A stretch of DNA of 64,000 bases from Alteromonas stellipolaris (GTDB taxonomy: Bacteria; Pseudomonadota; Gammaproteobacteria; Enterobacterales; Alteromonadaceae): contig NZ_CP013926.1 of assembly GCF_001562115.1 (NCBI RefSeq), positions 3,534,001 to 3,598,000 on the forward strand. Direction: 5' to 3'. A model generated the notes under the pieces. It made no database searches. It worked only from the letters and a program-made list of their open reading frames with translations, and was not told the origin of the DNA. Positions 1 through 64,000 of this stretch are shown here, piece by piece. Positions within the stretch are counted from its first letter, which is position 1; each line of letters starts with the position of its first letter. Made by a program: the position numbers and the translations under genes.

Positions 1-535
1 GAGGCGTACCTGGACCCATCACTTTTAACAATTTCTCGTTAGGAATAGTGATAAGTGAATCTACGTTGTTAGCCAGTTCAACAATGCCCTGCTCTGCAAA
101 CGTAGTACGCTTTTTACCTTCGAATGGGAATGGCTTAGTAACAACAGCCACAGTAAGAATTCCCATTTCACGGGCAATTTTTGCCACTTCAGGTGCTGCA
201 CCAGTACCTGTACCACCACCCATACCTGCGGTGATGAAAACCATATCTGCGCCATCTAATGCTTGGCGAATGGTTTCTCTGTCTTCATGTGCAGCGTCAC
301 GCCCAATGTTAGGATCGGCACCTGCGCCTAAACCTTTAGTAACACTAGAGCCAATTTGTAAGGTAACGTCAGCATTTGAGCTACGTAGTACCTGTGCGTC
401 GGTGTTTATCGCAATAAACTCTACGCCTTCAATGCTTTGAGACACCATGTGCTCAACTGCATTTCCGCCGCCACCACCAACACCGATGACTTTGATTACG
501 GCTTCTTCGCCGTGACTATCCATTAATTCGAACAT
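1..535 (-). CDS. ftsZ: Cell division protein FtsZ, N-terminal part (truncated by window edge)
   Basis: FtsZ is the tubulin-like GTPase that polymerises into the cytoplasmic Z ring and recruits the divisome. The 178 visible codons start at an ATG behind a GGAGAG ribosome binding site. They show the N-terminal nucleotide-binding fold: a glycine-rich GVGGGGGNA stretch at residues 18-26, the tubulin signature GGGTGTG at 106-112, and the downstream [10 protein letters not shown] segment at 134-143. The rest of the protein, including the GTPase T7 loop and the C-terminal FtsA/ZipA-binding tail, lies outside the window. It is the last visible gene of the dcw cluster and is separated from ftsA by about 100 bases, a wider gap than between the other dcw genes, so a local promoter is possible. 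Identification is firm. Confidence 0.98.
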
Positions 536-637
536 ACTTACTCTCCGGTTGTACGTCTTCTATGCTTTGCTACGACACATAGTCGATTATCTGCATCCTG
601 CGAATCGTGATGCCGTAGCTATAGCGACCCCAAAAAA

Positions 638-1867
638 TTAAAATTCACCTTTAAACCAGCTTTGCACGCGATGAAATAAACTTTCACCGGTTTTTTGCTT
701 ACTGGACTTCTTATTATCTGCTTGCACTTTGCCGTATTGCAGAAGCCCTACGACGGTTGCAAATCCTGCATCATCAACGTATTCAGATAAGCCTTTAACG
801 TTGATTGGGTTGCCTACTCTTACAGGCATCTGGAAAATTTCCTCGGCAAATTCAACCGCACCTTCCATTTTGGCGGTACCACCGGTTAGCACTAAGCCGG
901 CAGCAATTTGCTCTTCCAGACCACTGGCACGAATTTCATCATGTACCAGTTCAAAAAGTTCTTGGTATCGAGGCTCAATCACTTCAGCTAGCGTATGTCG
1001 CGACATTACCCGCGCGGCACGCCCGCCTACACTTGGCACTTCAATACTCTCTTCCATACTGACCATGTCTTTCAGCGCGCAGGCATAATTAACTTTAATT
1101 TCTTCTGCGTTGCTAATTGGCGTACGGAAAATCTTAGCGATGTCGCTGGTAATCTGATTGCCGGCAACAGGGATAACAGCGGTATGCCTAATGGCACCGT
1201 CTGTGTAGATAACGATATCCATGGTGCCACCACCAATATCAACTACACACACACCTAATTCACGCTCATCATCCGTTAGCACAGCATAACTTGATGCCAA
1301 TGCTGAAAATATCAATTGGTCGGCGTTTAGTTCGCAGCGCTCAACACACTTCACTAAATTTTTCGCCATATCGTCTGCACACGTAATGATGTGTGCGTCG
1401 GCTTCCATTCTTACGCCTGACATGCCAATTGGGTTCTTAATTCCTTCTTGCACATCAATAGTAAATTCTTGTGGTAAAACATGAAGTAACCTGCGTTCAG
1501 CTGCAATAGGAACACTGCGTGCTGCATGAATAACGTTGTCTACGTCTTCTTGAGTTACTTCTTGGTTATTAATCGGCACCATACCGTTTTCGTTTTGGCA
1601 TTTTACGTGACGGCCTGAAATAGACATGAAAACTGAAGAAACACGGCAATCTGCCATTAGCTCCATTTCATTTACCGCACGTTGCACCGACTTAACCACT
1701 AGGTTTAAGTCATTTACACCGCCTTTATCCATGCCTTTTGCAGCATGCGTACCGACACCAACGATACTGATTTGATCGTCGTCTAGCAGCTCACCCACTA
1801 CAGCCTTTACCTGGCTAGTGCCTATATCTAAGCCTACAATCAAATTACGTTCAGCAGGTTTTGACAT
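638..1867 (-). CDS. ftsA: Cell division protein FtsA
   Basis: FtsA is the actin-like ATPase that tethers FtsZ filaments to the inner membrane through a C-terminal amphipathic helix. The 409-residue protein (E. coli about 420) begins NLIVGLDIGTSQVKAVVGE, the phosphate-1 motif of the actin/Hsp70 fold. It contains the phosphate-2 type CVVDIGGGTMD and the adenosine motif GLVLTGGTAKMEG, and it ends with the basic-aromatic membrane helix RVQSWFKGEF. A longer frame opens upstream inside ftsQ, but the start at 1867 has an AAGGAAA ribosome binding site and leaves a 7-base gap after the ftsQ stop, so I chose it. It is co-transcribed with ftsQ and lies upstream of ftsZ. Confidence 0.98.
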   Translation of the reverse strand: MSKPAERNLIVGLDIGTSQVKAVVGELLDDDQISIVGVGTHAAKGMDKGGVNDLNLVVKSVQRAVNEMELMADCRVSSVFMSISGRHVKCQNENGMVPINNQEVTQEDVDNVIHAARSVPIAAERRLLHVLPQEFTIDVQEGIKNPIGMSGVRMEADAHIITCADDMAKNLVKCVERCELNADQLIFSALASSYAVLTDDERELGVCVVDIGGGTMDIVIYTDGAIRHTAVIPVAGNQITSDIAKIFRTPISNAEEIKVNYACALKDMVSMEESIEVPSVGGRAARVMSRHTLAEVIEPRYQELFELVHDEIRASGLEEQIAAGLVLTGGTAKMEGAVEFAEEIFQMPVRVGNPINVKGLSEYVDDAGFATVVGLLQYGKVQADNKKSSKQKTGESLFHRVQSWFKGEF

Positions 1868-1874
1868 GGTTTCC

Positions 1875-2648
1875 TTAACTCTCTTTGTTTGTTGTATCAC
1901 TGCTGCTGTTTTCCCAGCCAACCGCGACACCTGTATCGTAACGAAGATCGATATATTTCACCGTCTTCTCTTGCTGCGCAAGTAAGGGATATACATCGAT
2001 AAAACGTTGTAATCTATCGATAAATTCCTTGCGCCCTAAATTCAATTCAATACCATTTTCAAGTTGAACTTGCCATGCGAAGCGCTCGCTCAACGATAAT
2101 TCTTCAATATTCATGGCGGTAGTGGCCAACAACGCATGCATGGAGTTATACCCTTCAAGCGCGGTCTTCTCGCTACCACCTGGGCCGTATAACCTTGGCA
2201 ACGCTAAATCATGCCCATCGGCGTTAAACGTGTCGCCGTAGGGATTTAGCAGCAAATCTTCGTTCCATTTGGCAACGGGTTGCTGCTCAACCAAATATAT
2301 CTTTAACGTGTTTGGCCATTTTTTACGTACCGACGCCCGATATACCCATGGTTGTGCTTCTACCAACTCAAACACTTCATTTACGTCTAGGGCGAAAAAA
2401 CTGCCCGGCTGTGACTTTCTTATCAGTTGCTCTAGCCTGCTAATATTCACATGCTGGTAATCGCCTGAAAAATCAATTACCTGAACAGGCATTTGCTGTT
2501 CATCTTGCATATAGCCGTTGGCCTTCACAGCACCAAACACCAATGCAGCAATAACAAACAATAAGAACACTACACCGCCCCACAAAGATGCCTTGTCTTT
2601 GGTTGGTTTACTTTTTACAGCGCTTGCAGTGTTCGTCTTACTTGTCAT
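1875..2648 (-). CDS. ftsQ: Cell division protein FtsQ
   Basis: FtsQ is a bitopic inner-membrane protein that links cytoplasmic divisome proteins to FtsL/FtsB and FtsW/FtsI. The 257-residue protein has a short basic cytoplasmic N-terminus, one membrane segment around residues 23-42, a periplasmic POTRA domain at about 52-125 (starting VQVIDFSGDYQHV), and a C-terminal beta domain that ends near the conserved IDLRYDTGVAVGW. Length and architecture fit the family. It sits between ddlB (6-base gap) and ftsA (7-base gap), the usual gammaproteobacterial order. Confidence 0.96.
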   Translation of the reverse strand: MTSKTNTASAVKSKPTKDKASLWGGVVFLLFVIAALVFGAVKANGYMQDEQQMPVQVIDFSGDYQHVNISRLEQLIRKSQPGSFFALDVNEVFELVEAQPWVYRASVRKKWPNTLKIYLVEQQPVAKWNEDLLLNPYGDTFNADGHDLALPRLYGPGGSEKTALEGYNSMHALLATTAMNIEELSLSERFAWQVQLENGIELNLGRKEFIDRLQRFIDVYPLLAQQEKTVKYIDLRYDTGVAVGWENSSSDTTNKES

Positions 2649-2654
2649 TGCGTT

Positions 2655-3623
2655 TTATGCTCTGCTGTCAGGGTCAAAACTGGTGGCCAATATTGCCAAC
2701 ACCAGTTCGTCAAAACTTAACCCTGCCACTTTGGCCGCTTTAGGCACCAAGCTTTTTTCCGTCATTCCCGGCACCGTATTCGCTTCAAGCAAATAAAAGT
2801 GCCCGTCACTATCCTGCATCACGTCAATGCGACCCCAGCCAGAGCCAGAAATAGAATCGAATGCCTGCGTCGATAGCTGAGCAAGATGTGCTTCTTGCTC
2901 GTCAGACAAACCACTTGGACAAAAGTATTCGGTGGTATCGTCTTGGTACTTTGCAGCATAATCATAAAACGTATGAGGAGTAGACATGCGGATAGACGGC
3001 AATGCCTGCCCCTGAATTACTGAAACCGTAAATTCAGGGCCATTTATGTATTGCTCTAACAGAACCTGATTGTCATAGTTAAAGGCGTCCTGTATGGCAT
3101 TTTCGAGTTGTTCAGCGCTTGTCACTCTTGCCATGCCAATACTCGACCCTTCTCGGGCCGGTTTTACCATGACTTCATTCCCCAACTTTTCCATTATAGC
3201 GCTGCACTTACCAGCTTCAAAGCGCCTTTTATCAGCAATTTCATATTTAGCAGTAGGTAAGCCAAGGCTTTGCCATACTTGCTTGGTGTGAATCTTGTCC
3301 ATCGCCAATGCAGAACCTAAAACCGGCGTTCCCGTATAGGGAATTTTAAGCAGTTGAAGTGCCCCTTGCATTGAGCCATCTTCACCACCTCGGCCGTGTA
3401 ACATGATAAGCACTCGGTCGACTTTTTCGCTGATCAAATCAGTCAGTGGGCGCTTAGCTGGATCAAAAGCAATGGCATTCACATTTTGTCGTAAAAGTGC
3501 TGCAAGCACTGCGTTGCCTGAGTTTAGCGACACTTCACGTTCAGCAGAATCGCCGCCAAACATGACCGCAACTTTTCCAAAGGCGGCAGCATCATATTTT
3601 GTTACGTTGCTAAAAAGGCTCAT
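2655..3623 (-). CDS. ddlB: D-alanine--D-alanine ligase
   Basis: This ATP-grasp ligase joins two D-alanines to make the dipeptide that MurF attaches to the peptidoglycan precursor. The 322-residue protein shows the N-terminal [11 protein letters not shown], the [12 protein letters not shown] substrate loop, the [11 protein letters not shown] nucleotide-binding segment and the C-terminal metal-binding [16 protein letters not shown]. Its start codon overlaps the murC stop by four bases (ATGA), which indicates translational coupling. The chromosomal context between murC and ftsQ matches ddlB rather than ddlA. Confidence 0.97.
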
Positions 3624-5068
3624 GCATCGCTCTCCTGATGCAGCGCTTTTGGCTCCATCTCACGGCTAGCTAGCAACTTAGCAATTTGACCAATGTTCCC
3701 AGCACCTTGCGTCATCACGATATCGCCCTCTACCAAAATATTGGCAAGAATGGCGGGAAGCGCTTCTTTGCCGCCCACGTAGACGGGCTCAATTTGGCCA
3801 CGTTGACGGATAGAACGACACAAAGATTTACTGTCAGCGCCCTCAATAGGTTGTTCACTGGCCGGATAAACGTCTAACAATAGCAACACGTCTACCGTAG
3901 AAAGCACGTTAACAAAGTCTTCGTATAAATCACGAGTACGGGTGAACCTGTGTGGTTGATACACCATGACTAAGCGATTCTCGGGCCAATTAGCCCTTGC
4001 AGCCGCTATCGTGGCTTTCACTTCTGTAGGATGATGACCGTAGTCGTCAACCAAAGTAACGTTACCCACACTGGTATCAAAATCGCCAAGTACTTCAAAC
4101 CGACGGCCAATACCACCAAAGCTTGCCAATGCAGCCACAATGGCGTCATCATCAATGCCTTCGTCAGTCGCTACCGCAATGGCTGCCAATGCATTTAGCA
4201 CATTGTGATTACCGGTAAGGTTTAGTGTTACCTTCAACGGCTCGCGCTCTGGACGTATAACAGTGAAATTAGCTTGTCCAAACGATAAAGTAATATCCTG
4301 GGCACGCACATCGTTGTGCGCTTCAAAACCATAAGTAATGATGCTGCGGCCAATACGAGGGCTAATCTCTTGTATGTTGGCGTCGTCGCCACACACGATT
4401 GCCTGCCCGTAAAATGGCAAATTACTTAAAAACTCAACAAAGGTGTCTTTTACTTTCGAGAAGTCACCACCATAAGTATCCATATGGTCAGCTTCAATAT
4501 TCGTGACTACCGACACCATTGGCTGCAAGTGCAAGAACGATGCATCGCTTTCATCGGCTTCAGCTATCAAATAACGGCTTCTTCCCAAGCGTGCGTTAGT
4601 ACCTGCACTATTTAACAAGCCGCCAATCACAAATGTTGGATCGTACTGCGCTTGAGCAAAAATGGTCGAGATCAAACTGGTTGTTGTGGTTTTACCATGA
4701 GTTCCGGCCACAGCAATTCCATGGCGAAAACGCATTAATTCCGCTAACATTTCCGCACGACGTATAATTGGAATACGTTGTTCTCTGGCGGTAATAATCT
4801 CTGGATTAGCTTCGTTAATAGCGCTAGAAACCACAATCACGTCCATACCATCAACGTTTTGTGCTTTATGACCAATTTTTACATCTACACCCAAATCACT
4901 TAGGCGCTGAGTCATAGGCCCTGAATTTATATCAGAGCCAGCAATGTCGTAACCTTCATTAAGCAGTACTTCTGCAATACCGCCCATACCCGCACCGCCA
5001 ATGCCGATAAAAAATATTTTCTTCACCCTGCGCATTTGCGGGCTCTCAAATGGGGTCTTAAAAACCAT
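3620..5068 (-). CDS. murC: UDP-N-acetylmuramate--L-alanine ligase MurC
   Basis: MurC adds L-alanine to UDP-MurNAc, the first amino-acid ligation of cytoplasmic peptidoglycan precursor synthesis. The 482-residue protein has the Rossmann-like UDP-binding start [17 protein letters not shown], the Mur ligase P-loop [11 protein letters not shown], the EADESDASF motif and a C-terminal ligase domain. An in-frame extension of 33 codons runs back into murG. The ATG at 5068 gives the family-typical N-terminus and overlaps the murG stop by one base (TAATG), so I chose it. Confidence 0.97.
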
Positions 5069-6156
5069 TATTCCCCTACTCCTACTACTGCCATGCAATG
5101 GCTTACTACTTGTTCTGTGGCGTGAGTACTGGCATGTTGCCTTGCTACTGCACCCATTTTTAGGCAATCGCTAGGGTGTGTTACCCAGTGCCGAACTGCC
5201 TGCCTTAAATTGTCTTCTAATGCTGATTGCGCAACCATAATGGCTGCGCCATGTTTCACTAACGACTGCGCATTTTTGGTCTGATGATCGTCTACCGCGT
5301 GAGGCAAAGGTACAAACAATGCTGCCCTGCCGGCTGCCGCCACTTCTGCAACGGTAAGTGCGCCTGCTCTGCAAATTACAAAATCCGCCCACTCATAGGC
5401 TGCTGCCATATCATCAATAAAGTCGCTGACGTCAACGGGATTGGCCGAACCTGCATAAAGCGCTTCTACCGAAGCTTTATTGCCTTTTCCGCATTGATGA
5501 CGAATAGATAAACCGTCTAGCGCCGCACAAGTGTCGGGCACAGTATCATTAAGTACTTTGGCCCCCAAACTTCCTCCAACAACCAATAGATTAAGTTTGC
5601 CGTTTGTTGACTCATCTGTAACTTGTTCTTTCGGGTTAACCTGCCAAATTTCGTCCCTCACAGGGTTGCCCACGGTGTACACTTTAGACGCAACGTTAGC
5701 AAATTGTGGTTTAGCATCTTCAAAACCAAGTAGCACCCGCGTAGCGACTTTGGCTAATAGCTTATTCGTCATGCCTGCGGCCGCATTTTGCTCGTGTATA
5801 ACCACGGGAATGCCTAGGGATTTTGCCGCAATACCGCCAGGTCCGCTGGCATAACCACCAAAACCAAGCACTAAATCTGGTTGCACCCGTTTAATGATAC
5901 GGCGAGCCGAAAATAAACTTTTGATCAGTGCTATACCGCCCGACAGTTTTGCTTTAAGCCCTTTACCACGAATACCTTTCACGGGGATAAAGTGAATGGG
6001 AATACCATGTTTAGGTACAACGTCGGCTTCCATTCGCTCGGCAGTACCCAACCATTCTATTTCCCAGCCAGCGGATTGCAGCGCGTGCGCCACAGCTAAT
6101 CCAGGGAAAACATGCCCCCCAGTGCCACCCGCCATAATTAAGCAACGCTTACTCAC
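5068..6156 (-). CDS. murG: Lipid II synthase MurG (GlcNAc transferase)
   Basis: MurG transfers GlcNAc from UDP-GlcNAc to lipid I on the inner face of the cytoplasmic membrane, giving lipid II. The 362-residue GT-B glycosyltransferase has the N-terminal loop [15 protein letters not shown], the [12 protein letters not shown] segment, the [10 protein letters not shown] loop and the sugar-nucleotide site [15 protein letters not shown] followed by [14 protein letters not shown]. The start is GTG, behind a strong AAGGAGG ribosome binding site six bases upstream. It overlaps the ftsW stop by eight bases. Confidence 0.97.
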
Positions 6157-7675
6157 TCGTGGCCTCCTTAGATACTCGGGCTAAAATAGCTTTGATGCCC
6201 GCTTTTCCTTCGTCTTCAGGAGAAATGCTATTAGATGATTTTTTTGCCCCAGCGCCTTTTGATGTCGCTGCTGACGCTTCTTGATCAGCCCCTTTTACAT
6301 CAAGCACTTTCGCATCAGCAGCTTGGTTATAATCAGCATCGGCGTCAGCAAAAGGTTCAGCATTGGTGTGCTTTGTTTTCACTGGCGGCGTAGCCGCTGA
6401 CTTAGCGGAAGACTTTGCCTTCGCTTTACTGGTTTTCTTATTGTCGCCACGCCCTAAAGCTTGAACACCGTCTACGCGCAATTCAAAATCGATACGCAAC
6501 AATAAAGCCACCGCAACAGACATAACGATAAGCGATGATCCGCCGTAACTCACTAATGGCAGCGTTAATCCTTTGGTGGGCAGAATACCTGCACTAGCAC
6601 CAATATTTACAGCGGTTTGAAAACTAAACCAAATACCTACGCTGTAAGCTAAATACCCTTCAAACGGACGTGATTTCAATAACGCTTTGTTCCCTATTTG
6701 TAGGGCACGCACCACCATCCATAAAATTAAGCCGAGTACGGCAAGTACACCCACAAAGCCAAGTTCTTCGGCAAGAATAGCCATGACAAAGTCTGTGTGC
6801 GCTTCGGGTAAGAACTCTAACTTTTGTAGGCTGTTGCCCAAACCTTGGCCAAACCAATTGCCTCGCCCATAAGCCATTAAGGATTGGGTTAACTGATAAC
6901 CCGCACCAAATGGGTCGGCCCATGGATCAAGAAAAGAAGTCACCCGCTTCATGCGGTATTCTTCAAATACGATAAGGGCAACAACCGCCAGCACGCCGGC
7001 GAATACCAACGCAAAGAACTGCCACAAGCGAGCGCCGGCTAAAAATAGCAGCCCAATGGTAGTGGCAAACATCACAACCACAGTACCTAAGTCGGGTTGT
7101 AGCAATAGCAACATGGCTAAGGCGAAGAACACCACTAAAGGCTTGATGAAACCTTTTAAGTTTTCGGTTACTTCTTCATAACGGCGGACCAAGTAGCCCG
7201 CCAAATAAGTAAAGAAAAAGAGTTTTGCAGGCTCTGCAGCTTGTATGGTGATGGGGCCTAGCGCCAACCAACGAGTACTACCGTTCACGGTACGCCCAAT
7301 AAGCAGAACTGCCACCAACAGCCCAATGGCCGCCAATAATAAATAAGGGTTTGCCGTACGCCAAAACTGCATAGGAAGTTCTAATACCACCATGGCAGCA
7401 ATAATCGCCCCCACAATGTAAATGCCATGGCGAATAGCAAAGTAAAAAGGGTTATCGTGAATTCGTTCAGCAACCGGCATCGACGCTGATGTCACAATAA
7501 TAATACCAATGGTCATTAGCGCTAACGCAACAATGATTAAGCCGATATCGTAGGGGCTTTGGAGATTTTTTTCATCGTGACGGGCGGCAAACAATGCACT
7601 TAATTTAGTGTCTGTTGACGACGTACTTTGTGTTTTTTGCGCGCTATTTGCGTGGGAAGCATTTGCAATCGTCAT
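6149..7675 (-). CDS. ftsW: Lipid II polymerase FtsW (SEDS family) with long C-terminal tail
   Basis: FtsW is the septal SEDS glycosyltransferase that polymerises lipid II together with FtsI. The membrane core runs from about residue 45 to 405. It contains QPDLGTVVVMFATT, the conserved periplasmic loop PEAHTDFVMAILAEELGF and the last helix GGSSLIVMSVAVALLLRID. At 508 residues it is about 90 longer than E. coli FtsW. The excess is mainly a C-terminal hydrophilic Ala/Lys/Asp/Ser-rich tail (about 415-508), plus a polar N-terminal leader of about 40 residues. Both should be cytoplasmic. The ATGA overlap with murD suggests translational coupling. Confidence 0.97.
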   Translation of the reverse strand: MTIANASHANSAQKTQSTSSTDTKLSALFAARHDEKNLQSPYDIGLIIVALALMTIGIIIVTSASMPVAERIHDNPFYFAIRHGIYIVGAIIAAMVVLELPMQFWRTANPYLLLAAIGLLVAVLLIGRTVNGSTRWLALGPITIQAAEPAKLFFFTYLAGYLVRRYEEVTENLKGFIKPLVVFFALAMLLLLQPDLGTVVVMFATTIGLLFLAGARLWQFFALVFAGVLAVVALIVFEEYRMKRVTSFLDPWADPFGAGYQLTQSLMAYGRGNWFGQGLGNSLQKLEFLPEAHTDFVMAILAEELGFVGVLAVLGLILWMVVRALQIGNKALLKSRPFEGYLAYSVGIWFSFQTAVNIGASAGILPTKGLTLPLVSYGGSSLIVMSVAVALLLRIDFELRVDGVQALGRGDNKKTSKAKAKSSAKSAATPPVKTKHTNAEPFADADADYNQAADAKVLDVKGADQEASAATSKGAGAKKSSNSISPEDEGKAGIKAILARVSKEATSE

Positions 7676-9060
7676 GATGGCAATCCCCCTGCTTCTTTCG
7701 TTGCGCCTGCATCACGAGTAAATTTCACACTTGCGGTAATATGTGCTACTGCGTCAGTGAATACTTGTGCGCGGTGCATATAGTTTTTAAACATGTCGAT
7801 ACTTGCACAAGCCGGAGACAGTAAGACAATATCACCGCTAACAGCACGTAAGTTAGCTGCCGACACTGCCATTTCCATTGAACTAACTAACGTAGTGTTA
7901 TCAAAAATCGTACTGAATTTTTCTGCATCTTTTCCAAGAGCTATCACTTCACTCACACTTTCAACCAGCGCTGGTTTCAATGCACTTAAGTCTGCTCCTT
8001 TGCTATCACCACCAGCAATGAGAATAATCTTTCCTTTGGTGATAGGTGCAAGCCCTTCAATAGCGGCGATGGTGGCACCCACATTAGTGGCCTTTGAATC
8101 ATCTATCCATTTCACGCCATTAATGTTGGCAATTTCTACGCAGCGGTGCGGCGCTGAAGTGAAGCTGGTCACTGCAAGTGCAGCTTTGTTAAGCGGTGCA
8201 CCAAACGCCTGACATAACGCCAGCGATGCCATTACATTCAGAATATTATGCATACCCGCCAAGCGGATATCAGCGCTATTGAGCAACGCTTCACCGTCAA
8301 AGGTAATATTGCCTTCCCTTAAACCAAAACCGGTATCGCTAGCATCAAGGCCATAGGTTATGGTGTTTTCACAAGCCGAAATTGGTTTTACTTGGTAGTC
8401 GCCTCGCCAAACGACTGCGGTATCACAATGACTAAAAATACGCTGCTTGGCAGCTGTGTAGTGCTGCATATCGCCGTGTCTATCTAAATGATCATCACTA
8501 ATATTTAAAATAGAGGCAGCGTTTAACTTCAAGCTAGAAGTCGTCTCAAGCTGAAAACTCGATAGCTCTAAAACAATGACATCCAAAGGCTGTGTTTCTC
8601 GCTGACTCACAGATTCCGGAAGGGTTTCAAGCACAGGACGGCCAACATTACCTGCTTCACACACCTCGTATCCACAGGCTCTTAGCATATGGGTAGTAAG
8701 TAGCGTAACCGTGGTCTTTCCGTTCGACCCCGTAATGCCTATCGTTGGCGTACTGTTAAGACGTGCAAATAATTCCACATCACCAATCACTTCAACACCA
8801 CAGGCTTTGGCATGTATTACTTGTTCAATATCAAGAGATAGACCCGGACTAAGCACCAAAGTATCAACGCCTGCGAAGAAGTCACGAGGCAATGACCCAG
8901 TGGTGACGCAGATATTTAATGGTGCTGACACATTGAAAGTATCACGGGTATCGAAAGCTTTTACCTTCGCCCCTTGTTGCTTTAGAAAACGCACGCACGC
9001 CTGACCTGTTAATCCAAGGCCGCCTACCACATAAGAATGTGCACGTACGTTATATGTCAT
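7672..9060 (-). CDS. murD: UDP-N-acetylmuramoyl-L-alanine--D-glutamate ligase MurD
   Basis: MurD adds D-glutamate to UDP-MurNAc-L-Ala in the cytoplasm. The 462-residue protein starts with the UDP-binding segment YVVGGLGLTGQACVRFL. It has the P-loop GITGSNGKTTVTLL, the ELSSFQLE motif, DDHLDRHGDMQHY and the C-terminal LLSPACASIDMFKNY, which is characteristic of MurD. Its ATG overlaps the mraY stop by one base (TAATG) and its stop overlaps the ftsW start by four bases. Confidence 0.97.
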   Translation of the reverse strand: MTYNVRAHSYVVGGLGLTGQACVRFLKQQGAKVKAFDTRDTFNVSAPLNICVTTGSLPRDFFAGVDTLVLSPGLSLDIEQVIHAKACGVEVIGDVELFARLNSTPTIGITGSNGKTTVTLLTTHMLRACGYEVCEAGNVGRPVLETLPESVSQRETQPLDVIVLELSSFQLETTSSLKLNAASILNISDDHLDRHGDMQHYTAAKQRIFSHCDTAVVWRGDYQVKPISACENTITYGLDASDTGFGLREGNITFDGEALLNSADIRLAGMHNILNVMASLALCQAFGAPLNKAALAVTSFTSAPHRCVEIANINGVKWIDDSKATNVGATIAAIEGLAPITKGKIILIAGGDSKGADLSALKPALVESVSEVIALGKDAEKFSTIFDNTTLVSSMEMAVSAANLRAVSGDIVLLSPACASIDMFKNYMHRAQVFTDAVAHITASVKFTRDAGATKEAGGLPS

Positions 9061-10142
9061 TACCTAAGCTTCAATGTTGCCAGCCCAACAAGGACTAAAA
9101 TGATAGAAATAATCCAGAAGCGCACTATAACTCGTGGTTCTGGCCAACCCTTTAATTCGTAATGGTGATGGATAGGTGCCATTCTAAAAATGCGTTGTCC
9201 ACGCAATTTAAATGAACCCACCTGCAAAATGACCGATAGCGTTTCTACTACAAACACGCCGCCCATAATAATTAGTACAATTTCTTGGCGAACTAGCACG
9301 GCGAGCACGCCTAATGTTCCACCTAACGCCAATGAACCTACATCACCCATAAACACTTGAGCGGGATAGGTGTTGAACCATAAAAATCCTAGCCCAGCAC
9401 CAACAATGGCCGTACACACAATAACCAACTCACTGGTAAGTGGAATATGCGGAATATTCAAATAATCGGCGAAATTTGCATTACCGGTCACATAAGCAAA
9501 AATAGCGAAAGCGCCTGCCACTAAAATAGTGGGCACGATGGCTAAACCATCTAGGCCATCAGTTAGGTTTACTGCGTTACTTGTGCCCACAATGGCAAAG
9601 TAAGTAATAATGATAAAAAAGGCGCCTAGTTGCGGAAACACTTCTTTGAAGAAGGGGATAAGCAACGAGGTTTCAGCACTTAACGTGGCACTGCTATATA
9701 AGAAAAAAGCCACCCCAATAGCCACCACCGACTGCCAGAAATACTTCCAGCGAGCAATCAAGCCTTTTGAGTCTTTGCGAATAACTTTACGGTAGTCATC
9801 AACAAAGCCAATAATGCCGTAAGACACCACCACGGCTAAGGTCACTAATACGTAGCGGTTACTTAAATCTGCCCACAGTAAAACACTGACTACGATAGCC
9901 GCTAAAATCAGTAAGCCACCCATAGTAGGTGTACCCGATTTAGATAAGTGACTTTGCGGGCCATCATCACGAACGGTTTGTCCTATCTGCATAGTTTGCA
10001 GATAACGAATCATTTTAGGGCCAATTAAAATAGCAATGAGCAACGCCGTTAACGTACTTAAAATCGCTCTTAGGGTAAGGTATGAAAATACGTTAAACCC
10101 AGTATCAAATTGTGTCAGCCAGTCAGCTAGCCAAATTAACAT
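9060..10142 (-). CDS. mraY: Phospho-MurNAc-pentapeptide translocase MraY
   Basis: MraY transfers phospho-MurNAc-pentapeptide to undecaprenyl phosphate to make lipid I in the inner membrane. The 360-residue polytopic protein is the normal length and carries the family signatures: [19 protein letters not shown], the Mg-binding [21 protein letters not shown] and the terminal [15 protein letters not shown]. Its start overlaps the murF stop by seven bases. Confidence 0.98.
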
Positions 10143-11566
10143 GCAATACGCTCCCGACGGCGTTCAAACTTTCCCAGCGAAGAGGCCTCAATCGCCTCTA
10201 CCACGCGTTCCATACGAGAACTGCGTGAGCCTTTTACTAAAATTGAAATATCTTGTTGTTCTACTTGTAAGTCCTGCTCTAGCGCTTGCATTAAACTGTC
10301 GATGTCGGTGAAATGGCCGCTGTTTTTTCCAACCACATTTTTTCCTGTAACATCATCAAACACGGCACTTGCAGCCTGGCTTAGCACACCAAACGAATAC
10401 AGGTAATCAATGCCTTTACTTAATGCGTAATTACCTACTTGCTCATGATAAAAGCGCGCTTTTTCGCCCAGCTCTTTCATGTCGCCCAATATCAAAACAT
10501 TAATGCCCGAGAAGGTACTTAGTGTATCTATAGCCGCATTCACAGAGGCAACGTTGGCGTTGTAGGTGTCATCAAGCAAACGTACTTGGCTGCCTAATGT
10601 CTTAACATTCAAACGCCCTTTCACTTGCTTCATCGCAAGCAAACCGTCACGTACATTCTCAAGGGTGGCACCTAATTGCATGGTAAGGGCCGCAGCTACT
10701 AGCGCATTTCCCACATTGTGGATACCTGGAATAGTTAATTGAATAGCAGCTTCACCTTCGTTGCTACACAACTGAAATGCAGCGCAACCATCAAGGCCTA
10801 CAATGATGTCTTCTGCCGTAAAGTCGGCTTCGTTCTTTTGCATTGGCGAGAAAGTTAACACCCGCTTTTGCTTAAGCTTACCTTGCCAAAAATCGGCAAA
10901 TTGGCTGTCTAGATTAACAATGGCAGTGCCGCTATCGCCTAAGCCTTTAAATATTTCGCTTTTTGCACGCGCTACACCTAACAAACTTCCGAACCCTTCA
11001 AGATGAGAAGCAGCGGCATTTACAATAGTGGCAACGTCTGGCTTAACCAGATTAGTGGTGTAAGCAATTTCACCTAGGTGATTTGCACCTAATTCCATCA
11101 CCGCATATTCGTGGTGTTGCTCTAGGCGAAGTAAAGTAAGCGGAACCCCAATATCATTATTGAAATTGCCGTTTGTGGCGAGTACTGAACCACGGCGTTC
11201 AAGTATGGCCGCACACATTTCTTTCACGGTAGTTTTACCGCTACTCCCTGTAATAGCGATGGTTTTAGGTGCCACTTCGCGTTTTACGGCAGCGCCTAAA
11301 AGACCTAAAGCCAGTTTAGTGTCTTCAACATACACCACAGGAATGGAGACATTCACAGGTTCGCTGGCGATAATTGCACTTGCGCCTGCTTTTTCAGCGC
11401 TTGCTGCAAAGGCGTGACCGTCAAAGTTCTCGCCTTTTAATGCAAGGTACACAGAGCCCGAATCTAAGGTTCGCGTGTCTGTACTTACTGCATTAACTTC
11501 ACAATCTTGTCCGTCAAGTTTGCCGTCTATTTGGCTGGCTATCCACGACAGTGTTGTAGTTATCAT
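10136..11566 (-). CDS. murF: UDP-MurNAc-tripeptide--D-Ala-D-Ala ligase MurF
   Basis: MurF ligates D-Ala-D-Ala to the UDP-MurNAc-tripeptide and completes the pentapeptide. The 476-residue protein has an N-terminal Mur domain with [15 protein letters not shown], the P-loop [27 protein letters not shown] and the C-terminal [11 protein letters not shown] and [10 protein letters not shown] motifs typical of MurF. It overlaps the murE stop by four bases. Confidence 0.97.
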
Positions 11567-13155
11567 TTTTTGTACTCCTGCTGTAGTCGAGCCACAACTG
11601 TACGTTCGTTATAGTCTGTCTGTTGGGTACCAATAATTTGGTAATCTTCATGACCTTTACCGGCCACCACAATAATGTCGTTTTTATCTGCATTTTCTAA
11701 GCAATAGCGAATAGCTTTTTCTCTATCTGCTTCTTCTACTGCGTCGTTAGCACGTTGCAAACCCGACTTAATATCACTAGCAATGCTTTCAGGCGACTCA
11801 CTGCGACTGTTATCAGTTGTAATGACAATGACATCTGCATACTGCTCAGCCGCCGCTCCCATTAAGGGGCGTTTGCCTTTGTCGCGATCACCACCACATC
11901 CAAACACGCACCACACTTTACCCGCGGTATGTGTTTTAGCGCTTTTCAGCACTTGCTCTAACGCGTCGGGTGTGTGCGCATAATCAACAACCATGCTGGC
12001 ACTGCCTTCAACGGGAAACACTTCCATTCTTCCCGGTACAGGTTGTAAGCCATTCAGTACCCGCACTACATTTTCAAAGCGTTCGCCTTGCGCCAATAAG
12101 CATGAAATAGCGCTTAACGCATTGCTCACGTTAAACGAGCCAAACAATGCTAATTCAATAGGCGCTGTACCCCATGAAGAAACAAGGTCGAATCGAATTC
12201 CTGAGGAATGGTATGAAACATTTGTGGCGAAACAATGGCGATCTTGTGGTTGTTTGTGCGTGGCTATAATGTCTTCAGTAGGTTCAAACCCTGCCCATAC
12301 TCGAATAACGCTCGGCTTTTTATCTTCGCGTCTCTCTAACCCTTTATGCTTAGCTGCATTTGTATCTAAATAGTTAGCCCAATTTTGGCTTTCGCTATCG
12401 TTTACATTCAACACTACAGCTTCAAGGCCAGGTTGATTTAATAACAACCGTTTTGCCTTCGCGTACTCTTCCATGGTGCCGTGATAATCTAGATGGTCAC
12501 GGGTTAAATTAGTGAATACCGCGATATCTGTTTTCACTTGGCTTAACCGGCCTTGCACTAATGCATGAGAACTGGCCTCAAACGCCGTATGTCGCACTTC
12601 GCATTGCACAAAGTCTGCCAACACGTACTGCAGACGAATAGCATCGGGGGTGGTGTTAGCCGCAGCGGTTGTTACCCATTGAGTATTTTCACCTTCATAT
12701 ACGCTACTACCTAGGGTTCCCACACTGGCGCTGCGCGTACCCAAGGCATCTTTTAACTGGGTAAGCAATTGAACTGTAGAGGTTTTCCCGTTAGTTCCCG
12801 TTACTGCCACTGTCATCATTTTCAAAGCAGGATAGTCATAAAACGCAGCCGCTAATGCCGATAACATGCTAGGTAATTGATATAACGAAATAATCACCGA
12901 ATGGTCGCGCATTTCCAACTGACCATGGGCCTGACTGTCGTCAGTTTGCGCCAGAATTACACGTGCCCCTAAACTAATGGCTTGAGGTATGAAATCTCTT
13001 CCATCACGTTCGTGACCTTTAACCGCAATAAATGCGATTTTAGTATTCACTTCGCGGCTATCTAAGGTTAACCCTTCGATACGAATATCGGGTGCATCGA
13101 TACCAAATTTCGCCAGCAGCGCACGGGCACTTTGAATAAAGGAATTAACTACCAT
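11563..13155 (-). CDS. murE: UDP-MurNAc-dipeptide ligase MurE (probably meso-diaminopimelate adding)
   Basis: MurE adds the third stem-peptide residue, meso-diaminopimelate in most Gram-negatives. The 530-residue protein has the P-loop AVTGTNGKTSTVQLL, NLTRDHLDYHGTMEEY and the C-terminal CVFGCGGDRDKGKRPLMG. The substrate-selecting motif that is DNPR in E. coli MurE reads DNSR here (TTDNSRSESPESI). The Asn and Arg that recognise diaminopimelate are kept and the proline is replaced. Diaminopimelate as substrate is therefore an inference. The protein is somewhat longer than the E. coli enzyme (about 495), with insertions in the central domain. The ATG overlaps the ftsI stop by 11 bases. Confidence 0.96.
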   Translation of the reverse strand: MVVNSFIQSARALLAKFGIDAPDIRIEGLTLDSREVNTKIAFIAVKGHERDGRDFIPQAISLGARVILAQTDDSQAHGQLEMRDHSVIISLYQLPSMLSALAAAFYDYPALKMMTVAVTGTNGKTSTVQLLTQLKDALGTRSASVGTLGSSVYEGENTQWVTTAAANTTPDAIRLQYVLADFVQCEVRHTAFEASSHALVQGRLSQVKTDIAVFTNLTRDHLDYHGTMEEYAKAKRLLLNQPGLEAVVLNVNDSESQNWANYLDTNAAKHKGLERREDKKPSVIRVWAGFEPTEDIIATHKQPQDRHCFATNVSYHSSGIRFDLVSSWGTAPIELALFGSFNVSNALSAISCLLAQGERFENVVRVLNGLQPVPGRMEVFPVEGSASMVVDYAHTPDALEQVLKSAKTHTAGKVWCVFGCGGDRDKGKRPLMGAAAEQYADVIVITTDNSRSESPESIASDIKSGLQRANDAVEEADREKAIRYCLENADKNDIIVVAGKGHEDYQIIGTQQTDYNERTVVARLQQEYKK

Positions 13156-14920
13156 GGTTGCCCCCTTTTAGCCATGCGCCTGAGGTTACATGCTTATCAT
13201 CAGGGGTTACGTTCAGCATATGTAGTGCGCCGCCCATAATTGACGAAAACACGGGTGCTGCCGTGTCACCGGCATGATACAAATCGCCGCCAGGCTCATT
13301 AATAAGCACAATAGTCACAAGTCTGGGGTCAGAAACAGGGGCAATACCCGCGAAAATATTCACATATTCTTCGCCATAACCGCCCGCCACTGCTTTACGA
13401 CTCGTACCGGTTTTTCCTGCTACGCGGTAACCTGGTACGGCTGCTTTTTTCGCTGTGCCGCCACGCTGGGTTACGCTTTCCATCATTTGTACTATCGCTT
13501 TAGCATTTTCTTCGCTTATTACCCGTTCTGGCTGACCTTGCCATCCCGTTTGCTGCGGCGACTTAATAATATTCAATGGCTGCTTGATGCCGCCATTAGC
13601 TAAAGTGGCATACAACCTGCCAAGTTGTGCGGTAGTCACGGAAATACCATACCCAAATGACAATGTTGCCAGTTCGAATTCAGACCAGCGGCTGCGGTCG
13701 TAGAAAATACCACTGCTTTCACCAGCCATATTTAGGCCCGTATCTGACATCAAACCAATGTTGTAATACGTATCGAGTAGAAACTGTTTAGGCACAGAAA
13801 GCGCTAATTTCGAGGTACCCATATTGCTTGAATGCTGAATTATTTCTTCAAGGGTAAGCTCGCCATAATTGCGCGAATCTTTAACTAAGCTGCCGCCTAA
13901 GCGCATCCAACCAGGGTTGGTATCCACCACATCTTCGGCTTCTACTTCACCAAATTCCATGGCGGTTAATACGGCTAACGGCTTTAATGCAGAACCGGGC
14001 TCAAATGCGTCGGTGATAACCCGGTTACGCATGCGGTGTGGTGAAATATTGCTGCGATCGTTAGGGTTAAACGATGGCGCATTTACCATGGCCAGTACAT
14101 CACCTGTTTTTACATCAATCACAACTGCAGAAGCAGAACTAGACTGATAATAAATCATGGCTTCTTTAATTTCTTTGTACGCTAACGCCTGAATACGTTG
14201 GTCGATAGTTAGTTGCAGATTGCCCGCATCTTCACCAGTAGTGGTTTCTAAAATTTCTACCTGACGGCCTTTGGCATCTCGTCGAATTTTACGTGAGCCA
14301 GGCGTTCCAGTTAGCCACTCATCGTACATGCGCTCTAAGCCTTCAACACCGGTATCATCAACATCGGTAACACCGATTAATTGAGCCGACACTTCACCGG
14401 TGGGGTAATAACGACGGCTTTCGCGGCGTAAGTAAATACCTGGAATATCAAGTTTATCTACGTACTCAGCCATAGCCGGGGATACTTGGCGCTGCAAATA
14501 CACAAAGCGACGTTTAGGATTGCTCACTTTTTCTTGTAAGCTATCTACCGACTGCCCTAACACATCGGCCAGTGCTTGCCAGCGACGAGGCTCAGCAAGG
14601 CCATCATTCTCATGAATAATTTTAGGGTCGGCGTAAATGGCACGAACCGGTACGCTGACGGCTAATTCAACACCATTTCTATCTGTCACTAACCCGCGAT
14701 AGGTTGGCATGTTACGCGTACGCAAAGTACGGCTGTCGCCTTGTTGAATAAGCTCGTCAGGCTCAATAACTTGAATAAACGCCGCGCGGGCAGCCAGTGC
14801 TGCGAAAACCGAGATAACCACGATAAGCACAACCACAAAGCGCCAATGCACCAAGCTTGGTGTGACGTTCTGTTTTGCTCCGCTCGCTTTGCGGCTACGT
14901 TTAACGGTTTGCGTGGTCAT
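13145..14920 (-). CDS. ftsI: Peptidoglycan D,D-transpeptidase FtsI (PBP3)
   Basis: FtsI is the septal transpeptidase and partner of FtsW. The 591-residue class B penicillin-binding protein has one N-terminal membrane segment (about 27-45) and a pedestal domain. The transpeptidase motifs are S310-A-L-K313 (within AFEPGSALKPL), S364-S-N366 (QHSSNMGTS) and K503-T-G505 (VAGKTGTSRK). All catalytic residues are present. It overlaps ftsL upstream (ATGA) and murE downstream. Confidence 0.98.
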   Translation of the reverse strand: MTTQTVKRSRKASGAKQNVTPSLVHWRFVVVLIVVISVFAALAARAAFIQVIEPDELIQQGDSRTLRTRNMPTYRGLVTDRNGVELAVSVPVRAIYADPKIIHENDGLAEPRRWQALADVLGQSVDSLQEKVSNPKRRFVYLQRQVSPAMAEYVDKLDIPGIYLRRESRRYYPTGEVSAQLIGVTDVDDTGVEGLERMYDEWLTGTPGSRKIRRDAKGRQVEILETTTGEDAGNLQLTIDQRIQALAYKEIKEAMIYYQSSSASAVVIDVKTGDVLAMVNAPSFNPNDRSNISPHRMRNRVITDAFEPGSALKPLAVLTAMEFGEVEAEDVVDTNPGWMRLGGSLVKDSRNYGELTLEEIIQHSSNMGTSKLALSVPKQFLLDTYYNIGLMSDTGLNMAGESSGIFYDRSRWSEFELATLSFGYGISVTTAQLGRLYATLANGGIKQPLNIIKSPQQTGWQGQPERVISEENAKAIVQMMESVTQRGGTAKKAAVPGYRVAGKTGTSRKAVAGGYGEEYVNIFAGIAPVSDPRLVTIVLINEPGGDLYHAGDTAAPVFSSIMGGALHMLNVTPDDKHVTSGAWLKGGNHGS

Positions 14921-15252
14921 TTAAGTCTCACCACCACTTCGTCATCGGCTGTTGGACGGTACATATCAAGTTGCTTTTCAACCAAGGTTTCAATTCGGTT
15001 ATGTTCGGTAAGCGCACGTTGTTCTAGCACTAAATTGCGCCATTCAACATCAAGCTCGTCTTTCTGTTGCATCAGGTCTTCAAGGGCAATTACTTGCTGG
15101 CGATTTTGGTGGCTTCCAAGAATAACCGCCATGCCACTAAGCAGAACCGCTAAATACAACAAAACCCGCAACTTGTTGCGGGTTAAATCTGACACAATAA
15201 TCAGCAGTAAACTGAAGTTTGTATTTGCCCTGTCAGGCTTACCTAACGTCAT
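14917..15252 (-). CDS. ftsL: Cell division protein FtsL
   Basis: FtsL is a small bitopic divisome protein that forms a periplasmic coiled coil with FtsB and helps activate FtsWI. The 111-residue product has a short cytoplasmic start, a membrane segment around residues 27-46 ([19 protein letters not shown]) and a heptad-like periplasmic part with [20 protein letters not shown]. Primary sequence is poorly conserved in this family. The assignment rests on architecture and on the position between rsmH and ftsI, with four-base overlaps on both sides. Confidence 0.93.
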
Positions 15253-16190
15253 AGCTTTTCGGCCACCCTTAACACGGAACTGCGTGAGCGAACGTTGTTC
15301 GCAATCTCCAATTCAGAGGGTTTGATGGCCCGACTTAAGGCTTTTAATACTTTGTCGGCGTCTATTTCCGCTTGGGTGATAGGCAAATTATGCGGTACTG
15401 ATTTGCCTTTGCTTTGATCTTTTATAAAGCGTTTTACTAATCGGTCTTCTAGAGAATGAAAAGAAATAACCGCCAAACGCCCTTCTTTGGCTAATACTTG
15501 AGTAGCTGCTTTTAGGCCAATTCGCAGCTGCTCTAGCTCAGCGTTAATGTAAATTCGAATACCTTGAAATGCACGAGTTGCAGGGTGCTTGAATTTGTCT
15601 TTTACTGGCACGGCTTCGTCAATAAGTGCGGCTAACTGGGCGGTACGAGTAATCGGCGTGGTTTCACGGGTATTTACAATGGCGTGCGCAATTCGTTTGC
15701 CAAACTTCTCTTCGCCAAACTCTTTAATCACTTGGGTAATGTCTTGTTCTTCCGCGTGGGCTAGCCAATCGGCAGCACTTTCACCGCGTGAAGTATCCAT
15801 ACGCATATCTAGCGGGCCATCACGAAGGAAACTAAATCCACGTTCGGCATCATCAAGTTGAGGGGACGAAACCCCCAAATCCATCAATACACCGTCAATC
15901 TTTCCGGTTAAACCAAGGGCTTCAATTTCTTCGGCCATGTCGCCAAAAGGAGAATGAATAATACGGAAACGGCTATCATCAGCAAAACGCTTGGCCGCTT
16001 CTATGGCCTGTGGGTCGCGATCAAACGCGATTAGGCTACCATCACTACCCAACGCATCAAGAATATGCGCAGAATGGCCTCCACGGCCGAATGTGGCATC
16101 AATATAAATACCGTTAGGTTTGATAGCCAGGGCTTCTATGCACTCGTCGAGTAACACGGAAACATGTTTGAATTCGTTAGATTGGCTCAT
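15249..16190 (-). CDS. rsmH: 16S rRNA (cytosine1402-N4)-methyltransferase RsmH
   Basis: RsmH (MraW) N4-methylates C1402 in the ribosomal P site, using S-adenosylmethionine. The 313-residue protein has the N-terminal [13 protein letters not shown], the SAM-binding loop [33 protein letters not shown] and the C-terminal [14 protein letters not shown], all hallmarks of the family. It overlaps mraZ upstream and ftsL downstream by four bases each. Confidence 0.98.
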
Positions 16191-16645
16191 AAGGAAAAGT
16201 CCTGTAAACGTTCGGTGAGTTCAAATTCGCCTTTGCGTTCGGTATCCATATCAAGCTCAACTTGTTCAGCCCATACTTCGGCATCCCAAATTTCAAACTT
16301 ATTCAACTGACCAACTAACATGACTTCTTTTGATAGGTGAGCATGAAGGCGTAGAGGAGTAGGAAGCAGAATTCGTCCGCTTTTGTCCATTTCACCTTCT
16401 GTAGCATGACCCAGTAATAAACGCTGCATGCGTCTTTCCGCCGGAATCATGCTTGAGAACTTAATAAGTTTAAGCTCAATTTCTTCCCATTCGGGAAGTG
16501 GGTAAAGCAGCAAACAACTTTGCTGTGTATCGACCGTACAGACCAGCTGTCCATTACAATCATCCAGCAACGACTGCCGATACTTTGTTGGTATCGCTAG
16601 TCTGCCTTTTGTATCCAGATTGATTGCGTTAGCGCCGCGGAACAT
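16187..16645 (-). CDS. mraZ: Transcriptional regulator MraZ
   Basis: MraZ is a ring-forming DNA-binding protein with two AbrB/SpoVT-like folds that represses the dcw promoter in E. coli. The 152-residue protein starts [19 protein letters not shown] (first DXKGR signature) and carries the second copy around residues 88-97 ([10 protein letters not shown]). It is the first gene of the dcw cluster. Its probable binding site lies 77-100 bases upstream of the start (16722-16745), which suggests autoregulation of the whole cluster. Confidence 0.97.
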
Positions 16646-16721
16646 TCCCCTAGCCTTCTATATTTTGCTCTTGGTTTTCTTGTTTTTTGAGTACTGATCT
16701 GCAAAACAATGATGGTTCGAT

Positions 16722-16745
16722 CCACTATTCGCCACATTTACCCAC
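16722..16745 (-). promoter_or_regulatory. Candidate MraZ operator (three GTGG half-sites at 10-bp spacing)
   Basis: On the minus strand three GTGG words start at 16745, 16735 and 16725, exactly one helical turn apart (GTGGGTAAAT, GTGGCGAATA, GTGGATCGAA). MraZ is known to bind direct TGGGN-type repeats with 5-base spacers between the promoter and mraZ. The arrangement and location match that description. The second and third copies deviate from TGGG at the last base. Confidence 0.7.
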
Positions 16746-16753
16746 TGATTGAC

Positions 16754-16783
16754 AGTTTAGGTATCAATGATCCCCACTGTCAA
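16754..16783 (-). promoter_or_regulatory. Candidate sigma70 promoter of the dcw cluster
   Basis: On the minus strand a perfect -35 TTGACA (16783-16778) is followed after 18 bases by TAAACT (16759-16754), a 4/6 match to the -10 consensus. Transcription would start about 7 bases further on, just before the candidate MraZ operator and about 100 bases before the mraZ start. Prediction by eye. Confidence 0.5.
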
Positions 16784-16925
16784 GCTAAAAAGCATAGTGA
16801 AGGCCACGTATTTACTGGCTTTAAACTGTGGTTACATACAGTGTTTTGGCGAAGTAGTTGATAACCCCTAAGAAAAGAGGGGCAAAATAAATAGGGGTTA
16901 GAAAAAAGTACAGACTTTAAATACG

Positions 16926-16960
16926 AAAAACCGATACTCGTTTCCCAGTATCGGTTTTTT
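16926..16960 (-). terminator. Intrinsic terminator downstream of sapC
   Basis: A 13-bp stem (AAAAACCGATACT and its complement AGTATCGGTTTTT) with an 8-base loop lies 43 bases after the sapC stop and includes a terminal T run on both strands. It would end the sapC transcript before the mraZ promoter. The remaining gap up to mraZ holds only the promoter and operator described separately, plus a loose AACCCCTA/TAGGGGTT inverted pair near 16863-16900. Confidence 0.75.
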
Positions 16961-17002
16961 GTCTAGCTTAGCGGTTTACATCATCCTGGTGGATGATAAA
17001 GC

Positions 17003-17770
17003 CTATGCGCTTGGCGCTTCAGCTTGTGCTTCTTCAGGCTTAACAACTGACAATTGCATGCTGCGAATTGGGTTGTCTGTACCGTTTGAAAGCTCAACCA
17101 AACGGTTCAATTGACCTGCTGACATCATTACAGCGTACATGGCGCCTAAGAAACCAGACTTGTGAAGCTCAGTTACTTTCTCTTCTGGCAACTCAAGTAC
17201 TTTCTTTTCATTGATGCTTAGCATACCAGTAACGTTACGTTGCTGGCCGCTTTGATAAGTAAGACGAATTTGAATTGGATCTAGCAGGTCTAGGTCAACA
17301 ACTTGTTGAACAAAACGCTGAGTCATCATTTCGCTGTTAGCAAGGTCAGCTAAGAACTGCTGACGGTTTTGCAAGAATTCCGTTGGCTCACCAGCGTCAG
17401 TAAATAGGGCTTCGCCCTCTTCACCGATTAAATCGCTGTTTTCATCTATGTATACACCTAACTTATCGCCATCAGGGCGAACATCGAAAGGGTAACGAAG
17501 AATATTCATTGGAACGTGAGGGCCCTGCCATTTGTCGCCAGTAAGAAACAGGTTTTTGTTCTGTTCCATACCAAGCATTGCAACAACATGGTGGCGTTTA
17601 GCATTAGCATCTTCAATAAATACTAGCGGCATAGTAGCAGCTAATTGAGCAAACTCACGGATAGTGGCTGCAGCAAGGTGCGTATCTTTCGCAAACTTAA
17701 AGGTATTGCTAACCGCGACTTTTAAGTCTTTGTGTTTTTCTTTATCTAGCGGTACAAAATTAATAGCCAT
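17003..17770 (-). CDS. SapC family protein
   Basis: The 255-residue protein resembles the SapC family (named after a Campylobacter/Caulobacter S-layer-associated gene; biochemical role not established). It starts MAINFVPLDKEKHKDLKVAV and has the family-type core PLVFIEDANAKRHHVVAMLGM, GDKWQGPHVPMNILRYPF and the C-terminal NRLVELSN region. There is no signal peptide and no membrane segment, so it is probably cytoplasmic. An in-frame ATG four codons upstream (17782) is also possible. I chose 17770 because MAINFVPL looks like the usual N-terminus. It is monocistronic, with its own terminator, and lies just upstream of the dcw promoter. In Alteromonadales, sapC homologues often sit beside TonB receptor or tryptophan halogenase genes, but none is here. 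Confidence 0.85.
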   Translation of the reverse strand: MAINFVPLDKEKHKDLKVAVSNTFKFAKDTHLAAATIREFAQLAATMPLVFIEDANAKRHHVVAMLGMEQNKNLFLTGDKWQGPHVPMNILRYPFDVRPDGDKLGVYIDENSDLIGEEGEALFTDAGEPTEFLQNRQQFLADLANSEMMTQRFVQQVVDLDLLDPIQIRLTYQSGQQRNVTGMLSINEKKVLELPEEKVTELHKSGFLGAMYAVMMSAGQLNRLVELSNGTDNPIRSMQLSVVKPEEAQAEAPSA

Positions 17771-18153
17771 TTTCTTTCTCATACTTGTTTACTGTGGCCC
17801 CTGTAAAATAACTGAGAAGTGAGGGGTGCCACGAAAAATTATGTAGGCCGCGCGGATGAACTCACTCTCATCCTATTCGGCGACGCGCTCGGGAGTATCC
17901 CGCATTCGCGTTATGAAGTCACGCGTCCACACAATAACAAGTTTTAAATTTTTATTGCAATGTAAAATTAAAGTGAATGGTAGTAACCGCTCTAAAAACG
18001 CACAATTTTACTGTTTTTAGCGGCTTGGGGAATGAAAAAGCCCGAAATGAATGGAAATTAGAATAAATAAAAGATTAAGGCGTTTGGGGCATTGTAGGTA
18101 TCAAGGTTTTCTTTTAGTCTTTTGTCTTACAACAACGATAAGGAAAAAACAGA
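17771..18153. other. Intergenic region between divergent sapC and M19 dipeptidase genes
   Basis: No gene is visible in this 383-base gap, which must contain the promoters of both divergent genes. An imperfect inverted repeat, CCGCTCTAAAAAC (17987-17999) and GTTTTTAGCGG (18013-18023), surrounds a 13-base AT-rich loop and could be an operator. A short GC-rich stretch around 17848-17930 stands out from its AT-rich surroundings but has no recognisable RNA structure. Confidence 0.4.
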
Positions 18154-19368
18154 ATGAAGGGCTTCTTCCCGCTAAAATCTTGTGCACTCGCAATTTCCAC
18201 TCTACTTTGCGCATCAGCCATTGCTGATGATGCCCCCACTTACACTGCAGGTGAAAAAGCGGTAAAAATAGCCCACGAAACAATTATTGTTGATGGCCAC
18301 ATTGATGTGCCTTATCGCGTTAAAAACGCATGGGTAGATGTAACCGAAGCCACAGAAGGTGGAGACTTTGATTACCCTCGCGCTGTAAAAGGCGGCTTAA
18401 ACGCCCCTTTCATGTCTATTTATGTACCTGCGAGTTTAGATAATTCACCGGAATCTACCCAGCTTGCTCATCTGCTTATCGACTCTGTGGAAGCCATTGT
18501 GGCGCGAGCACCTGATAAATTTGCTATTGCAAAAAGCCCGTCAGACGTAAAAGCACAGTTCGAGAAAGGCATTATTTCCTTACCTATGGGGATGGAAAAT
18601 GGCTCTCCTCTTCAAGGCGATTTAGCTAATCTTGAAGCATTTCACGAACGTGGTATTCGCTACATTACACTTGCGCACAGTCAGTCGAACCATATTTCAG
18701 ATTCGTCTTACGATTTGCGCCGTCAGTGGAACGGGTTAAGCCCGTTTGGTAAAACACTGGTTACTGAGATGAATAACATCGGCATCATGCTTGATATTTC
18801 TCACGTTTCAGATGATGCCTTTTACCAGGTTATCGAGCTCACAAAGGTGCCCGTTATTGCTTCTCACTCGTCGCTTCGCCGCTTTACACCGGGTTTCGAG
18901 CGCAACATGAATGACGAGATGGTAAAAGCATTGGGCGACAATGGCGGCGTTATTATGATTAATTTTGGCTCAAGCTTTGTGACAAAAGACGCAGGTAAAT
19001 GGCGCACCGGGCTAACACAAGCCCGCAAAGCATTGATAGCCGCTGAAGGTGAAGATAGCCCCAAACTGGAAGACTTCGAAGCTAACTACCGCAAAGAAGT
19101 GCCTTACCCATATTCAACACTTGATGAAGTACTTGATCATATTGACCATGTAGTAGAATTGGTTGGTATTGAGCATGTGGGGATTGGTTCTGATTATGAC
19201 GGCGTAGGTGATTCGCTGCCTATCGGCCTAAAAGATGTGGCTAGCTTCCCTAATTTAGTTCAAGGGTTACTCGACAGAAAATACAGCCGTGCAGATATTG
19301 AAAAGATTTTGAGCGGTAATTTGTTGCGTGTATGGACCCAAGTGGAAGATTACGCCAGCAAGCACTAA
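18154..19368 (+). CDS. Membrane dipeptidase (peptidase family M19, renal dipeptidase type)
   Basis: This zinc dipeptidase of 404 residues has a Sec signal peptide (cleavage probably after SAIA, residue 24), so it is exported to the periplasm, possibly as a soluble enzyme. Metal-ligand motifs of the M19 fold are visible: DGHIDVPYR (H49, D51), the glutamate segment LPMGMENGSPLQG, SHSSLRRF and the terminal HVGIGSDYDGVGD. Family members cleave dipeptides, often L,D- or D-amino-acid containing. The exact substrate cannot be read from sequence. An AAGGAAA ribosome binding site precedes the ATG. It stands alone and ends at a strong terminator. Confidence 0.92.
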   Translation: MKGFFPLKSCALAISTLLCASAIADDAPTYTAGEKAVKIAHETIIVDGHIDVPYRVKNAWVDVTEATEGGDFDYPRAVKGGLNAPFMSIYVPASLDNSPESTQLAHLLIDSVEAIVARAPDKFAIAKSPSDVKAQFEKGIISLPMGMENGSPLQGDLANLEAFHERGIRYITLAHSQSNHISDSSYDLRRQWNGLSPFGKTLVTEMNNIGIMLDISHVSDDAFYQVIELTKVPVIASHSSLRRFTPGFERNMNDEMVKALGDNGGVIMINFGSSFVTKDAGKWRTGLTQARKALIAAEGEDSPKLEDFEANYRKEVPYPYSTLDEVLDHIDHVVELVGIEHVGIGSDYDGVGDSLPIGLKDVASFPNLVQGLLDRKYSRADIEKILSGNLLRVWTQVEDYASKH

Positions 19369-19460
19369 GCACTAAATTAGGTACTAAGCACTAATAGTGC
19401 CTTAGCTTTCATTTTTAACTAATGGAAGTACACAATTAAATTAAGCAGTGCAAAAATACA

Positions 19461-19494
19461 AAAAGCAGTTAGCTTGATCTAACTGCTTTTTTGG
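19461..19494 (+). terminator. Bidirectional intrinsic terminator
   Basis: A 12-bp perfect stem AAAAGCAGTTAG / CTAACTGCTTTT with a 6-base loop is followed by T residues on the plus strand and by TTTTTG on the minus strand. It can end both the dipeptidase transcript and the converging cusA transcript. Confidence 0.85.
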
Positions 19495-19542
19495 TTTTTC
19501 TTTTGGGTTCTTAAAGTCGCTGTGCCTATGTTCAGCTTTCCC

Positions 19543-22500
19543 TCACGAACGTCGTTTTAACTGCCTCACCTGAATTAGGTAAAACAGAGTAGGTAGCACA
19601 AACAGGGTGAGTATCAGCGCACTTACCATACCGCCCACCATAGGGGCTGCAATACGCCGCATAACTTCAGCACCGGTTCCTGTTGCATACAGCACGGGCA
19701 ATAAGCCGATAATAATAGACAACGCCGTCATCATTACTGGCCTTACACGCCGAGTAGCACTCTCGGTAATCGCCTGCTTAAGCGCTTGTTTTATTTGCTT
19801 TTCAGATACTTTAGCATTCAGAGTAGAGCACGCTTCCTCATCAAAAATTTTAACCCCTTGATGCAGGTACACCAGCATAATAACGCCTATTTCTACCGCG
19901 ACACCTGCTAAGGCAATAAACCCCACGGCAACAGCCACCGAGAAGTTAAACTCCAATGCATACAACAGCCAGTAGCTGCCTATCAATGCTAACGGTAAGG
20001 TGACCATAATAAGGGCTACGTCGGCAATTCGCCTGAAGCTTAAATACAGCAGTACCACAATAACGACTAACGTTAAGGGCACCACAACACTAAGCCTTTC
20101 TTCAGCCCTTTCTAAGTACTCAAACTGCCCTGCCCACGTTAGGGAATAGCCTGGGGGTAAGGGGACTGTTTTGGCAATATGCTGTTTTGCACTTTTTACG
20201 TAACTGCCTAAGTCACCGCTTTCAATATCGATAAATACCCAACCGTTCAATCGGGCATTTTCACTTTTTATTGCCGCAGGCCCACCCTCAATGGCAATAG
20301 TGGCTACCTCGCCCAACGCAATATTAACGCCGCTTGCTAATATGATAGGGAGTTGCCTAAGTGCCTCTGGAGAGTCTCTATACTGCTGCGGGTAACGCAT
20401 ACTAATAGGAAACCGCTGTCTTCCCTCTACCGTTTCACCCAGTGTGCGTCCACCTATTGCAGTGTTGATAACCTCTTGAATATCAGTAATATTGAGCCCA
20501 TATCGTGCAGCCCTGTCGCGACTAATATCAATAGTGATATAGCGTCCACTTGCAACTTTCTCGGCAAATACCGATGCCGTATTTTCGAAGTCTTCTAGCG
20601 CAGTTTCTATTTGTTTTCCCACCTGCTGAATGCCAGCCAATTCTGGCCCCGCTATTTTAATACCCACCGGAGTTTTAATGCCGGTAGCAAGCATATCGAT
20701 ACGGGTTTTGATTGGCATCACCCAAGCATTGGATACTCCTGGGAATTGTACTTGGCTGTTTAATAATTCCTTTAGTTTTGATGTCGTCATGCCGGCACGC
20801 CATTGCGATTTTGGCTTTAATTGCACGAAGGTTTCTATCATGGTTAAAGGTGCAGGATCGGTAGCTGTATCTGCCCTACCTACTTTACCAAATACGCTTT
20901 TCACCTCAGGTATTGTGGCAATCAGCTTATCGGTTTGTTGAAGTAACTCTCTCGCCTTCCCCACCGAAATACCTGGGTAAGTGGTAGGCATATAGAGCAA
21001 ATCACCTTCATCTAAAGATGGCATGAACTCGCTCCCGATATGTTGCATGGGCCATACCACAGACGCTAAAGCAATCAGGGCCGCGAACAGTATTTTTCGA
21101 GGATGTTTCAGCGCAGCCGTTAGCGCTTTCACATACCCTGTTGAAATAGCCTTGTTTAACGGATTCCTATGCTCCGCTTTTAGGTTTCCTGTAACGAAAT
21201 AGCCGGCTAACACTGGTACCAAAGTAATGGCTAACGCCGCTGCGGCTGCCATGGCATAGGTTTTCGTGAAGGCAAGTGGGGCAAACATACGCCCTTCTTG
21301 TGCTTCTAAAGTAAAAACAGGAATAAAAGACACGGTTATAATCAACAATGAAAAGAACAATGCGGGGCCAACTTCGGTGGCCGACTTCACTACCAGTGCC
21401 CAACGGGCTTCACCCTTTACTGGCTCTCCTTTCACTGTTGCTTGCTCAATATGCTTGTGCAGGTTTTCAACCAACACAATAGCGCCATCCACCATAGCAC
21501 CAATGGCAATAGCGATACCGCCTAAAGACATGATGTTCGCGTTGAGCCCTTGGAATTTCATCACAATAAAGGCCATTAAAATGCCAATAGGTAAAGTGAT
21601 TATGGCAACCAGCGATGAGCGCACATGAAAAAGAAACACTAAGCACACTGCACCTACCACGAAAAGCTCTTCGACAAGCTTGCTCCATAAGGTATCAACG
21701 GCATTATCAATAAGCGTGGAGCGATCGTACACAGGTACTATGCTTACGCCATCAGGTAAACTGGCTTTTAACGTTTCAAGACGCGCTTTTACATTTTCGA
21801 TGGTCGCCTTAGCATTTTCGCCATAGCGCATGACTACTATGCCACCTACCACTTCGCCGTTTCCGTTTAGCTCAGCGATCCCTCTGCGCATAAGGGGTGC
21901 CTCGATAACATTCGCAATATCACCTATCGTGACCGCCACGCCGTTGTGAGCGATGCCCAAAGGAATACTAGCAATATCTTCGGTGCCCGAAAGATATGCG
22001 GAAGATGTCACCATATACTCGGCTTCAGCCATTTCTATCACTGACGCACCAGCTGCATTGTTGCCTCGGGCGAGTGCCGTTTCAATATGACGCAAAGGCA
22101 CGCTATACGCTTGCAACTTTTGCGGATGAAGTTGCAGTAAATATTGTTTAACCATGCCGCCTACAGAGGCGACTTCCGACACCCCTTGCACGCTTTGCAG
22201 TTCATATTTCAAGAACCAGTCTTGCAGAGCCCTAAGCTCGCCAGCATCGTGGTTATTTAACTTATCGACTAGTGCATACATGTATACCCAGCCTACCCCA
22301 GTAGCATCAGGGCCTAGCTTGGGTACCACCCCATCGGGCAGCGTTATTTGGCTTAGGTATTCCAGCACTCTGCTGCGTGCCCAATACATATCTGTGCTGT
22401 CATCAAAAATAACGTACACATAAGAGTCTCCAAAAAACGAAAATCCTCGAACTGTTTTTGCACCCGGCACCGACATTAAGGCCGTGGTGAGCGGATAGGT

Positions 22501-22695
22501 CACTTGATCTTCCACTACCTGAGGCGATTGCCCTGCATAGCTGGTTTTTACAATCACCTGCACATCAGATAAATCAGGGATGGCATCAATGGGGGTATGT
22601 TTTACCGCTATTACCCCACCAATGGATATAAACACCGTTACCAGCAACACCAATATGCGATTGGCCACCGACCAGCGTATTATGGCTTCAATCAT
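19543..22695 (-). CDS. cusA: Heavy-metal efflux RND transporter, CusA-like (Cu(I)/Ag(I))
   Basis: This is the inner-membrane pump of a tripartite metal efflux system driven by the proton gradient. The 1050-residue protein has the RND layout of twelve membrane helices and two large periplasmic loops. It starts MIEAIIRWSVANRILVLLV and contains the HME-RND helix GAMVDGAIVLVEN. All three methionines that bind Cu(I)/Ag(I) in E. coli CusA (M573, M623, M672) have counterparts here, in LLYMPTTYPG, APLTMIETF and RIDMLATG, which supports copper/silver rather than zinc/cobalt as substrate. The frame extends 34 codons further upstream into cusB. The ATG at 22695, overlapping the cusB stop by eight bases, gives the family N-terminus and was chosen. 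Confidence 0.93.
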   Translation of the reverse strand: MIEAIIRWSVANRILVLLVTVFISIGGVIAVKHTPIDAIPDLSDVQVIVKTSYAGQSPQVVEDQVTYPLTTALMSVPGAKTVRGFSFFGDSYVYVIFDDSTDMYWARSRVLEYLSQITLPDGVVPKLGPDATGVGWVYMYALVDKLNNHDAGELRALQDWFLKYELQSVQGVSEVASVGGMVKQYLLQLHPQKLQAYSVPLRHIETALARGNNAAGASVIEMAEAEYMVTSSAYLSGTEDIASIPLGIAHNGVAVTIGDIANVIEAPLMRRGIAELNGNGEVVGGIVVMRYGENAKATIENVKARLETLKASLPDGVSIVPVYDRSTLIDNAVDTLWSKLVEELFVVGAVCLVFLFHVRSSLVAIITLPIGILMAFIVMKFQGLNANIMSLGGIAIAIGAMVDGAIVLVENLHKHIEQATVKGEPVKGEARWALVVKSATEVGPALFFSLLIITVSFIPVFTLEAQEGRMFAPLAFTKTYAMAAAAALAITLVPVLAGYFVTGNLKAEHRNPLNKAISTGYVKALTAALKHPRKILFAALIALASVVWPMQHIGSEFMPSLDEGDLLYMPTTYPGISVGKARELLQQTDKLIATIPEVKSVFGKVGRADTATDPAPLTMIETFVQLKPKSQWRAGMTTSKLKELLNSQVQFPGVSNAWVMPIKTRIDMLATGIKTPVGIKIAGPELAGIQQVGKQIETALEDFENTASVFAEKVASGRYITIDISRDRAARYGLNITDIQEVINTAIGGRTLGETVEGRQRFPISMRYPQQYRDSPEALRQLPIILASGVNIALGEVATIAIEGGPAAIKSENARLNGWVFIDIESGDLGSYVKSAKQHIAKTVPLPPGYSLTWAGQFEYLERAEERLSVVVPLTLVVIVVLLYLSFRRIADVALIMVTLPLALIGSYWLLYALEFNFSVAVAVGFIALAGVAVEIGVIMLVYLHQGVKIFDEEACSTLNAKVSEKQIKQALKQAITESATRRVRPVMMTALSIIIGLLPVLYATGTGAEVMRRIAAPMVGGMVSALILTLFVLPTLFYLIQVRQLKRRS

Positions 22696-24139
22696 GGTGC
22701 ATGCCCTCGTGGTGCTTGGCCGCATTGTTCTTCGTCTTTTGGTGCTCCGCACTAGGCTGACTAGACTCGTGAGACATGCCATCGTGTGACATGCCATCGT
22801 GTGGCATGCCTTGGTGGTGCTTGGTCTCTTGATGCATTTCCGGGCGATTCATTTCACGGTTGTGCGTTTCTTGGTCAAGAGGCGACTGCATACGTTTGAA
22901 ATCTGATGCTTTAGACGACTCTGAATCAATCAAGAACTGCGCCGACACTACTACTTTGTCACCTTCGTTTAAGCCTTGAGTTATTTCAATGAACTCCCCT
23001 GCTTTTCGCCCAACGCTGACACCAATAGATTTAAAGCTTTCTTCGACGTTCATAACGATTCGGTTTTGGGTTTGAGCTGGGGCGAGATCTTGATTTTGAC
23101 CCTGCGACTGAATTTGAATAACGCTTTGATAAGGCGCATACAACACAGGCTGTTCGGTTTGCTTGGTAAAAATCACATTGGCAAACATATTGGGCTTAAT
23201 GTCACCGCTGTCGTTCTTTAAAGTAACTCGCACCTTAAGCGTGCGGGTTTCAACATCTAATGCTGGGTAGATAAAATCGACTTTTCCTGTGAATGTCTTA
23301 CTTGGTAAATAGTCGAACGTAATCGATGCCTGCTGGCCAAGCGTTACTTTAGGAACATCTTGCTCAAATACACGGGCTTCAACCCATACACTGTCTAAGC
23401 GAGCAATACTAAGCACTGTGGTGCCAGGTTGAACATAGAAGCCTTCGCGTACGCCTAAATGCTCGACCACGCCATCTTGGGGGGCAAAGAAGGTAATGGT
23501 TTGCGAAACTTCGCGAGTTTTTTCGAGTTGTGCGATAAACCCAGCAGATAAATGCAGTGCTTTAAGGCGTTGTTTAGCACCTGCGGTTAAACGTGTATCT
23601 CCTCGCTTTAGCGCAATCACAAACTCTTCTTGGGCAGTCACCAGCGCGGGCGAATAAAGCGTATATAATTTTTGCCCTTGGCTAACAGCTTCACCTTCCG
23701 TCTTAATAAATAGCTTATCAATCCAACCCTCTACTCTGGGGTGAATATGCACTAAGTAGTCTTCGTTGTAGGTAACATTTCCCACAGCGTTGAAGGTCAA
23801 ATCCAGCTTTCCTCGTTTTACCGTGGTAAATTTAACGCCCATATTTTGCTGTACCTGAGGCGAAATTCTCACCTCTCCATCATCACGTTTTTCGCTGCTA
23901 CCCGATGCTGCAAATACTGGTACTAAATCCATACCCATAGGAGACTTACCCGGTTTGTCTCGGCGATAAGCATCATCCATTGGCGCAACCCAATAAAGGG
24001 GCGTTTTATTATTTGATTTATTATCACCGTTGGTAGCCAACGCTTCAACACCGGAATTGCCATGTATATGTGTATTCCAAACAAACACAGCTGCTGCACC
24101 ACCAAGTAACCCGACTATAAGAATAAATAACGTCTTCAT
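22688..24139 (-). CDS. cusB: Efflux RND periplasmic adaptor, CusB-like, with heavy-metal-binding domain
   Basis: This membrane-fusion protein bridges CusA and CusC in the periplasm. The 483-residue product has an N-terminal membrane anchor (about 2-22). A short heavy-metal-binding domain (YWVAPMDDAYRRDKPGKSPMGMDLVPV, about 49-76) lacks the cysteines seen in some relatives but keeps the PMD, PGKSPMGM and DLVP pattern. It is followed by lipoyl/barrel-sandwich and beta-barrel domains (VHIHPRVEGWIDKLFI; TLYSPALVTAQEEFV). The last 70 residues are rich in His and Met (MPHDGMSHDGMSHESS, HHEGMHHD), a likely Cu/Ag-binding tail. It overlaps cusC by four bases and cusA by eight, so the three genes are one operon. 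Confidence 0.93.
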   Translation of the reverse strand: MKTLFILIVGLLGGAAAVFVWNTHIHGNSGVEALATNGDNKSNNKTPLYWVAPMDDAYRRDKPGKSPMGMDLVPVFAASGSSEKRDDGEVRISPQVQQNMGVKFTTVKRGKLDLTFNAVGNVTYNEDYLVHIHPRVEGWIDKLFIKTEGEAVSQGQKLYTLYSPALVTAQEEFVIALKRGDTRLTAGAKQRLKALHLSAGFIAQLEKTREVSQTITFFAPQDGVVEHLGVREGFYVQPGTTVLSIARLDSVWVEARVFEQDVPKVTLGQQASITFDYLPSKTFTGKVDFIYPALDVETRTLKVRVTLKNDSGDIKPNMFANVIFTKQTEQPVLYAPYQSVIQIQSQGQNQDLAPAQTQNRIVMNVEESFKSIGVSVGRKAGEFIEITQGLNEGDKVVVSAQFLIDSESSKASDFKRMQSPLDQETHNREMNRPEMHQETKHHQGMPHDGMSHDGMSHESSQPSAEHQKTKNNAAKHHEGMHHD

Positions 24140-25794
24140 TGTTGCGCTCCTATAGCTGCGGTTGTGTGGGTGTCTCTTTTTGAATCTATGTTTGAACCAG
24201 CAACTGGAGTTGCAGCTGATTGGTGGGTGTCCATGTTTGAATTTGTATGACTGTCCACGTAAGTGATTAGTTGTTCACTGTTTAAATTAGAGGTTTGAAG
24301 TGGGTGTCCATAACCGAATTGATAGCTGAATAAGGGGTGCGTTTGCCTGTTTAAGGTATGGGTGTCTTTAATTTGTGGCGCGTTTATTAGGCGGCCTAAT
24401 GTGTGGGTGTCCATATTTGAATCTAAATGGGTGTCTTTAGGTTTTTCTTTTACTAGCGGATAATACAGATAAGCGAGTTCGGCTAAATTTTTTGCTATGT
24501 CAACATGAAGTGCTAGCGCATCTAACTTTGCTGAAATGTGCGATATACGTGCACGCATTACGCCATCAAATGTGCCCTTATCGGCCATGTAAGCATTAAG
24601 CACGGATTCGGCTAAACTCTCTGACTGTGCAAGCAATGCGGTATCAAATAACTGCTGCCTAGCAATTAAGCTGACAAGCTGTGCTTCACTTGCTTCGGCA
24701 AGGGCTGCTAATCGTCTCACTTCTAGTCGTCGCTGTGTGGATGTCACCCCTAACCTTGCCGCTGATGCCGATACATTGGCATCTTGCCGCTTACTGCTAA
24801 ACAAAGGTAAATCAACTTGGACACCCACACTAATAAAGTCAGCTTGGCTCATGCCATTCTGGGCATCTTGCCGATATCCGTAGGCGGCTTCGAAAGCCCA
24901 CATAGGTTTGGTTTGCTCTTTCGCAAGACTCAATTTCTGTGTGGCGACTAACTCGTCTTTGGCAAGCAATTGCACAGAAGGGTGAGCGTCAATAATATTT
25001 AGTAAGTCACTTTCTTTAACCTGCCTAGCGAAGGATGTATTAAAAGGATATATGTCGTGATGATTGAGCGTTTCGGGCACAGAAAAACTAACTTCATTAG
25101 AGAAATCGAACCACCTCGACAACTTCGCCAACGCCACCGATGCGGTTTGCTGTTGCTGCAAAAGTGTATCTTCTAGGCGTAAGCGCTCAAGGCGTATTTG
25201 AATGATATCTTGTTGCTGCGTGCCACCCACACCACTTCGGTATGACGATTCAACCATTTCGAGCAGTTGCACTGTCGACTGCATCTCTTCACGCAATAAG
25301 GTTACGGTTTGTTCCGCTTGATACCACGCCAACCAATCCATCGACACTTCTCGCAACAACCACGCTCGCCTAGCCGCTCTTTTCACCGGTTCTTTTTGGG
25401 CTTGTTCAATAGCGATGGCTCGGGAAAGGCTGGCAGAATCTCCTCTTGGCATAGCTTGTCGAATACCCAGTTTCAACTGAGTCATGGGCTCTTGATTAAA
25501 TGAAAACCCATCTGTTGGCACGCTTTGCAGTGTAGTGGTGATAGTAGGGTTATCCCAGCTATCAGCCGCATCACTGTCGTGGTGATACGCAGCCTCTTCA
25601 AGTTTGCTGCCTTGAAAATAAACGTCTTGGTTGAGCGCGAGCTGTTGTGCCTCTTGAAGGCTAAGGGTAGTAGCGAAGGAAGGCGCTCCCACCAAAAATA
25701 TCAGTATTCCTAGCCAAGCGCGCGGAAGGTAACCAGTTCGAGCGCGACCTTGGATTAGGCAAGTAAAAATCATACCCAGATTAAAATTAAACAT
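24136..25794 (-). CDS. cusC: TolC-family outer membrane channel, CusC-like, with repeat-derived C-terminal tail
   Basis: This is the outer membrane duct of the Cus-type pump. The 552-residue protein has a signal peptide ending near SFATT (about residue 43), then two outer-membrane efflux protein repeats (LSLQEAQQLALNQD; SVGVQVDLPLFSSKRQDANVS). The recognisable TolC fold stops around residue 452. Residues 454-552 form an extra polar tail with the tripeptide DTH at 454, 461, 477, 522 and 541, DSH at 514 and two SNMDTH blocks. At DNA level the tail is built around copies of GTGGGTGTC(C/T), which is also dispersed outside genes. The tail has no known function and may be tolerated expansion. The start has no clear ribosome binding site; the ATG at 25773 is an alternative. 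Confidence 0.9.
   Translation of the reverse strand: MFNFNLGMIFTCLIQGRARTGYLPRAWLGILIFLVGAPSFATTLSLQEAQQLALNQDVYFQGSKLEEAAYHHDSDAADSWDNPTITTTLQSVPTDGFSFNQEPMTQLKLGIRQAMPRGDSASLSRAIAIEQAQKEPVKRAARRAWLLREVSMDWLAWYQAEQTVTLLREEMQSTVQLLEMVESSYRSGVGGTQQQDIIQIRLERLRLEDTLLQQQQTASVALAKLSRWFDFSNEVSFSVPETLNHHDIYPFNTSFARQVKESDLLNIIDAHPSVQLLAKDELVATQKLSLAKEQTKPMWAFEAAYGYRQDAQNGMSQADFISVGVQVDLPLFSSKRQDANVSASAARLGVTSTQRRLEVRRLAALAEASEAQLVSLIARQQLFDTALLAQSESLAESVLNAYMADKGTFDGVMRARISHISAKLDALALHVDIAKNLAELAYLYYPLVKEKPKDTHLDSNMDTHTLGRLINAPQIKDTHTLNRQTHPLFSYQFGYGHPLQTSNLNSEQLITYVDSHTNSNMDTHQSAATPVAGSNIDSKRDTHTTAAIGAQQ
24166..24439 (-). repeat. Cluster of GTGGGTGTC(C/T) repeats inside the 3' end of the cusC-like gene
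   Basis: Read on the plus strand, copies start at 24166, 24223, 24300 and 24403 (GTGGGTGTC) and at 24358 and 24428 (ATGGGTGTC). The copies at 24223 and 24403 match over 20 bases (GTGGGTGTCCATRTTTGAAT, one difference). The copies at 24358-24370 and 24427-24439 share 13 identical bases (ATGGGTGTCTTTA). Most copies encode DTH, but the copy at 24300 is read as G-H-P. The conserved object is therefore the DNA word, not the peptide. A further inverted copy lies at 24820-24828 in the same gene. Confidence 0.85.
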
Positions 25795-25874
25795 GCGAAA
25801 ACCACATTAATTCCCCTGTGCACCAAGGGAATAAAAAGAAAAACGTGGGTGCTATATGCGCCCGCCAGATACAA

Positions 25875-26435
25875 CTATCCTGCGAAAGCGAATTTAGGTG
25901 GGCGAAATTGGGTGTTGGGTATAGTGTGAGGGGCTTGGGAGTTTACAAAAAGCACCAAAGGAGCATGAGCAATAACCGCTACCGAGACTTCATTATTTAT
26001 TACTGCATAAACAGCGGCGCATACGCCTGCAGGGCATTGACACTGAACGTCGCAGCACGAATCAGGTGTGTCACCGTGCATGCTATGTTCCATTGATTTC
26101 ACAGCTTCTCTAGGAGCGCTTGAGACGCTATGAGTGGCGTGGTCATTTTTTGCGGTTGATTGAATGCTTGAAGGCGTAATTAAGTCGCTTGTCGAAGCGT
26201 GACTAGCTGAATGGCACCCACTAGCACTAAATTGCATCGTTTTATTGGCGAGACTTTCTGCTGATGAATTGTTCTCAGAATTTGCATCCATAGACATTAC
26301 ATCCATAGACATTAGCGCAGGCTTTGGCATAGCCGTTGGCATAGCCATTCCCGGCGACAATTGAGTCACCAAGGAAATAACCATTACCAATATTACGACA
26401 TAGCCGCGTCGGTGCTTTTTCAATTTATCTATCAT
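25875..26435 (-). CDS. Exported Met/His/Cys-rich protein, probable copper-binding (CopL/DUF2946-like)
   Basis: The 186-residue product has a basic N-terminus and a hydrophobic signal segment (about 12-31, YVVILVMVISLVTQLSPGMA). It is then rich in Met (MSMDVMSMD), His/Ser and a Cys cluster (SCCDVQCQCPAGVCA, about 131-145). It ends in a hydrophobic stretch and FRPPKFAFAG, which resembles the C-terminal end of DUF2946/CopL-type proteins found upstream of copper-resistance genes. It lies 80 bases upstream of the cusC-like gene on the same strand and is probably the first gene of the operon. Periplasmic metal capture or metal-dependent control of expression is inferred. I do not recognise a specific named family with certainty. 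Confidence 0.7.
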   Translation of the reverse strand: MIDKLKKHRRGYVVILVMVISLVTQLSPGMAMPTAMPKPALMSMDVMSMDANSENNSSAESLANKTMQFSASGCHSASHASTSDLITPSSIQSTAKNDHATHSVSSAPREAVKSMEHSMHGDTPDSCCDVQCQCPAGVCAAVYAVINNEVSVAVIAHAPLVLFVNSQAPHTIPNTQFRPPKFAFAG

Positions 26436-26474
26436 GCCTTAAAGCTTAACCGCATTTGTTATGGCTGTAAAACG

Positions 26475-27554
26475 CTAGAATTGTTGCGCATAGGTTTTTA
26501 GCATCATTGTCATGGTTGAAAATAAAGGGTTTGCTTTAGGTACTGCACATTCTTCGTTTTCATTTACCATGACCTTATTAAATTTCATATCATGTAACAT
26601 TGACGTATTCACCACAAGGTCGGCGTGGCACAACGCATAAGATGCATCGATAACAAAAAACGTATTCGGCCCTGCGCTATTTTCCATCAGGTTTTCTACA
26701 CCGTGAATAGGCGTGGTGGCATCAGCTTGAGAGTGCGCAGCAAAAAGAGGTACTTCAATACGCTTGCCGTCTTCGAAGTCGTCGCGGATTTTTTCGATAA
26801 TATCCATCAATTCCAACCCCGCAAAGCCTGCGACATTTGGATATTTAAAAGGGTTGGGACCGTGGGTGATATAACTACCATCCACAATTTTAGCAACCCA
26901 CTTGATACCCCAAATACGTGACATACTCTCGGCATTTTCTGAAAGTGCCAATGCACCAGAAAACAACATAAGTCCATCGATGTTGTCACTTGCATCTAGG
27001 TACTGATCCGCCGCCAATGCGCCACCAGTAGAAAATCCACCCACAATCAAAGTATCGCCCATATCATCAGCTAACGCGATAACCTCATCGACATGCGATT
27101 GCCAACGCTCCGCTAAGTCGCTGTCACTCATTGCACCATCATCATCTCGCAAACCATGTCCAGGTAATAGCGGAACAATAACGTCGAAACCTTCGTTAAA
27201 TAAAATATTGGCAATTTCTCGCATAAAAAATGGCGAGTCACTAAGCCCGTGTACTAACACGGCCACTTTCTTTGCAGGGGTATCGTGATGCAGCACATAG
27301 GGAGCATTACCTTCGTTGCGAAGTACGTTACCACATACGGTGTAGCGGTGCAGTTTAGAAGATTTACATCGCTGGGTTTCGCCCCACTCTTGCTTATAAA
27401 AATCAGTAAATCGCGTTAATGCGTCTTGTGTTTCGAGGGAGCTAGCCCCTGCAGCATTAGCGAATAATGTACTTATTAATGTACCTATTAGTGCACAGCA
27501 CCTTACGGCAAAAGGAAGTATGGATAATTTTGCGAAAGCAAACTTTGAGAGCAC
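26475..27554 (-). CDS. Exported alpha/beta hydrolase (carboxylesterase/monoacylglycerol lipase type)
   Basis: The 359-residue protein has a hydrophobic signal segment ending around ANAAGASS, then an alpha/beta-hydrolase core. VAVLVHGLSDSPFFM gives the oxyanion HG motif, VGGFSTGGALAADQYL the nucleophile elbow G-F-S-T-G, and a late SYALCHADLVV probably carries the catalytic His. Substrate is unknown; esters or lipids are likely. The frame opens at a TTG at 27596. The GTG at 27554 has a strong GGAG ribosome binding site seven bases away, and the upstream part overlaps the terminator of the preceding gene, so I chose GTG. It is probably transcribed alone. Confidence 0.8.
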   Translation of the reverse strand: MLSKFAFAKLSILPFAVRCCALIGTLISTLFANAAGASSLETQDALTRFTDFYKQEWGETQRCKSSKLHRYTVCGNVLRNEGNAPYVLHHDTPAKKVAVLVHGLSDSPFFMREIANILFNEGFDVIVPLLPGHGLRDDDGAMSDSDLAERWQSHVDEVIALADDMGDTLIVGGFSTGGALAADQYLDASDNIDGLMLFSGALALSENAESMSRIWGIKWVAKIVDGSYITHGPNPFKYPNVAGFAGLELMDIIEKIRDDFEDGKRIEVPLFAAHSQADATTPIHGVENLMENSAGPNTFFVIDASYALCHADLVVNTSMLHDMKFNKVMVNENEECAVPKANPLFSTMTMMLKTYAQQF

Positions 27555-27587
27555 GTATATTCTCCAAAAGGCATTACGTATGGTCAA

Positions 27588-27622
27588 TAATAACAAAATA
27601 AGGCCATTAAATAATGGCCTTA
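27588..27622 (-). terminator. Intrinsic terminator downstream of the peroxiredoxin gene
   Basis: An 11-bp perfect stem TAAGGCCATTA / TAATGGCCTTA (27599-27609 and 27612-27622) is followed on the minus strand by TTTTGTTATTATT. It lies about 100 bases after the peroxiredoxin stop and just before the esterase ribosome binding site. Confidence 0.75.
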
Positions 27623-27723
27623 CACTATTACAGTTTCACTGTGACGCTATGCTGTTTTAACTACCTACGGTTTAACAGCAAATGTTGTTCTAGTAAGCGC
27701 TTAGATACCGTCAATACTTGTAT

Positions 27724-28464
27724 TTAGCTAAAATACAATGCTAAGTCGTCTGACCCGCCAATATGCTTACCACCAATGAATACTTGAGGTACCGTGTCAC
27801 GTCCCGTCACTGCGCTAAGGCTGGTTAACGAGGCATCTTTGCCCAGTACAATCTCTTCGTAATCGTAACCTTTGTCGGTTAACAATGCTTTCGCTTTTGT
27901 ACAAAATGGGCAATTTGGCTTAGTGAATAGCGATACCGGAGCTTTTGTCTCAGCGCCTGGTGCAATATAAGCAAGCATAGTGTCGGCATCAGAAACCTCA
28001 AACGGGTCGCCAGGCACGTCAGGCTCAATAAACATTTTCTCTACAGTGCCATTTTTAACCAACATAGAGTAGCGCCAGCTGCGCTTTCCAAAACCTAAGT
28101 CAGCTTTGTCTACCAACATGCCCATGCCGTCAGTAAAATCACCATTACCATCTGGTATTACGGTTACATTTTCTGCTTCTTGATCGGCTGCCCATGCATT
28201 CATGACAAATGTATCGTTTACAGATATGCATAGAATGTCATCAACGCCATGCTGTTTAAATACTTTAGCAAGCGCGTTGTAGCGAGGTAAGTGCGTAGAA
28301 GAACATGTTGGCGTAAACGCGCCAGGAAGTGAAAAAACTACCACAGTCTTGTTACTAAACAATTCTTCAGTAGTTTTAGTTGCCCATGTCTCGCCTTCGC
28401 GAACAGGAATAGATACGGAAGGTACTGGTTGACCTTCTTTTGAAATAAAACGACTTTCTGACAT
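27724..28464 (-). CDS. Peroxiredoxin 5-glutaredoxin fusion (glutathione-dependent peroxidase)
   Basis: This hybrid peroxidase reduces hydroperoxides with glutathione; the Haemophilus homologue is called hyPrx5 or PGdx. The 246-residue protein has an N-terminal Prx5 domain (about 1-165) with peroxidatic Cys54 in [14 protein letters not shown] and the downstream [11 protein letters not shown] segment. The C-terminal glutaredoxin domain (about 175-246) has the redox site C185-P-F-C188 and [14 protein letters not shown]. Cytoplasmic, no signal peptide. No oxyR-like gene is next to it here. Confidence 0.95.
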
Positions 28465-28931
28465 AGAGTTCTCACTACGGGCAAATAAATGAAGTTGCTA
28501 GGATAGAGAAATCTAAGAAAAAAGAACAGCCTCGGTTCACCCAATCTCAACAAAGGTATAAATTAGCATGCGTAACCTCTAATATTAATGCGTATCAAAT
28601 CACATTAATACTTTTCAACACCATGTCTCTCGCTATATTCTTATTCTACGTTAGACATTAGTTTTAACTGGTCAGGGAACGATTCCGCCTTACGCTTCCG
28701 CCAAACCGAGCTCAAAAATAAGCATAACTGTTTTATTTAATGTGTAAATTCCGATGGGAACAGGTACTCTCTGCGCCGAATTTATACTTTAGTCTAATGC
28801 CTGATACGTTATTTCTTCGGGTTGTTCGCCATAATAGTAGTGATACGAATTGACTGCTGATAACGATATTAGTACTTCAGCTTTACTCATAAACTTCCGT
28901 CCTTCTTCTTTTTAAAAGGGAAGGCCAATAA
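28465..28931. other. Intergenic region between divergent peroxiredoxin and diguanylate cyclase genes
   Basis: This 467-base gap must carry the promoters of two divergent genes. The only coding candidate is a 33-codon minus-strand frame described separately. I see no tRNA, no strong hairpin and no repeat. Confidence 0.4.
28789..28890 (-). CDS. Possible small protein, 33 residues
   Basis: An ATG at 28890 preceded by GGACGGAAG opens a 33-codon frame ending at TAA. The product starts MSKAEVLISLSAVNSYHYYY and is acidic towards its end. There is no signal or membrane segment and I recognise no family. It overlaps the likely promoter region of the downstream cyclase on the opposite strand. It may be chance. 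Confidence 0.25.
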   Translation of the reverse strand: MSKAEVLISLSAVNSYHYYYGEQPEEITYQALD

Positions 28932-31100
28932 ATGCGTAGTCGTAAGGAAACTTCTATAATGCCCAGACAGTCGGCTCGGCGTTTTGCCACCAGCATTGTC
29001 ACCGTTTCGCTACTTTTTGCTCTAGTGGGTTTTTCTTTGCCTACAAAAGCAGTTTCTAATGCCCTTACTCAAACTGTTCAAGAATTCGTTCAAAGCGGTG
29101 CTTTCGAAGAAGCCGAGCGTCAAACCCTACTTGCTATTGAACAAGCTCACCAAAGCGGCGTATTGTCGGTAAGTACATTGTCGGCCAGTACATTCTTTGA
29201 GGTTGGAGTATTATTACAAAGTGCATCTCGTTTCAACGTTGCAATCGATGCACTGTACGTTGCGTTAGATGGCTTCACCCGCCACGGCCAACTTATTGAT
29301 ATGGCAAAAACCTTACACCATCTTGGTACCGCGCAACGCTTTCTAGGGAACTATGAGCAATCTATTGGCTACCTGCGACGTGCACAATCTATTGCGCAAA
29401 CACAAGGGATCCTCCCGTTAAATGCGACCATTCAAATGGAAATTGGTCTTGTCCAAAAAGAACAAGGCCAAGTACAAGCGGCACTCTACACATTAAAAAA
29501 AGCATTGGGTTTGTTTCGGGTACAACATGACGATAAAAGTACCGGCCAAGGTCTAGCGACTATTGGTGACATCTACGCCACATTAAATCAGTTTTCTGAG
29601 GCCAATACCTATTATCAAGATGCACTACAGATAGCGAAAACCAGCGATGATAAGCCGCTTACAGCACAAATATTGGGTAAGATTGGCGCTTTACTATTAC
29701 TTAAGGGCGATATTGAAGAAGCCTCAGAAGCGCTTAAGTACGCACTAGCCCTTTTAAAAGAGAATGGAGAATCGAGTGAAATCTCCACCACCCAGGCGTG
29801 GTTAGGCGAAGCGTTGGTAAAAACCGGCGACACAGAACAAGGCTTAATGCTACTTGAGGAGTCACTCGCGGTAGCGAAATCTACTGGTCAGCAAAAATTA
29901 CTCCAACAATCTCGCCTTGCACTGGCCAATGCGATGATGTCTTTGCAACAATTTGACGATGCACTGGCGTATGCTAAAAATGGCACTATTGAAGCAAGAC
30001 GGCGTGGTGATTTGCGCAGCCAGTTGAACTTCTTATCGATTCAAGTGAAAGCCTTAGCAGCCAAGGGAGAGTTTAAGCGCGCATTAGATATTCAGTCGGT
30101 GTTACAAAATATAAGAGAAGAAGTGCTAAGTTCGGGTAGCGAGGTTGCTATTGCACAGCTTCAGGCCGAAATAGAAATTGAGCGACAGGCACAGTCAATT
30201 CAAGTACTGCAGAAAACCAAACAACTCGCACTGGCTGAGGCCGAACAACTCAACCTGCGCACAACATTGTTTTGGAGCACGTTAATTGCCGGTTTGCTAA
30301 CACTATTTCTGATTTGGAGCAGATATACTCAGCGCCAGCAAACCATTAGGCTTCGCCGTGAAGTTAAGCAGAGAACGAAAGAGCTTGAACAAAAAAACTC
30401 GGAGCTACAAACAGCCTATAAAACCCTTGAGCAAGTCAGTCTTCATGATTCACTGACCGGTTTGTACAATCGGCACTACCTTGAATCTCAGTTGCCAGGT
30501 GAACTTAAGCGCAGCTCTCATGCAAATAAGCATCAGCAAGGCCACAACGAACGTAACCAAGACCTGCTTTGCTTCTTAATAGACATCGACCATTTCAAGC
30601 GTATTAATGACGAACATGGCCATTTAGCGGGCGATAAAGTATTAAGTCAGTTTGCCGATGTGCTTCGTGAAGTTTTCAGGCAAACTGATTTACTCATCCG
30701 CTGGGGCGGCGAGGAATTTTTGGTGATATGCCGTCACTCTATGCGAGACGATCTTCCTCAACTGGCTGAACGTTGCCGCGCCGCAGTGAGTGATAAAGTA
30801 TTTCATATTGACGATACTCGCTCACTTCGTGTTACCTGCAGTATTGGCTTTAGTATTCTTCCCCCTGTTGAACATGTGTCTTTCGAAGAAAGCTGGAAGA
30901 GCACCTTTTCAGTGGTTGATTATTGTTTATACGCCACCAAGATGTCTGGCCGTAATGGTTGGATTGGGGTTATTGATACTAATAAAGCCCTGATTGGCGA
31001 CGTGCAACAAACCCCGCTTGATAAGAAATTTCATTTTAAGCAGTCATACATTTCTACATCATTTAACACGCTGTCGAGCATAAATTGGCCCGATGAGTAG
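28932..31100 (+). CDS. TPR-containing membrane diguanylate cyclase (GGDEF)
   Basis: The 722-residue protein is likely a cyclic-di-GMP synthase with an extracytoplasmic sensor. It has an N-terminal signal/anchor segment (about 18-40) and an array of tetratricopeptide-like helices (about 45-400; for example LHHLGTAQRFLGNYEQSIGYL and GLATIGDIYATLNQFSEANTYY-type units). A coiled coil, a membrane helix (about 450-470, LFWSTLIAGLLTLFLIWS) and a second coiled coil follow. The C-terminal GGDEF domain has the active-site GGEEF at 592-596 and a product-inhibition RxxD (R583-Q-T-D586) five residues upstream. The GGEEF variant is catalytically competent in the family. Start at 28932 or at the ATG nine codons later; both have ribosome binding sites. 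The next gene follows after 11 bases. Confidence 0.92.
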   Translation: MRSRKETSIMPRQSARRFATSIVTVSLLFALVGFSLPTKAVSNALTQTVQEFVQSGAFEEAERQTLLAIEQAHQSGVLSVSTLSASTFFEVGVLLQSASRFNVAIDALYVALDGFTRHGQLIDMAKTLHHLGTAQRFLGNYEQSIGYLRRAQSIAQTQGILPLNATIQMEIGLVQKEQGQVQAALYTLKKALGLFRVQHDDKSTGQGLATIGDIYATLNQFSEANTYYQDALQIAKTSDDKPLTAQILGKIGALLLLKGDIEEASEALKYALALLKENGESSEISTTQAWLGEALVKTGDTEQGLMLLEESLAVAKSTGQQKLLQQSRLALANAMMSLQQFDDALAYAKNGTIEARRRGDLRSQLNFLSIQVKALAAKGEFKRALDIQSVLQNIREEVLSSGSEVAIAQLQAEIEIERQAQSIQVLQKTKQLALAEAEQLNLRTTLFWSTLIAGLLTLFLIWSRYTQRQQTIRLRREVKQRTKELEQKNSELQTAYKTLEQVSLHDSLTGLYNRHYLESQLPGELKRSSHANKHQQGHNERNQDLLCFLIDIDHFKRINDEHGHLAGDKVLSQFADVLREVFRQTDLLIRWGGEEFLVICRHSMRDDLPQLAERCRAAVSDKVFHIDDTRSLRVTCSIGFSILPPVEHVSFEESWKSTFSVVDYCLYATKMSGRNGWIGVIDTNKALIGDVQQTPLDKKFHFKQSYISTSFNTLSSINWPDE

Positions 31101-31111
31101 GAGCGTACATT

Positions 31112-31432
31112 ATGTATAAAGGTAGTTGTCAGTGTCAGGCCGTGCAATTTGAGTTGCCTGATATTAGCGAAGATGAATTGGACGTTGAAACATTATCTTG
31201 CAGCGAAACGCTAAACCTCACTATTGCAGGGGCACGTAAGCATTTAGTCATAGATTGCGCCCCCTCTATGCTTGGGGAATTACAGCTATCACCAAGCCGT
31301 AAACAGTTTTTCTGTAATGAATGCTCCACGCCAATTTTCACAGAAGATGAAGATGGTAACATTGGACTACATGTCGCCTTTTACGGGCATGATTTATTAG
31401 CAAAACATCACAGCCAATACCATATCCCCTAA
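31112..31432 (+). CDS. Small GFA/CENP-V-like zinc-binding protein, degenerate
   Basis: The 106-residue protein starts MYKGSCQCQAVQFELP, the CxC opening of the GFA (glutathione-dependent formaldehyde-activating enzyme-like) fold, and has a C-terminal FFCNECSTPIF pair of cysteines. The central CxxC of active family members is reduced to LSCSETLNL, so one zinc site is probably incomplete. It lies 11 bases after the diguanylate cyclase and is probably co-transcribed. Function unknown. The name reflects fold resemblance only. Confidence 0.7.
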   Translation: MYKGSCQCQAVQFELPDISEDELDVETLSCSETLNLTIAGARKHLVIDCAPSMLGELQLSPSRKQFFCNECSTPIFTEDEDGNIGLHVAFYGHDLLAKHHSQYHIP

Positions 31433-31489
31433 ATTGGCAGTCCAGCTTCAATGCTTTAGAAGCCACGACATGAGTTTTGATTCATGTGA

Positions 31490-31674
31490 GTTGTCGCAAC
31501 GAAGTTGTCGCAACGAAGTTGTCGCAACGAAGAAGTTGTCGCAACGAAGTTGTCGCAACGAAGTTGTCGCAACGAAGTTGTCGCAACGAAGTTGTCGCAA
31601 CGAAGTTGTCGCAACGAAGTTGTCGTAACAAAGTTGTCGCAACGAAGTTGTCGCAACGAAGTTGTCGCAGTGAA
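31490..31674. repeat. 14-bp tandem repeat array, 13 units (GTTGTCGCAACGAA)
   Basis: Thirteen 14-base units run head to tail from 31490 to 31674. A GAA trinucleotide is inserted after the third unit (31532-31534). The tenth unit is altered (GTTGTCGTAACAAA) and so is the thirteenth (GTTGTCGCAGTGAA); the others are identical. Each unit contains the small palindrome GTTG-TCG-CAAC. The array keeps several reading frames open by chance (no stop in the unit), so the frames over it should not be taken as genes. It fills most of the 400-base gap between the GFA-like gene and prsR, which converge on it. I see no other feature in the gap. Confidence 0.97.
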
Positions 31675-31832
31675 GCTATCGACACAGAGCCGTAACCACG
31701 ACTTGCATGCTCAACTAAGCTTGTCGTAACAACAGGCTTTACCAAAAACGAAATAGTGGCCTTATAGGGTATCGCGCTGAATGATGCGATGCGCAGAAGA
31801 GTCGCACCAAACCGCGCTTTTCCTGATTAATC

Positions 31833-33194
31833 TCACGCCGAACTTTTTAAGTCATCCAAGTGGTATTTATCAATAAGTGAATACAAGGTTGGACGAGTAA
31901 CACCTAGCAATTCAGCGGTTTTAGACATATTTCTATCCGCTTGGTGGTACGCTCTACGAATTGCCTTACTTTCAGCAACCTCGCGTACCTCGCGAAGATT
32001 CAATGTTTCAGACTCTCCACTACCATCAACCGCGAACAAACCTAAGTCATCAGGCTGTATAACGGTGCCTTCGGCCATGATCACTGCCGACTTAAGCTTA
32101 TTCTGCATTTCACGAATATTGCCAGGCCATTTGTGAGCCAGCATGGAATTTATCGCAGATTCAGAAAAGCTCTTAGCCTTAGCATTAAACTCTTCTCGAT
32201 AAATATTCAGGAAGGTACGCGCAAGCAAGATAATATCTTGATCTCTATCTCGCAGTGGCGGGATCATAATGGGAATTTCACCAATACGATAATATAAATC
32301 TTCCCTAAAACGCTCTTCCGCCACCATGGTTTGTAAATCTCTGTGGGTAGCACAGACAACCCGAATATCCACGGGAATTTCGGCTCGCCCCCCCACTCGC
32401 TCAATAACACGCTCTTGTAAAAAACGTAGCATTTTGGCTTGCAGCCCGATTGGCATATCACCAATTTCATCTAGAAATAGCGTGCCACCTTGAGCGGTTT
32501 CAATTTTACCTAATGTGGTTTTATTGGCTCCAGTAAATGCACCTTTCTCATAACCAAAAAGCTCACTTTCTAGCAAATTTTCTGGAATAGATGCACAGTT
32601 AATGGCAACAAACGGTTTATCTTTGCGAGGACTATGTTCATGAATGCTGCGAGCAAACACTTCTTTACCGGTTCCACTTTCACCTAGCAGTAAGGTACTA
32701 ACATCCGTATTCGCTATTTTTTCAGCTTTACGTACTACCGTTTGAATAGACTCACTGTTGCCAATGATACGGCTCATACCTGTGCGAACTTTGGATAAGA
32801 TACTGTTTTCAAGCTCTAATTTACCCAAATTAAGTGCGCGATTAACAAGTAACTTTATGGTGTCTGAATCTATGGGTTTTTGATAAAAGTCATAGGCACC
32901 AAAGTTTATAGCCTTAAGGGCATTCTCTTTTTCGTTATTTCCGGTGACAACAATGACCTTAGTTCTAGGCGCTAAGGCGATAATATCTTGTAATATTCTC
33001 AAGCCTTCAGACGCATTAGCTGGGTCGGGTGGCAATCCTAAATCTAGTGTAACGACTTTAGGCTCATAACGGCGCAGTTGCGCAATTGCCGAGGTATGAT
33101 CGTCAGCAAAAACAACATCGTAGTCGGTTAAGCTCCACTTTAATTGTTTCTGAATACCTAAATCGTCATCTACCACTAAAACGGTATCTGTCAT
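31833..33194 (-). CDS. prsR: Sigma54-dependent response regulator PrsR (PEP-CTERM type)
   Basis: The 453-residue protein has an N-terminal receiver domain with phosphoacceptor D51 (VVTLDLGLPPDP) and conserved K in FYQKPID. A central AAA+ sigma54-interaction domain carries Walker A GESGTGKE, the GAFTGA loop, Walker B LFLDEIGDMP and the R-finger region. A C-terminal Fis-type helix-turn-helix follows (MSKTAELLGVTRPTLYSLIDKY). The overall sequence matches PrsR, the regulator paired with PrsK that controls PEP-CTERM/exosortase-linked exopolysaccharide genes. It lies 62 bases downstream of prsK and is probably co-transcribed with it. Targets should have sigma54 promoters. Confidence 0.93.
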   Translation of the reverse strand: MTDTVLVVDDDLGIQKQLKWSLTDYDVVFADDHTSAIAQLRRYEPKVVTLDLGLPPDPANASEGLRILQDIIALAPRTKVIVVTGNNEKENALKAINFGAYDFYQKPIDSDTIKLLVNRALNLGKLELENSILSKVRTGMSRIIGNSESIQTVVRKAEKIANTDVSTLLLGESGTGKEVFARSIHEHSPRKDKPFVAINCASIPENLLESELFGYEKGAFTGANKTTLGKIETAQGGTLFLDEIGDMPIGLQAKMLRFLQERVIERVGGRAEIPVDIRVVCATHRDLQTMVAEERFREDLYYRIGEIPIMIPPLRDRDQDIILLARTFLNIYREEFNAKAKSFSESAINSMLAHKWPGNIREMQNKLKSAVIMAEGTVIQPDDLGLFAVDGSGESETLNLREVREVAESKAIRRAYHQADRNMSKTAELLGVTRPTLYSLIDKYHLDDLKSSA

Positions 33195-33256
33195 CAGTTT
33201 GTTCCTGTGTTACTTCGTCCGTATCAACATAGGTTGGTTGTCATAGCTCACTTTGC

Positions 33257-35284
33257 TCAATGAAGCGTGAATGCTAGCGTAAAACAACTTCCTTTCCCTG
33301 GTTCACTTTGAACGCTTATTTTACCACCAATAGATTCAATATACGTTTTCGCATCGTACGCACCAATTCCCATTCCTGCATTTCCTTTCGTGGTATCGAA
33401 AGGTTTAAACAAGCGGTTTTCGATGAAGTCTTGATCCATCCCGGTTCCCGTATCCTCTATCATTACATATTGAACACGGTTTTGGATGTCATGCGTTAAT
33501 ACTATATCTATTTCGCCGCTATCTTTGGTTGCTTGCTGCGCATTACTTATTAGGTGATAAAAAACATTGGCAACTTTTTCTTTATCAATTAATACCTGCT
33601 CTTCGCTGCTGCAGTGCACTTTTGGAGTGGGAGAAAGCCCCATACATCGATTTGCCACCACATCTTTAATAATATGCGATAACGAGCACGATGTGTGAGC
33701 CCCATCATCATTAATCTTTTTATCGGTTAATTGCTTTAACATTTTATCCATACGCGCTTTGGTATGTTCCAATGTTTCAAATGTGTCTTCAATAAATTCA
33801 GGGTTATGTTTATGTTGCTGCGCATTCGCAAGGATCAAATCGACTTGCGCCATGACATTCTTCAAATCGTGAACAACAAACGCAGACATTCTATTGAATG
33901 CAGCAAACTGAGCATTTTCTGCCACCAGCTTTGAAGCCTCATGATGGAATACAAACATACTCACTTGCTCGGTAATAGCATTAAGATAATCTCGAACTTC
34001 CCAATTTAAGCTCAGTCGTTCATTATCCCCAGCCGCAAGTACAGCAAAACCCCAAATTTCATCATTTTTATAAAACGGCAGGTAAAGCTGATAACCCCAG
34101 TCTTTTAAGGTATTTCTTTCGATTTGCAGCCCTTTGTAATGAAATGGCTTGGCCTGGTATTCATGTACATCAATTAACCAGGTATTAGACGCGCAATACT
34201 CTGTTAGCGTTCGAATGATGGTTAAATCATCATGGGTGTCTGGTAACGGGTTAACTTGTGCCAACTGCTCGAAGTCGTTATTCACTCGTTTATATAATTT
34301 GCCAGAGTCATATTCGATAGCTTCCAGTATGCCGCGAAGTGCACTTTCGTGAACCGTATTAGGGGCATCCATTGAGCTAGAAAGTGTTTTTGTTAGTTTT
34401 ATCCACTCTACGCGGTAATCAAACTGGTTGGCGAAAAAGTGCTTGGTGATAAAAACCTTACACTTGGTTCTAAATGAATTCGACAAAAATACGGTAACTA
34501 GCAAGGCAAGGGACAATACCACCAAGATGGTTTGTACCATGGCGCCCCAATTTCCACCTACGTAGCTGATGGCATACCCAATGATAGCCATAATGAAAAG
34601 GTAAGCGCCCGCTACCAGCAATAAAGAGCTGTGTAGTACTACATCCCTGGAGATAAATATATCGACGCCCCAGTGCTTTATACGCCGAATGGCAATAACC
34701 AAAAATGGAATAAGAAGGAAATAGATATAGCCCCGAGCGGCAATGTAACTAACCTCAACCTGATTCACCATGGTGGCATTGGCGTAAGTAACAAAATCAA
34801 AAAGGTGGGTAGCGCCTAAATATAAAATTAACGGCTTATAAGCCCATTGGTCTGCATCCGCTTGACGGTAAATAACTTCCAATAAGATAAGGACTTCAAG
34901 CGCCAAAATAATCAGCATAAGATAACGCCACGAAGCATCAATCCACAAGACATGGGGCAGCACTAAAGCTATGCAGCCGGGGAGTAATATAAAAAGGGTC
35001 GTGGGGCGGCGCAGAACATCAAACAAATTGGTGAAATTATTTTTTAAACAACCTGCGAGGAAGAGCAACCAAGCCACCTGCCTGATTGCATCAATGGTAA
35101 GCAACCAAGAAAGGCTGATGGGACCAAACAGCGCCGTTATCATGCTAGTAGACCAGAACAGCGTAGTGGCTGTGGCCAGTACCAACAAGTGATTGGCTAA
35201 CCCAGGCTTTCGTACTGCAAAAAGTAATAGCATTAACAGTAAGTAAGCCAAACTGTTAAGGGCATAGCCTATATCTGAAATCAT
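33257..35284 (-). CDS. prsK: Sensor histidine kinase PrsK (PEP-CTERM type)
   Basis: The 675-residue kinase has an N-terminal half with about eight membrane helices (1-275) starting MISDIGYALNSLAYLLLML, a GAF-like middle region (about 300-450), and a kinase core. The core has an H-box AFVVHDLKNVMAQVDLIL, N-box NVFYHLISNAQQATKDSG, G1 IEDTGTGMD and G2 GMGIGAYDAKTYIES. It is the partner of PrsR. In other bacteria the pair lies inside exosortase (XrtA)/exopolysaccharide clusters. No exosortase, PEP-CTERM substrate or glycosyltransferase is in this window. Confidence 0.93.
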   Translation of the reverse strand: MISDIGYALNSLAYLLLMLLLFAVRKPGLANHLLVLATATTLFWSTSMITALFGPISLSWLLTIDAIRQVAWLLFLAGCLKNNFTNLFDVLRRPTTLFILLPGCIALVLPHVLWIDASWRYLMLIILALEVLILLEVIYRQADADQWAYKPLILYLGATHLFDFVTYANATMVNQVEVSYIAARGYIYFLLIPFLVIAIRRIKHWGVDIFISRDVVLHSSLLLVAGAYLFIMAIIGYAISYVGGNWGAMVQTILVVLSLALLVTVFLSNSFRTKCKVFITKHFFANQFDYRVEWIKLTKTLSSSMDAPNTVHESALRGILEAIEYDSGKLYKRVNNDFEQLAQVNPLPDTHDDLTIIRTLTEYCASNTWLIDVHEYQAKPFHYKGLQIERNTLKDWGYQLYLPFYKNDEIWGFAVLAAGDNERLSLNWEVRDYLNAITEQVSMFVFHHEASKLVAENAQFAAFNRMSAFVVHDLKNVMAQVDLILANAQQHKHNPEFIEDTFETLEHTKARMDKMLKQLTDKKINDDGAHTSCSLSHIIKDVVANRCMGLSPTPKVHCSSEEQVLIDKEKVANVFYHLISNAQQATKDSGEIDIVLTHDIQNRVQYVMIEDTGTGMDQDFIENRLFKPFDTTKGNAGMGIGAYDAKTYIESIGGKISVQSEPGKGSCFTLAFTLH

Positions 35285-35343
35285 CCCTATTTATTCTCAC
35301 CCAGCTTTTTATTGTTTTTGAGGTTCTGGTGCAATCAGGTGGC

Positions 35344-35371
35344 GCTGACAGTAAACTAGGTTACTGTCAGC
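35344..35371 (-). other. Perfect hairpin between the FabH-like gene and prsK
   Basis: An 11-bp perfect stem GCTGACAGTAA / TTACTGTCAGC with a 6-base loop lies 14 bases after the ketosynthase stop and 60 bases before the prsK start. It has no T run on the minus strand, so it is more likely an RNA-stabilising or attenuating structure than a classical terminator. Confidence 0.6.
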
Positions 35372-35384
35372 TTTAGCTAAAGGC

Positions 35385-36509
35385 CTACCGTTTTTTTAGT
35401 AACAATGACCCAATTGAATAGCCTGCCCCAAAGGAGCACAACACACCAACATCACCGGCCACTAAGTCTTCATGGTTTAAGCCAAAGGCAATAACCGATC
35501 CTGCTGACGCCGTATTCGCGTATTCGTCTAACACAATAGGTGCTTCATCAGCGTTAGCATCACGCCCCAACAAACGCTTAATGATTAGCGTATTCATGTT
35601 GATATTCGCTTGATGCAACCACCAACGTCTTACGTCAGTTGCCGTTAACTGATGTCTGTTTAAGTGGCTTTCTATGTGACTTGCTGCCATTGGGCAGACT
35701 TCTTTAAATACTTTGCGCCCAGCTTGATGAAAGAGCTTGTCTGCACCATATGGGTCTACATCTTCTGTACGTGTAACGTAACCAAAGTTTGAGCGAATGT
35801 TGTTGGAGTACTTAGTTACCGCGTTGGTACTCATAACATCGTAACTGTGTTCGCTATTCACAGTGTCGGCAGTTTCTAATACCGTGGCTGTCGCAACGTC
35901 ACCAAAAATGAAATGGCTGTCTCTGTCGGTATAGTTAATTTGCGGTGACACTAATTCAGGATTGATTACCAATACACACTTAGCGTTACCGGCGCTTAGC
36001 ATTTCGTATGCGCGGTGCATACCAAAAGTGGCAGCAGAACACGCTACTAGCATGTCGAAACCAAAGCCTTCAATACCTAGCGCTTCTTGCACTTCAATTG
36101 CAATAGCTGGGTAAGCACGTTGGGTATACGCGCAAGATACAATAACGGCATCAACGTCTTGGGCGGTTTTATTTGCAGAAGCCAACGCCAACTTGGCTGC
36201 TTCTACTGCTATTTCTGCTTGGTGAGATAGCGCTTCATCTTCGCGAGCTTCAATTTTTGGTTTCATGCGCGAAATATCAAGCGCGCCTTCTTTTTGGTAA
36301 ATATACCGACTTTTAATTCCTGACGCTTTTTCAATGAACTCGGCACTTGAATAAGGTTTTGCAGTAACCTGTTGCGCTTCTATTTCTGCTTTATGCTCTT
36401 CGTTATACGAGTCAACATACGCATTATAACTGTCTACCAGTTCCTGATTTGTAATACTGCTTTCAGGGTGCCAAACACCCACACCGCTAACAACGATCTG
36501 TTGAGACAT
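35385..36509 (-). CDS. 3-oxoacyl-ACP synthase III family protein (FabH-like)
   Basis: This 374-residue thiolase-fold condensing enzyme has Cys157 in DMLVACSAATFG, the His in RRWWLHQANINMN and the Asn in DEYANTASAGSV, so the Cys-His-Asn triad of KAS III is complete. FabH initiates fatty acid synthesis by condensing acetyl-CoA with malonyl-ACP. This protein is longer than housekeeping FabH (about 317), with an inserted charged segment near residues 28-55 (NAYVDSYNEEHKAEIEAQQ). It may therefore be a paralogue acting on other acyl chains. The ATG at 36509 has an AGAGAA ribosome binding site; an ATG two codons upstream is possible. It could be in one transcript with prsK. Confidence 0.88.
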   Translation of the reverse strand: MSQQIVVSGVGVWHPESSITNQELVDSYNAYVDSYNEEHKAEIEAQQVTAKPYSSAEFIEKASGIKSRYIYQKEGALDISRMKPKIEAREDEALSHQAEIAVEAAKLALASANKTAQDVDAVIVSCAYTQRAYPAIAIEVQEALGIEGFGFDMLVACSAATFGMHRAYEMLSAGNAKCVLVINPELVSPQINYTDRDSHFIFGDVATATVLETADTVNSEHSYDVMSTNAVTKYSNNIRSNFGYVTRTEDVDPYGADKLFHQAGRKVFKEVCPMAASHIESHLNRHQLTATDVRRWWLHQANINMNTLIIKRLLGRDANADEAPIVLDEYANTASAGSVIAFGLNHEDLVAGDVGVLCSFGAGYSIGSLLLKKR

Positions 36510-36846
36510 CTGCATTCTCTTTTTCTAATATTTCTGTTTAAGCCCTACGGCCATGACATAACGAAGAAATAAGATAAGTGAAATCCGACAGACTGTTAGC
36601 AGGCAACCACAATCTGTACTCAGACAATTTGAGCGCTACTGCGCTGCACTTATCGTTTCAATGTTAATACGTATAGTTATAGCTTAACTCAAACCATCCC
36701 GTATGTAATCACCGCTCGACGATTTACCCTAGCCACAAAATGTACACGGTTTTTACTTAAATAAAAAAACGGCGCCAAGGGCGCCGTTCCATTATAGGTT
36801 TTTAGCTAGCGTTTTTGCTTAGCATTGCCTATCTAGCATGTTTCAC
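36510..36846. other. Intergenic region upstream of the FabH-like gene
   Basis: This 337-base gap holds the promoter region of the FabH-like gene and, at its right end, the terminator of the choice-of-anchor I gene (36762-36788). I see no gene, RNA or repeat in it. Confidence 0.4.
36762..36788 (-). terminator. Intrinsic terminator of the choice-of-anchor I gene
   Basis: A 9-bp GC-rich perfect stem AACGGCGCC / GGCGCCGTT with a 3-base loop is followed by seven T residues on the minus strand, about 60 bases after the stop of the upstream gene. Confidence 0.9.
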
Positions 36847-38658
36847 TTAGTTTTGAGTAATTTGCCATACCGTTACGGTGCCACTAACTTCGTTTCCTAC
36901 AAGCAACAAAGGAACGCCGCTTGCGCTATCGTCCGCACTTACAAATACTAGGCTTTCTGGCGCCAAGTCGCCAATAACGTCGGTCGCTACTAGGCCTTCT
37001 GTTAAGTCGCGATTGATAATGTAATCTGCAAATTGCACATCGTAAGGGTTAGTTACATCGTAAACGAATATGCCGCCCATGCGCTCAGTTCCAACAAACG
37101 CATAAGTTCTATCGCCAATAACACCAACGGTTAATGCTTCAGGCTCTGGGCCTTTATTCTCAGAGCGCGAATCGCCTGCGTTTTCGTCATCACCATTGTT
37201 AAACGATGCACCGTGAACCGAGGCGGTAATACGCTCAAAATCATCACCTGAATCGTAAACCGCTAAGCCGTTTTGATCCCAAATCGTAAATGAACGTGAG
37301 CCGTACGTATAAGCGGCGTCATATTCACCGCTTCCATCCACATCACCCATCGCGCTAGTGACACGCAAATTATCTGCTTCCCCAGTCGCTTGTAAGTCAG
37401 CAAGTTCAGAGTTCGCCTCTGCCGTTAAGTCTTCAACCTTAACTTCATCGGTGTAAGCTAAACAGCCATCGTCTGCATCAAACTCTAATCCACCTTCACT
37501 TAGGCAGGTTGCTTCATCAGCAGAATCAAAGAAATATTCACGTGCGTCACCTTCGTTAGCAGTCACGATGAAAGTGGCATCTTTCCACGAATAATTGGCA
37601 ATAGTATCGGGCTGATACACGCCGTAAAGTCCATCATACTGACCAAAACTCACGCTGCTATCTTCTTGAATATCAATATTCAAATCAGACCAGCTTTTCA
37701 CACCTAGCCCAACAATTTCTACAGTTAGTTCTTCAAGATCAAGAATCGCTAAACCGTTGTTTTCTTGAAGGCTAACGTACGCAACATCATTAGTCGCCGT
37801 GATATATTCTGGTTCTAAGTCTTGAGCCACAGTGGTAGCAATATCAACGCCTTTAATCGTACGGCCACTTGGATTAGGGAACATCATTCCCTGCGCAATT
37901 AAGTCGTCTTGACTGCCGTTAAAGCCCGTAAAGCTTACAGAGGTTGCTGTTTCTTCAGGCTCTCCGCTTGCAAGGATATTAATGACCGAAATAGAACCTT
38001 CTGGGTCAACCGTGTAATCATCTGAAGGCTCACCTTCGTTAGCCACCAATACTTTCCCGCCATCTGGCGTAAATGTCACCATGTCAGGTAGTGCACCAAC
38101 AACCACAGAATCTAAAAACACGGGGGCAGAAGTATCTAAGCCATTATAAAAAAGTACGTAGCCGCTGTCGGTTTTCACCTCAGCAGGCACGGCAACGGCC
38201 ATAAGGTCGCCACTAATAGCAATACTAGTGAGGCTTCCTAACGTTACGCCGTCAATATCAGCAGGTAGCGTAATATTACTGACCGTAAGGTTGGTAGTAT
38301 TGATTGGGTCGCTCATTGCAGTAGTGCTTACAGTATCAGCGGCAATAACTGCGATGGCGTTGGTTTCACCGTTGGTGGCATAGATAGTTTGGGTGTCAGC
38401 ATGATATTGCACGATTTCTGCCGACGTTAGGTTACCCAAAAAGGCACGGGCAACAACATCAAGAGAAACACCTAACGATGCATCGCTACCGTCAACGCCA
38501 TCGGCGCCATCAGAGCCCGCTTCGCCTTGCTCGCCCTGAGGACCTTGGGCACCTGTTTCACCTTGTTCACCATCGTCGCCATCTAGACCACAGCCAGTAA
38601 GAGCCGCTGAGATAAGTAGCGCTAAGACGCCGAATTTGAATTTTGACTGCGCAGACAT
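36847..38658 (-). CDS. Choice-of-anchor I lipoprotein with collagen-like stalk
   Basis: The 603-residue protein has a lipoprotein signal peptide (lipobox LTGC, Cys about 23). About twelve collagen-like Gly-X-Y triplets follow (GEQGETGAQGPQGEQGE, about 26-60), then a beta-propeller-like region of the choice-of-anchor I family (VANEGEPSDDYTVDPEGSISVI; FIVTANEGDAREYF; ENKGPEPEALTVG). Such proteins are surface or periplasmic and sometimes annotated as alkaline phosphatase-like. The activity of this one is not established. The stalk probably holds the propeller away from the membrane. It is monocistronic with its own terminator, and diverges from the M48 gene. Confidence 0.88.
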   Translation of the reverse strand: MSAQSKFKFGVLALLISAALTGCGLDGDDGEQGETGAQGPQGEQGEAGSDGADGVDGSDASLGVSLDVVARAFLGNLTSAEIVQYHADTQTIYATNGETNAIAVIAADTVSTTAMSDPINTTNLTVSNITLPADIDGVTLGSLTSIAISGDLMAVAVPAEVKTDSGYVLFYNGLDTSAPVFLDSVVVGALPDMVTFTPDGGKVLVANEGEPSDDYTVDPEGSISVINILASGEPEETATSVSFTGFNGSQDDLIAQGMMFPNPSGRTIKGVDIATTVAQDLEPEYITATNDVAYVSLQENNGLAILDLEELTVEIVGLGVKSWSDLNIDIQEDSSVSFGQYDGLYGVYQPDTIANYSWKDATFIVTANEGDAREYFFDSADEATCLSEGGLEFDADDGCLAYTDEVKVEDLTAEANSELADLQATGEADNLRVTSAMGDVDGSGEYDAAYTYGSRSFTIWDQNGLAVYDSGDDFERITASVHGASFNNGDDENAGDSRSENKGPEPEALTVGVIGDRTYAFVGTERMGGIFVYDVTNPYDVQFADYIINRDLTEGLVATDVIGDLAPESLVFVSADDSASGVPLLLVGNEVSGTVTVWQITQN

Positions 38659-38980
38659 TTAATTTCCTTTTTATCATGTTGTTACGCCAAACCTTAGCTT
38701 GCCAACAGGCCTACTCAATTCTCGCCTTTAGCGCGTGAACTAACCTATGACATACAATGCAGATTTAGCTATTATTTTAATTACATCTGTATATAAGCTA
38801 GAGCCAGTGTATGACACAAATATTAATTTGGCAAAAGGGTAAATTTACAAATGAATAACACCACAATTTGTAGTATTAATAGAAGCTAATATTGGTCTGC
38901 TCTTGCGCACTATACGTAACAAATCATATGGGTCGTAACTCACTAATATTTCTCTATTTCGCAAAAACAAGGATTAAAAT
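38659..38980. other. Intergenic region between divergent lipoprotein genes
   Basis: This AT-rich 322-base gap separates two divergently transcribed lipoprotein genes and must contain both promoters. I see no convincing operator, RNA or small gene. Confidence 0.4.
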
Positions 38981-39775
38981 ATGAAATTGAGGTTTACCGC
39001 ATCAATCGCCGCAGTAGCTCTAGCAGTGACAGCTTGTGCTACATCGCCTACAGGTCGTAATCAAGTACTCTTATATTCTGAGTCTCAATTGGCAGAAATG
39101 GGCGACCAAGCATTTAGCGGAATGAAAGAAGAACTCAAAATTTCAAACAAAGCGGTTCAAAATAGCTATGTTGAATGTGTGGCAAATGCCATCACCGCGA
39201 AAGTCCCCAACAGTGTGTTCGATGGTACATGGGAAGTGGTGGTTTTTGACGATGAACAAGTTAATGCCTTTGCTTTACCTGGAGGTAAAATTGGCGTTTA
39301 TACCGGATTATTAAATGTTGCTGAGAACCAACATCAGCTTGCGGCGGTTATCGGCCATGAAGTGGGTCATGTTATTGCAGAACATGGTAATGAGCGAATG
39401 TCTCAATCCACGCTTATCAATATGGGCACCCAAGCAGCAGGTGCAGCTTTGGCAATGAACGAAGTGTCTCAAACTGCGCCAATTATGGCAGCCATTGGTT
39501 TAGGTTTACAAGTTGGGGTTCAACTACCGTTTAGCCGTACCCACGAGTCTGAAGCTGATGTTATTGGCCTTCAACTTATGGCTATGTCAGGCTTTGATCC
39601 TCGTCAATCTGTAAACTTATGGCAAAACATGGATGCAGCAAGTAGCGGCGAACGTCCTTTAGAATTGCTTTCTACTCACCCTGCTCCGCAAACGCGGATC
39701 AGTAACTTACAAGCAAACATGAACGCTGCGTACAATGATTATCAGGCCTCTGCGTATAGACCTAGCTGTGGCTAG
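38981..39775 (+). CDS. M48 family zinc metalloprotease, lipoprotein
   Basis: The 264-residue protein has a lipoprotein signal (VTAC, Cys19) and an M48 peptidase domain with the zinc motif HEVGH at 126-130 and the third ligand region THESEAD (E191). It resembles the small periplasmic M48 lipoproteins such as LoiP or YcaL of E. coli, which take part in outer membrane protein quality control. It is too short for BepA, having no TPR domain. An AAGGATT ribosome binding site precedes the ATG. It ends at a strong shared terminator. Confidence 0.92.
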   Translation: MKLRFTASIAAVALAVTACATSPTGRNQVLLYSESQLAEMGDQAFSGMKEELKISNKAVQNSYVECVANAITAKVPNSVFDGTWEVVVFDDEQVNAFALPGGKIGVYTGLLNVAENQHQLAAVIGHEVGHVIAEHGNERMSQSTLINMGTQAAGAALAMNEVSQTAPIMAAIGLGLQVGVQLPFSRTHESEADVIGLQLMAMSGFDPRQSVNLWQNMDAASSGERPLELLSTHPAPQTRISNLQANMNAAYNDYQASAYRPSCG

Positions 39776-39810
39776 TTTATTGCCATCGCCAACGTAAAAT
39801 AGAGCAAAAA

Positions 39811-39836
39811 AAAACGCCACATTAATGTGGCGTTTT
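39811..39836. terminator. Bidirectional intrinsic terminator
   Basis: A perfect 26-base palindrome (AAAACGCCACATT and its complement) lies between the convergent M48 and mscS genes, with T runs on both strands. Confidence 0.92.
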
Positions 39837-39855
39837 TGTATCAGAGAATAAAAGA

Positions 39856-40698
39856 TTATTCGCTGTCAGTTTTGTGAAGATGAACATCCATTTGTGGGAA
39901 TGGAATTGAAATACCTTCTTGGTCGAAACGTAGTTTAACTTGCTCAGTGAAGTCGAACTTAACGCCCCAGAAGTCAGACGCTTTACACCATGGACGAACC
40001 ACGAAGTTAACGCTGCTATCAGCCAATTCAGAAACAGCAACTGTAGGTGCTGGCTCGCTAAGGATACGCTCATCAGCACGAACCATTTCATTTAGAATTT
40101 CTTTTGCTTTACGCAAGTCCGCGTCATAACCAATACCAACTACCATATCTACACGACGTGTTTCTTTCGCTGAATAGTTAGTAATGTTATTGCTGTAAAT
40201 ACCACCGTTAGGAACAATAATTTCTTTGTTATCAGGTGTAGTCATTGTAGTCGTAAAGATACCAATCTTGTTGATTGTACCCGCCGTTCCAGCAGCTTCA
40301 ACGAAATCGCCTGATTTGAAAGGCTTGAATACAAGAAGCATTACGCCAGCAGCAAAGTTCTTCAATGAATCTTGCAGTGACAAACCAATAGCTAAACCTG
40401 CAGCACCTAATATTGCAACAAGTGAGGTTGTATCAACACCAAGCTGGTTTAACGACGCCACGATAACAAACAACATCAAAATAGCGCTTATAATGGCTTC
40501 TAAGAAGTCCACTAACATTGCATCGTACTTTGATTTTGCCATTAGACGGCGGAATAAAGATAGAATGAATCCTACAACGATTCGACCAATAACGTAGATG
40601 ACAATCGCCATGGCAATATTAATGCCCCATGGAATTGCATAATCGTTAATATAGCGTTCTACATCACTCGATGAGAATAATGATAAATTTTCTTCCAT
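39856..40698 (-). CDS. mscS: Small-conductance mechanosensitive channel MscS
   Basis: MscS opens under membrane tension to release solutes on hypo-osmotic shock. The 280-residue protein is the size of E. coli MscS (286) and shows three membrane helices in the first 130 residues. The pore helix TM3 (LVAILGAAGLAIGLSLQDSLKNFAAGVMLL) is Gly/Ala-rich. The beta domain motif FKSGDFVEAAGTAGTINKIGIFTT and the PNGGIYSNNITNYS segment follow. It is monocistronic and convergent with the M48 gene. Confidence 0.96.
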   Translation of the reverse strand: MEENLSLFSSSDVERYINDYAIPWGINIAMAIVIYVIGRIVVGFILSLFRRLMAKSKYDAMLVDFLEAIISAILMLFVIVASLNQLGVDTTSLVAILGAAGLAIGLSLQDSLKNFAAGVMLLVFKPFKSGDFVEAAGTAGTINKIGIFTTTMTTPDNKEIIVPNGGIYSNNITNYSAKETRRVDMVVGIGYDADLRKAKEILNEMVRADERILSEPAPTVAVSELADSSVNFVVRPWCKASDFWGVKFDFTEQVKLRFDQEGISIPFPQMDVHLHKTDSE

Positions 40699-41203
40699 AA
40701 TTTTGTCCTTGTTTTATCAAACATAATAAAGCTGAAATAAGGTAGCAGGCTTTTAGAATTACGCCAACGACTTTGAATCACAAACAGCCATTTTAGGTCA
40801 AAAGTCTAATATATACGTGGCCTACAGCGAATAAATGTTATCCTAAAGTCGACTTTTTTCCCGCTAATTTTTTCTTCAAAATTAAATTTCAGCTATTTAA
40901 GCGTCTTGTCGTAAATTCGTCATTAGGGTGTCATTTAAGCAACCTAATCTCACTACCTCATCATGTTAATTAGTAACCCAGAAAAACGAATCAGCCATAA
41001 CGGACTATCGAAAAATTTTACGAGAACTGATGATTTTTTGGTCCAATTGGTGTAAAATTTTCCGTCAAAATAAGCAGGATGCTTTATATAGACTGCAAAG
41101 CGCTGAAATACATTCAAAAAGAATGTGAACCGGATATGACGTTAGCAGGTATTGCTATTGTCAATTTTGTACAGCTTAGCAAATAGAATAAAAGGAATAA
41201 TCT
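40699..41203. other. Intergenic region upstream of the small membrane protein gene
   Basis: This AT-rich 505-base gap lies between mscS (divergent) and a 54-codon gene. It holds a possible 35-codon frame at 41079-41186 (separate entry) and a TG-extended TGTAAAAT -10-like element near 41051-41058 without a matching -35. I see no other structure. Confidence 0.4.
41079..41186 (+). CDS. Possible small protein, 35 residues
   Basis: An ATG-initiated 35-codon frame (starting MLYIDCKALKYIQKEC) ends 17 bases before the 54-residue membrane protein. Codon content looks acceptable but there is no good ribosome binding site and I know no relative. It may be a leader peptide or chance. Confidence 0.2.
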   Translation: MLYIDCKALKYIQKECEPDMTLAGIAIVNFVQLSK

Positions 41204-41368
41204 ATGTTTTACATTATATTACTGGCAATTATCGTAGCAGCATTGTTCTTGTATTCTTTAAGAACAGATAAAGGTGAACACACCAAGTATGCACGAAAGG
41301 ACGGGCAAGCAGTACCTCCTCATCAAAACGAAACGCAAAACACCACTTCAACACCTTCGGCAGCTTAA
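41204..41368 (+). CDS. Small single-pass membrane protein, 54 residues
   Basis: An AAGGAA ribosome binding site seven bases before the ATG opens a 54-codon frame ending at TAA. The product starts MFYIILLAIIVAALFLYSLR, a typical N-terminal membrane anchor, followed by a polar 34-residue tail rich in Lys, Gln and Thr. Topology would be N-out or N-in with a cytoplasmic tail (positively charged RTDKGEHTKYARK just after the helix). No function is known to me. It is too short for most gene finders and may be unannotated in relatives. Confidence 0.6.
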   Translation: MFYIILLAIIVAALFLYSLRTDKGEHTKYARKDGQAVPPHQNETQNTTSTPSAA

Positions 41369-41427
41369 CTAGCCCTAGTGCTAATCTAATAAGGCTATCG
41401 TAAATCTCGACAAAAATAGCTTTTTAC

Positions 41428-41461
41428 AACGCATTGTAGCGATTTTCAGCTACGATGCGTT
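41428..41461 (+). other. Stem-loop in the rsmE leader
   Basis: AACGCATTGTAGC (41428-41440) and GCTACGATGCGTT (41449-41461) form a 13-bp stem with a single U-G wobble around an 8-base loop. It lies 60 bases before the rsmE start and 60 bases after the small membrane protein. No T run follows on either strand, so it is not a standard terminator. Confidence 0.6.
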
Positions 41462-41520
41462 GCATCCACTTGCTCAAGCCACGTATCATATCTACATTAT
41501 CCGCCATTTTTAGTTTCCCA

Positions 41521-42249
41521 ATGCGCATACCAAGAATTTATTACCCTAATCCAATTCCTCTTGAAGAAGAATTTCAGTTAACTGAAGAAGCTGGGCATCA
41601 TATTGCCAGTGTGCTTCGTTTGAAAGCGAATCATCCCATCGTACTGTTTAACGGTGATGGTAATGAGTACAGCGCACAGATAATTAATGCTCAAAGAAAA
41701 AAAGTTTTTGTAGAAGCCGATGCGTGTTTATCGTTGTCCAAAGAATCATCGCTAAATATTCATTTAGGCCAAGGGGTATCTAAAGGTGACCGAATGGATA
41801 CGGTTCTGCAAAAAAGTGTAGAGCTTGGTGTTACCGAGATCACGCCTATCCTGACCGAGCGATGTACCGTTAAACTAGATGAAGCCCGATGGGAAAAAAA
41901 GCTGCTTCAATGGCAAAAGATCATCATCGGTGCGTGCGAACAAAGTGGCAGAAATACTCTTCCCTCGCTTAACCCGCCTATTGCGCTAAACAAATGGTTA
42001 TCTGAGTCGACCTCGAGTTCACGATTAGTATTGGCGCCGGGTGCAGAAAAGCCGTTAGCGAGACAGCCATACAATACACAAGGTTTTCGACTATTAATTG
42101 GTCCAGAAGGCGGACTTTCCGAAGGCGAAATTCATCAAGCGAACGAAAGTGGTTTTACATCATGCAGTTTGGGGCCTCGAATACTACGTACGGAAACTGC
42201 AGCCATTAGCTGTATTAGTATTCTGCAAGCCCAGCATGGCGATTTTTAA
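41521..42249 (+). CDS. rsmE: 16S rRNA (uracil1498-N3)-methyltransferase RsmE
   Basis: RsmE methylates N3 of U1498 in 16S rRNA with S-adenosylmethionine. The 242-residue SPOUT-class protein (E. coli 243) starts MRIPRIYYPNPIPLEEEF. It has the KSVELGVTEITPILTERC and LLIGPEGGLSEGEI motifs and ends LGPRILRTETAAISCISILQ, the knot region. The frame extends 22 codons upstream, but the ATG at 41521 gives the family N-terminus. No clear ribosome binding site precedes it. rsmE upstream of gshB, yqgE and ruvX is the common gammaproteobacterial order. Confidence 0.95.
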   Translation: MRIPRIYYPNPIPLEEEFQLTEEAGHHIASVLRLKANHPIVLFNGDGNEYSAQIINAQRKKVFVEADACLSLSKESSLNIHLGQGVSKGDRMDTVLQKSVELGVTEITPILTERCTVKLDEARWEKKLLQWQKIIIGACEQSGRNTLPSLNPPIALNKWLSESTSSSRLVLAPGAEKPLARQPYNTQGFRLLIGPEGGLSEGEIHQANESGFTSCSLGPRILRTETAAISCISILQAQHGDF

Positions 42250-42463
42250 GTTGGCAGTTTACGCGAGAGCTTTACAGGTTAACTATTAGAAAGTTTGGTT
42301 TTTACAATACTTGATCTAAATGCTGAATGCCCCCACTTAGGATTTAGTGGTATTCATACCAAAACCAACATCGACATATAAAATGCACCAACAGCCAACT
42401 ATCGCCATCAATGCGTAACGCTGTTGCTAATTTATCTACCTTTATCAAAGAGTGAGAACATAC

Positions 42464-43417
42464 ATGCACTACACCCTTGGCGTGATTATGGATCCTATCG
42501 CGGTGATTAAGCCGCATAAAGACACCAGTCTAGCAATGATGCTTGAAGCCCAGCGCCGTGGCGCAACCGTTCTGTATTTCGAACTTAAAGATATCTATAT
42601 TAATAACGGCAAACCAATGGGGTTGGCTAGAACAATTACCGTGCGTGACCAAGCGACTGATTTTTACTCTCTTGGTGAAGAGCATACTGTTTCACTCGGT
42701 GACATTGATGTGTTGCTTATGCGTAAGGATCCCCCTTTCGACAGCGAATTTTTATATGCTACCCATATTTTATCACTTGCCCAAGACGAGGGCGCGCTGG
42801 TTGTAAATAATCCGCAAGCGCTCCGAGACTACAACGAAAAATTGTTTACCTCTTTGTTTCCTGAGCACATTCCTAACACGCTGGTAACTAATAATCAGAA
42901 GCTTATTCGTGAATTTCATGCAAAGCATCAAGATATTATTTGTAAGCCTTTGGATGGCATGGGCGGCGCTTCAATTTTCAGAGTGAAGCCAGATGGAAAT
43001 AACTTAGGCGTAATCATTGAAACGTTAACCAACTTGGGCAAACGTTACATGATGGTTCAAGAATACTTACCACAAATTAAAGATGGCGATAAACGTATTC
43101 TGATTGTGGACGGTGAAGTGATTCCTTATTGCTTAGCGCGCTTACCTACTAAAGGGGAAACCCGCGGTAATTTAGCTGCAGGCGGAACGGGCAGACCCCA
43201 AGAGATTTCAGAAACCGATCGTGCGTTGGCTGAAGCCGTGGCTCCCACGTTACGAGATAACAACATTTTATTTGTTGGGCTGGATGTGATTGGCGAAAAA
43301 ATCACAGAAATAAACATTACTAGCCCAACGTGCGTAAGAGAAATAGAGGGTCACTATAATGTTAATATTATGGGCTCGTTATTCGACGCAATTGAAAAGC
43401 GCCTTACAGCTAAATAG
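42464..43417 (+). CDS. gshB: Glutathione synthetase GshB
   Basis: GshB joins gamma-glutamylcysteine and glycine with ATP to make glutathione. The 317-residue ATP-grasp protein (E. coli 315) has the N-terminal LGVIMDPIAVIKPHKDTS, LLMRKDPPFDSEFLYAT, the ATP-binding KPLDGMGGASIFRV and the C-terminal GLDVIGEKITEINITSPTC. A GTG four codons upstream is also in frame, but the ATG at 42464 gives the family start. Confidence 0.97.
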   Translation: MHYTLGVIMDPIAVIKPHKDTSLAMMLEAQRRGATVLYFELKDIYINNGKPMGLARTITVRDQATDFYSLGEEHTVSLGDIDVLLMRKDPPFDSEFLYATHILSLAQDEGALVVNNPQALRDYNEKLFTSLFPEHIPNTLVTNNQKLIREFHAKHQDIICKPLDGMGGASIFRVKPDGNNLGVIIETLTNLGKRYMMVQEYLPQIKDGDKRILIVDGEVIPYCLARLPTKGETRGNLAAGGTGRPQEISETDRALAEAVAPTLRDNNILFVGLDVIGEKITEINITSPTCVREIEGHYNVNIMGSLFDAIEKRLTAK

Positions 43418-43459
43418 CGTTTTGCACTGACAGTAGGTAAGTGAGAAGTAGAGGAAACA

Positions 43460-44026
43460 ATGACAGAACTGAAAAGTTTACAAAACCACTTTCTAGTAGC
43501 GATGCCTTCGCTAGATGACCCGTATTTTTCTCGCTCTCTCACTTATATTTGCGAACACAATAAAGACGGTGCCATGGGGCTGGTAATCAATCAGCCTTCA
43601 ACCATGAATTTGAAAGAGTTGCTTGAGCAAACCGACAAAGACTTAACCGTGGCAGAAGATAAAGCCGAGCAAATTATTCTTGCTGGCGGACCGGTGAGTC
43701 AAGAGCGAGGGTTTGTTCTGCATTCCAGTCAAAGTGGGTGGGACTCAAGCTTGACCTTATCGCCTGACGTTATGATTACCACTTCAAAAGATATTTTATC
43801 CGCCATTGGCACTAATACAGGGCCAGATTCATCCATTATCGCGTTAGGTTACGCGGGCTGGACTGCCGGGCAACTTGAACAGGAAATGCAAGATAACTCA
43901 TGGCTAACCATAGAGGCCGATGACGAAATTTTGTTTAACACACCTATCCATAAAAAGTGGCAAGCAGCAGTTAATAAACTTGGAGTAGATGTGTGGCAAC
44001 TTGCCCCAGGAGCTGGGCATGCCTGA
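43460..44026 (+). CDS. yqgE: YqgE/AlgH family protein
   Basis: The 188-residue protein belongs to the UPF0301 (YqgE/AlgH) family, with [35 protein letters not shown] and [16 protein letters not shown]. Its biochemical role is not settled. The name AlgH comes from an alginate phenotype in Pseudomonas. An AGAGGAAA ribosome binding site precedes the ATG. It overlaps ruvX by eight bases, the usual arrangement. Confidence 0.95.
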
Positions 44027-44453
44027 TATTGGTAGTAGAACAGTACTAGCGTTCGACTTCGGCACAAAAAGTATTGGTGTAGCAGTAGGACAAGAAATTA
44101 CCGGTACGGCGTCGCCGCTTGCAGCCCTTAAAGCCCGTGATGGCATTCCAGATTGGAATGTAATTGAAAAGCTTTATGAAGAATGGCAACCGCACCTTGT
44201 GGTAGTTGGTTTACCGCTGAATATGGACGGCACCGAGCAAGAAGTCACACAGCGCGCCAAGAAATTCGCTAACCGCTTGCACGGTAGGTTCAAAGTAGCA
44301 GTGGATTTATGCGATGAAAGGCTCACCACCACAGATGCAAAGTCTATGTTGTTCGAACTTGGCGGTTATAAAAAGCTAACCAAGGAAAAAATAGACAGCG
44401 TATCGGCCTGTGTGATTTTTACTAGCTGGGTTGAAAATCAATACGGCGACTAG
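44019..44453 (+). CDS. ruvX: Putative Holliday junction resolvase / pre-16S rRNA nuclease YqgF (RuvX)
   Basis: YqgF is an RNase H-fold nuclease, proposed both as a Holliday junction resolvase and as the enzyme maturing the 5' end of 16S rRNA. The 144-residue protein has [17 protein letters not shown] with the catalytic Asp, [14 protein letters not shown] and [11 protein letters not shown]. The frame opens ten codons earlier, but the ATG at 44019 gives the expected length and overlaps yqgE by eight bases. Confidence 0.95.
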
Positions 44454-44468
44454 CCACTCGCCGTTATC

Positions 44469-44615
44469 TGGACACCCACCTTTCCAGTTTGCTGGACACC
44501 CACCTTTTCAACCCCCTTGTTACACTGATATTTTTTTGAGCAGTTTGCTGGACACCCACCTTTTCAACACCGTTGTTACACTGATATTTTTGGCTAACGC
44601 TAGCTGGACACTCAC
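44469..44615. repeat. 56-bp tandem repeat containing TGGACACCCACC
   Basis: TGGACACCCACC occurs at 44469, 44493 and 44549, and a decayed copy (TGGACACTCAC) at 44605. The last three are exactly 56 bases apart. The 56-base units share TTTTCAAC, CTTGTTACACTGATATTTT-like and GCTAGC/GTTTGC ends. They lie between the convergent ruvX and DUF2007 genes, in a 209-base gap that holds nothing else I recognise. The core is the reverse complement of the GTGGGTGTCC word found elsewhere in the window. Confidence 0.92.
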
Positions 44616-44662
44616 AGTTCCAATTACGAATTAACGAATAAGAAAATCAGTAATCGGTAACG

Positions 44663-44977
44663 CTAAGGTCTACTTTCTCCGCACTTCCAGCAGGTATCAA
44701 AAGCTTCACCGTTTGGCTCACCACAGTTACCACACACCCACGGAATTTGCTCGGTAGGTTCGTGGCTGTCCATTAAAGAGCTCACAACCTTATTGGCTCT
44801 GGCAGACCAAGATTCATCAATTAGCCAAAGTTCAGGCTGTGATTCTTGCCATGGCAGTTCGCCCATCGCCCCACCTGCAAATTCGTTTTTCACTAGGTAA
44901 GGTATAGAGAGCGCATCGAGTTCACTTTTTACCGACTGAAGTAAAAAAGGGTCTGGCGACGTAAAAAGCTTAATCAA
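44663..44977 (-). CDS. DUF2007 protein with C-terminal zinc ribbon
   Basis: The 104-residue protein has an N-terminal DUF2007 (putative signal-transducing) ferredoxin-like domain, LFTSPDPFLLQSVKSELDAL to about residue 65. A zinc ribbon of two CxxC pairs follows (WVCGNCGEPNGEAFDTCWKC, about 80-99), of the RanBP2-like type. The start is a TTG at 44977, five bases after the pilU stop. No ATG or GTG gives the family N-terminus. It is probably translated from the pilTU transcript. Function unknown. Confidence 0.82.
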   Translation of the reverse strand: MIKLFTSPDPFLLQSVKSELDALSIPYLVKNEFAGGAMGELPWQESQPELWLIDESWSARANKVVSSLMDSHEPTEQIPWVCGNCGEPNGEAFDTCWKCGESRP

Positions 44978-44982
44978 GAGTT

Positions 44983-46095
44983 TTAGTCATCCATATCTAT
45001 CGAGACATTCGACAATGTGCCTAAGCTTGACCCATCGTTGGAATCTAGCTTAATCATTAGGCGCAAATCATTAGGAGAATCAGCGTGATGTAATGCTTGG
45101 TCTAAATCAATACTTCCCTCGCGATATAAGTCGTACAACGCCATATCAAAGCTTTGCATTCCTAACTCTTTGCCCTTTTTCATCGCTTCTTTCAAGCTAC
45201 CTATTTCATTACGTTGAATAAGATCGCTCACTAAGGGAGAGTTTAATAGAATTTCAATTGCCGCTACCCGTCCCTCACCGTCTTTGGTTGGAAGAAGCTG
45301 TTGCGCCACGATAGCTTTTATATTTTGGCTTAGGTCAAAACGTAACTTGTCGTGCTGATCTTTTGGCGCTAAGTGCATAATACGCTCAATTGCTTGGTTA
45401 GCATTGTTGGCATGGAGGGTTGCTACGCACAAATGACCCGTATCAGCGAACGACATGGCGTATTCCATTGTCTCCATTGAACGAATTTCACCAATAAGAA
45501 TGACGTCAGGCGCTTGTCTCAGCGAGCTTTTCAATGCATCGTCAAATGAGTGGGTGTCTATGCCTACTTCACGCTGAGTTATCACGCAAGATTTATGCTC
45601 GTGCACAAACTCAATAGGATCTTCAATAGTTAGAATATGTCCGAAAGAATTACTATTTCGGTGGCCGATTAAGGCCGCCAAAGAGGTCGATTTACCTGTA
45701 CCGGTACCTCCTACAAAAAGCACCAAGCCACGTTTTGACATGATGATATCTTTTAGCACCGTGGGTAAACCCAGGTCATCAACCTTAGGTATTTCGGTAA
45801 CAATACGACGTACCACCATCCCAGCTTGATCTCTTTGCCAAAACGCTGAACAACGAAAACGACCTAGGCCTTCTCGTACAATGGCAAAATTACATTCCTT
45901 GGTACTATGAAAAGCCTCTTTTTGCTTTTCATTCATAGCTTCATGAACAAGTGCTAATGCATCTTCGTCATTAAAAGAATTTTCCGAAATGGGGGTTAGC
46001 TTACCGTGCACTTTCGCGCTAACGGGAAAGCCCGCGGTAACGAATAAGTCAGAAGCAGATTTCTCTACCATTTTTTCTAAAAAGCTATCTAACAT
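44983..46095 (-). CDS. pilU: Type IV pilus retraction ATPase PilU
   Basis: PilU is the accessory hexameric ATPase that assists PilT in retracting type IV pili. The 370-residue protein has Walker A GGTGTGKSTSLAAL, the Asp box, Walker B-type PDVILIGEIRSMETMEYA and the His box TGHLCVATLHANNANQA, and ends with the PilU-type NDLRLMIKLDSND. The segment after REVGI reads DTHSF; its codons contain GTGGGTGTC on the plus strand (45550-45558). It follows pilT by nine bases. Confidence 0.95.
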   Translation of the reverse strand: MLDSFLEKMVEKSASDLFVTAGFPVSAKVHGKLTPISENSFNDEDALALVHEAMNEKQKEAFHSTKECNFAIVREGLGRFRCSAFWQRDQAGMVVRRIVTEIPKVDDLGLPTVLKDIIMSKRGLVLFVGGTGTGKSTSLAALIGHRNSNSFGHILTIEDPIEFVHEHKSCVITQREVGIDTHSFDDALKSSLRQAPDVILIGEIRSMETMEYAMSFADTGHLCVATLHANNANQAIERIMHLAPKDQHDKLRFDLSQNIKAIVAQQLLPTKDGEGRVAAIEILLNSPLVSDLIQRNEIGSLKEAMKKGKELGMQSFDMALYDLYREGSIDLDQALHHADSPNDLRLMIKLDSNDGSSLGTLSNVSIDMDD

Positions 46096-46104
46096 TACTC
46101 GTCC

Positions 46105-47148
46105 TTAAAAATTACTCATCGATTGCTTGTCTTTCGATTTAGCAGCGGCGTCTTCTTTAGAAATTGCACCTAGTGCCAACAAACGTTGTAAGCACTGATC
46201 CATAGTTTGCATACCCGTAGCTTGCCCCGTCTGAATAACGGAATACATTTGAGGTACTTTATCTTCACGAATAAGATTTCGAATTGCTGGAATACCTACC
46301 ATGATTTCATGCGCTGCTATTCGCCCTCCCCCCACTTTTTTCAGCAGGGTTTGAGAAATAACTGCCCTCAGTGATTCAGATAACATAGAGCGCACCATCG
46401 CTTTTTCTTCGGCAGGGAACACATCGATAATACGGTCTATGGTTTTAGGGGCAGAGTTAGTATGCAAGGTGCCAAAGACTAGATGCCCCGTTTCCGCAGC
46501 TGAAATGGCCAAGCGAATTGTTTCTAAATCACGTAGCTCACCCACTAATATCACGTCCGGATCTTCACGTAATGCTGAGCGAAGTGCGTTACTAAAAGAG
46601 TGGGTGTCTCGATGGACTTCTCGTTGATTTACTAAACTCAATTTATTTTCGTGTACAAACTCGATAGGATCTTCAATAGTGAGAATGTGCTCGCGCTTGT
46701 GCGAATTGATATGATCAACCATCGCGGCAAGGGTTGTACTCTTACCCGACCCCGTGGCGCCGGTGACTAGAACTATTCCGGTAGGTTGGTTGATTATTTC
46801 TTTGAATATTTCAGGTGCACCTAAATCATCAAGGGTAAGGACCGTGTTGGGGATAGTTCGAAGCACTGCTGCTGCACCGCGATTTTGTACAAAAGCATTT
46901 ACACGAAACCTCGACAAGCCACTAATTTCGAATGAGAAATCGGTTTCCAAGTTCTCTTCGTATTCTTTACGTTGCATGTCATTCATTATTTCATAAATAA
47001 GTGCATGGACTTGTTTATGATCTAATGCGGGTACATTAAGCTTACGCATTTCTCCGTCTACGCGGATAAGAGGTGGCAGACCTGCTGATAAGTGCAAATC
47101 TGACGCTTTATTTTTAACGCTGAAAGCCAAAAGTTCGGTAATATCCAC
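46105..47148 (-). CDS. pilT: Type IV pilus retraction ATPase PilT
   Basis: PilT is the main retraction motor of type IV pili, a cytoplasmic hexamer acting on the inner membrane platform. The 347-residue protein has ASDLHLSAGLPPLIRVDG, Walker A GATGSGKSTTLAAM, PDVILVGELRDLETIRLA, TGHLVFGTLHTNSAPKTIDR and the AIRNLIRE retraction motif. The start is GTG with a GAGGAG ribosome binding site. It is divergent from yggS with only 24 bases between starts, so the promoters must overlap coding sequence. It too reads DTHSF where P. aeruginosa PilT, from memory, reads DTLGF (word at 46600-46608). Confidence 0.97.
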   Translation of the reverse strand: MDITELLAFSVKNKASDLHLSAGLPPLIRVDGEMRKLNVPALDHKQVHALIYEIMNDMQRKEYEENLETDFSFEISGLSRFRVNAFVQNRGAAAVLRTIPNTVLTLDDLGAPEIFKEIINQPTGIVLVTGATGSGKSTTLAAMVDHINSHKREHILTIEDPIEFVHENKLSLVNQREVHRDTHSFSNALRSALREDPDVILVGELRDLETIRLAISAAETGHLVFGTLHTNSAPKTIDRIIDVFPAEEKAMVRSMLSESLRAVISQTLLKKVGGGRIAAHEIMVGIPAIRNLIREDKVPQMYSVIQTGQATGMQTMDQCLQRLLALGAISKEDAAAKSKDKQSMSNF

Positions 47149-47172
47149 AACAACTCCTCAAAAAGGTGAATA

Positions 47173-47859
47173 ATGCAAACAATAGCAGAAAGACTCAATA
47201 GTGCACGACAGGATGTGAGCCTAGCTACTGCCAGCGCTAATCGTCCACCAAATTCAGTTAAATTGCTAGCCGTGAGCAAAACTAAACCGGTATCGGATAT
47301 TATGGCAGCGTATGAAGAGGGACAACGTACATTCGGCGAAAACTATATACAAGAAGGTGTAGATAAAATACAGCAACTGTCTGCACTTATCGATGTTGAA
47401 TGGCATATGATAGGCCCTATTCAATCGAACAAGACAAAAGTAGTAGCCGAGCATTTCGATTGGGTCCAATCCGTTGACAGGGAAAAAATAGCCCGTCGTT
47501 TGAATGACCAACGCCCAGCGAATATGGCGCCTCTGAATGTGTGTATTCAAGTGAATATCGATGATGAAGCGAGCAAGTCAGGTGTAAAACCTGAAGAGGT
47601 AGATGAACTAGTACGCTTTATTAGCCAGCAAGACAAGCTTTGCTTACGTGGGCTAATGGCAATTCCAAAAGCAAACCCAGACAGCCATGAACAAGCGCAA
47701 AGCCTCAGTGCTTTAAAGGAATTGTTCGACCGATACCATACAAACTTGACCAATTTTGATACCCTGTCCGTAGGAATGAGCAGTGATATGCAAAGCGCCA
47801 TCGCTCATGGGTCTACCATGGTAAGAATTGGCACCGCTATCTTTGGCTCACGCGACTAG
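47173..47859 (+). CDS. yggS: Pyridoxal phosphate homeostasis protein YggS (PLPHP)
   Basis: This is a fold-type III PLP-binding protein that controls free vitamin B6 and amino acid homeostasis. It has no known catalysis. The 228-residue protein has the PLP lysine K36 in LLAVSKTKPV, GENYIQEGVDKI, HMIGPIQSNKTK and the phosphate-binding end LSVGMSSDMQSAI with VRIGTAIFG. It is followed by proC and yggT, the conserved yggS-proC-yggT order next to pilT. Confidence 0.97.
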   Translation: MQTIAERLNSARQDVSLATASANRPPNSVKLLAVSKTKPVSDIMAAYEEGQRTFGENYIQEGVDKIQQLSALIDVEWHMIGPIQSNKTKVVAEHFDWVQSVDREKIARRLNDQRPANMAPLNVCIQVNIDDEASKSGVKPEEVDELVRFISQQDKLCLRGLMAIPKANPDSHEQAQSLSALKELFDRYHTNLTNFDTLSVGMSSDMQSAIAHGSTMVRIGTAIFGSRD

Positions 47860-47915
47860 TTCCTACTATTTTTTACTGAACACTGTTCGTTTTTTCAACT
47901 TACAATAGGATTCAT

Positions 47916-48737
47916 ATGCAACAAAAGAAATTGGCATTTATAGGCGCGGGCAACATGAGCCGCAGCATTATTAGTGGTTTAATTCAGTCTGGCTACGATA
48001 AGACACGCATCTTAGCGAGCAACCCGTCTACTCCGAAACTCGATAAGTTAAAAGAAGAATTCGGTATTCAAATTACCCAATCTAATGATGAAGCCTGCCA
48101 GTTTGCAGATGCTATTGTGCTAGCCGTGAAGCCCCAAATGATGGGTGATATGTGCGCAGACCTTCAGCAGAACAACGATTTATCTGGCAAGCTATTTCTT
48201 AGTATTGCAGCTGGGTTGCCCGTTTCTCGTTTACAAGAAATGTTAGGTGGCGAATATCCGGTTGTTCGTATTATGCCAAATACGCCAAGCCTACTTAGTA
48301 AGGGTATGTCGGGCATGTACGCAGATAACACCGTGTCAGAAGACGACAGAACTTACGTTGATGATGTGATGAATAGCGTAGGTGAAACGGTATGGGTTGA
48401 AGAGGAAGATGGAATTAACGGCGTTATCGCCGCGGCAGGCAGCAGCCCAGCCTATTTCTTCTTGTTTTTACAAGCCATGCAAGACGAAGCCATAAACATG
48501 GGCTTCGATAAAGCCCAATCCCGTTTGATGGTACAACAAGCTATGTTGGGCGCTGCTGAAATGGTTTGTCACAATCCTGACCTTGAATTAAGTGAGCTTC
48601 GTGCCCAAGTTACTTCTAAGGGCGGCACCACGGCCGCGGCAGTCAATACCTTAATTGATCAAGGTTTGAGTGATATCGTAAGTAACGCGATGCGCGCTGC
48701 GGTAGCTCGCGCTGAAGAAATGGCAAAACAGCTTTAA
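47916..48737 (+). CDS. proC: Pyrroline-5-carboxylate reductase ProC
   Basis: ProC reduces pyrroline-5-carboxylate to proline with NAD(P)H, the last step of proline synthesis. The 273-residue protein has the Rossmann start LAFIGAGNMSRSIISGLIQSG, VVRIMPNTPSLLSKGM, AAAGSSPAYFFLFLQAM and the C-terminal QVTSKGGTTAAAVNTL motif. It starts 56 bases after yggS. Confidence 0.97.
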   Translation: MQQKKLAFIGAGNMSRSIISGLIQSGYDKTRILASNPSTPKLDKLKEEFGIQITQSNDEACQFADAIVLAVKPQMMGDMCADLQQNNDLSGKLFLSIAAGLPVSRLQEMLGGEYPVVRIMPNTPSLLSKGMSGMYADNTVSEDDRTYVDDVMNSVGETVWVEEEDGINGVIAAAGSSPAYFFLFLQAMQDEAINMGFDKAQSRLMVQQAMLGAAEMVCHNPDLELSELRAQVTSKGGTTAAAVNTLIDQGLSDIVSNAMRAAVARAEEMAKQL

Positions 48738-48758
48738 CGTTTTTAGGAACATCAAAAC

Positions 48759-49298
48759 ATGAATGCAACGGTTTTTCTGGTAGATACACTATTTGGTTTG
48801 TATTTAATGGTGGTTGTCTTACGCCTATGGTTGCAACTGGTTAGGGCTGATTTTTATAACCCTATGAGCCAGTTTATCGTAAAGGCCACGCACCCTCTTG
48901 TGGGGCCGTTGCGCAGATTAATTCCTTCGATTGGCCGCTTCGACACGGCTACCTTCGTGCTAGCGCTGGTTGTTGCGGCGTTGAAAATAATTACGCTTTC
49001 ACTGATGGTTGGTGGGAGTTTGAATCCTGTGGGCATCATAATCGTTGCGCTGATTGAAGTAGTAAAAGAAACCCTTTCTATCATGTTCTGGGTGTTAATT
49101 TTACGCGCGATTCTAAGTTGGGTATCGCAAGGCCAAACGCCTATCGACTACCTTCTTTATCAACTTACTGAGCCGTTCTTAGCCCCCATTAGAAAAGTTA
49201 TACCGCCATTAGGTGGTCTAGACCTATCAGTGCTGATTGCCATTATTGGGCTACAGTTTTTACAATTGCTACTTCAAGACACATTCAGGTTCTTTTAA
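48759..49298 (+). CDS. yggT: YggT family membrane protein
   Basis: The 179-residue protein has two copies of the YggT domain: MVVVLRLWLQLVRADFYNPM to PLRRLIPSIG, and FWVLILRAILSWVSQG to PIRKVIPPLGG. Each has two membrane helices ending in a conserved Pro-rich P-x-R-x-x-x-P motif. It is an inner membrane protein. The E. coli homologue is linked to osmotic tolerance, but its function is not settled. It follows proC by 21 bases. Confidence 0.95.
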   Translation: MNATVFLVDTLFGLYLMVVVLRLWLQLVRADFYNPMSQFIVKATHPLVGPLRRLIPSIGRFDTATFVLALVVAALKIITLSLMVGGSLNPVGIIIVALIEVVKETLSIMFWVLILRAILSWVSQGQTPIDYLLYQLTEPFLAPIRKVIPPLGGLDLSVLIAIIGLQFLQLLLQDTFRFF

Positions 49299-49320
49299 GC
49301 TGAATCTGCGGAGTGATAAG

Positions 49321-49761
49321 ATGAAAAAAATCAGTACATTACTTTTTGGTTTATTGGGTAGTTTATTACTTATTATAAGTAGTGCAGCACACGCCGAGCA
49401 AAAGCAACAACTAGGCGAATGGGATGTGCATTACATGGTAGTGAGTACTCCCTTTCTTACCCCGGAAGTTGCGGCCTCTTATGGCATAGTTCGTAGTAAG
49501 TTTAACGCCCTGGTCAATATTTCTGTCCTAGATGCCGTAACCGGAACCGCTCAACGCGTATCTGTTTCAGGTACTGCCAAAAACTTGATAGGCACCACTA
49601 AGACACTCACCTTTAAGAAGGTAGAAGAAGGCGATGCAATTTACTACCTAGCGGTGCTGCCTTTTAGAGACAGAGAAAACTACAGGTTTAGTATTGATGT
49701 TCAACGCGGAAATACTATGCAAACCTTGAATTTTAAACAAGAAATGTTTGTTGATAGTTAG
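49321..49761 (+). CDS. Exported DUF4426 protein
   Basis: The 146-residue protein has a signal peptide ending HAEQ (about residue 24), followed by a beta-rich domain with LGEWDVHYMVVSTPFLTPEVA and the terminal NYRFSIDVQRGN and FKQEMFVDS, typical of DUF4426. It is probably periplasmic, function unknown. The family commonly follows yggT in this order. A longer frame starts inside yggT, but the ATG at 49321 has a GGAGTG ribosome binding site and a proper signal peptide. Confidence 0.9.
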   Translation: MKKISTLLFGLLGSLLLIISSAAHAEQKQQLGEWDVHYMVVSTPFLTPEVAASYGIVRSKFNALVNISVLDAVTGTAQRVSVSGTAKNLIGTTKTLTFKKVEEGDAIYYLAVLPFRDRENYRFSIDVQRGNTMQTLNFKQEMFVDS

Positions 49762-49810
49762 GGTTTAAAGTAAGCGTGAAGCATATAAATGTGATTGTGT
49801 AAAAACCTCA

Positions 49811-49838
49811 AAGGGCGATTGAAAATTCGCCTTTTTTT
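49811..49838 (+). terminator. Intrinsic terminator after the DUF4426 gene
   Basis: GGGCGA and TTCGCC form a short GC stem around a loop TTGAAAA-type sequence, followed by seven T residues, 50 bases after the DUF4426 stop. It closes the yggS-proC-yggT-DUF4426 operon. Confidence 0.75.
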
Positions 49839-49844
49839 ATGCGC

Positions 49845-49881
49845 GCTAAAAGTTTGGACGCTAAAAGTTTGGACACCCACC
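49845..49881 (+). repeat. 15-bp direct duplication ending in TGGACACCCACC, upstream of the RAYT-like gene
   Basis: GCTAAAAGTTTGGAC occurs twice in tandem (49845-49859 and 49860-49874). The second copy continues into the dispersed word TGGACACCCACC (49870-49881). It lies between the DUF4426 terminator and the start of the IS200-like transposase gene, about 80 bases upstream. Confidence 0.85.
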
Positions 49882-49961
49882 CGAACTATCCTCTTGTTCA
49901 GTATATTTAACCTGAAATGTAGCTCAGTATCATTATCACTATTTTGAAATTGAGCTCCATT

Positions 49962-50900
49962 ATGCCAAGCCCTAGAAAGTCACTAATCTGTTTACAGAAC
50001 ACGCCCTACTATCACTGCGTATCTCGGTGTGTGAGGCGAGCATTTTTGTGTGGTAAAGACCGTTATTCGGGGAAGAGCTACGAGCATAGGCGCCAGTGGG
50101 TTGAAGATAGGCTCATAACGCTAACAAGCGTATTTTCAATTGATGTATGTGCTTATGCGGTAATGAGTAACCATACCCACTTGGTATTACATGTAGATAG
50201 AAACGAAGCGTTGTCGTGGACCACCGAGGAAGTATTGAGGCGTTGGCATTCACTACATAAGGGCACTGTATTAACCCAGCAATATATGCAGCCCGCACAG
50301 CGAGCTTCGCTTACAGAAGCTCAGATAACGACCATCATATCGACAGCAAATATATATAGACAACGGTTGTACGATATCAGTTGGTTTATGAGGTTACTGA
50401 ATGAGTTTATTGCTCGTGAAGCTAACAAGGAGGATGAGTGCACTGGACGTTTTTGGGAAGGAAGATTTAAATCGCAGGCTCTACTTGATGAAGCCGCATT
50501 GGTGGCATGTATGGCCTACGTAGATTTGAATCCACTACGCGTGGGACTTTCAAAAACGCCAGAAACATCTGAATTCACCAGCATTAAGCATCGAATAGAG
50601 GCAGTGCAACTTGGGGGGCAACCTAAGTTCCTTAAACCATTAGTGGGAAACGCTTCGCAAGCTTTGAAAGGGTTGCCTTTTAATTTAGCTGATTACTTAA
50701 CCTTGGTCGATGAAACTGCTAGGCAAATTAGCACAGGTAAATCCGGTTACGTACTCCACAATACCTCGCCAATTATACAACGCACCGGCTTATCGCAAAT
50801 AAACTGGAATAGTATGGTCGTTGGGATTGAAGATATCTTTTCAAACTCTATTGGCCTTTCAATTGCCCAGCGAAGGCTAGCCCTCTCTAGAGCGGGTTGA
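49962..50900 (+). CDS. IS200-like Y1 transposase, REP-associated tyrosine transposase (RAYT) type
   Basis: The 312-residue protein has the Y1/HUH nuclease fold: NTPYYHCVSRCVRRAFLCG near the start, the metal-binding HUH motif NHTHLVLHVD (H71, H73), and tyrosines Y132 and Y137 in IYRQRLYDISWF as candidate nucleophiles. The GRFWEGRFKSQALLDEAAL and YVDLNPLRVGL signatures follow. RAYTs are usually single-copy, lack classical insertion-sequence ends and are thought to mobilise short REP-type repeats. A frame opens at a TTG six codons upstream, but the ATG at 49962 is a better start. There is no accessory tnpB. The gene looks intact. Confidence 0.88.
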   Translation: MPSPRKSLICLQNTPYYHCVSRCVRRAFLCGKDRYSGKSYEHRRQWVEDRLITLTSVFSIDVCAYAVMSNHTHLVLHVDRNEALSWTTEEVLRRWHSLHKGTVLTQQYMQPAQRASLTEAQITTIISTANIYRQRLYDISWFMRLLNEFIAREANKEDECTGRFWEGRFKSQALLDEAALVACMAYVDLNPLRVGLSKTPETSEFTSIKHRIEAVQLGGQPKFLKPLVGNASQALKGLPFNLADYLTLVDETARQISTGKSGYVLHNTSPIIQRTGLSQINWNSMVVGIEDIFSNSIGLSIAQRRLALSRAG

Positions 50901-53269
<2,369 letters not shown>

Positions 53270-53284
53270 AGATTAGTATTTAAA

Positions 53285-53295
53285 GGTGGGTGTCT
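53285..53295 (+). repeat. Single copy of GGTGGGTGTCT after fadH
   Basis: One copy of the dispersed word lies 16 bases after the fadH stop, before the terminator palindrome. Confidence 0.8.
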
Positions 53296-53314
53296 CAGTT
53301 TAGCTTTATAAAAA

Positions 53315-53342
53315 AGAAGGGAAGCTAATTAGCTTCCCTTCT
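53315..53342. terminator. Bidirectional terminator between fadH and the VOC gene
   Basis: A perfect 28-base palindrome (AGAAGGGAAGCTAA and its complement) lies between two convergent genes and is flanked by A and T tracts. Confidence 0.85.
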
Positions 53343-53362
53343 CTATATTTCTTATATTTTTA

Positions 53363-53698
53363 CTAGAATTGGTCGAACATGATGGTGTTCCCATCAGGAT
53401 CTTTCACTACGCAATGCCCTGGCCCCTCTTCGCCTTTGACTGGCACATCTATTTCAATGCCTTTGTCCATTAAGCGCTGCTCGAGTTCGCGCACGTCAGC
53501 GGGGTTGAAGGTTAAAATATTGCCTTCAAACATGCCCTCGAACAAACCAATCATGGTTTGACCACTTTTCATGATAACCCACTTTTCTTCTACAGAGCCG
53601 CATGACGGCATTGCCTCAAAACCGAGTGTTTCATAAAACGTTTTCGAGATGGCAATATCACTGACCGCTAAACTTAACGAAAAAAGCCCAGGTTGCAC
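53363..53698 (-). CDS. VOC-fold (glyoxalase-like) protein
   Basis: The 111-residue protein has one vicinal-oxygen-chelate module pair: LFSLSLAVSDIAISKTFYETLGFE at the start and GHCVVKDPDGNTIMFDQF at the end. It is short and resembles the glyoxalase/bleomycin-resistance superfamily. Substrate unknown. The start is GTG with a GGAG ribosome binding site eight bases upstream. It stands alone. Confidence 0.88.
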   Translation of the reverse strand: MQPGLFSLSLAVSDIAISKTFYETLGFEAMPSCGSVEEKWVIMKSGQTMIGLFEGMFEGNILTFNPADVRELEQRLMDKGIEIDVPVKGEEGPGHCVVKDPDGNTIMFDQF

Positions 53699-53800
53699 TG
53701 TGTTCTCCTAAGAACCTAACAGAATGAATTACATACTGTAGATAAGTGCGCGAGCAAGATCACGGCAACTGGTCGCAAAACGTTCAATTTTTACGCTATA

Positions 53801-55336
53801 TTAGTGCTGCCACTCTTTCGTCAGCACAACCGCTTCATCGCCCTCTACCTTCACTTCTTTGCGCGACTCTTGGCCTTGGCTGTCTACCGCATAAAACTCG
53901 TAAACAGTTATGCCAGTGCCATGCTGAATACTCTCAATGATGCGTTTGGCTTCGAAATCAGGTGAAGATTGTTTTAAAGCCCCACTAACATTCTCAGGCA
54001 ACTGCGACCACACTAGGTCTCTTTGTACTTCTACAACTGTCCATTCGTCAGCCACTTGTAACATATCAAACTCAATTTCTTTGCCATCGACCAATACACC
54101 TTCAACATCAAGATAAGTCTTGCCATGCTTTAGCTCTTTTTCCACTTCATTTGCTGTGAAAGATGGCTCAATAGCTTTGATAGCAGTTAACGCATTGGCT
54201 GGAATGTCACTAACATTCATACTTACTTTTTGGTTTAGCGTAGCACCAATTTTGGCTTTTTCACCATGATTGGCTTTTGGCGCAACGCTCTCTCCTACTT
54301 CTAACCGCGTGAACGTTACACTGGCGTAATCACCATTAGCTTTATCTTCTGCCCAATTTCCTGTACCAAGACACGCAGGGTACCAAAAACCTGGGTCATC
54401 TTTGGTGCTACATTGGTTATAGGCTCCTGCTTTGAAATAGTTCCAATCCAACGTATACCCATAAGGGTGATCGTGCTTATCTAACTTACCGTAAGCATCT
54501 ACACCGTTAGCGAGGTTAATTTTGTATTCAACGGTTTCATGCCCCTCGGCTTCAAAGGTTAAATACATCACATCACCATGCACATTTACTACGTAGCTTA
54601 ATGCTTCGCCTAACGCTAGCCCAGCTTCACCAGGATCTTCTGGATTCGTCCATAAATTGCCCCATACCGGATAAGCAATATCTCTTCGATTAGCATCATC
54701 TTTCGGAAGATTACGTTCATAAGTCCAAAATACCGAGCCTTTTTCATGGTTAGGCCATTTTTTATAATAAATTTTAAGCGGTTCGTTGCCCCAACCAAAA
54801 CCTTGTACCTTTTTTTCCCATTTGCTGGCATGTATCTGACCAATAACCACGGAATAAGCGGGCGCTTTTTCAGGGTATTTAGCACGAAGAGCAACATGAT
54901 TCACTTTTAACGTAGCTTCCATCTTGCCGCCTATTCGTCCAAAACGTTTCGCAATAGGGTTACTAGCTACAGTGAAATTGTTCTTTGGCGACTTAGTTTT
55001 AATTCGTGTACTTTTTCCACGTAACATATGACGCAGTTCACTTCGCGTATTGCTTGAATTCGCGGTTGTCAGCGCTTTGTTTGGAGACGTGAATACCATA
55101 CCGCCATTTTCGTCTATGTAGAAAAAGTCAGGATGGGAAAAATCTTGGATATCTTTAACTGACACACTATCCGGCTTCCCATCATTATTTTCATCGGTCG
55201 GCAACGTAATGTTCCACTCACTCAAATCAAATTTATCAGCGGGAACGTCATCCGCAATAGCACCAACACTGAATACTGAAAGTAGGAGCAACATAGCCGC
55301 ATTGCTGCGATTTACTCGCTGAGGAAAAGCTCTCAT
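53801..55336 (-). CDS. PL7 alginate lyase with C-terminal PepSY-like repeats
   Basis: This exported polysaccharide lyase probably cleaves alginate by beta-elimination. The 511-residue protein has a signal peptide (cleavage near SVGAIA, about residue 28). The PL7 jelly-roll domain (about 33-350) carries all three signature motifs: R-S-E-L-R at 98-102, Q-I-H at 167-169 and YFKAGAYNQ at 300-308. The last 135 residues hold two related segments (about 376-430, SDIPANALTAIKAIEPSFTA; about 440-511, SQLPENVSGALKQSSPDFEA) that look like PepSY/PepSY-like repeats. I do not know this combination as a standard one. The frame extends 26 codons upstream, but the ATG at 55336 has an AGAGG ribosome binding site and a proper signal peptide. 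Confidence 0.9.
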   Translation of the reverse strand: MRAFPQRVNRSNAAMLLLLSVFSVGAIADDVPADKFDLSEWNITLPTDENNDGKPDSVSVKDIQDFSHPDFFYIDENGGMVFTSPNKALTTANSSNTRSELRHMLRGKSTRIKTKSPKNNFTVASNPIAKRFGRIGGKMEATLKVNHVALRAKYPEKAPAYSVVIGQIHASKWEKKVQGFGWGNEPLKIYYKKWPNHEKGSVFWTYERNLPKDDANRRDIAYPVWGNLWTNPEDPGEAGLALGEALSYVVNVHGDVMYLTFEAEGHETVEYKINLANGVDAYGKLDKHDHPYGYTLDWNYFKAGAYNQCSTKDDPGFWYPACLGTGNWAEDKANGDYASVTFTRLEVGESVAPKANHGEKAKIGATLNQKVSMNVSDIPANALTAIKAIEPSFTANEVEKELKHGKTYLDVEGVLVDGKEIEFDMLQVADEWTVVEVQRDLVWSQLPENVSGALKQSSPDFEAKRIIESIQHGTGITVYEFYAVDSQGQESRKEVKVEGDEAVVLTKEWQH

Positions 55337-55840
55337 AAAAAACCTCTGTAATAATATGTTAAGCGTACTTCTTATGCGGTACTTGCTTGATACATACCTC
55401 CCCCTTAAAAACAACCTATGGCATTACCAATAAACCATCAGGAGCGCTTTTAGGAACGGATTTAAAATACCAGAAAACATTACCAACCAAGAATTAATGT
55501 AATACCAATTTAACATTCAAACAATTTAATTACAAAATACTTTCATTTTATTCATTAGATTGTGGAGAACGATTGCTCAATATGTAGTGATGAAATGTAA
55601 AGGAGGGTTCGATATTGAAAATATGTGGGTGTCCATGAACGAAACACTGGCACGTAGGATGTCGATAGGTGGGTGTCCATGAACGAAACAATTTTGCTTA
55701 AAGTGTCTAATTACCCACTAATTGCGGCTTATCTGCAACTTAGTTGTTCGCGACAACCTTTATACTAGCTCGAACAAGCACTTATATAAGCCTTAATACT
55801 GACGTGAAAAAGTCACTTATGTTGAAACTAGGAGGGCGTG
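55337..55840. other. Intergenic region upstream of the alginate lyase and csaA-like genes
   Basis: This 504-base gap separates divergent genes. Near the lyase side, ATTACCAA-type words recur (around 55420, 55480 and 55500) and could be operator half-sites, but they are not regular. Near the other side lies the tandem repeat at 55625-55690. No gene is visible. Confidence 0.4.
55625..55690 (+). repeat. Two 22-bp identical direct repeats, 44 bp apart, starting GTGGGTGTCC
   Basis: GTGGGTGTCCATGAACGAAA plus two further bases occurs at 55625-55646 and again at 55669-55690. These are the longest identical copies of the dispersed word in the window. The copies in the cusC-like gene share the extended consensus GTGGGTGTCCATNNNYGAA. 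Confidence 0.92.
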
Positions 55841-56176
55841 ATGGACACCATTCAATGGCAAGAGTTTGATATGGTTGAATTAAGAACAGGGACTATTATT
55901 GAAGTCAGTGATTTTCCTGAAGCTCGTAAACCAGCTTACAAACTACTTATTGATTTTGGAGAGGATATTGGAATCCGTAAATCCAGTGCCCAAATAACTG
56001 AACACTATCTAGCTGAAGAATTGTTGGGAAAGCAAATTGTGGCTGTAGTTAACTTTCCGCCCAAGCAAATAGGCCCGTTCATGTCAGAATGCTTAGTCAC
56101 GGGCTTGTATCGTAAGGATGGCGTTGTTTTAATCAGCCCAGATAAACCTGTGCCTAATGGCGCAAAATTGGGCTGA
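55841..56176 (+). CDS. csaA: CsaA-like tRNA-binding-domain protein
   Basis: The 111-residue protein is a single OB-fold of the tRNA-binding (EMAP II/Arc1p) type, matching CsaA, described as an export-related chaperone in Bacillus. It has the family features VELRTGTIIEVSDFPEARKP, IRKSSAQITEHY and KQIVAVVNFPPKQIGPFMSE. A perfect AGGAGG precedes the ATG at 55841; a GTG one codon earlier is also in frame. It stands alone. The chaperone role is by analogy. Confidence 0.88.
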   Translation: MDTIQWQEFDMVELRTGTIIEVSDFPEARKPAYKLLIDFGEDIGIRKSSAQITEHYLAEELLGKQIVAVVNFPPKQIGPFMSECLVTGLYRKDGVVLISPDKPVPNGAKLG

Positions 56177-56251
56177 CTATCTAACCGCAGGCTAATCCGC
56201 TCTACATCGATTATCAAAATGGGCAATCAACATCTGACTCATAAAGCTGTC

Positions 56252-56890
56252 TTAAGTATCAGTCTTAGACAAATGTGCCATCTCGTTGCGCCATGCTTTT
56301 TCATAAGCAGGCCGAGATAGCACTCTTTCAGCGTACGATTTCACATTGTCGAACTTAAGGTCAAGGTCGCTACCTTTAGCCCATGACAATACTTGGGCTG
56401 TCACAATGTCAGCCATTGTGAATAAGCTTCCGCAGACATACTCTTTGTCGTTGAGAAGTAGCGAGAAAGCCGTTAATGCTCGGTCGAATTCCCACGCCGC
56501 TGTATCTTGCATTTGGGGAATACGATGCTGCTCAGGTAAAGCAAAGGTATGTTTAGCTTTACTCCAAAGCGGCTGTTCTAACTCAGTAACAGCAAATACC
56601 ATCATTTGCTCATACAGCCCGCGAGCGAAAGTACCGGGTGCAGGTATAAACTCTTCCATTGCATGCTTTTCAGCTAAGAAAGTGACAATAGCAGCCGACT
56701 CAGAAAGCGCACCTTCTTCAGTGACTAATACAGGAATTTTAGTGGCCGGGTTAAGTGTTTTAAAAGCTGAGTTTAAGTGTTCACCGGCTTTTAAATTCAC
56801 CACCTTGTACTCGTAAGGCAAGCCAATTTCTTCTAAAGCCCATGCCACCCTTACCGAGCGAGTTTTCGGGTATCCATAAAGTGTATACAT
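56252..56890 (-). CDS. Glutathione S-transferase family protein
   Basis: The 212-residue protein has an N-terminal thioredoxin-like GST domain (MYTLYGYPKTRSVRVAWALEE; KIPVLVTEEGALSESAAI with the glutathione-binding E-S pair) and a C-terminal helical domain (SLFTMADIVTAQVLSW). The active residue is probably Ser or Arg in KTRSVR. Substrate unknown. It stands alone between csaA and yaaA. Confidence 0.92.
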   Translation of the reverse strand: MYTLYGYPKTRSVRVAWALEEIGLPYEYKVVNLKAGEHLNSAFKTLNPATKIPVLVTEEGALSESAAIVTFLAEKHAMEEFIPAPGTFARGLYEQMMVFAVTELEQPLWSKAKHTFALPEQHRIPQMQDTAAWEFDRALTAFSLLLNDKEYVCGSLFTMADIVTAQVLSWAKGSDLDLKFDNVKSYAERVLSRPAYEKAWRNEMAHLSKTDT

Positions 56891-56965
56891 TGCGTGCTCC
56901 GCGTTTAAAATACTTCAATTTAACAGCATAAAGCCATATTGAAACCAAAACGCGGTGCAAACAAC

Positions 56966-57742
56966 TTATGCGTCTTGGCGACGTAAAAAGACTAACTCAG
57001 TGGCCGTGCTTTGTGACTCGCTATAAACATAACCTTCACTATCGAAAGCCTGCAACCCTTCCACATCACTCACTTCGTTTTCAAGAATATATCTTGCCAT
57101 TAATCCACGAGCTTTTTTGGCAAAAAAGCTGATGATCTTATATTGATCATTTTTATAGTCTTTAAAGACAGGTGTAATCACCATCCCTTCAAGTTCTTTT
57201 TTCTTAACGGCCTTGAAGTACTCATTAGAAGCAAGGTTCACCAACACGTTATCGCCCTGCGCTTGCATGGCGTCGTTTAGAACCTGTGTAATGCGGCTAC
57301 CCCAAAACGCATAAAGATCTTTACCCTCTGGGTTCGCTAGCTTGGTCCCCATTTCTAAACGATATGCTTGCATTAAATCTAATGGGCGTAACAATCCATA
57401 CAGCCCTGACAAAATTCGCAAGTGGTCTTGCGCATAGCTAACTGCTTTATTGCTTAATGTATTAGCGTCTAGCCCTGTATATACATCGCCATTGAATGCG
57501 TACATGGCTTGTCGCGCGTTATCAGCGGTGAAAGGGGTAGAAAACTCAGCAAATCGATTAGCATTAAGTGTGGCTAACTTGTCACTAATTTTCATCAACG
57601 AAGAAAGGTCGGCTGGCGAAAGGGTACGACACACTTCCATCAAACGCTCAGTGTCTTGAAGCATGGTAGGCTGCGTGAAATTATCCACTTTAATGGGGGT
57701 TTCAAAATCTAGGTTTTTCGCTGGGGATACTACAACTAACAT
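56966..57742 (-). CDS. yaaA: Peroxide stress protein YaaA (DUF328)
   Basis: YaaA limits intracellular free iron under peroxide stress in E. coli and binds DNA. The 258-residue protein has exactly the E. coli length and shows [38 protein letters not shown] and [14 protein letters not shown]. The frame opens ten codons earlier, but the ATG at 57742 has AAGGAG six bases upstream. It is divergent from talB. Confidence 0.95.
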
Positions 57743-57877
57743 CTTCGACTCCTTATCTTTTTCAGGCTTCATTATACCACTGTGAAAAAGTTGAGGTTGA
57801 ATTTACCGTCAAAAAACCATAAATCAAGGTAACAGAGAAATCCGATTAGCCAGTATTTCCCGTGTCTGCGCTATAAA

Positions 57878-57906
57878 TTGTCACACGGGTTTGGTATAAC
57901 TATACC
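57878..57906 (+). promoter_or_regulatory. Candidate promoter of talB-pgi with overlapping small palindrome
   Basis: TTGTCA (57878-57883), a 17-base spacer and TATACC (57901-57906) form a sigma70-like promoter about 125 bases before talB. GGTATA-AC-TATACC (57893-57906) is a palindrome over the -10 element and may be an operator. Confidence 0.35.
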
Positions 57907-58030
57907 CAAATACGCAAACGTTTGAATCTATCAAACTGTTACGCCCTACATACGCAAAAGCGAACCGCTTTACACGACTTGCCTTACCGGCAATTCGTCC
58001 GAGTTTTTTAATTTAAGATTAGAGAGAATT

Positions 58031-58990
58031 ATGAGCAACCAGCTAGCTTCGTTACGTGAGATCACCACGGTCGTTGCCGACACCGGCGATATCGACGCAA
58101 TCAAAAAATACCAGCCAGTAGACGCAACAACAAACCCTTCTTTGTTGTTAAAAGCCGCCAGCTTGCCTCAGTATGCCAGCCTAATCGACGACTCAGTAGC
58201 ATGGGCCAAACTACAATCATCAGATAGCGACCAACAACTTATCGATGCATCCGACAAACTTGCCGTTGCTATCGGTAAAGAGATTTCAGACTCTATTCCA
58301 GGTCGTATTTCTACCGAAGTAGATGCCCGTTTATCTTTCGACAAAAATGCCACAGTTGAAAAAGCGGAGCGTCTTGTTCAGCTTTATCAAGATGCCGGTA
58401 TCGATAAGTCACGTATTCTTATCAAAATGGCATCAACCTGGGAAGGTATTCAAGCAGCTGAAATACTTGAGAAAAAAGGCATTCAGTGCAACCTAACTTT
58501 ATTGTTTAGTTTCGCCCAAGCACGTGCTTGTGCCGAAGCTGGCGCATACCTAATTTCACCGTTTGTAGGCCGTATTCTAGATTGGTACAAAAAGTCGACC
58601 GGTAAAACTGAATACGCTGCTGATGAAGATCCAGGTGTGGTGTCGGTTACCAGTATTTATAACTACTACAAAGAGCATGGTTACAACACGGTAGTGATGG
58701 GCGCAAGCTTCCGCAATATTGGCGAAATTCAATCGCTAGCGGGCTGCGATCGACTAACTATTAGCCCCGCTTTATTAGAAGAGCTTGCCAATGAACCGGG
58801 CGAGCTTACTGTGAAGCTTAAAGATAACGGCGCAACAAAAACCCCTGGCGATCGTTTGACCGAGTCTGAATTCCGCTGGGAAATGAACCAAGATGCTATG
58901 GCAACTGAAAAGCTTTCTGAAGGTATCCGTAACTTCGCTGCAGACCAAGACAAGCTTGAAGTGATGCTTCGTGAAAAGTTAAGTGCATAA
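58031..58990 (+). CDS. talB: Transaldolase B
   Basis: Transaldolase moves dihydroxyacetone units between sugar phosphates in the non-oxidative pentose phosphate pathway. The 319-residue protein (E. coli 317) has [13 protein letters not shown], the Schiff-base lysine K132 in [13 protein letters not shown] and [13 protein letters not shown]. It is followed by pgi after 18 bases, so the two genes form a sugar-phosphate operon. Confidence 0.98.
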
Positions 58991-59008
58991 ACCATAGGGA
59001 ATTAGTAA

Positions 59009-60658
59009 ATGAGTACATTGACATCATTGCCACAATGGCAAGCACTTAATCAAATTGCAGCTTCGATGAAAGATGCACACATGCGTGATTGGTTTAAGGC
59101 AGATCCCAAACGTGCTGAAAAAATGCAGTTAGAAGCGTGCGGCATTTTTCTTGATTACTCTAAGAACCGTGTAAACGAACACGCGCTGGGTGCTCTTTTC
59201 GATTTAGCCCGTGCGTGTAAGTTAGATGACGCCCGCGACGCCATGTTTAACGGCGAGCAAATCAACAGCACTGAAGGACGAGCGGTTCTTCACACGGCAC
59301 TACGAAACTTCTCCGACTCACCTGTCATGGTTGATGGCGAAGACGTGATGCCCGAAGTGCGTGCCACCCTTGATAAAATTCGCGACTTCACCGCATTAGT
59401 TCACAGTGGCGAGCATAAAGGCTACACAGGCAAATCTGTGAAGCATATTGTTGCTATTGGTATTGGTGGTTCTTTCCTTGGTCCTAAGATCATGACTGAA
59501 GCCCTAAAACCTCATACGGTTGATACCGTTAAGGTGCATTTTGTTGCCAACGTTGATGGCTGCCATATCCATGATGTGTTAACTAAACTCGATCATGAAG
59601 AAACCCTTGTCGTGATGTCTTCTAAGTCATTCACTACGCAAGAAACGTTGCAGAATACCCTTTCTGCCAAGGCTTGGTTCTTGAAGTCTGGCGGCACGCA
59701 AGAAGATATCGCCAAGCACTTTGTTGCAGTGTCTTCAAACGTAAAAGCAGCCACTGAATTCGGAATAGCAGAAGATAACATTTTCCCTATGTGGGATTGG
59801 GTTGGCGGTCGTTATTCTTTGTGGTCAGCAATTGGGTTACCTATTTCATTAGCTTTAGGTTTTGATAACTTTAAAGGCTTGCTTGAAGGCGCGTTCGATA
59901 TGGACACGCACTTTAAAACAGCACCTTTAGAGCAAAATCTACCTGTTTTACTTGGCCTATTAGGCGTGTGGTATCGCAATTTCTTCGATGCGCAATCTCA
60001 GGTGCTATTGCCTTATTATCATTATCTTCGCGGCTTACCAGCTTACGTACAGCAGCTTGATATGGAAAGTAATGGTAAACAAGTCACTCAAGGCGGCGAA
60101 GCGGTAGATTACGCTACAGGCCCTATTATTTGGGGTAGTGAAGGAACTAACGGTCAGCACAGCTTCCATCAGCTTATTCACCAAGGTTCTGGGGTTATTC
60201 CGGCCGACTTTATGTTGCCATTGAATGTGCCTAACCAAGATGACACACATCATGCGATGTTAGCATCAAACTGCTTTGGGCAAGCGCAAGCGCTTATGCA
60301 AGGCAAAACCTTTGATGAGTGTTATGCAGACCTAGAAGGTAAAGGCTTAGACGAAGCGCAGCGCACTCGTTTAGCGGCACACAAAACCATGCCGGGCAAC
60401 AAGCCTAGTAACACTTTGATGTTTGATAGCCTTACGCCTAAGACACTTGGCGCACTAGTTGCAATGTATGAGCATAAGGTATTCGTTCAGGGTGTTATCT
60501 GGAACCTTAACTCATTCGACCAATGGGGCGTAGAGTTAGGAAAAGTACTGGGCAACCAAGTACTGGCAGGCATTCAAGGAAATGCGGAAGAAGAAAGTTT
60601 TGACGCATCTACCCAACAATTGATTGCCCGTTTCAGAGCAGCGAATGCACCAAAATAA
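59009..60658 (+). CDS. pgi: Glucose-6-phosphate isomerase
   Basis: Pgi interconverts glucose-6-phosphate and fructose-6-phosphate. The 549-residue protein has the sugar-phosphate-binding [44 protein letters not shown], the catalytic glutamate region [18 protein letters not shown] and the C-terminal [15 protein letters not shown]. It is the second gene of the talB-pgi unit and ends at a strong terminator. Confidence 0.98.
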
Positions 60659-60965
60659 GGAACTCCGAGTGATGTAATCACTCAAATTTGGTGCAAATAA
60701 TAACTGAACGGCCGGCTTACCCCCGGCCGTTTTTATTGGCAGAAAATAAGAACGTACAAGCTAATGTGCAACTAAGTATGTCACCTGCCAACTGTTTTGC
60801 TAAACACGCTGACGATATCTCCCTGTGTCATCATACTGTCACAATTTGTTAATAAAAAGTAAATTTACTTGTTTTATTTTAATTGTGGCTGTGATACAAA
60901 ATTATACAGAGGGAATAAAAACTAAACTCTGTATTGTTGTAGTGGTAATAAAAAGGAGAATCCCA
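60659..60965. other. Intergenic region between pgi and the DUF3545 gene
   Basis: This 307-base gap holds the pgi terminator (60707-60736) and, further on, AT-rich sequence that must carry the DUF3545 promoter. I see no other feature. Confidence 0.4.
60707..60736 (+). terminator. Intrinsic terminator of talB-pgi
   Basis: A 9-bp perfect GC stem AACGGCCGG / CCGGCCGTT with a 7-base loop is followed by a T run, about 50 bases after the pgi stop. Confidence 0.92.
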
Positions 60966-61142
60966 GTGGACAAATCAGACTTATTTGCCATGCTAGATAT
61001 TGAAGCAAGCCCAGCGAAAACAAAAAGTAAAAAACGCAAGTGGAGAGAGATTGAAGCGCTTCAAGATCGCTTCAAACTGGAAAAGGAGCTCTCTGAACTC
61101 GATTGTGGTTTCGAATACGAGTTAGAAACACTGGAAAGATAA
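60966..61142 (+). CDS. Small DUF3545 protein
   Basis: The 58-residue protein starts with GTG behind an AAGGAG ribosome binding site seven bases upstream. It reads (M)DKSDLFAMLDIEASPAKT, then a basic KSKKRKWREIEALQDRF and an acidic end. This matches the DUF3545 family of small proteins in Alteromonadales and Vibrionales. The longer frame beginning at 60825 is not supported because its added residues are low-quality and lack a ribosome binding site. Function unknown. Confidence 0.85.
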   Translation: MDKSDLFAMLDIEASPAKTKSKKRKWREIEALQDRFKLEKELSELDCGFEYELETLER

Positions 61143-61145
61143 TAT

Positions 61146-61178
61146 AAAGGCCGCCTGCTAATAACAGGCGGCCTTTTT
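61146..61178 (+). terminator. Intrinsic terminator of the DUF3545 gene
   Basis: A 12-bp perfect stem AAAGGCCGCCTG / CAGGCGGCCTTT with a 7-base loop and T run lies just after the DUF3545 stop. Confidence 0.92.
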
Positions 61179-61271
61179 ACTTTCTGGGTTCTTAACTTTC
61201 GACGCTGCGTAAGCACTATGGCTGACGCTAACTTTTAGTCACTCGCTATTCTAGCCAGGTGCTGCCATAGA

Positions 61272-61931
61272 CTATACCTGCCAAAGAATGGGTGAAAGCC
61301 CTTTGCTTGTTAGGTAGGCATTGGTTTCGCTAAAATGGTGACAGCCAAAGAAGCCTCTGTAAGCTGATAATGGTGACGGATGCGGCGCATGTAGCACACA
61401 GTGCTTAGTGCGATCGATATGCTTGCCTTTTTTCTGTGCATGACTGCCCCACAATAAAAACACCACGTTTTCTGCGTGCGTGTTAACCGCCTCTATTACC
61501 GCATCGGTATAGGTTTCCCATCCCCACTTAGCATGACTGTGTGCCTTGCCCTGCTCTACCGTTAATACTGTATTAAGCAGCAGTACGCCTTGCTTTGCCC
61601 AAGGGGTAAGCGTGCCATGGTTTGGAATTGAGAAGTCGGTAATATCGTTGGCCAATTCTTTATAAATATTAACCAGCGAAGGAGGTGTTTTAATATTTGG
61701 TAAAACCGAGAAGCATAAGCCGTGGGCTTGATGTGGGCCGTGATAAGGATCTTGCCCTAATATCACTACTCTAACCTTTTCAAGCGGTGTCATGGTCAGT
61801 GCGTTGAATACATCTTCTGAAGGCGGGTAAATAACTTTACCCGCTTCACGTTCAGATGCTACTTTTTGCATTAGGGCTTTAAAGTAAGGTTTGCCTTCTT
61901 CACCGCCCAATGCTTGTGCCCACGTGGTCAC
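61272..61931 (-). CDS. ung: Uracil-DNA glycosylase
   Basis: Ung removes uracil from DNA in base excision repair. The 219-residue family 1 enzyme has the catalytic motif [22 protein letters not shown], the [17 protein letters not shown] segment and the minor-groove loop [18 protein letters not shown]. The start is GTG, overlapping the thrC stop by four bases (GTGA), so it is translated from the thr operon transcript. Confidence 0.97.
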
Positions 61932-63214
61932 GCTTTTAGTAAATCCAGCATGTGTTGTTTCAAGACTTCGTAAGACGCAGGTAAATCAACCGCTAGGCTG
62001 TCTTCACCAGCAACATCAGCTAAAGGCTTAGGTAAGCTAATGGGCGTGCCCAAAACGTTCTCTACCGTTTCACGGAATTTTGCAGGGTGTGCAGTCCCCA
62101 AGAATAGGCCAATCTCGCCGTCTTCTAAGTCATGGCTAACTGCACGGTAAGCAATAGCCGCATGAGGCTCACTGGTGTAGCCTAACTGCGCTAATTGCCG
62201 CATGGCTAACTGAGTGTACTCTTCATCTACCATTTCGCCTTTTAAGCAGCTTTTATCTACATAGCCTTGCTCAATTAAGGCTTCAATGCGTGGCCAATTG
62301 TTAGGTTGGCTAACATCCATGGCATTCGACATGGTAGCGACTGTCTTCTTCGGTGCCCACTCGCCGGTTTTTAAATAGCGAGGTACAGTATCATTGGCGT
62401 TAGTAGCAGCGATAAAGCGTTTGATCGGCAAGCCCATTGATTTAGCAATCATACCGGCAGTTAGGTTACCAAAGTTACCACTTGGTACTGAGATAACCAG
62501 TTGGTCACGCTTTTCTTTAGGTAACTGACTTACCGCTTCAAAGTAATAGCACACTTGAGCTAGTAAGCGACTAATATTAATTGAGTTGGCTGAGTTAAGG
62601 TGTAAACCTTCACGAATATCTGGGTCGTCGAATGAGGCCTTCACTAGCGACTGACATTCATCAAAGTCAGATTCCACCGCGACTGTGTGAATATTACCAC
62701 CAAGGGTGGTAAACAGCTTTTCTTGCAGTGCACTAATTTTCCCTTTAGGGAACAAGATAACCACATTGATATTATCAATACCGTGGAATGCATGCGCTAC
62801 CGCAGCCCCTGTATCTCCAGAGGTAGCAGTCAGAATAGTGACCGGTTTACCTTCACTGATTCTTGATAAGGTTTGCGCCATGAAGCGACCACCAAAATCT
62901 TTAAACGCCAACGTGGGCCCGTGGAAAAGCTCCAAGGTATAAATGTTGTCGCTTACTTTCTCTACCGGCGCGCCAAAGGCAAACGCGGTATTCACGATTT
63001 CTTCTAATTCACCATTGTTAAGCTCATCACCAATAATGGCGCGAAGTACTGCAATGCTGCGCTCCGCGAACGGCATTTCAAGCAGTTCATCAATGTTTTC
63101 TAGTTTCGGAATATGAGTAGGGAAATACAAACCTTGTTGTTTACCCAACCCTCTTTTAACTGCTTCAGAAAATGAGGCAGTGTCCTGTGCATCTTTTAAA
63201 TTAACCAATTCCAC
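61928..63214 (-). CDS. thrC: Threonine synthase
   Basis: ThrC converts O-phosphohomoserine to threonine with pyridoxal phosphate. The 428-residue protein (E. coli 428) has the PLP lysine K105 in [35 protein letters not shown] and [20 protein letters not shown]. The start is GTG. It follows thrB after 53 bases and overlaps ung, giving a thrB-thrC-ung order. Confidence 0.97.
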
Positions 63215-63267
63215 GTTTTAATACCTTTTTTCGTTGTGCCGTAACATCTAGCTGCTGTATCACTTCA

Positions 63268-64000
63268 TTAAGTGATAGGGCCAACCGTGGTTCCCTGCTC
63301 AGGGATTTGGCACACATGGCTAAAGCCATCTTCATTTTGAATATAATGTTCGTCTAAATAGGCAACGATACGCTGCGCTTTTTCTTCACTGTCACACACG
63401 GCAAATACCGTTGGGCCTGAACCCGAAATACCAAAGGCTAACGCGCCTTCTTGCTCGCTGAAGGCTCTTGCGTCATCGAAACCCGGTAATAGCTGTTTAC
63501 GATAGGGTTCAGCAATCACATCTTTCATCACCGAAGCTGCAAGCTCATTTTCTCCTGCATGCAAGGCGTGTACAAACACCCCTAGCTGGCGACCAAATGT
63601 TAGCGCTGTGGCCATGTCAACCTGCTTGGGTAATATGTCTCGGGCGGCCGCCGTAGATACGCTAATACCAGAATAACAAATAGCATAATACCAGTCTTTC
63701 ACTAAAGGTAGCGACAAGGTAACTGGCGACGTAGCGCCTGTCATCAATGTCATACCGCCAACATAACATGGCGCTACGTTATCGTAGTGAATACTACCGC
63801 TGATTTGCCCTTCTAATTCGCCCATCATGGTCAACAAAGTGTCTTCATCGAAGGGATAATCGAAAAAAGCATTTAGCGCAACGAAGGCAGCAACAATTGA
63901 GCTTGCGCTCGACCCCAGTCCACTGCCGATAGGCAAGTTTTTAGATAAGGTCATCGCCACTGGCGTGGTGGTTTTACCCACCTTTTCCATTTGCGCACAA
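63268..64000 (-). CDS. thrB: Homoserine kinase, C-terminal part (truncated by window edge)
   Basis: ThrB phosphorylates homoserine in threonine synthesis. About 243 residues are visible; the N-terminal 70 or so lie beyond the window. It is a GHMP kinase with the ATP-binding loop LPIGSGLGSSASSIVAAF, the central DNVAPCYVGGMTL and the C-terminal GISGSGPTVFAV. It precedes thrC on the same strand. thrA is expected just outside the window. Confidence 0.96.
   Translation of the reverse strand, partial: CAQMEKVGKTTTPVAMTLSKNLPIGSGLGSSASSIVAAFVALNAFFDYPFDEDTLLTMMGELEGQISGSIHYDNVAPCYVGGMTLMTGATSPVTLSLPLVKDWYYAICYSGISVSTAAARDILPKQVDMATALTFGRQLGVFVHALHAGENELAASVMKDVIAEPYRKQLLPGFDDARAFSEQEGALAFGISGSGPTVFAVCDSEEKAQRIVAYLDEHYIQNEDGFSHVCQIPEQGTTVGPIT

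What the first reader, a model, noticed from the sequence alone, without database searches (positions are those of the whole stretch)
24166..55690. Dispersed DNA word GTGGGTGTC(C/T), at least 15 copies in 64 kb
Exact 9-mer copies on the plus strand start at 24166, 24223, 24300, 24403, 45550, 46600, 51807, 53286, 55625 and 55669. Reverse-complement copies start at 24820, 44471, 44495, 44551 and 49872. An arbitrary 9-mer is expected about 0.5 times in 64 kb on both strands with equal base use. Copies cluster locally (tandem units of 44 or 56 bp), favour gene 3' ends and intergenic gaps, and some share an extended consensus GTGGGTGTCCATNNNYGAA. The first 24 kb have none that I saw. This looks like a mobile or amplifying short element rather than a peptide motif. 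An uptake-type or chromosome-organising signal is the alternative.
Basis: partly seen in the sequence, partly recalled or inferred. Interest (0 to 1): 0.72.

Follow-up and report, generated by a model that had tools for sequence, protein, structure and literature searches.

The report
Transposase with locally spreading DNA words
The repeated DNA word is the calling card of a nearby single-strand-DNA transposase: copies bracket the transposase gene, pile up within about 30 thousand bases of it and even appear inside neighbouring genes, and the enzyme's own sequence predicts which version of the word is found beside it.

Summary
Genome-wide the excess lies in four patches, the window being one. 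It fits TnpA-Y1 subclass 2.3 of Quentin 2018, for which that paper found no REP-like repeats. In 84 loci the family-wide word is RTGNNTGTCY. It brackets the gene in inverted, outward-facing orientation, marks the left end of shared homology in copies with unrelated flanks, thins out over ~30 kb, and its arrays differ between close relatives. NN is mostly GG, CC or AC by transposase clade, and follows one residue beside the W-E motif: R169 with G at N1 (51 of 54), H169 with C at N2 (43 of 44); 23 new proteins agree (9 of 9; 12 of 13). Words also accumulate inside neighbouring genes, matched to the local class, partly by in-place substitution (pilT/pilU) and partly by in-frame inserts. Best reading: a RAYT/REP-like system whose "REP" is a hairpinless ~10-nt word spread in cis by its transposase. 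Cleavage and strand transfer are inferred, not shown. Uptake-signal and genome-wide organiser readings fail.

The parts
49944..50900 (+). HUH/Y1 transposase gene, 318 aa (family-conserved start more likely the ATG at 49962); HUH N76-H-T-H79, catalytic-type Y192-V-D-L-N-P, G168-R169-F-W-E172
49872..49880 (-). left-end word GTGGGTGTC, outward facing, 72 bp before the ORF; present in window, L060 and L061
51115..51123 (+). right-end word ATGGGTGTC, outward facing, 215 bp after the stop codon; same in L060, TGAGTGTC in L061
51213..51220 (+). second oriented right-side word, variant TGGCTGTC
24166..24435 (+). array of six TGGGTGTC (plus one TGACTGTC) inside the 3' part of the outer-membrane efflux ORF 24136-25794 (-); copy number differs among relatives, frame stays open
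24820..24828 (-). single word in the same efflux ORF
44471..44559 (-). array of three words in the gap between ruvX and the pilT/pilU-like pair; Alteromonas sp. MMG017 (L060) has seven here, L061 two
45550..45558 (+). word antisense inside the 370-aa T2SSE ATPase gene (44983-46095, -), read D-T-H
46600..46608 (+). word antisense inside the paralogous 347-aa T2SSE ATPase gene (46105-47148, -), read D-T-H
51807..51815 (+). word inside the NADH:flavin oxidoreductase gene (51212-53269, +), also in L060 and L061
53286..53294 (+). intergenic word just after that gene, also in L060 and L061
55625..55677 (+). two-unit intergenic array (44-bp spacing); L060 has four words and about 131 bp more here

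Best explanation
The word is the recognition sequence, and the end sequence, of an HUH/Y1 transposase of the TnpA-Y1 (RAYT-like) family. SHOWN: the gene is bracketed by inverted words; when related genes sit at unrelated sites, shared homology tends to stop at the words, clearly on the left and in a minority of tests on the right; words are dense near the gene and thin out over ~30 kb; arrays differ between close relatives; the word's two middle bases follow the transposase clade and residue 169. INFERRED: the enzyme binds the single-stranded word through the region around residue 169 and the W-E motif, cleaves at or near it with Y192, and joins strands. Because donor and target must both be single-stranded, probably at one replication fork, the reaction works mostly in cis. 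It leaves arrays of words with 20-60 bp spacing nearby and occasionally moves the whole word-gene-word unit. Copies inside genes arise as in-frame inserts and by in-place change of near-matching sequence; how the latter happens is open.
For: Four patches, one paralogue each. Density per 100 kb by distance from the four genes: 162, 59, 22, 12.5, 7.5 (20-30 kb), 0, 1.75, then 0.57 beyond 100 kb. Around 80 fetched relatives TGGGTGTC totals 248 against 24.5 expected; over those 80 plus 4 own loci TGNNTGTC against the reversed control is GG 308/45, CC 230/14, AC 151/38. Orientation: nearest top word within 1 kb is inverted upstream in 59 of 59 and direct downstream in 56 of 62 (74 of 84 loci used). 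With fixed flanks: left 73 of 76, right 64 of 76, wrong orientation 7 and 15; in a class-wide sample 18 and 19 of 24, wrong 1 and 3; shuffles 8-9%. Ends: in 23 pairs with unrelated flanks homology starts within -8..+20 bp of a left word in 34 of 44 tests (control 15%) and ends at a right word in 15 of 45 (control 10%). Specificity: R169 with N1=G 51 of 54, H169 with N2=C 43 of 44; new proteins 9 of 9 and 12 of 13. Class-matched words inside long ORFs: GG loci 62 GG, 8 CC, 9 AC; CC loci 29 CC, 4 GG, 9 AC. Beside the patch-c1 neighbour genes, 11 of 11 loci with the transposase in the fetched stretch hold GG words, 1 of 9 without it. Fold: top PDB match 4er8, a REP-associated transposase bound to a REP hairpin, E 1.5e-4, the only match at E <= 0.001. 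Turnover.
Against: No cleavage, binding or movement was observed. The right-hand end is ill defined: in 30 of 45 tests homology stops elsewhere, in 11 of 23 pairs 87-106 bp after the stop codon; the pairs are not independent. Upstream orientation bias is uneven by distance (9:8 at 1-2 kb, 4:6 at 4-5 kb, 2:8 at 6-7 kb). The fifth paralogue in this genome (C1:1944213) has no words; nor have L169 and L171 in the right orientation, and L160 has one in the wrong one. In 44 of 80 loci the single most enriched 8-mer was some other sequence. The phylogenetically independent test of residue 169 has only 6 supported contrasts (4.5 agree, 0.1 disagree, 1.4 uninformative on average; median p 0.125), the column was picked after scanning all columns, and L110 is an exception. 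No hairpin was found at the words or beside them, unlike the REP and IS200/IS605 substrates described in the papers read. Most copies inside genes are conserved between close relatives, and in-place gain of words in genes is not predicted by ordinary transposition.
Confidence: 0.8

Rival explanations
1. The words are binding sites of the transposase (or a partner) used for regulation or local chromosome handling, kept and multiplied by selection rather than moved by the enzyme.
For: Words inside genes spelled by codon choice at conserved sites in word-rich genomes; weak A/T-rich flanks with weak complementarity; the gene stays at one site across related genomes.
Against: Homology of copies at unrelated sites starts at the left word; arrays differ by indels between close relatives; density falls with distance; paralogues within one genus have different words.
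Confidence: 0.15
2. Ordinary tandem-repeat slippage and gene conversion amplify an inherited word without the transposase.
For: Some arrays are clean tandem units (33 bp at C1:1711341, 28 bp at C1:1693875). Change of copy number in an existing array needs no transposase.
Against: Does not explain concentration around transposases in four separate patches, outward orientation on both sides, class matching inside genes or the link with residue 169.
Confidence: 0.04
3. DNA uptake signal or genome-wide organising signal.
For: Short non-palindromic word in many copies on both strands.
Against: 87 copies genome-wide against 39 for the reversed word, 57 of 86 on the main contig within 30 kb of four genes; loci of the same genus hold TGCCTGTC or TGACTGTC beside other paralogues.
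Confidence: 0.01

Closest known systems
REP / RAYT (TnpA-REP) systems, REPtrons
   Same: HUH/Y1 transposase gene bracketed by inverted short repeats that also occur without the gene; the gene stays put; each enzyme has its own repeat type; fold nearest to TnpA-REP 4er8. Concentration of REPs near the gene is reported for two Marinomonas sp. MWYL1 REPtrons (PMC8266576, section 10, read).
   Different: REPs are 20-40 bp palindromic repeats (PMC3733652 abstract) with a GT[AG]G foot (PMC6006769), usually spread genome-wide; here an 8-10 nt word without detectable hairpin, local, several words per genus, and copies inside genes.
TnpA-Y1 subclass 2.3 (Quentin et al. 2018, PMC6006769)
   Same: Length 315-326 aa in this genome against a median of 325, WE motif, YVDLNP, long C-terminus, prevalent in Alteromonadales, several diverged copies per genome.
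   Different: The paper states that neither automatic nor manual search found REP-like sequences for 2.1 and 2.3; here an associated repeat is found. The middle HUH residue is T in 63 of 107 and Y in 20 of 107; the paper's consensus is NHYH.
TIRYT / TIRtrons (PMC3733652)
   Same: RAYT-like genes flanked by inverted repeats instead of REPs, some repeats multiplied in the genome (passages seen).
   Different: Those repeats are described as long, and some share GGGGWSAS. Alteromonas and Marinomonas do not occur in the text; Shewanella was seen only in connection with GTAG repeats. No 8-nt word, residue link or local decay in the passages seen.
IS200/IS605 insertion sequences
   Same: HUH/Y1 chemistry and short recognition and guide sequences at the ends (passages).
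   Different: Subterminal hairpins not found here, own copies are diverged, and solo words are multiplied.

Membership tests
TnpA-Y1 class 2 (HUH, single Tyr) | HuH motif and Y---NP | tested here: met
   H77 and H79 in 107 of 107; Y192, N196, P197 in 107 of 107
TnpA-Y1 subclass 2.3 | about 325 aa, WE, YVDLNP, Alteromonadales | tested here: met
   own four paralogues 315-326 aa; W171 106 of 107, E172 105 of 107, YVDLNP nearly invariant; many relatives are Alteromonadales. Not placed on the paper's own tree.
TnpA-Y1 subclass 2.3 | inserts between beta-1/alpha-A and beta-3/alpha-C, long C-terminus | tested here: inconclusive
   model has extra helices 86-141 between strand 77-84 and helix 145-163 and a long C-terminal part; the beta-1/alpha-A insert was not checked
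TnpA-Y1 subclass 2.3 | HUH written NHYH | tested here: inconclusive
   NHTH in the window; middle residue T 63, Y 20, L 13, V 5, F 3 of 107
RAYT (TnpA-REP) | NCBI family NF047646 over its cut-off | tested here: not met
   39.5 bits against cut-off 80; PF01797 19.2 bits against 23 for the window protein, 23.2 for the patch-c3 paralogue, below for the other two
RAYT (TnpA-REP) | fold of TnpA-REP | tested here: met
   4er8 first, E 1.5e-4, TM 0.63 on target length, 0.35 on query length
REP element | hairpin with GT[AG]G foot | tested here: not met
   mean folding z -0.28 on 90 of 155 isolated sites, -0.51 on 90 of 215 clustered sites; weak complementarity only
IS200/IS605 | subterminal hairpins at both ends | tested here: not met
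   mean z between -0.24 and -0.58 for inner and outer 60 nt at 70 left and 62 right ends, both strands
IS200/IS605 or RAYT | single-strand cleavage and strand transfer | not testable with these tools
   needs enzyme

The most novel reading that the evidence does not exclude
The transposase system writes its own 8-base word into neighbouring DNA, including protein-coding genes, by converting near-matching sites in place, not only by inserting units: a cis-limited sequence-writing activity whose letter choice is set by one recognition residue (R169 for G-first words, H169 for [A/C/T]C words).
Probability: 0.25. Interest if true: 0.92.

Novelty: new variant of a known kind. Interest (0 to 1): 0.78.

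Why it matters
It would give an orphan subclass of HUH/Y1 proteins its DNA partner. Relatives at E <= 0.001 are in 169 of 369 sampled gammaproteobacterial genomes, though many of those are remote hits to other Y1 proteins. It offers a one-residue, testable recognition code for a single-strand transposase, natural variation to solve the rest of that code, and a system in which a resident transposase reshapes nearby genes: in-frame inserts in a carboxylase, variable tails on an efflux protein, respelled pilT/pilU codons.

Tried and rejected
A Y1_Tnp family search in the genome found one gene (C1:3456753) with no TGGGTGTC in the 20 kb around it, which first argued against a RAYT; the partners were found by noticing a ~315-aa ORF in each patch. 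Hairpin searches at and beside the words gave nothing beyond weak complementarity between positions -1 and 8 and a few i+j=8 pairs; related sequences inflate those z values. The literature search for the word itself returned 949 papers, none of the 20 listed relevant by title. I took the pilT/pilU copies for coding coincidences in a notebook entry; one search showed they go with word-rich genomes. A later note uses the names pilT and pilU loosely; the 347-aa product is the more PilT-like by length (recalled). VIA-align was not available, so residue 169 was placed beside the W-E motif by sequence, not by superposition. The Bertels 2017 paper (recalled) was not held; PMC2817692, PMC7285500 and PMC8049555 were only searched for terms.

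Rows dropped before counts: 6 of 84 loci with internal stops in the protein tree; 10 of 84 without a word counted at least 3 times; 8 of 84 with short flanks and 4 of 28 of the class sample; L145 left out and L168 without ORF; 2 of 55 loci without ORF and 30 of 53 proteins already seen; 11 of 107 rows without R/H or a G/C second base; 16 of 84 loci not of class GG, CC or AC; one copy on the small contig left out of the distance counts. Circularity: the words used to label a locus were read within 300-700 bp of the gene, so the under-1-kb figure and the intergenic figures are partly circular; the 1-10 kb figures and the counts inside long ORFs are much less so. Mixed loci were reduced to their commonest word for the residue test. 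The 23 validation proteins come partly from the same clades as the first set. Only 30 of 59 genomes had loci in the pilT/pilU comparison.
Full report
WHAT WAS CHECKED. The 8-base core TGGGTGTC has 20 copies against 1.13 in shuffles. The window lies in a 4.65-Mb contig of a 4.9-Mb genome. The nearest named relative by transposase is Alteromonas sp. MMG017 (93% protein identity); the genome itself is unnamed, so Alteromonas is my inference.

WHERE THE WORD IS. Genome-wide there are 87 copies of the 9-mer against 39 for the reversed control. Of these, 56 lie in four patches: C1 1.690-1.711 Mb (16), 2.176-2.197 Mb (10), 2.829-2.864 Mb (15) and the window (15). Counts of all 8-mers in these patches put TGGGTGTC or its complement first in all four; 64 kb of control sequence held one copy.

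WHAT EACH PATCH SHARES. Each patch has one ORF of 315-326 aa, mutually 56-73% identical: window 49944-50900, C1 1692416-1693396, 2179344-2180291 and 2856398-2857348. Pfam's Y1_Tnp is below cut-off in three and just over in one, and NCBI's REP-associated tyrosine transposase model matches the window protein at half its cut-off. The AlphaFold model (mean pLDDT 81) has as first PDB match 4er8, the REP-associated transposase bound to its REP hairpin (E 1.5e-4, the only match at E <= 0.001). Length, WE motif and YVDLNP agree with TnpA-Y1 subclass 2.3 of Quentin et al. (PMC6006769; abstract, sections 12, 22 and 31, a table row and passages seen). That paper found no REP-like sequences for subclass 2.3. 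A fifth, more distant paralogue (51%) at C1:1944213 has no words.

THE WORD BELONGS TO THE TRANSPOSASE. Eighty loci with up to 10 kb of flank on each side (585 relatives confirmed, the best 80 kept) were scanned for any enriched 8-mer. By my count of the listing, the single most enriched one is TGNNTGTC or a shift of it in 36 of 80: GACAGGCA in 11, GACACCCA in 10, the rest shifts and variants; in the other 44 it is some other sequence. With the four own loci added, totals against the reversed control are GG 308/45, CC 230/14, AC 151/38, GC 113/52; the other twelve are lower. The nearest top word within 1 kb is inverted upstream in 59 of 59 loci and direct downstream in 56 of 62, typically 60-150 bp before the start and 210-330 bp after the stop. 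Downstream the bias holds to about 6 kb (24:4, 22:3, 10:1, 21:8, 8:1 per kb); upstream it is uneven (9:8, 22:5, 15:5, 4:6, 19:6, then 2:8). Opposite sign on the two sides means that replication direction alone cannot cause it. With fixed windows (300 bp up, 450 bp down): left 73 of 76, right 64 of 76, both 61; wrong orientation 7 and 15. In a class-wide sample: 18, 19 and 15 of 24, wrong 1 and 3. Shuffled flanks: 8% and 9%. Around the neighbour genes of patch c1, 11 of 11 loci with the transposase in the fetched stretch hold GG words and 1 of 9 without it (the stretches are short, so a transposase further off would be missed).

THE WORDS AS ENDS. In 23 pairs of loci with related genes but unrelated flanks, homology begins within -8 to +20 bp of a left word's outer edge in 34 of 44 tests (control 15%). 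On the right it ends at a word in 15 of 45 (control 10%); in 11 of 23 pairs it stops 87-106 bp after the stop codon. Pairs share loci and are not independent. In the cleanest case (L125/L133) homology runs from -70 to +326 with words at -64 and +317. So the left end is well supported and the right end only in part.

RECOGNITION. The two middle bases follow the tree of the transposases. Of all columns, residue 169 (numbering of the window ORF), in G-R/H-F-W-E, ranks first in each of six rankings, tied in one. R169 goes with N1=G in 51 of 54 and H169 with N2=C in 43 of 44. It lies beside the W-E motif and just before the strand 173-180 of the model. In E. coli TnpA-REP, residues around beta-4 contact the GTAG foot (PMC8266576, section 26 read; PMC6006769). 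On a tree built without this column there are at least 7 residue changes; 6 supported independent contrasts agree on average in 4.5, disagree in 0.1 and are silent in 1.4, median p 0.125, so the phylogenetic test alone is not significant. Of 23 proteins fetched later and not seen before, R169 had N1=G in 9 of 9 and H169 had N2=C in its commonest word in 12 of 13; one Y169 had AG and TC. In six members of one H169 clade the left word is AC and the right CC, so the two ends can differ.

LOCAL SPREAD. In the own genome the density of the 9-mer per 100 kb falls with distance from the four genes: 162 (under 1 kb), 59, 22, 12.5, 7.5 (20-30 kb), 0, 1.75, and 0.57 beyond 100 kb; five of the six copies at 20-30 kb belong to the efflux ORF of the window. 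Over 83 loci, words outside ORFs exceed permuted words 135-fold under 1 kb (partly circular, see Tried and rejected), 38-fold at 1-5 kb and 12-fold at 5-10 kb. Words between genes match the local class: GG loci 160 GG, 1 CC, 2 AC; CC loci 115 CC, 0 GG, 35 AC; AC loci 67 AC, 28 CC, 5 GG. Concentration of REPs near the gene has a precedent in two Marinomonas REPtrons (PMC8266576, section 10).

TURNOVER. The transposase stays put: window, L060 and L061 share the site, patch c2 aligns over 20 kb with L063 and L064, and patch c1 is at the same site in several genomes of the genus. The arrays around it do not. In the ruvX-pilT/U gap the window has three TGGGTGTC, L060 seven and L061 two; at 55.6 kb L060 has two more words and about 131 bp more. 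In L060 8 of 18 words lie close to a gap of 10 or more against 4 of 173 permuted words; seen from the window it is 0 of 11 against 6 of 180, and in patch c2 0-2 of 11-12, where most words are conserved. In the efflux ORF, TGGGTGTC numbers 6, 4, 2, 4 and 1, and all TGNNTGTC forms 7, 5, 2, 6 and 1, in window, L196, L197, L198 and L199; the reading frame stays open in all five. L196 and L197 are 93% identical to the window there, L199 84%, L198 79%.

WORDS INSIDE GENES. In ORFs of at least 250 aa with trimmed ends, GG loci hold 19.5 GG words per 100 kb against 2.5 CC and 2.8 AC; CC loci 14.5 CC against 2.0 GG and 4.5 AC; AC loci 6.8 AC, 4.8 CC and 2.0 GG. Next to patch c1 a carboxylase carries about 24 extra residues in frame with two words in five closely related genomes (L175-L179); loci without the transposase lack it, and so do five other lineages that have the transposase. 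In pilT/pilU, 11 of 12 sites in six related genomes with words in the gap read GTGGGTGTCT; a further genome with gap words (L278) has it at one of two; of 46 sites in 23 genomes without gap words one reads GTGGGTGTCT and two more contain TGGGTGTC. The six genomes share ancestry, and gene conversion between the two paralogues is possible, so this is two to three independent events at most. How such substitutions arise is not shown.

STRUCTURE OF THE WORD. No hairpin: mean folding z -0.28 (90 isolated sites) and -0.51 (90 clustered), and -0.24 to -0.58 for 60-nt segments at both ends. There is weak complementarity between -1 and 8 (54% against 39% expected) and some i+j=8 pairs, which related sequences could produce.

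MECHANISM AND NOVELTY. The most likely account is a RAYT-like enzyme whose 'REP' is a hairpinless word and whose action is mostly in cis. Binding, cleavage and strand transfer are inferred from the family. I file it as a new variant of a known kind. That the word-transposase link is not in print rests in an open-access library and on the statement in PMC6006769; subscription papers and supplements were not searched.

Noticed in passing
G000 C1:1711341-1711534 (L041): Clean 33-bp tandem array of the word with five near-identical units, 18 kb from the patch-c1 transposase, next to an array on the other strand.
   Followed up: partly
G000 C1:1689069-1691180: Carboxylase gene with about 24 extra in-frame residues holding two words; seen in five related genomes, absent in loci without the neighbouring transposase and in five other lineages with it.
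   Followed up: yes
window 24136-25794: Efflux outer-membrane protein with a C-terminal tail whose length and D-T-H count vary among relatives with the word array.
   Followed up: yes
G000 C1:1944213-1945109 (L144): Fifth paralogue of the transposase (51%), with Y at residue 169 and no words nearby; perhaps a decayed or differently targeted copy.
   Followed up: partly
G000 C1:3456753-3457082 (L009, L047): One Y1_Tnp gene (239-aa frame) over the Pfam cut-off, with no TGGGTGTC in the 20-kb stretch around it.
   Followed up: partly
L067, L069, L071, L078, L082, L129: Left end word AC, right end word CC in six members of one clade (L068 and L070 are mixed): the two ends can differ.
   Followed up: partly
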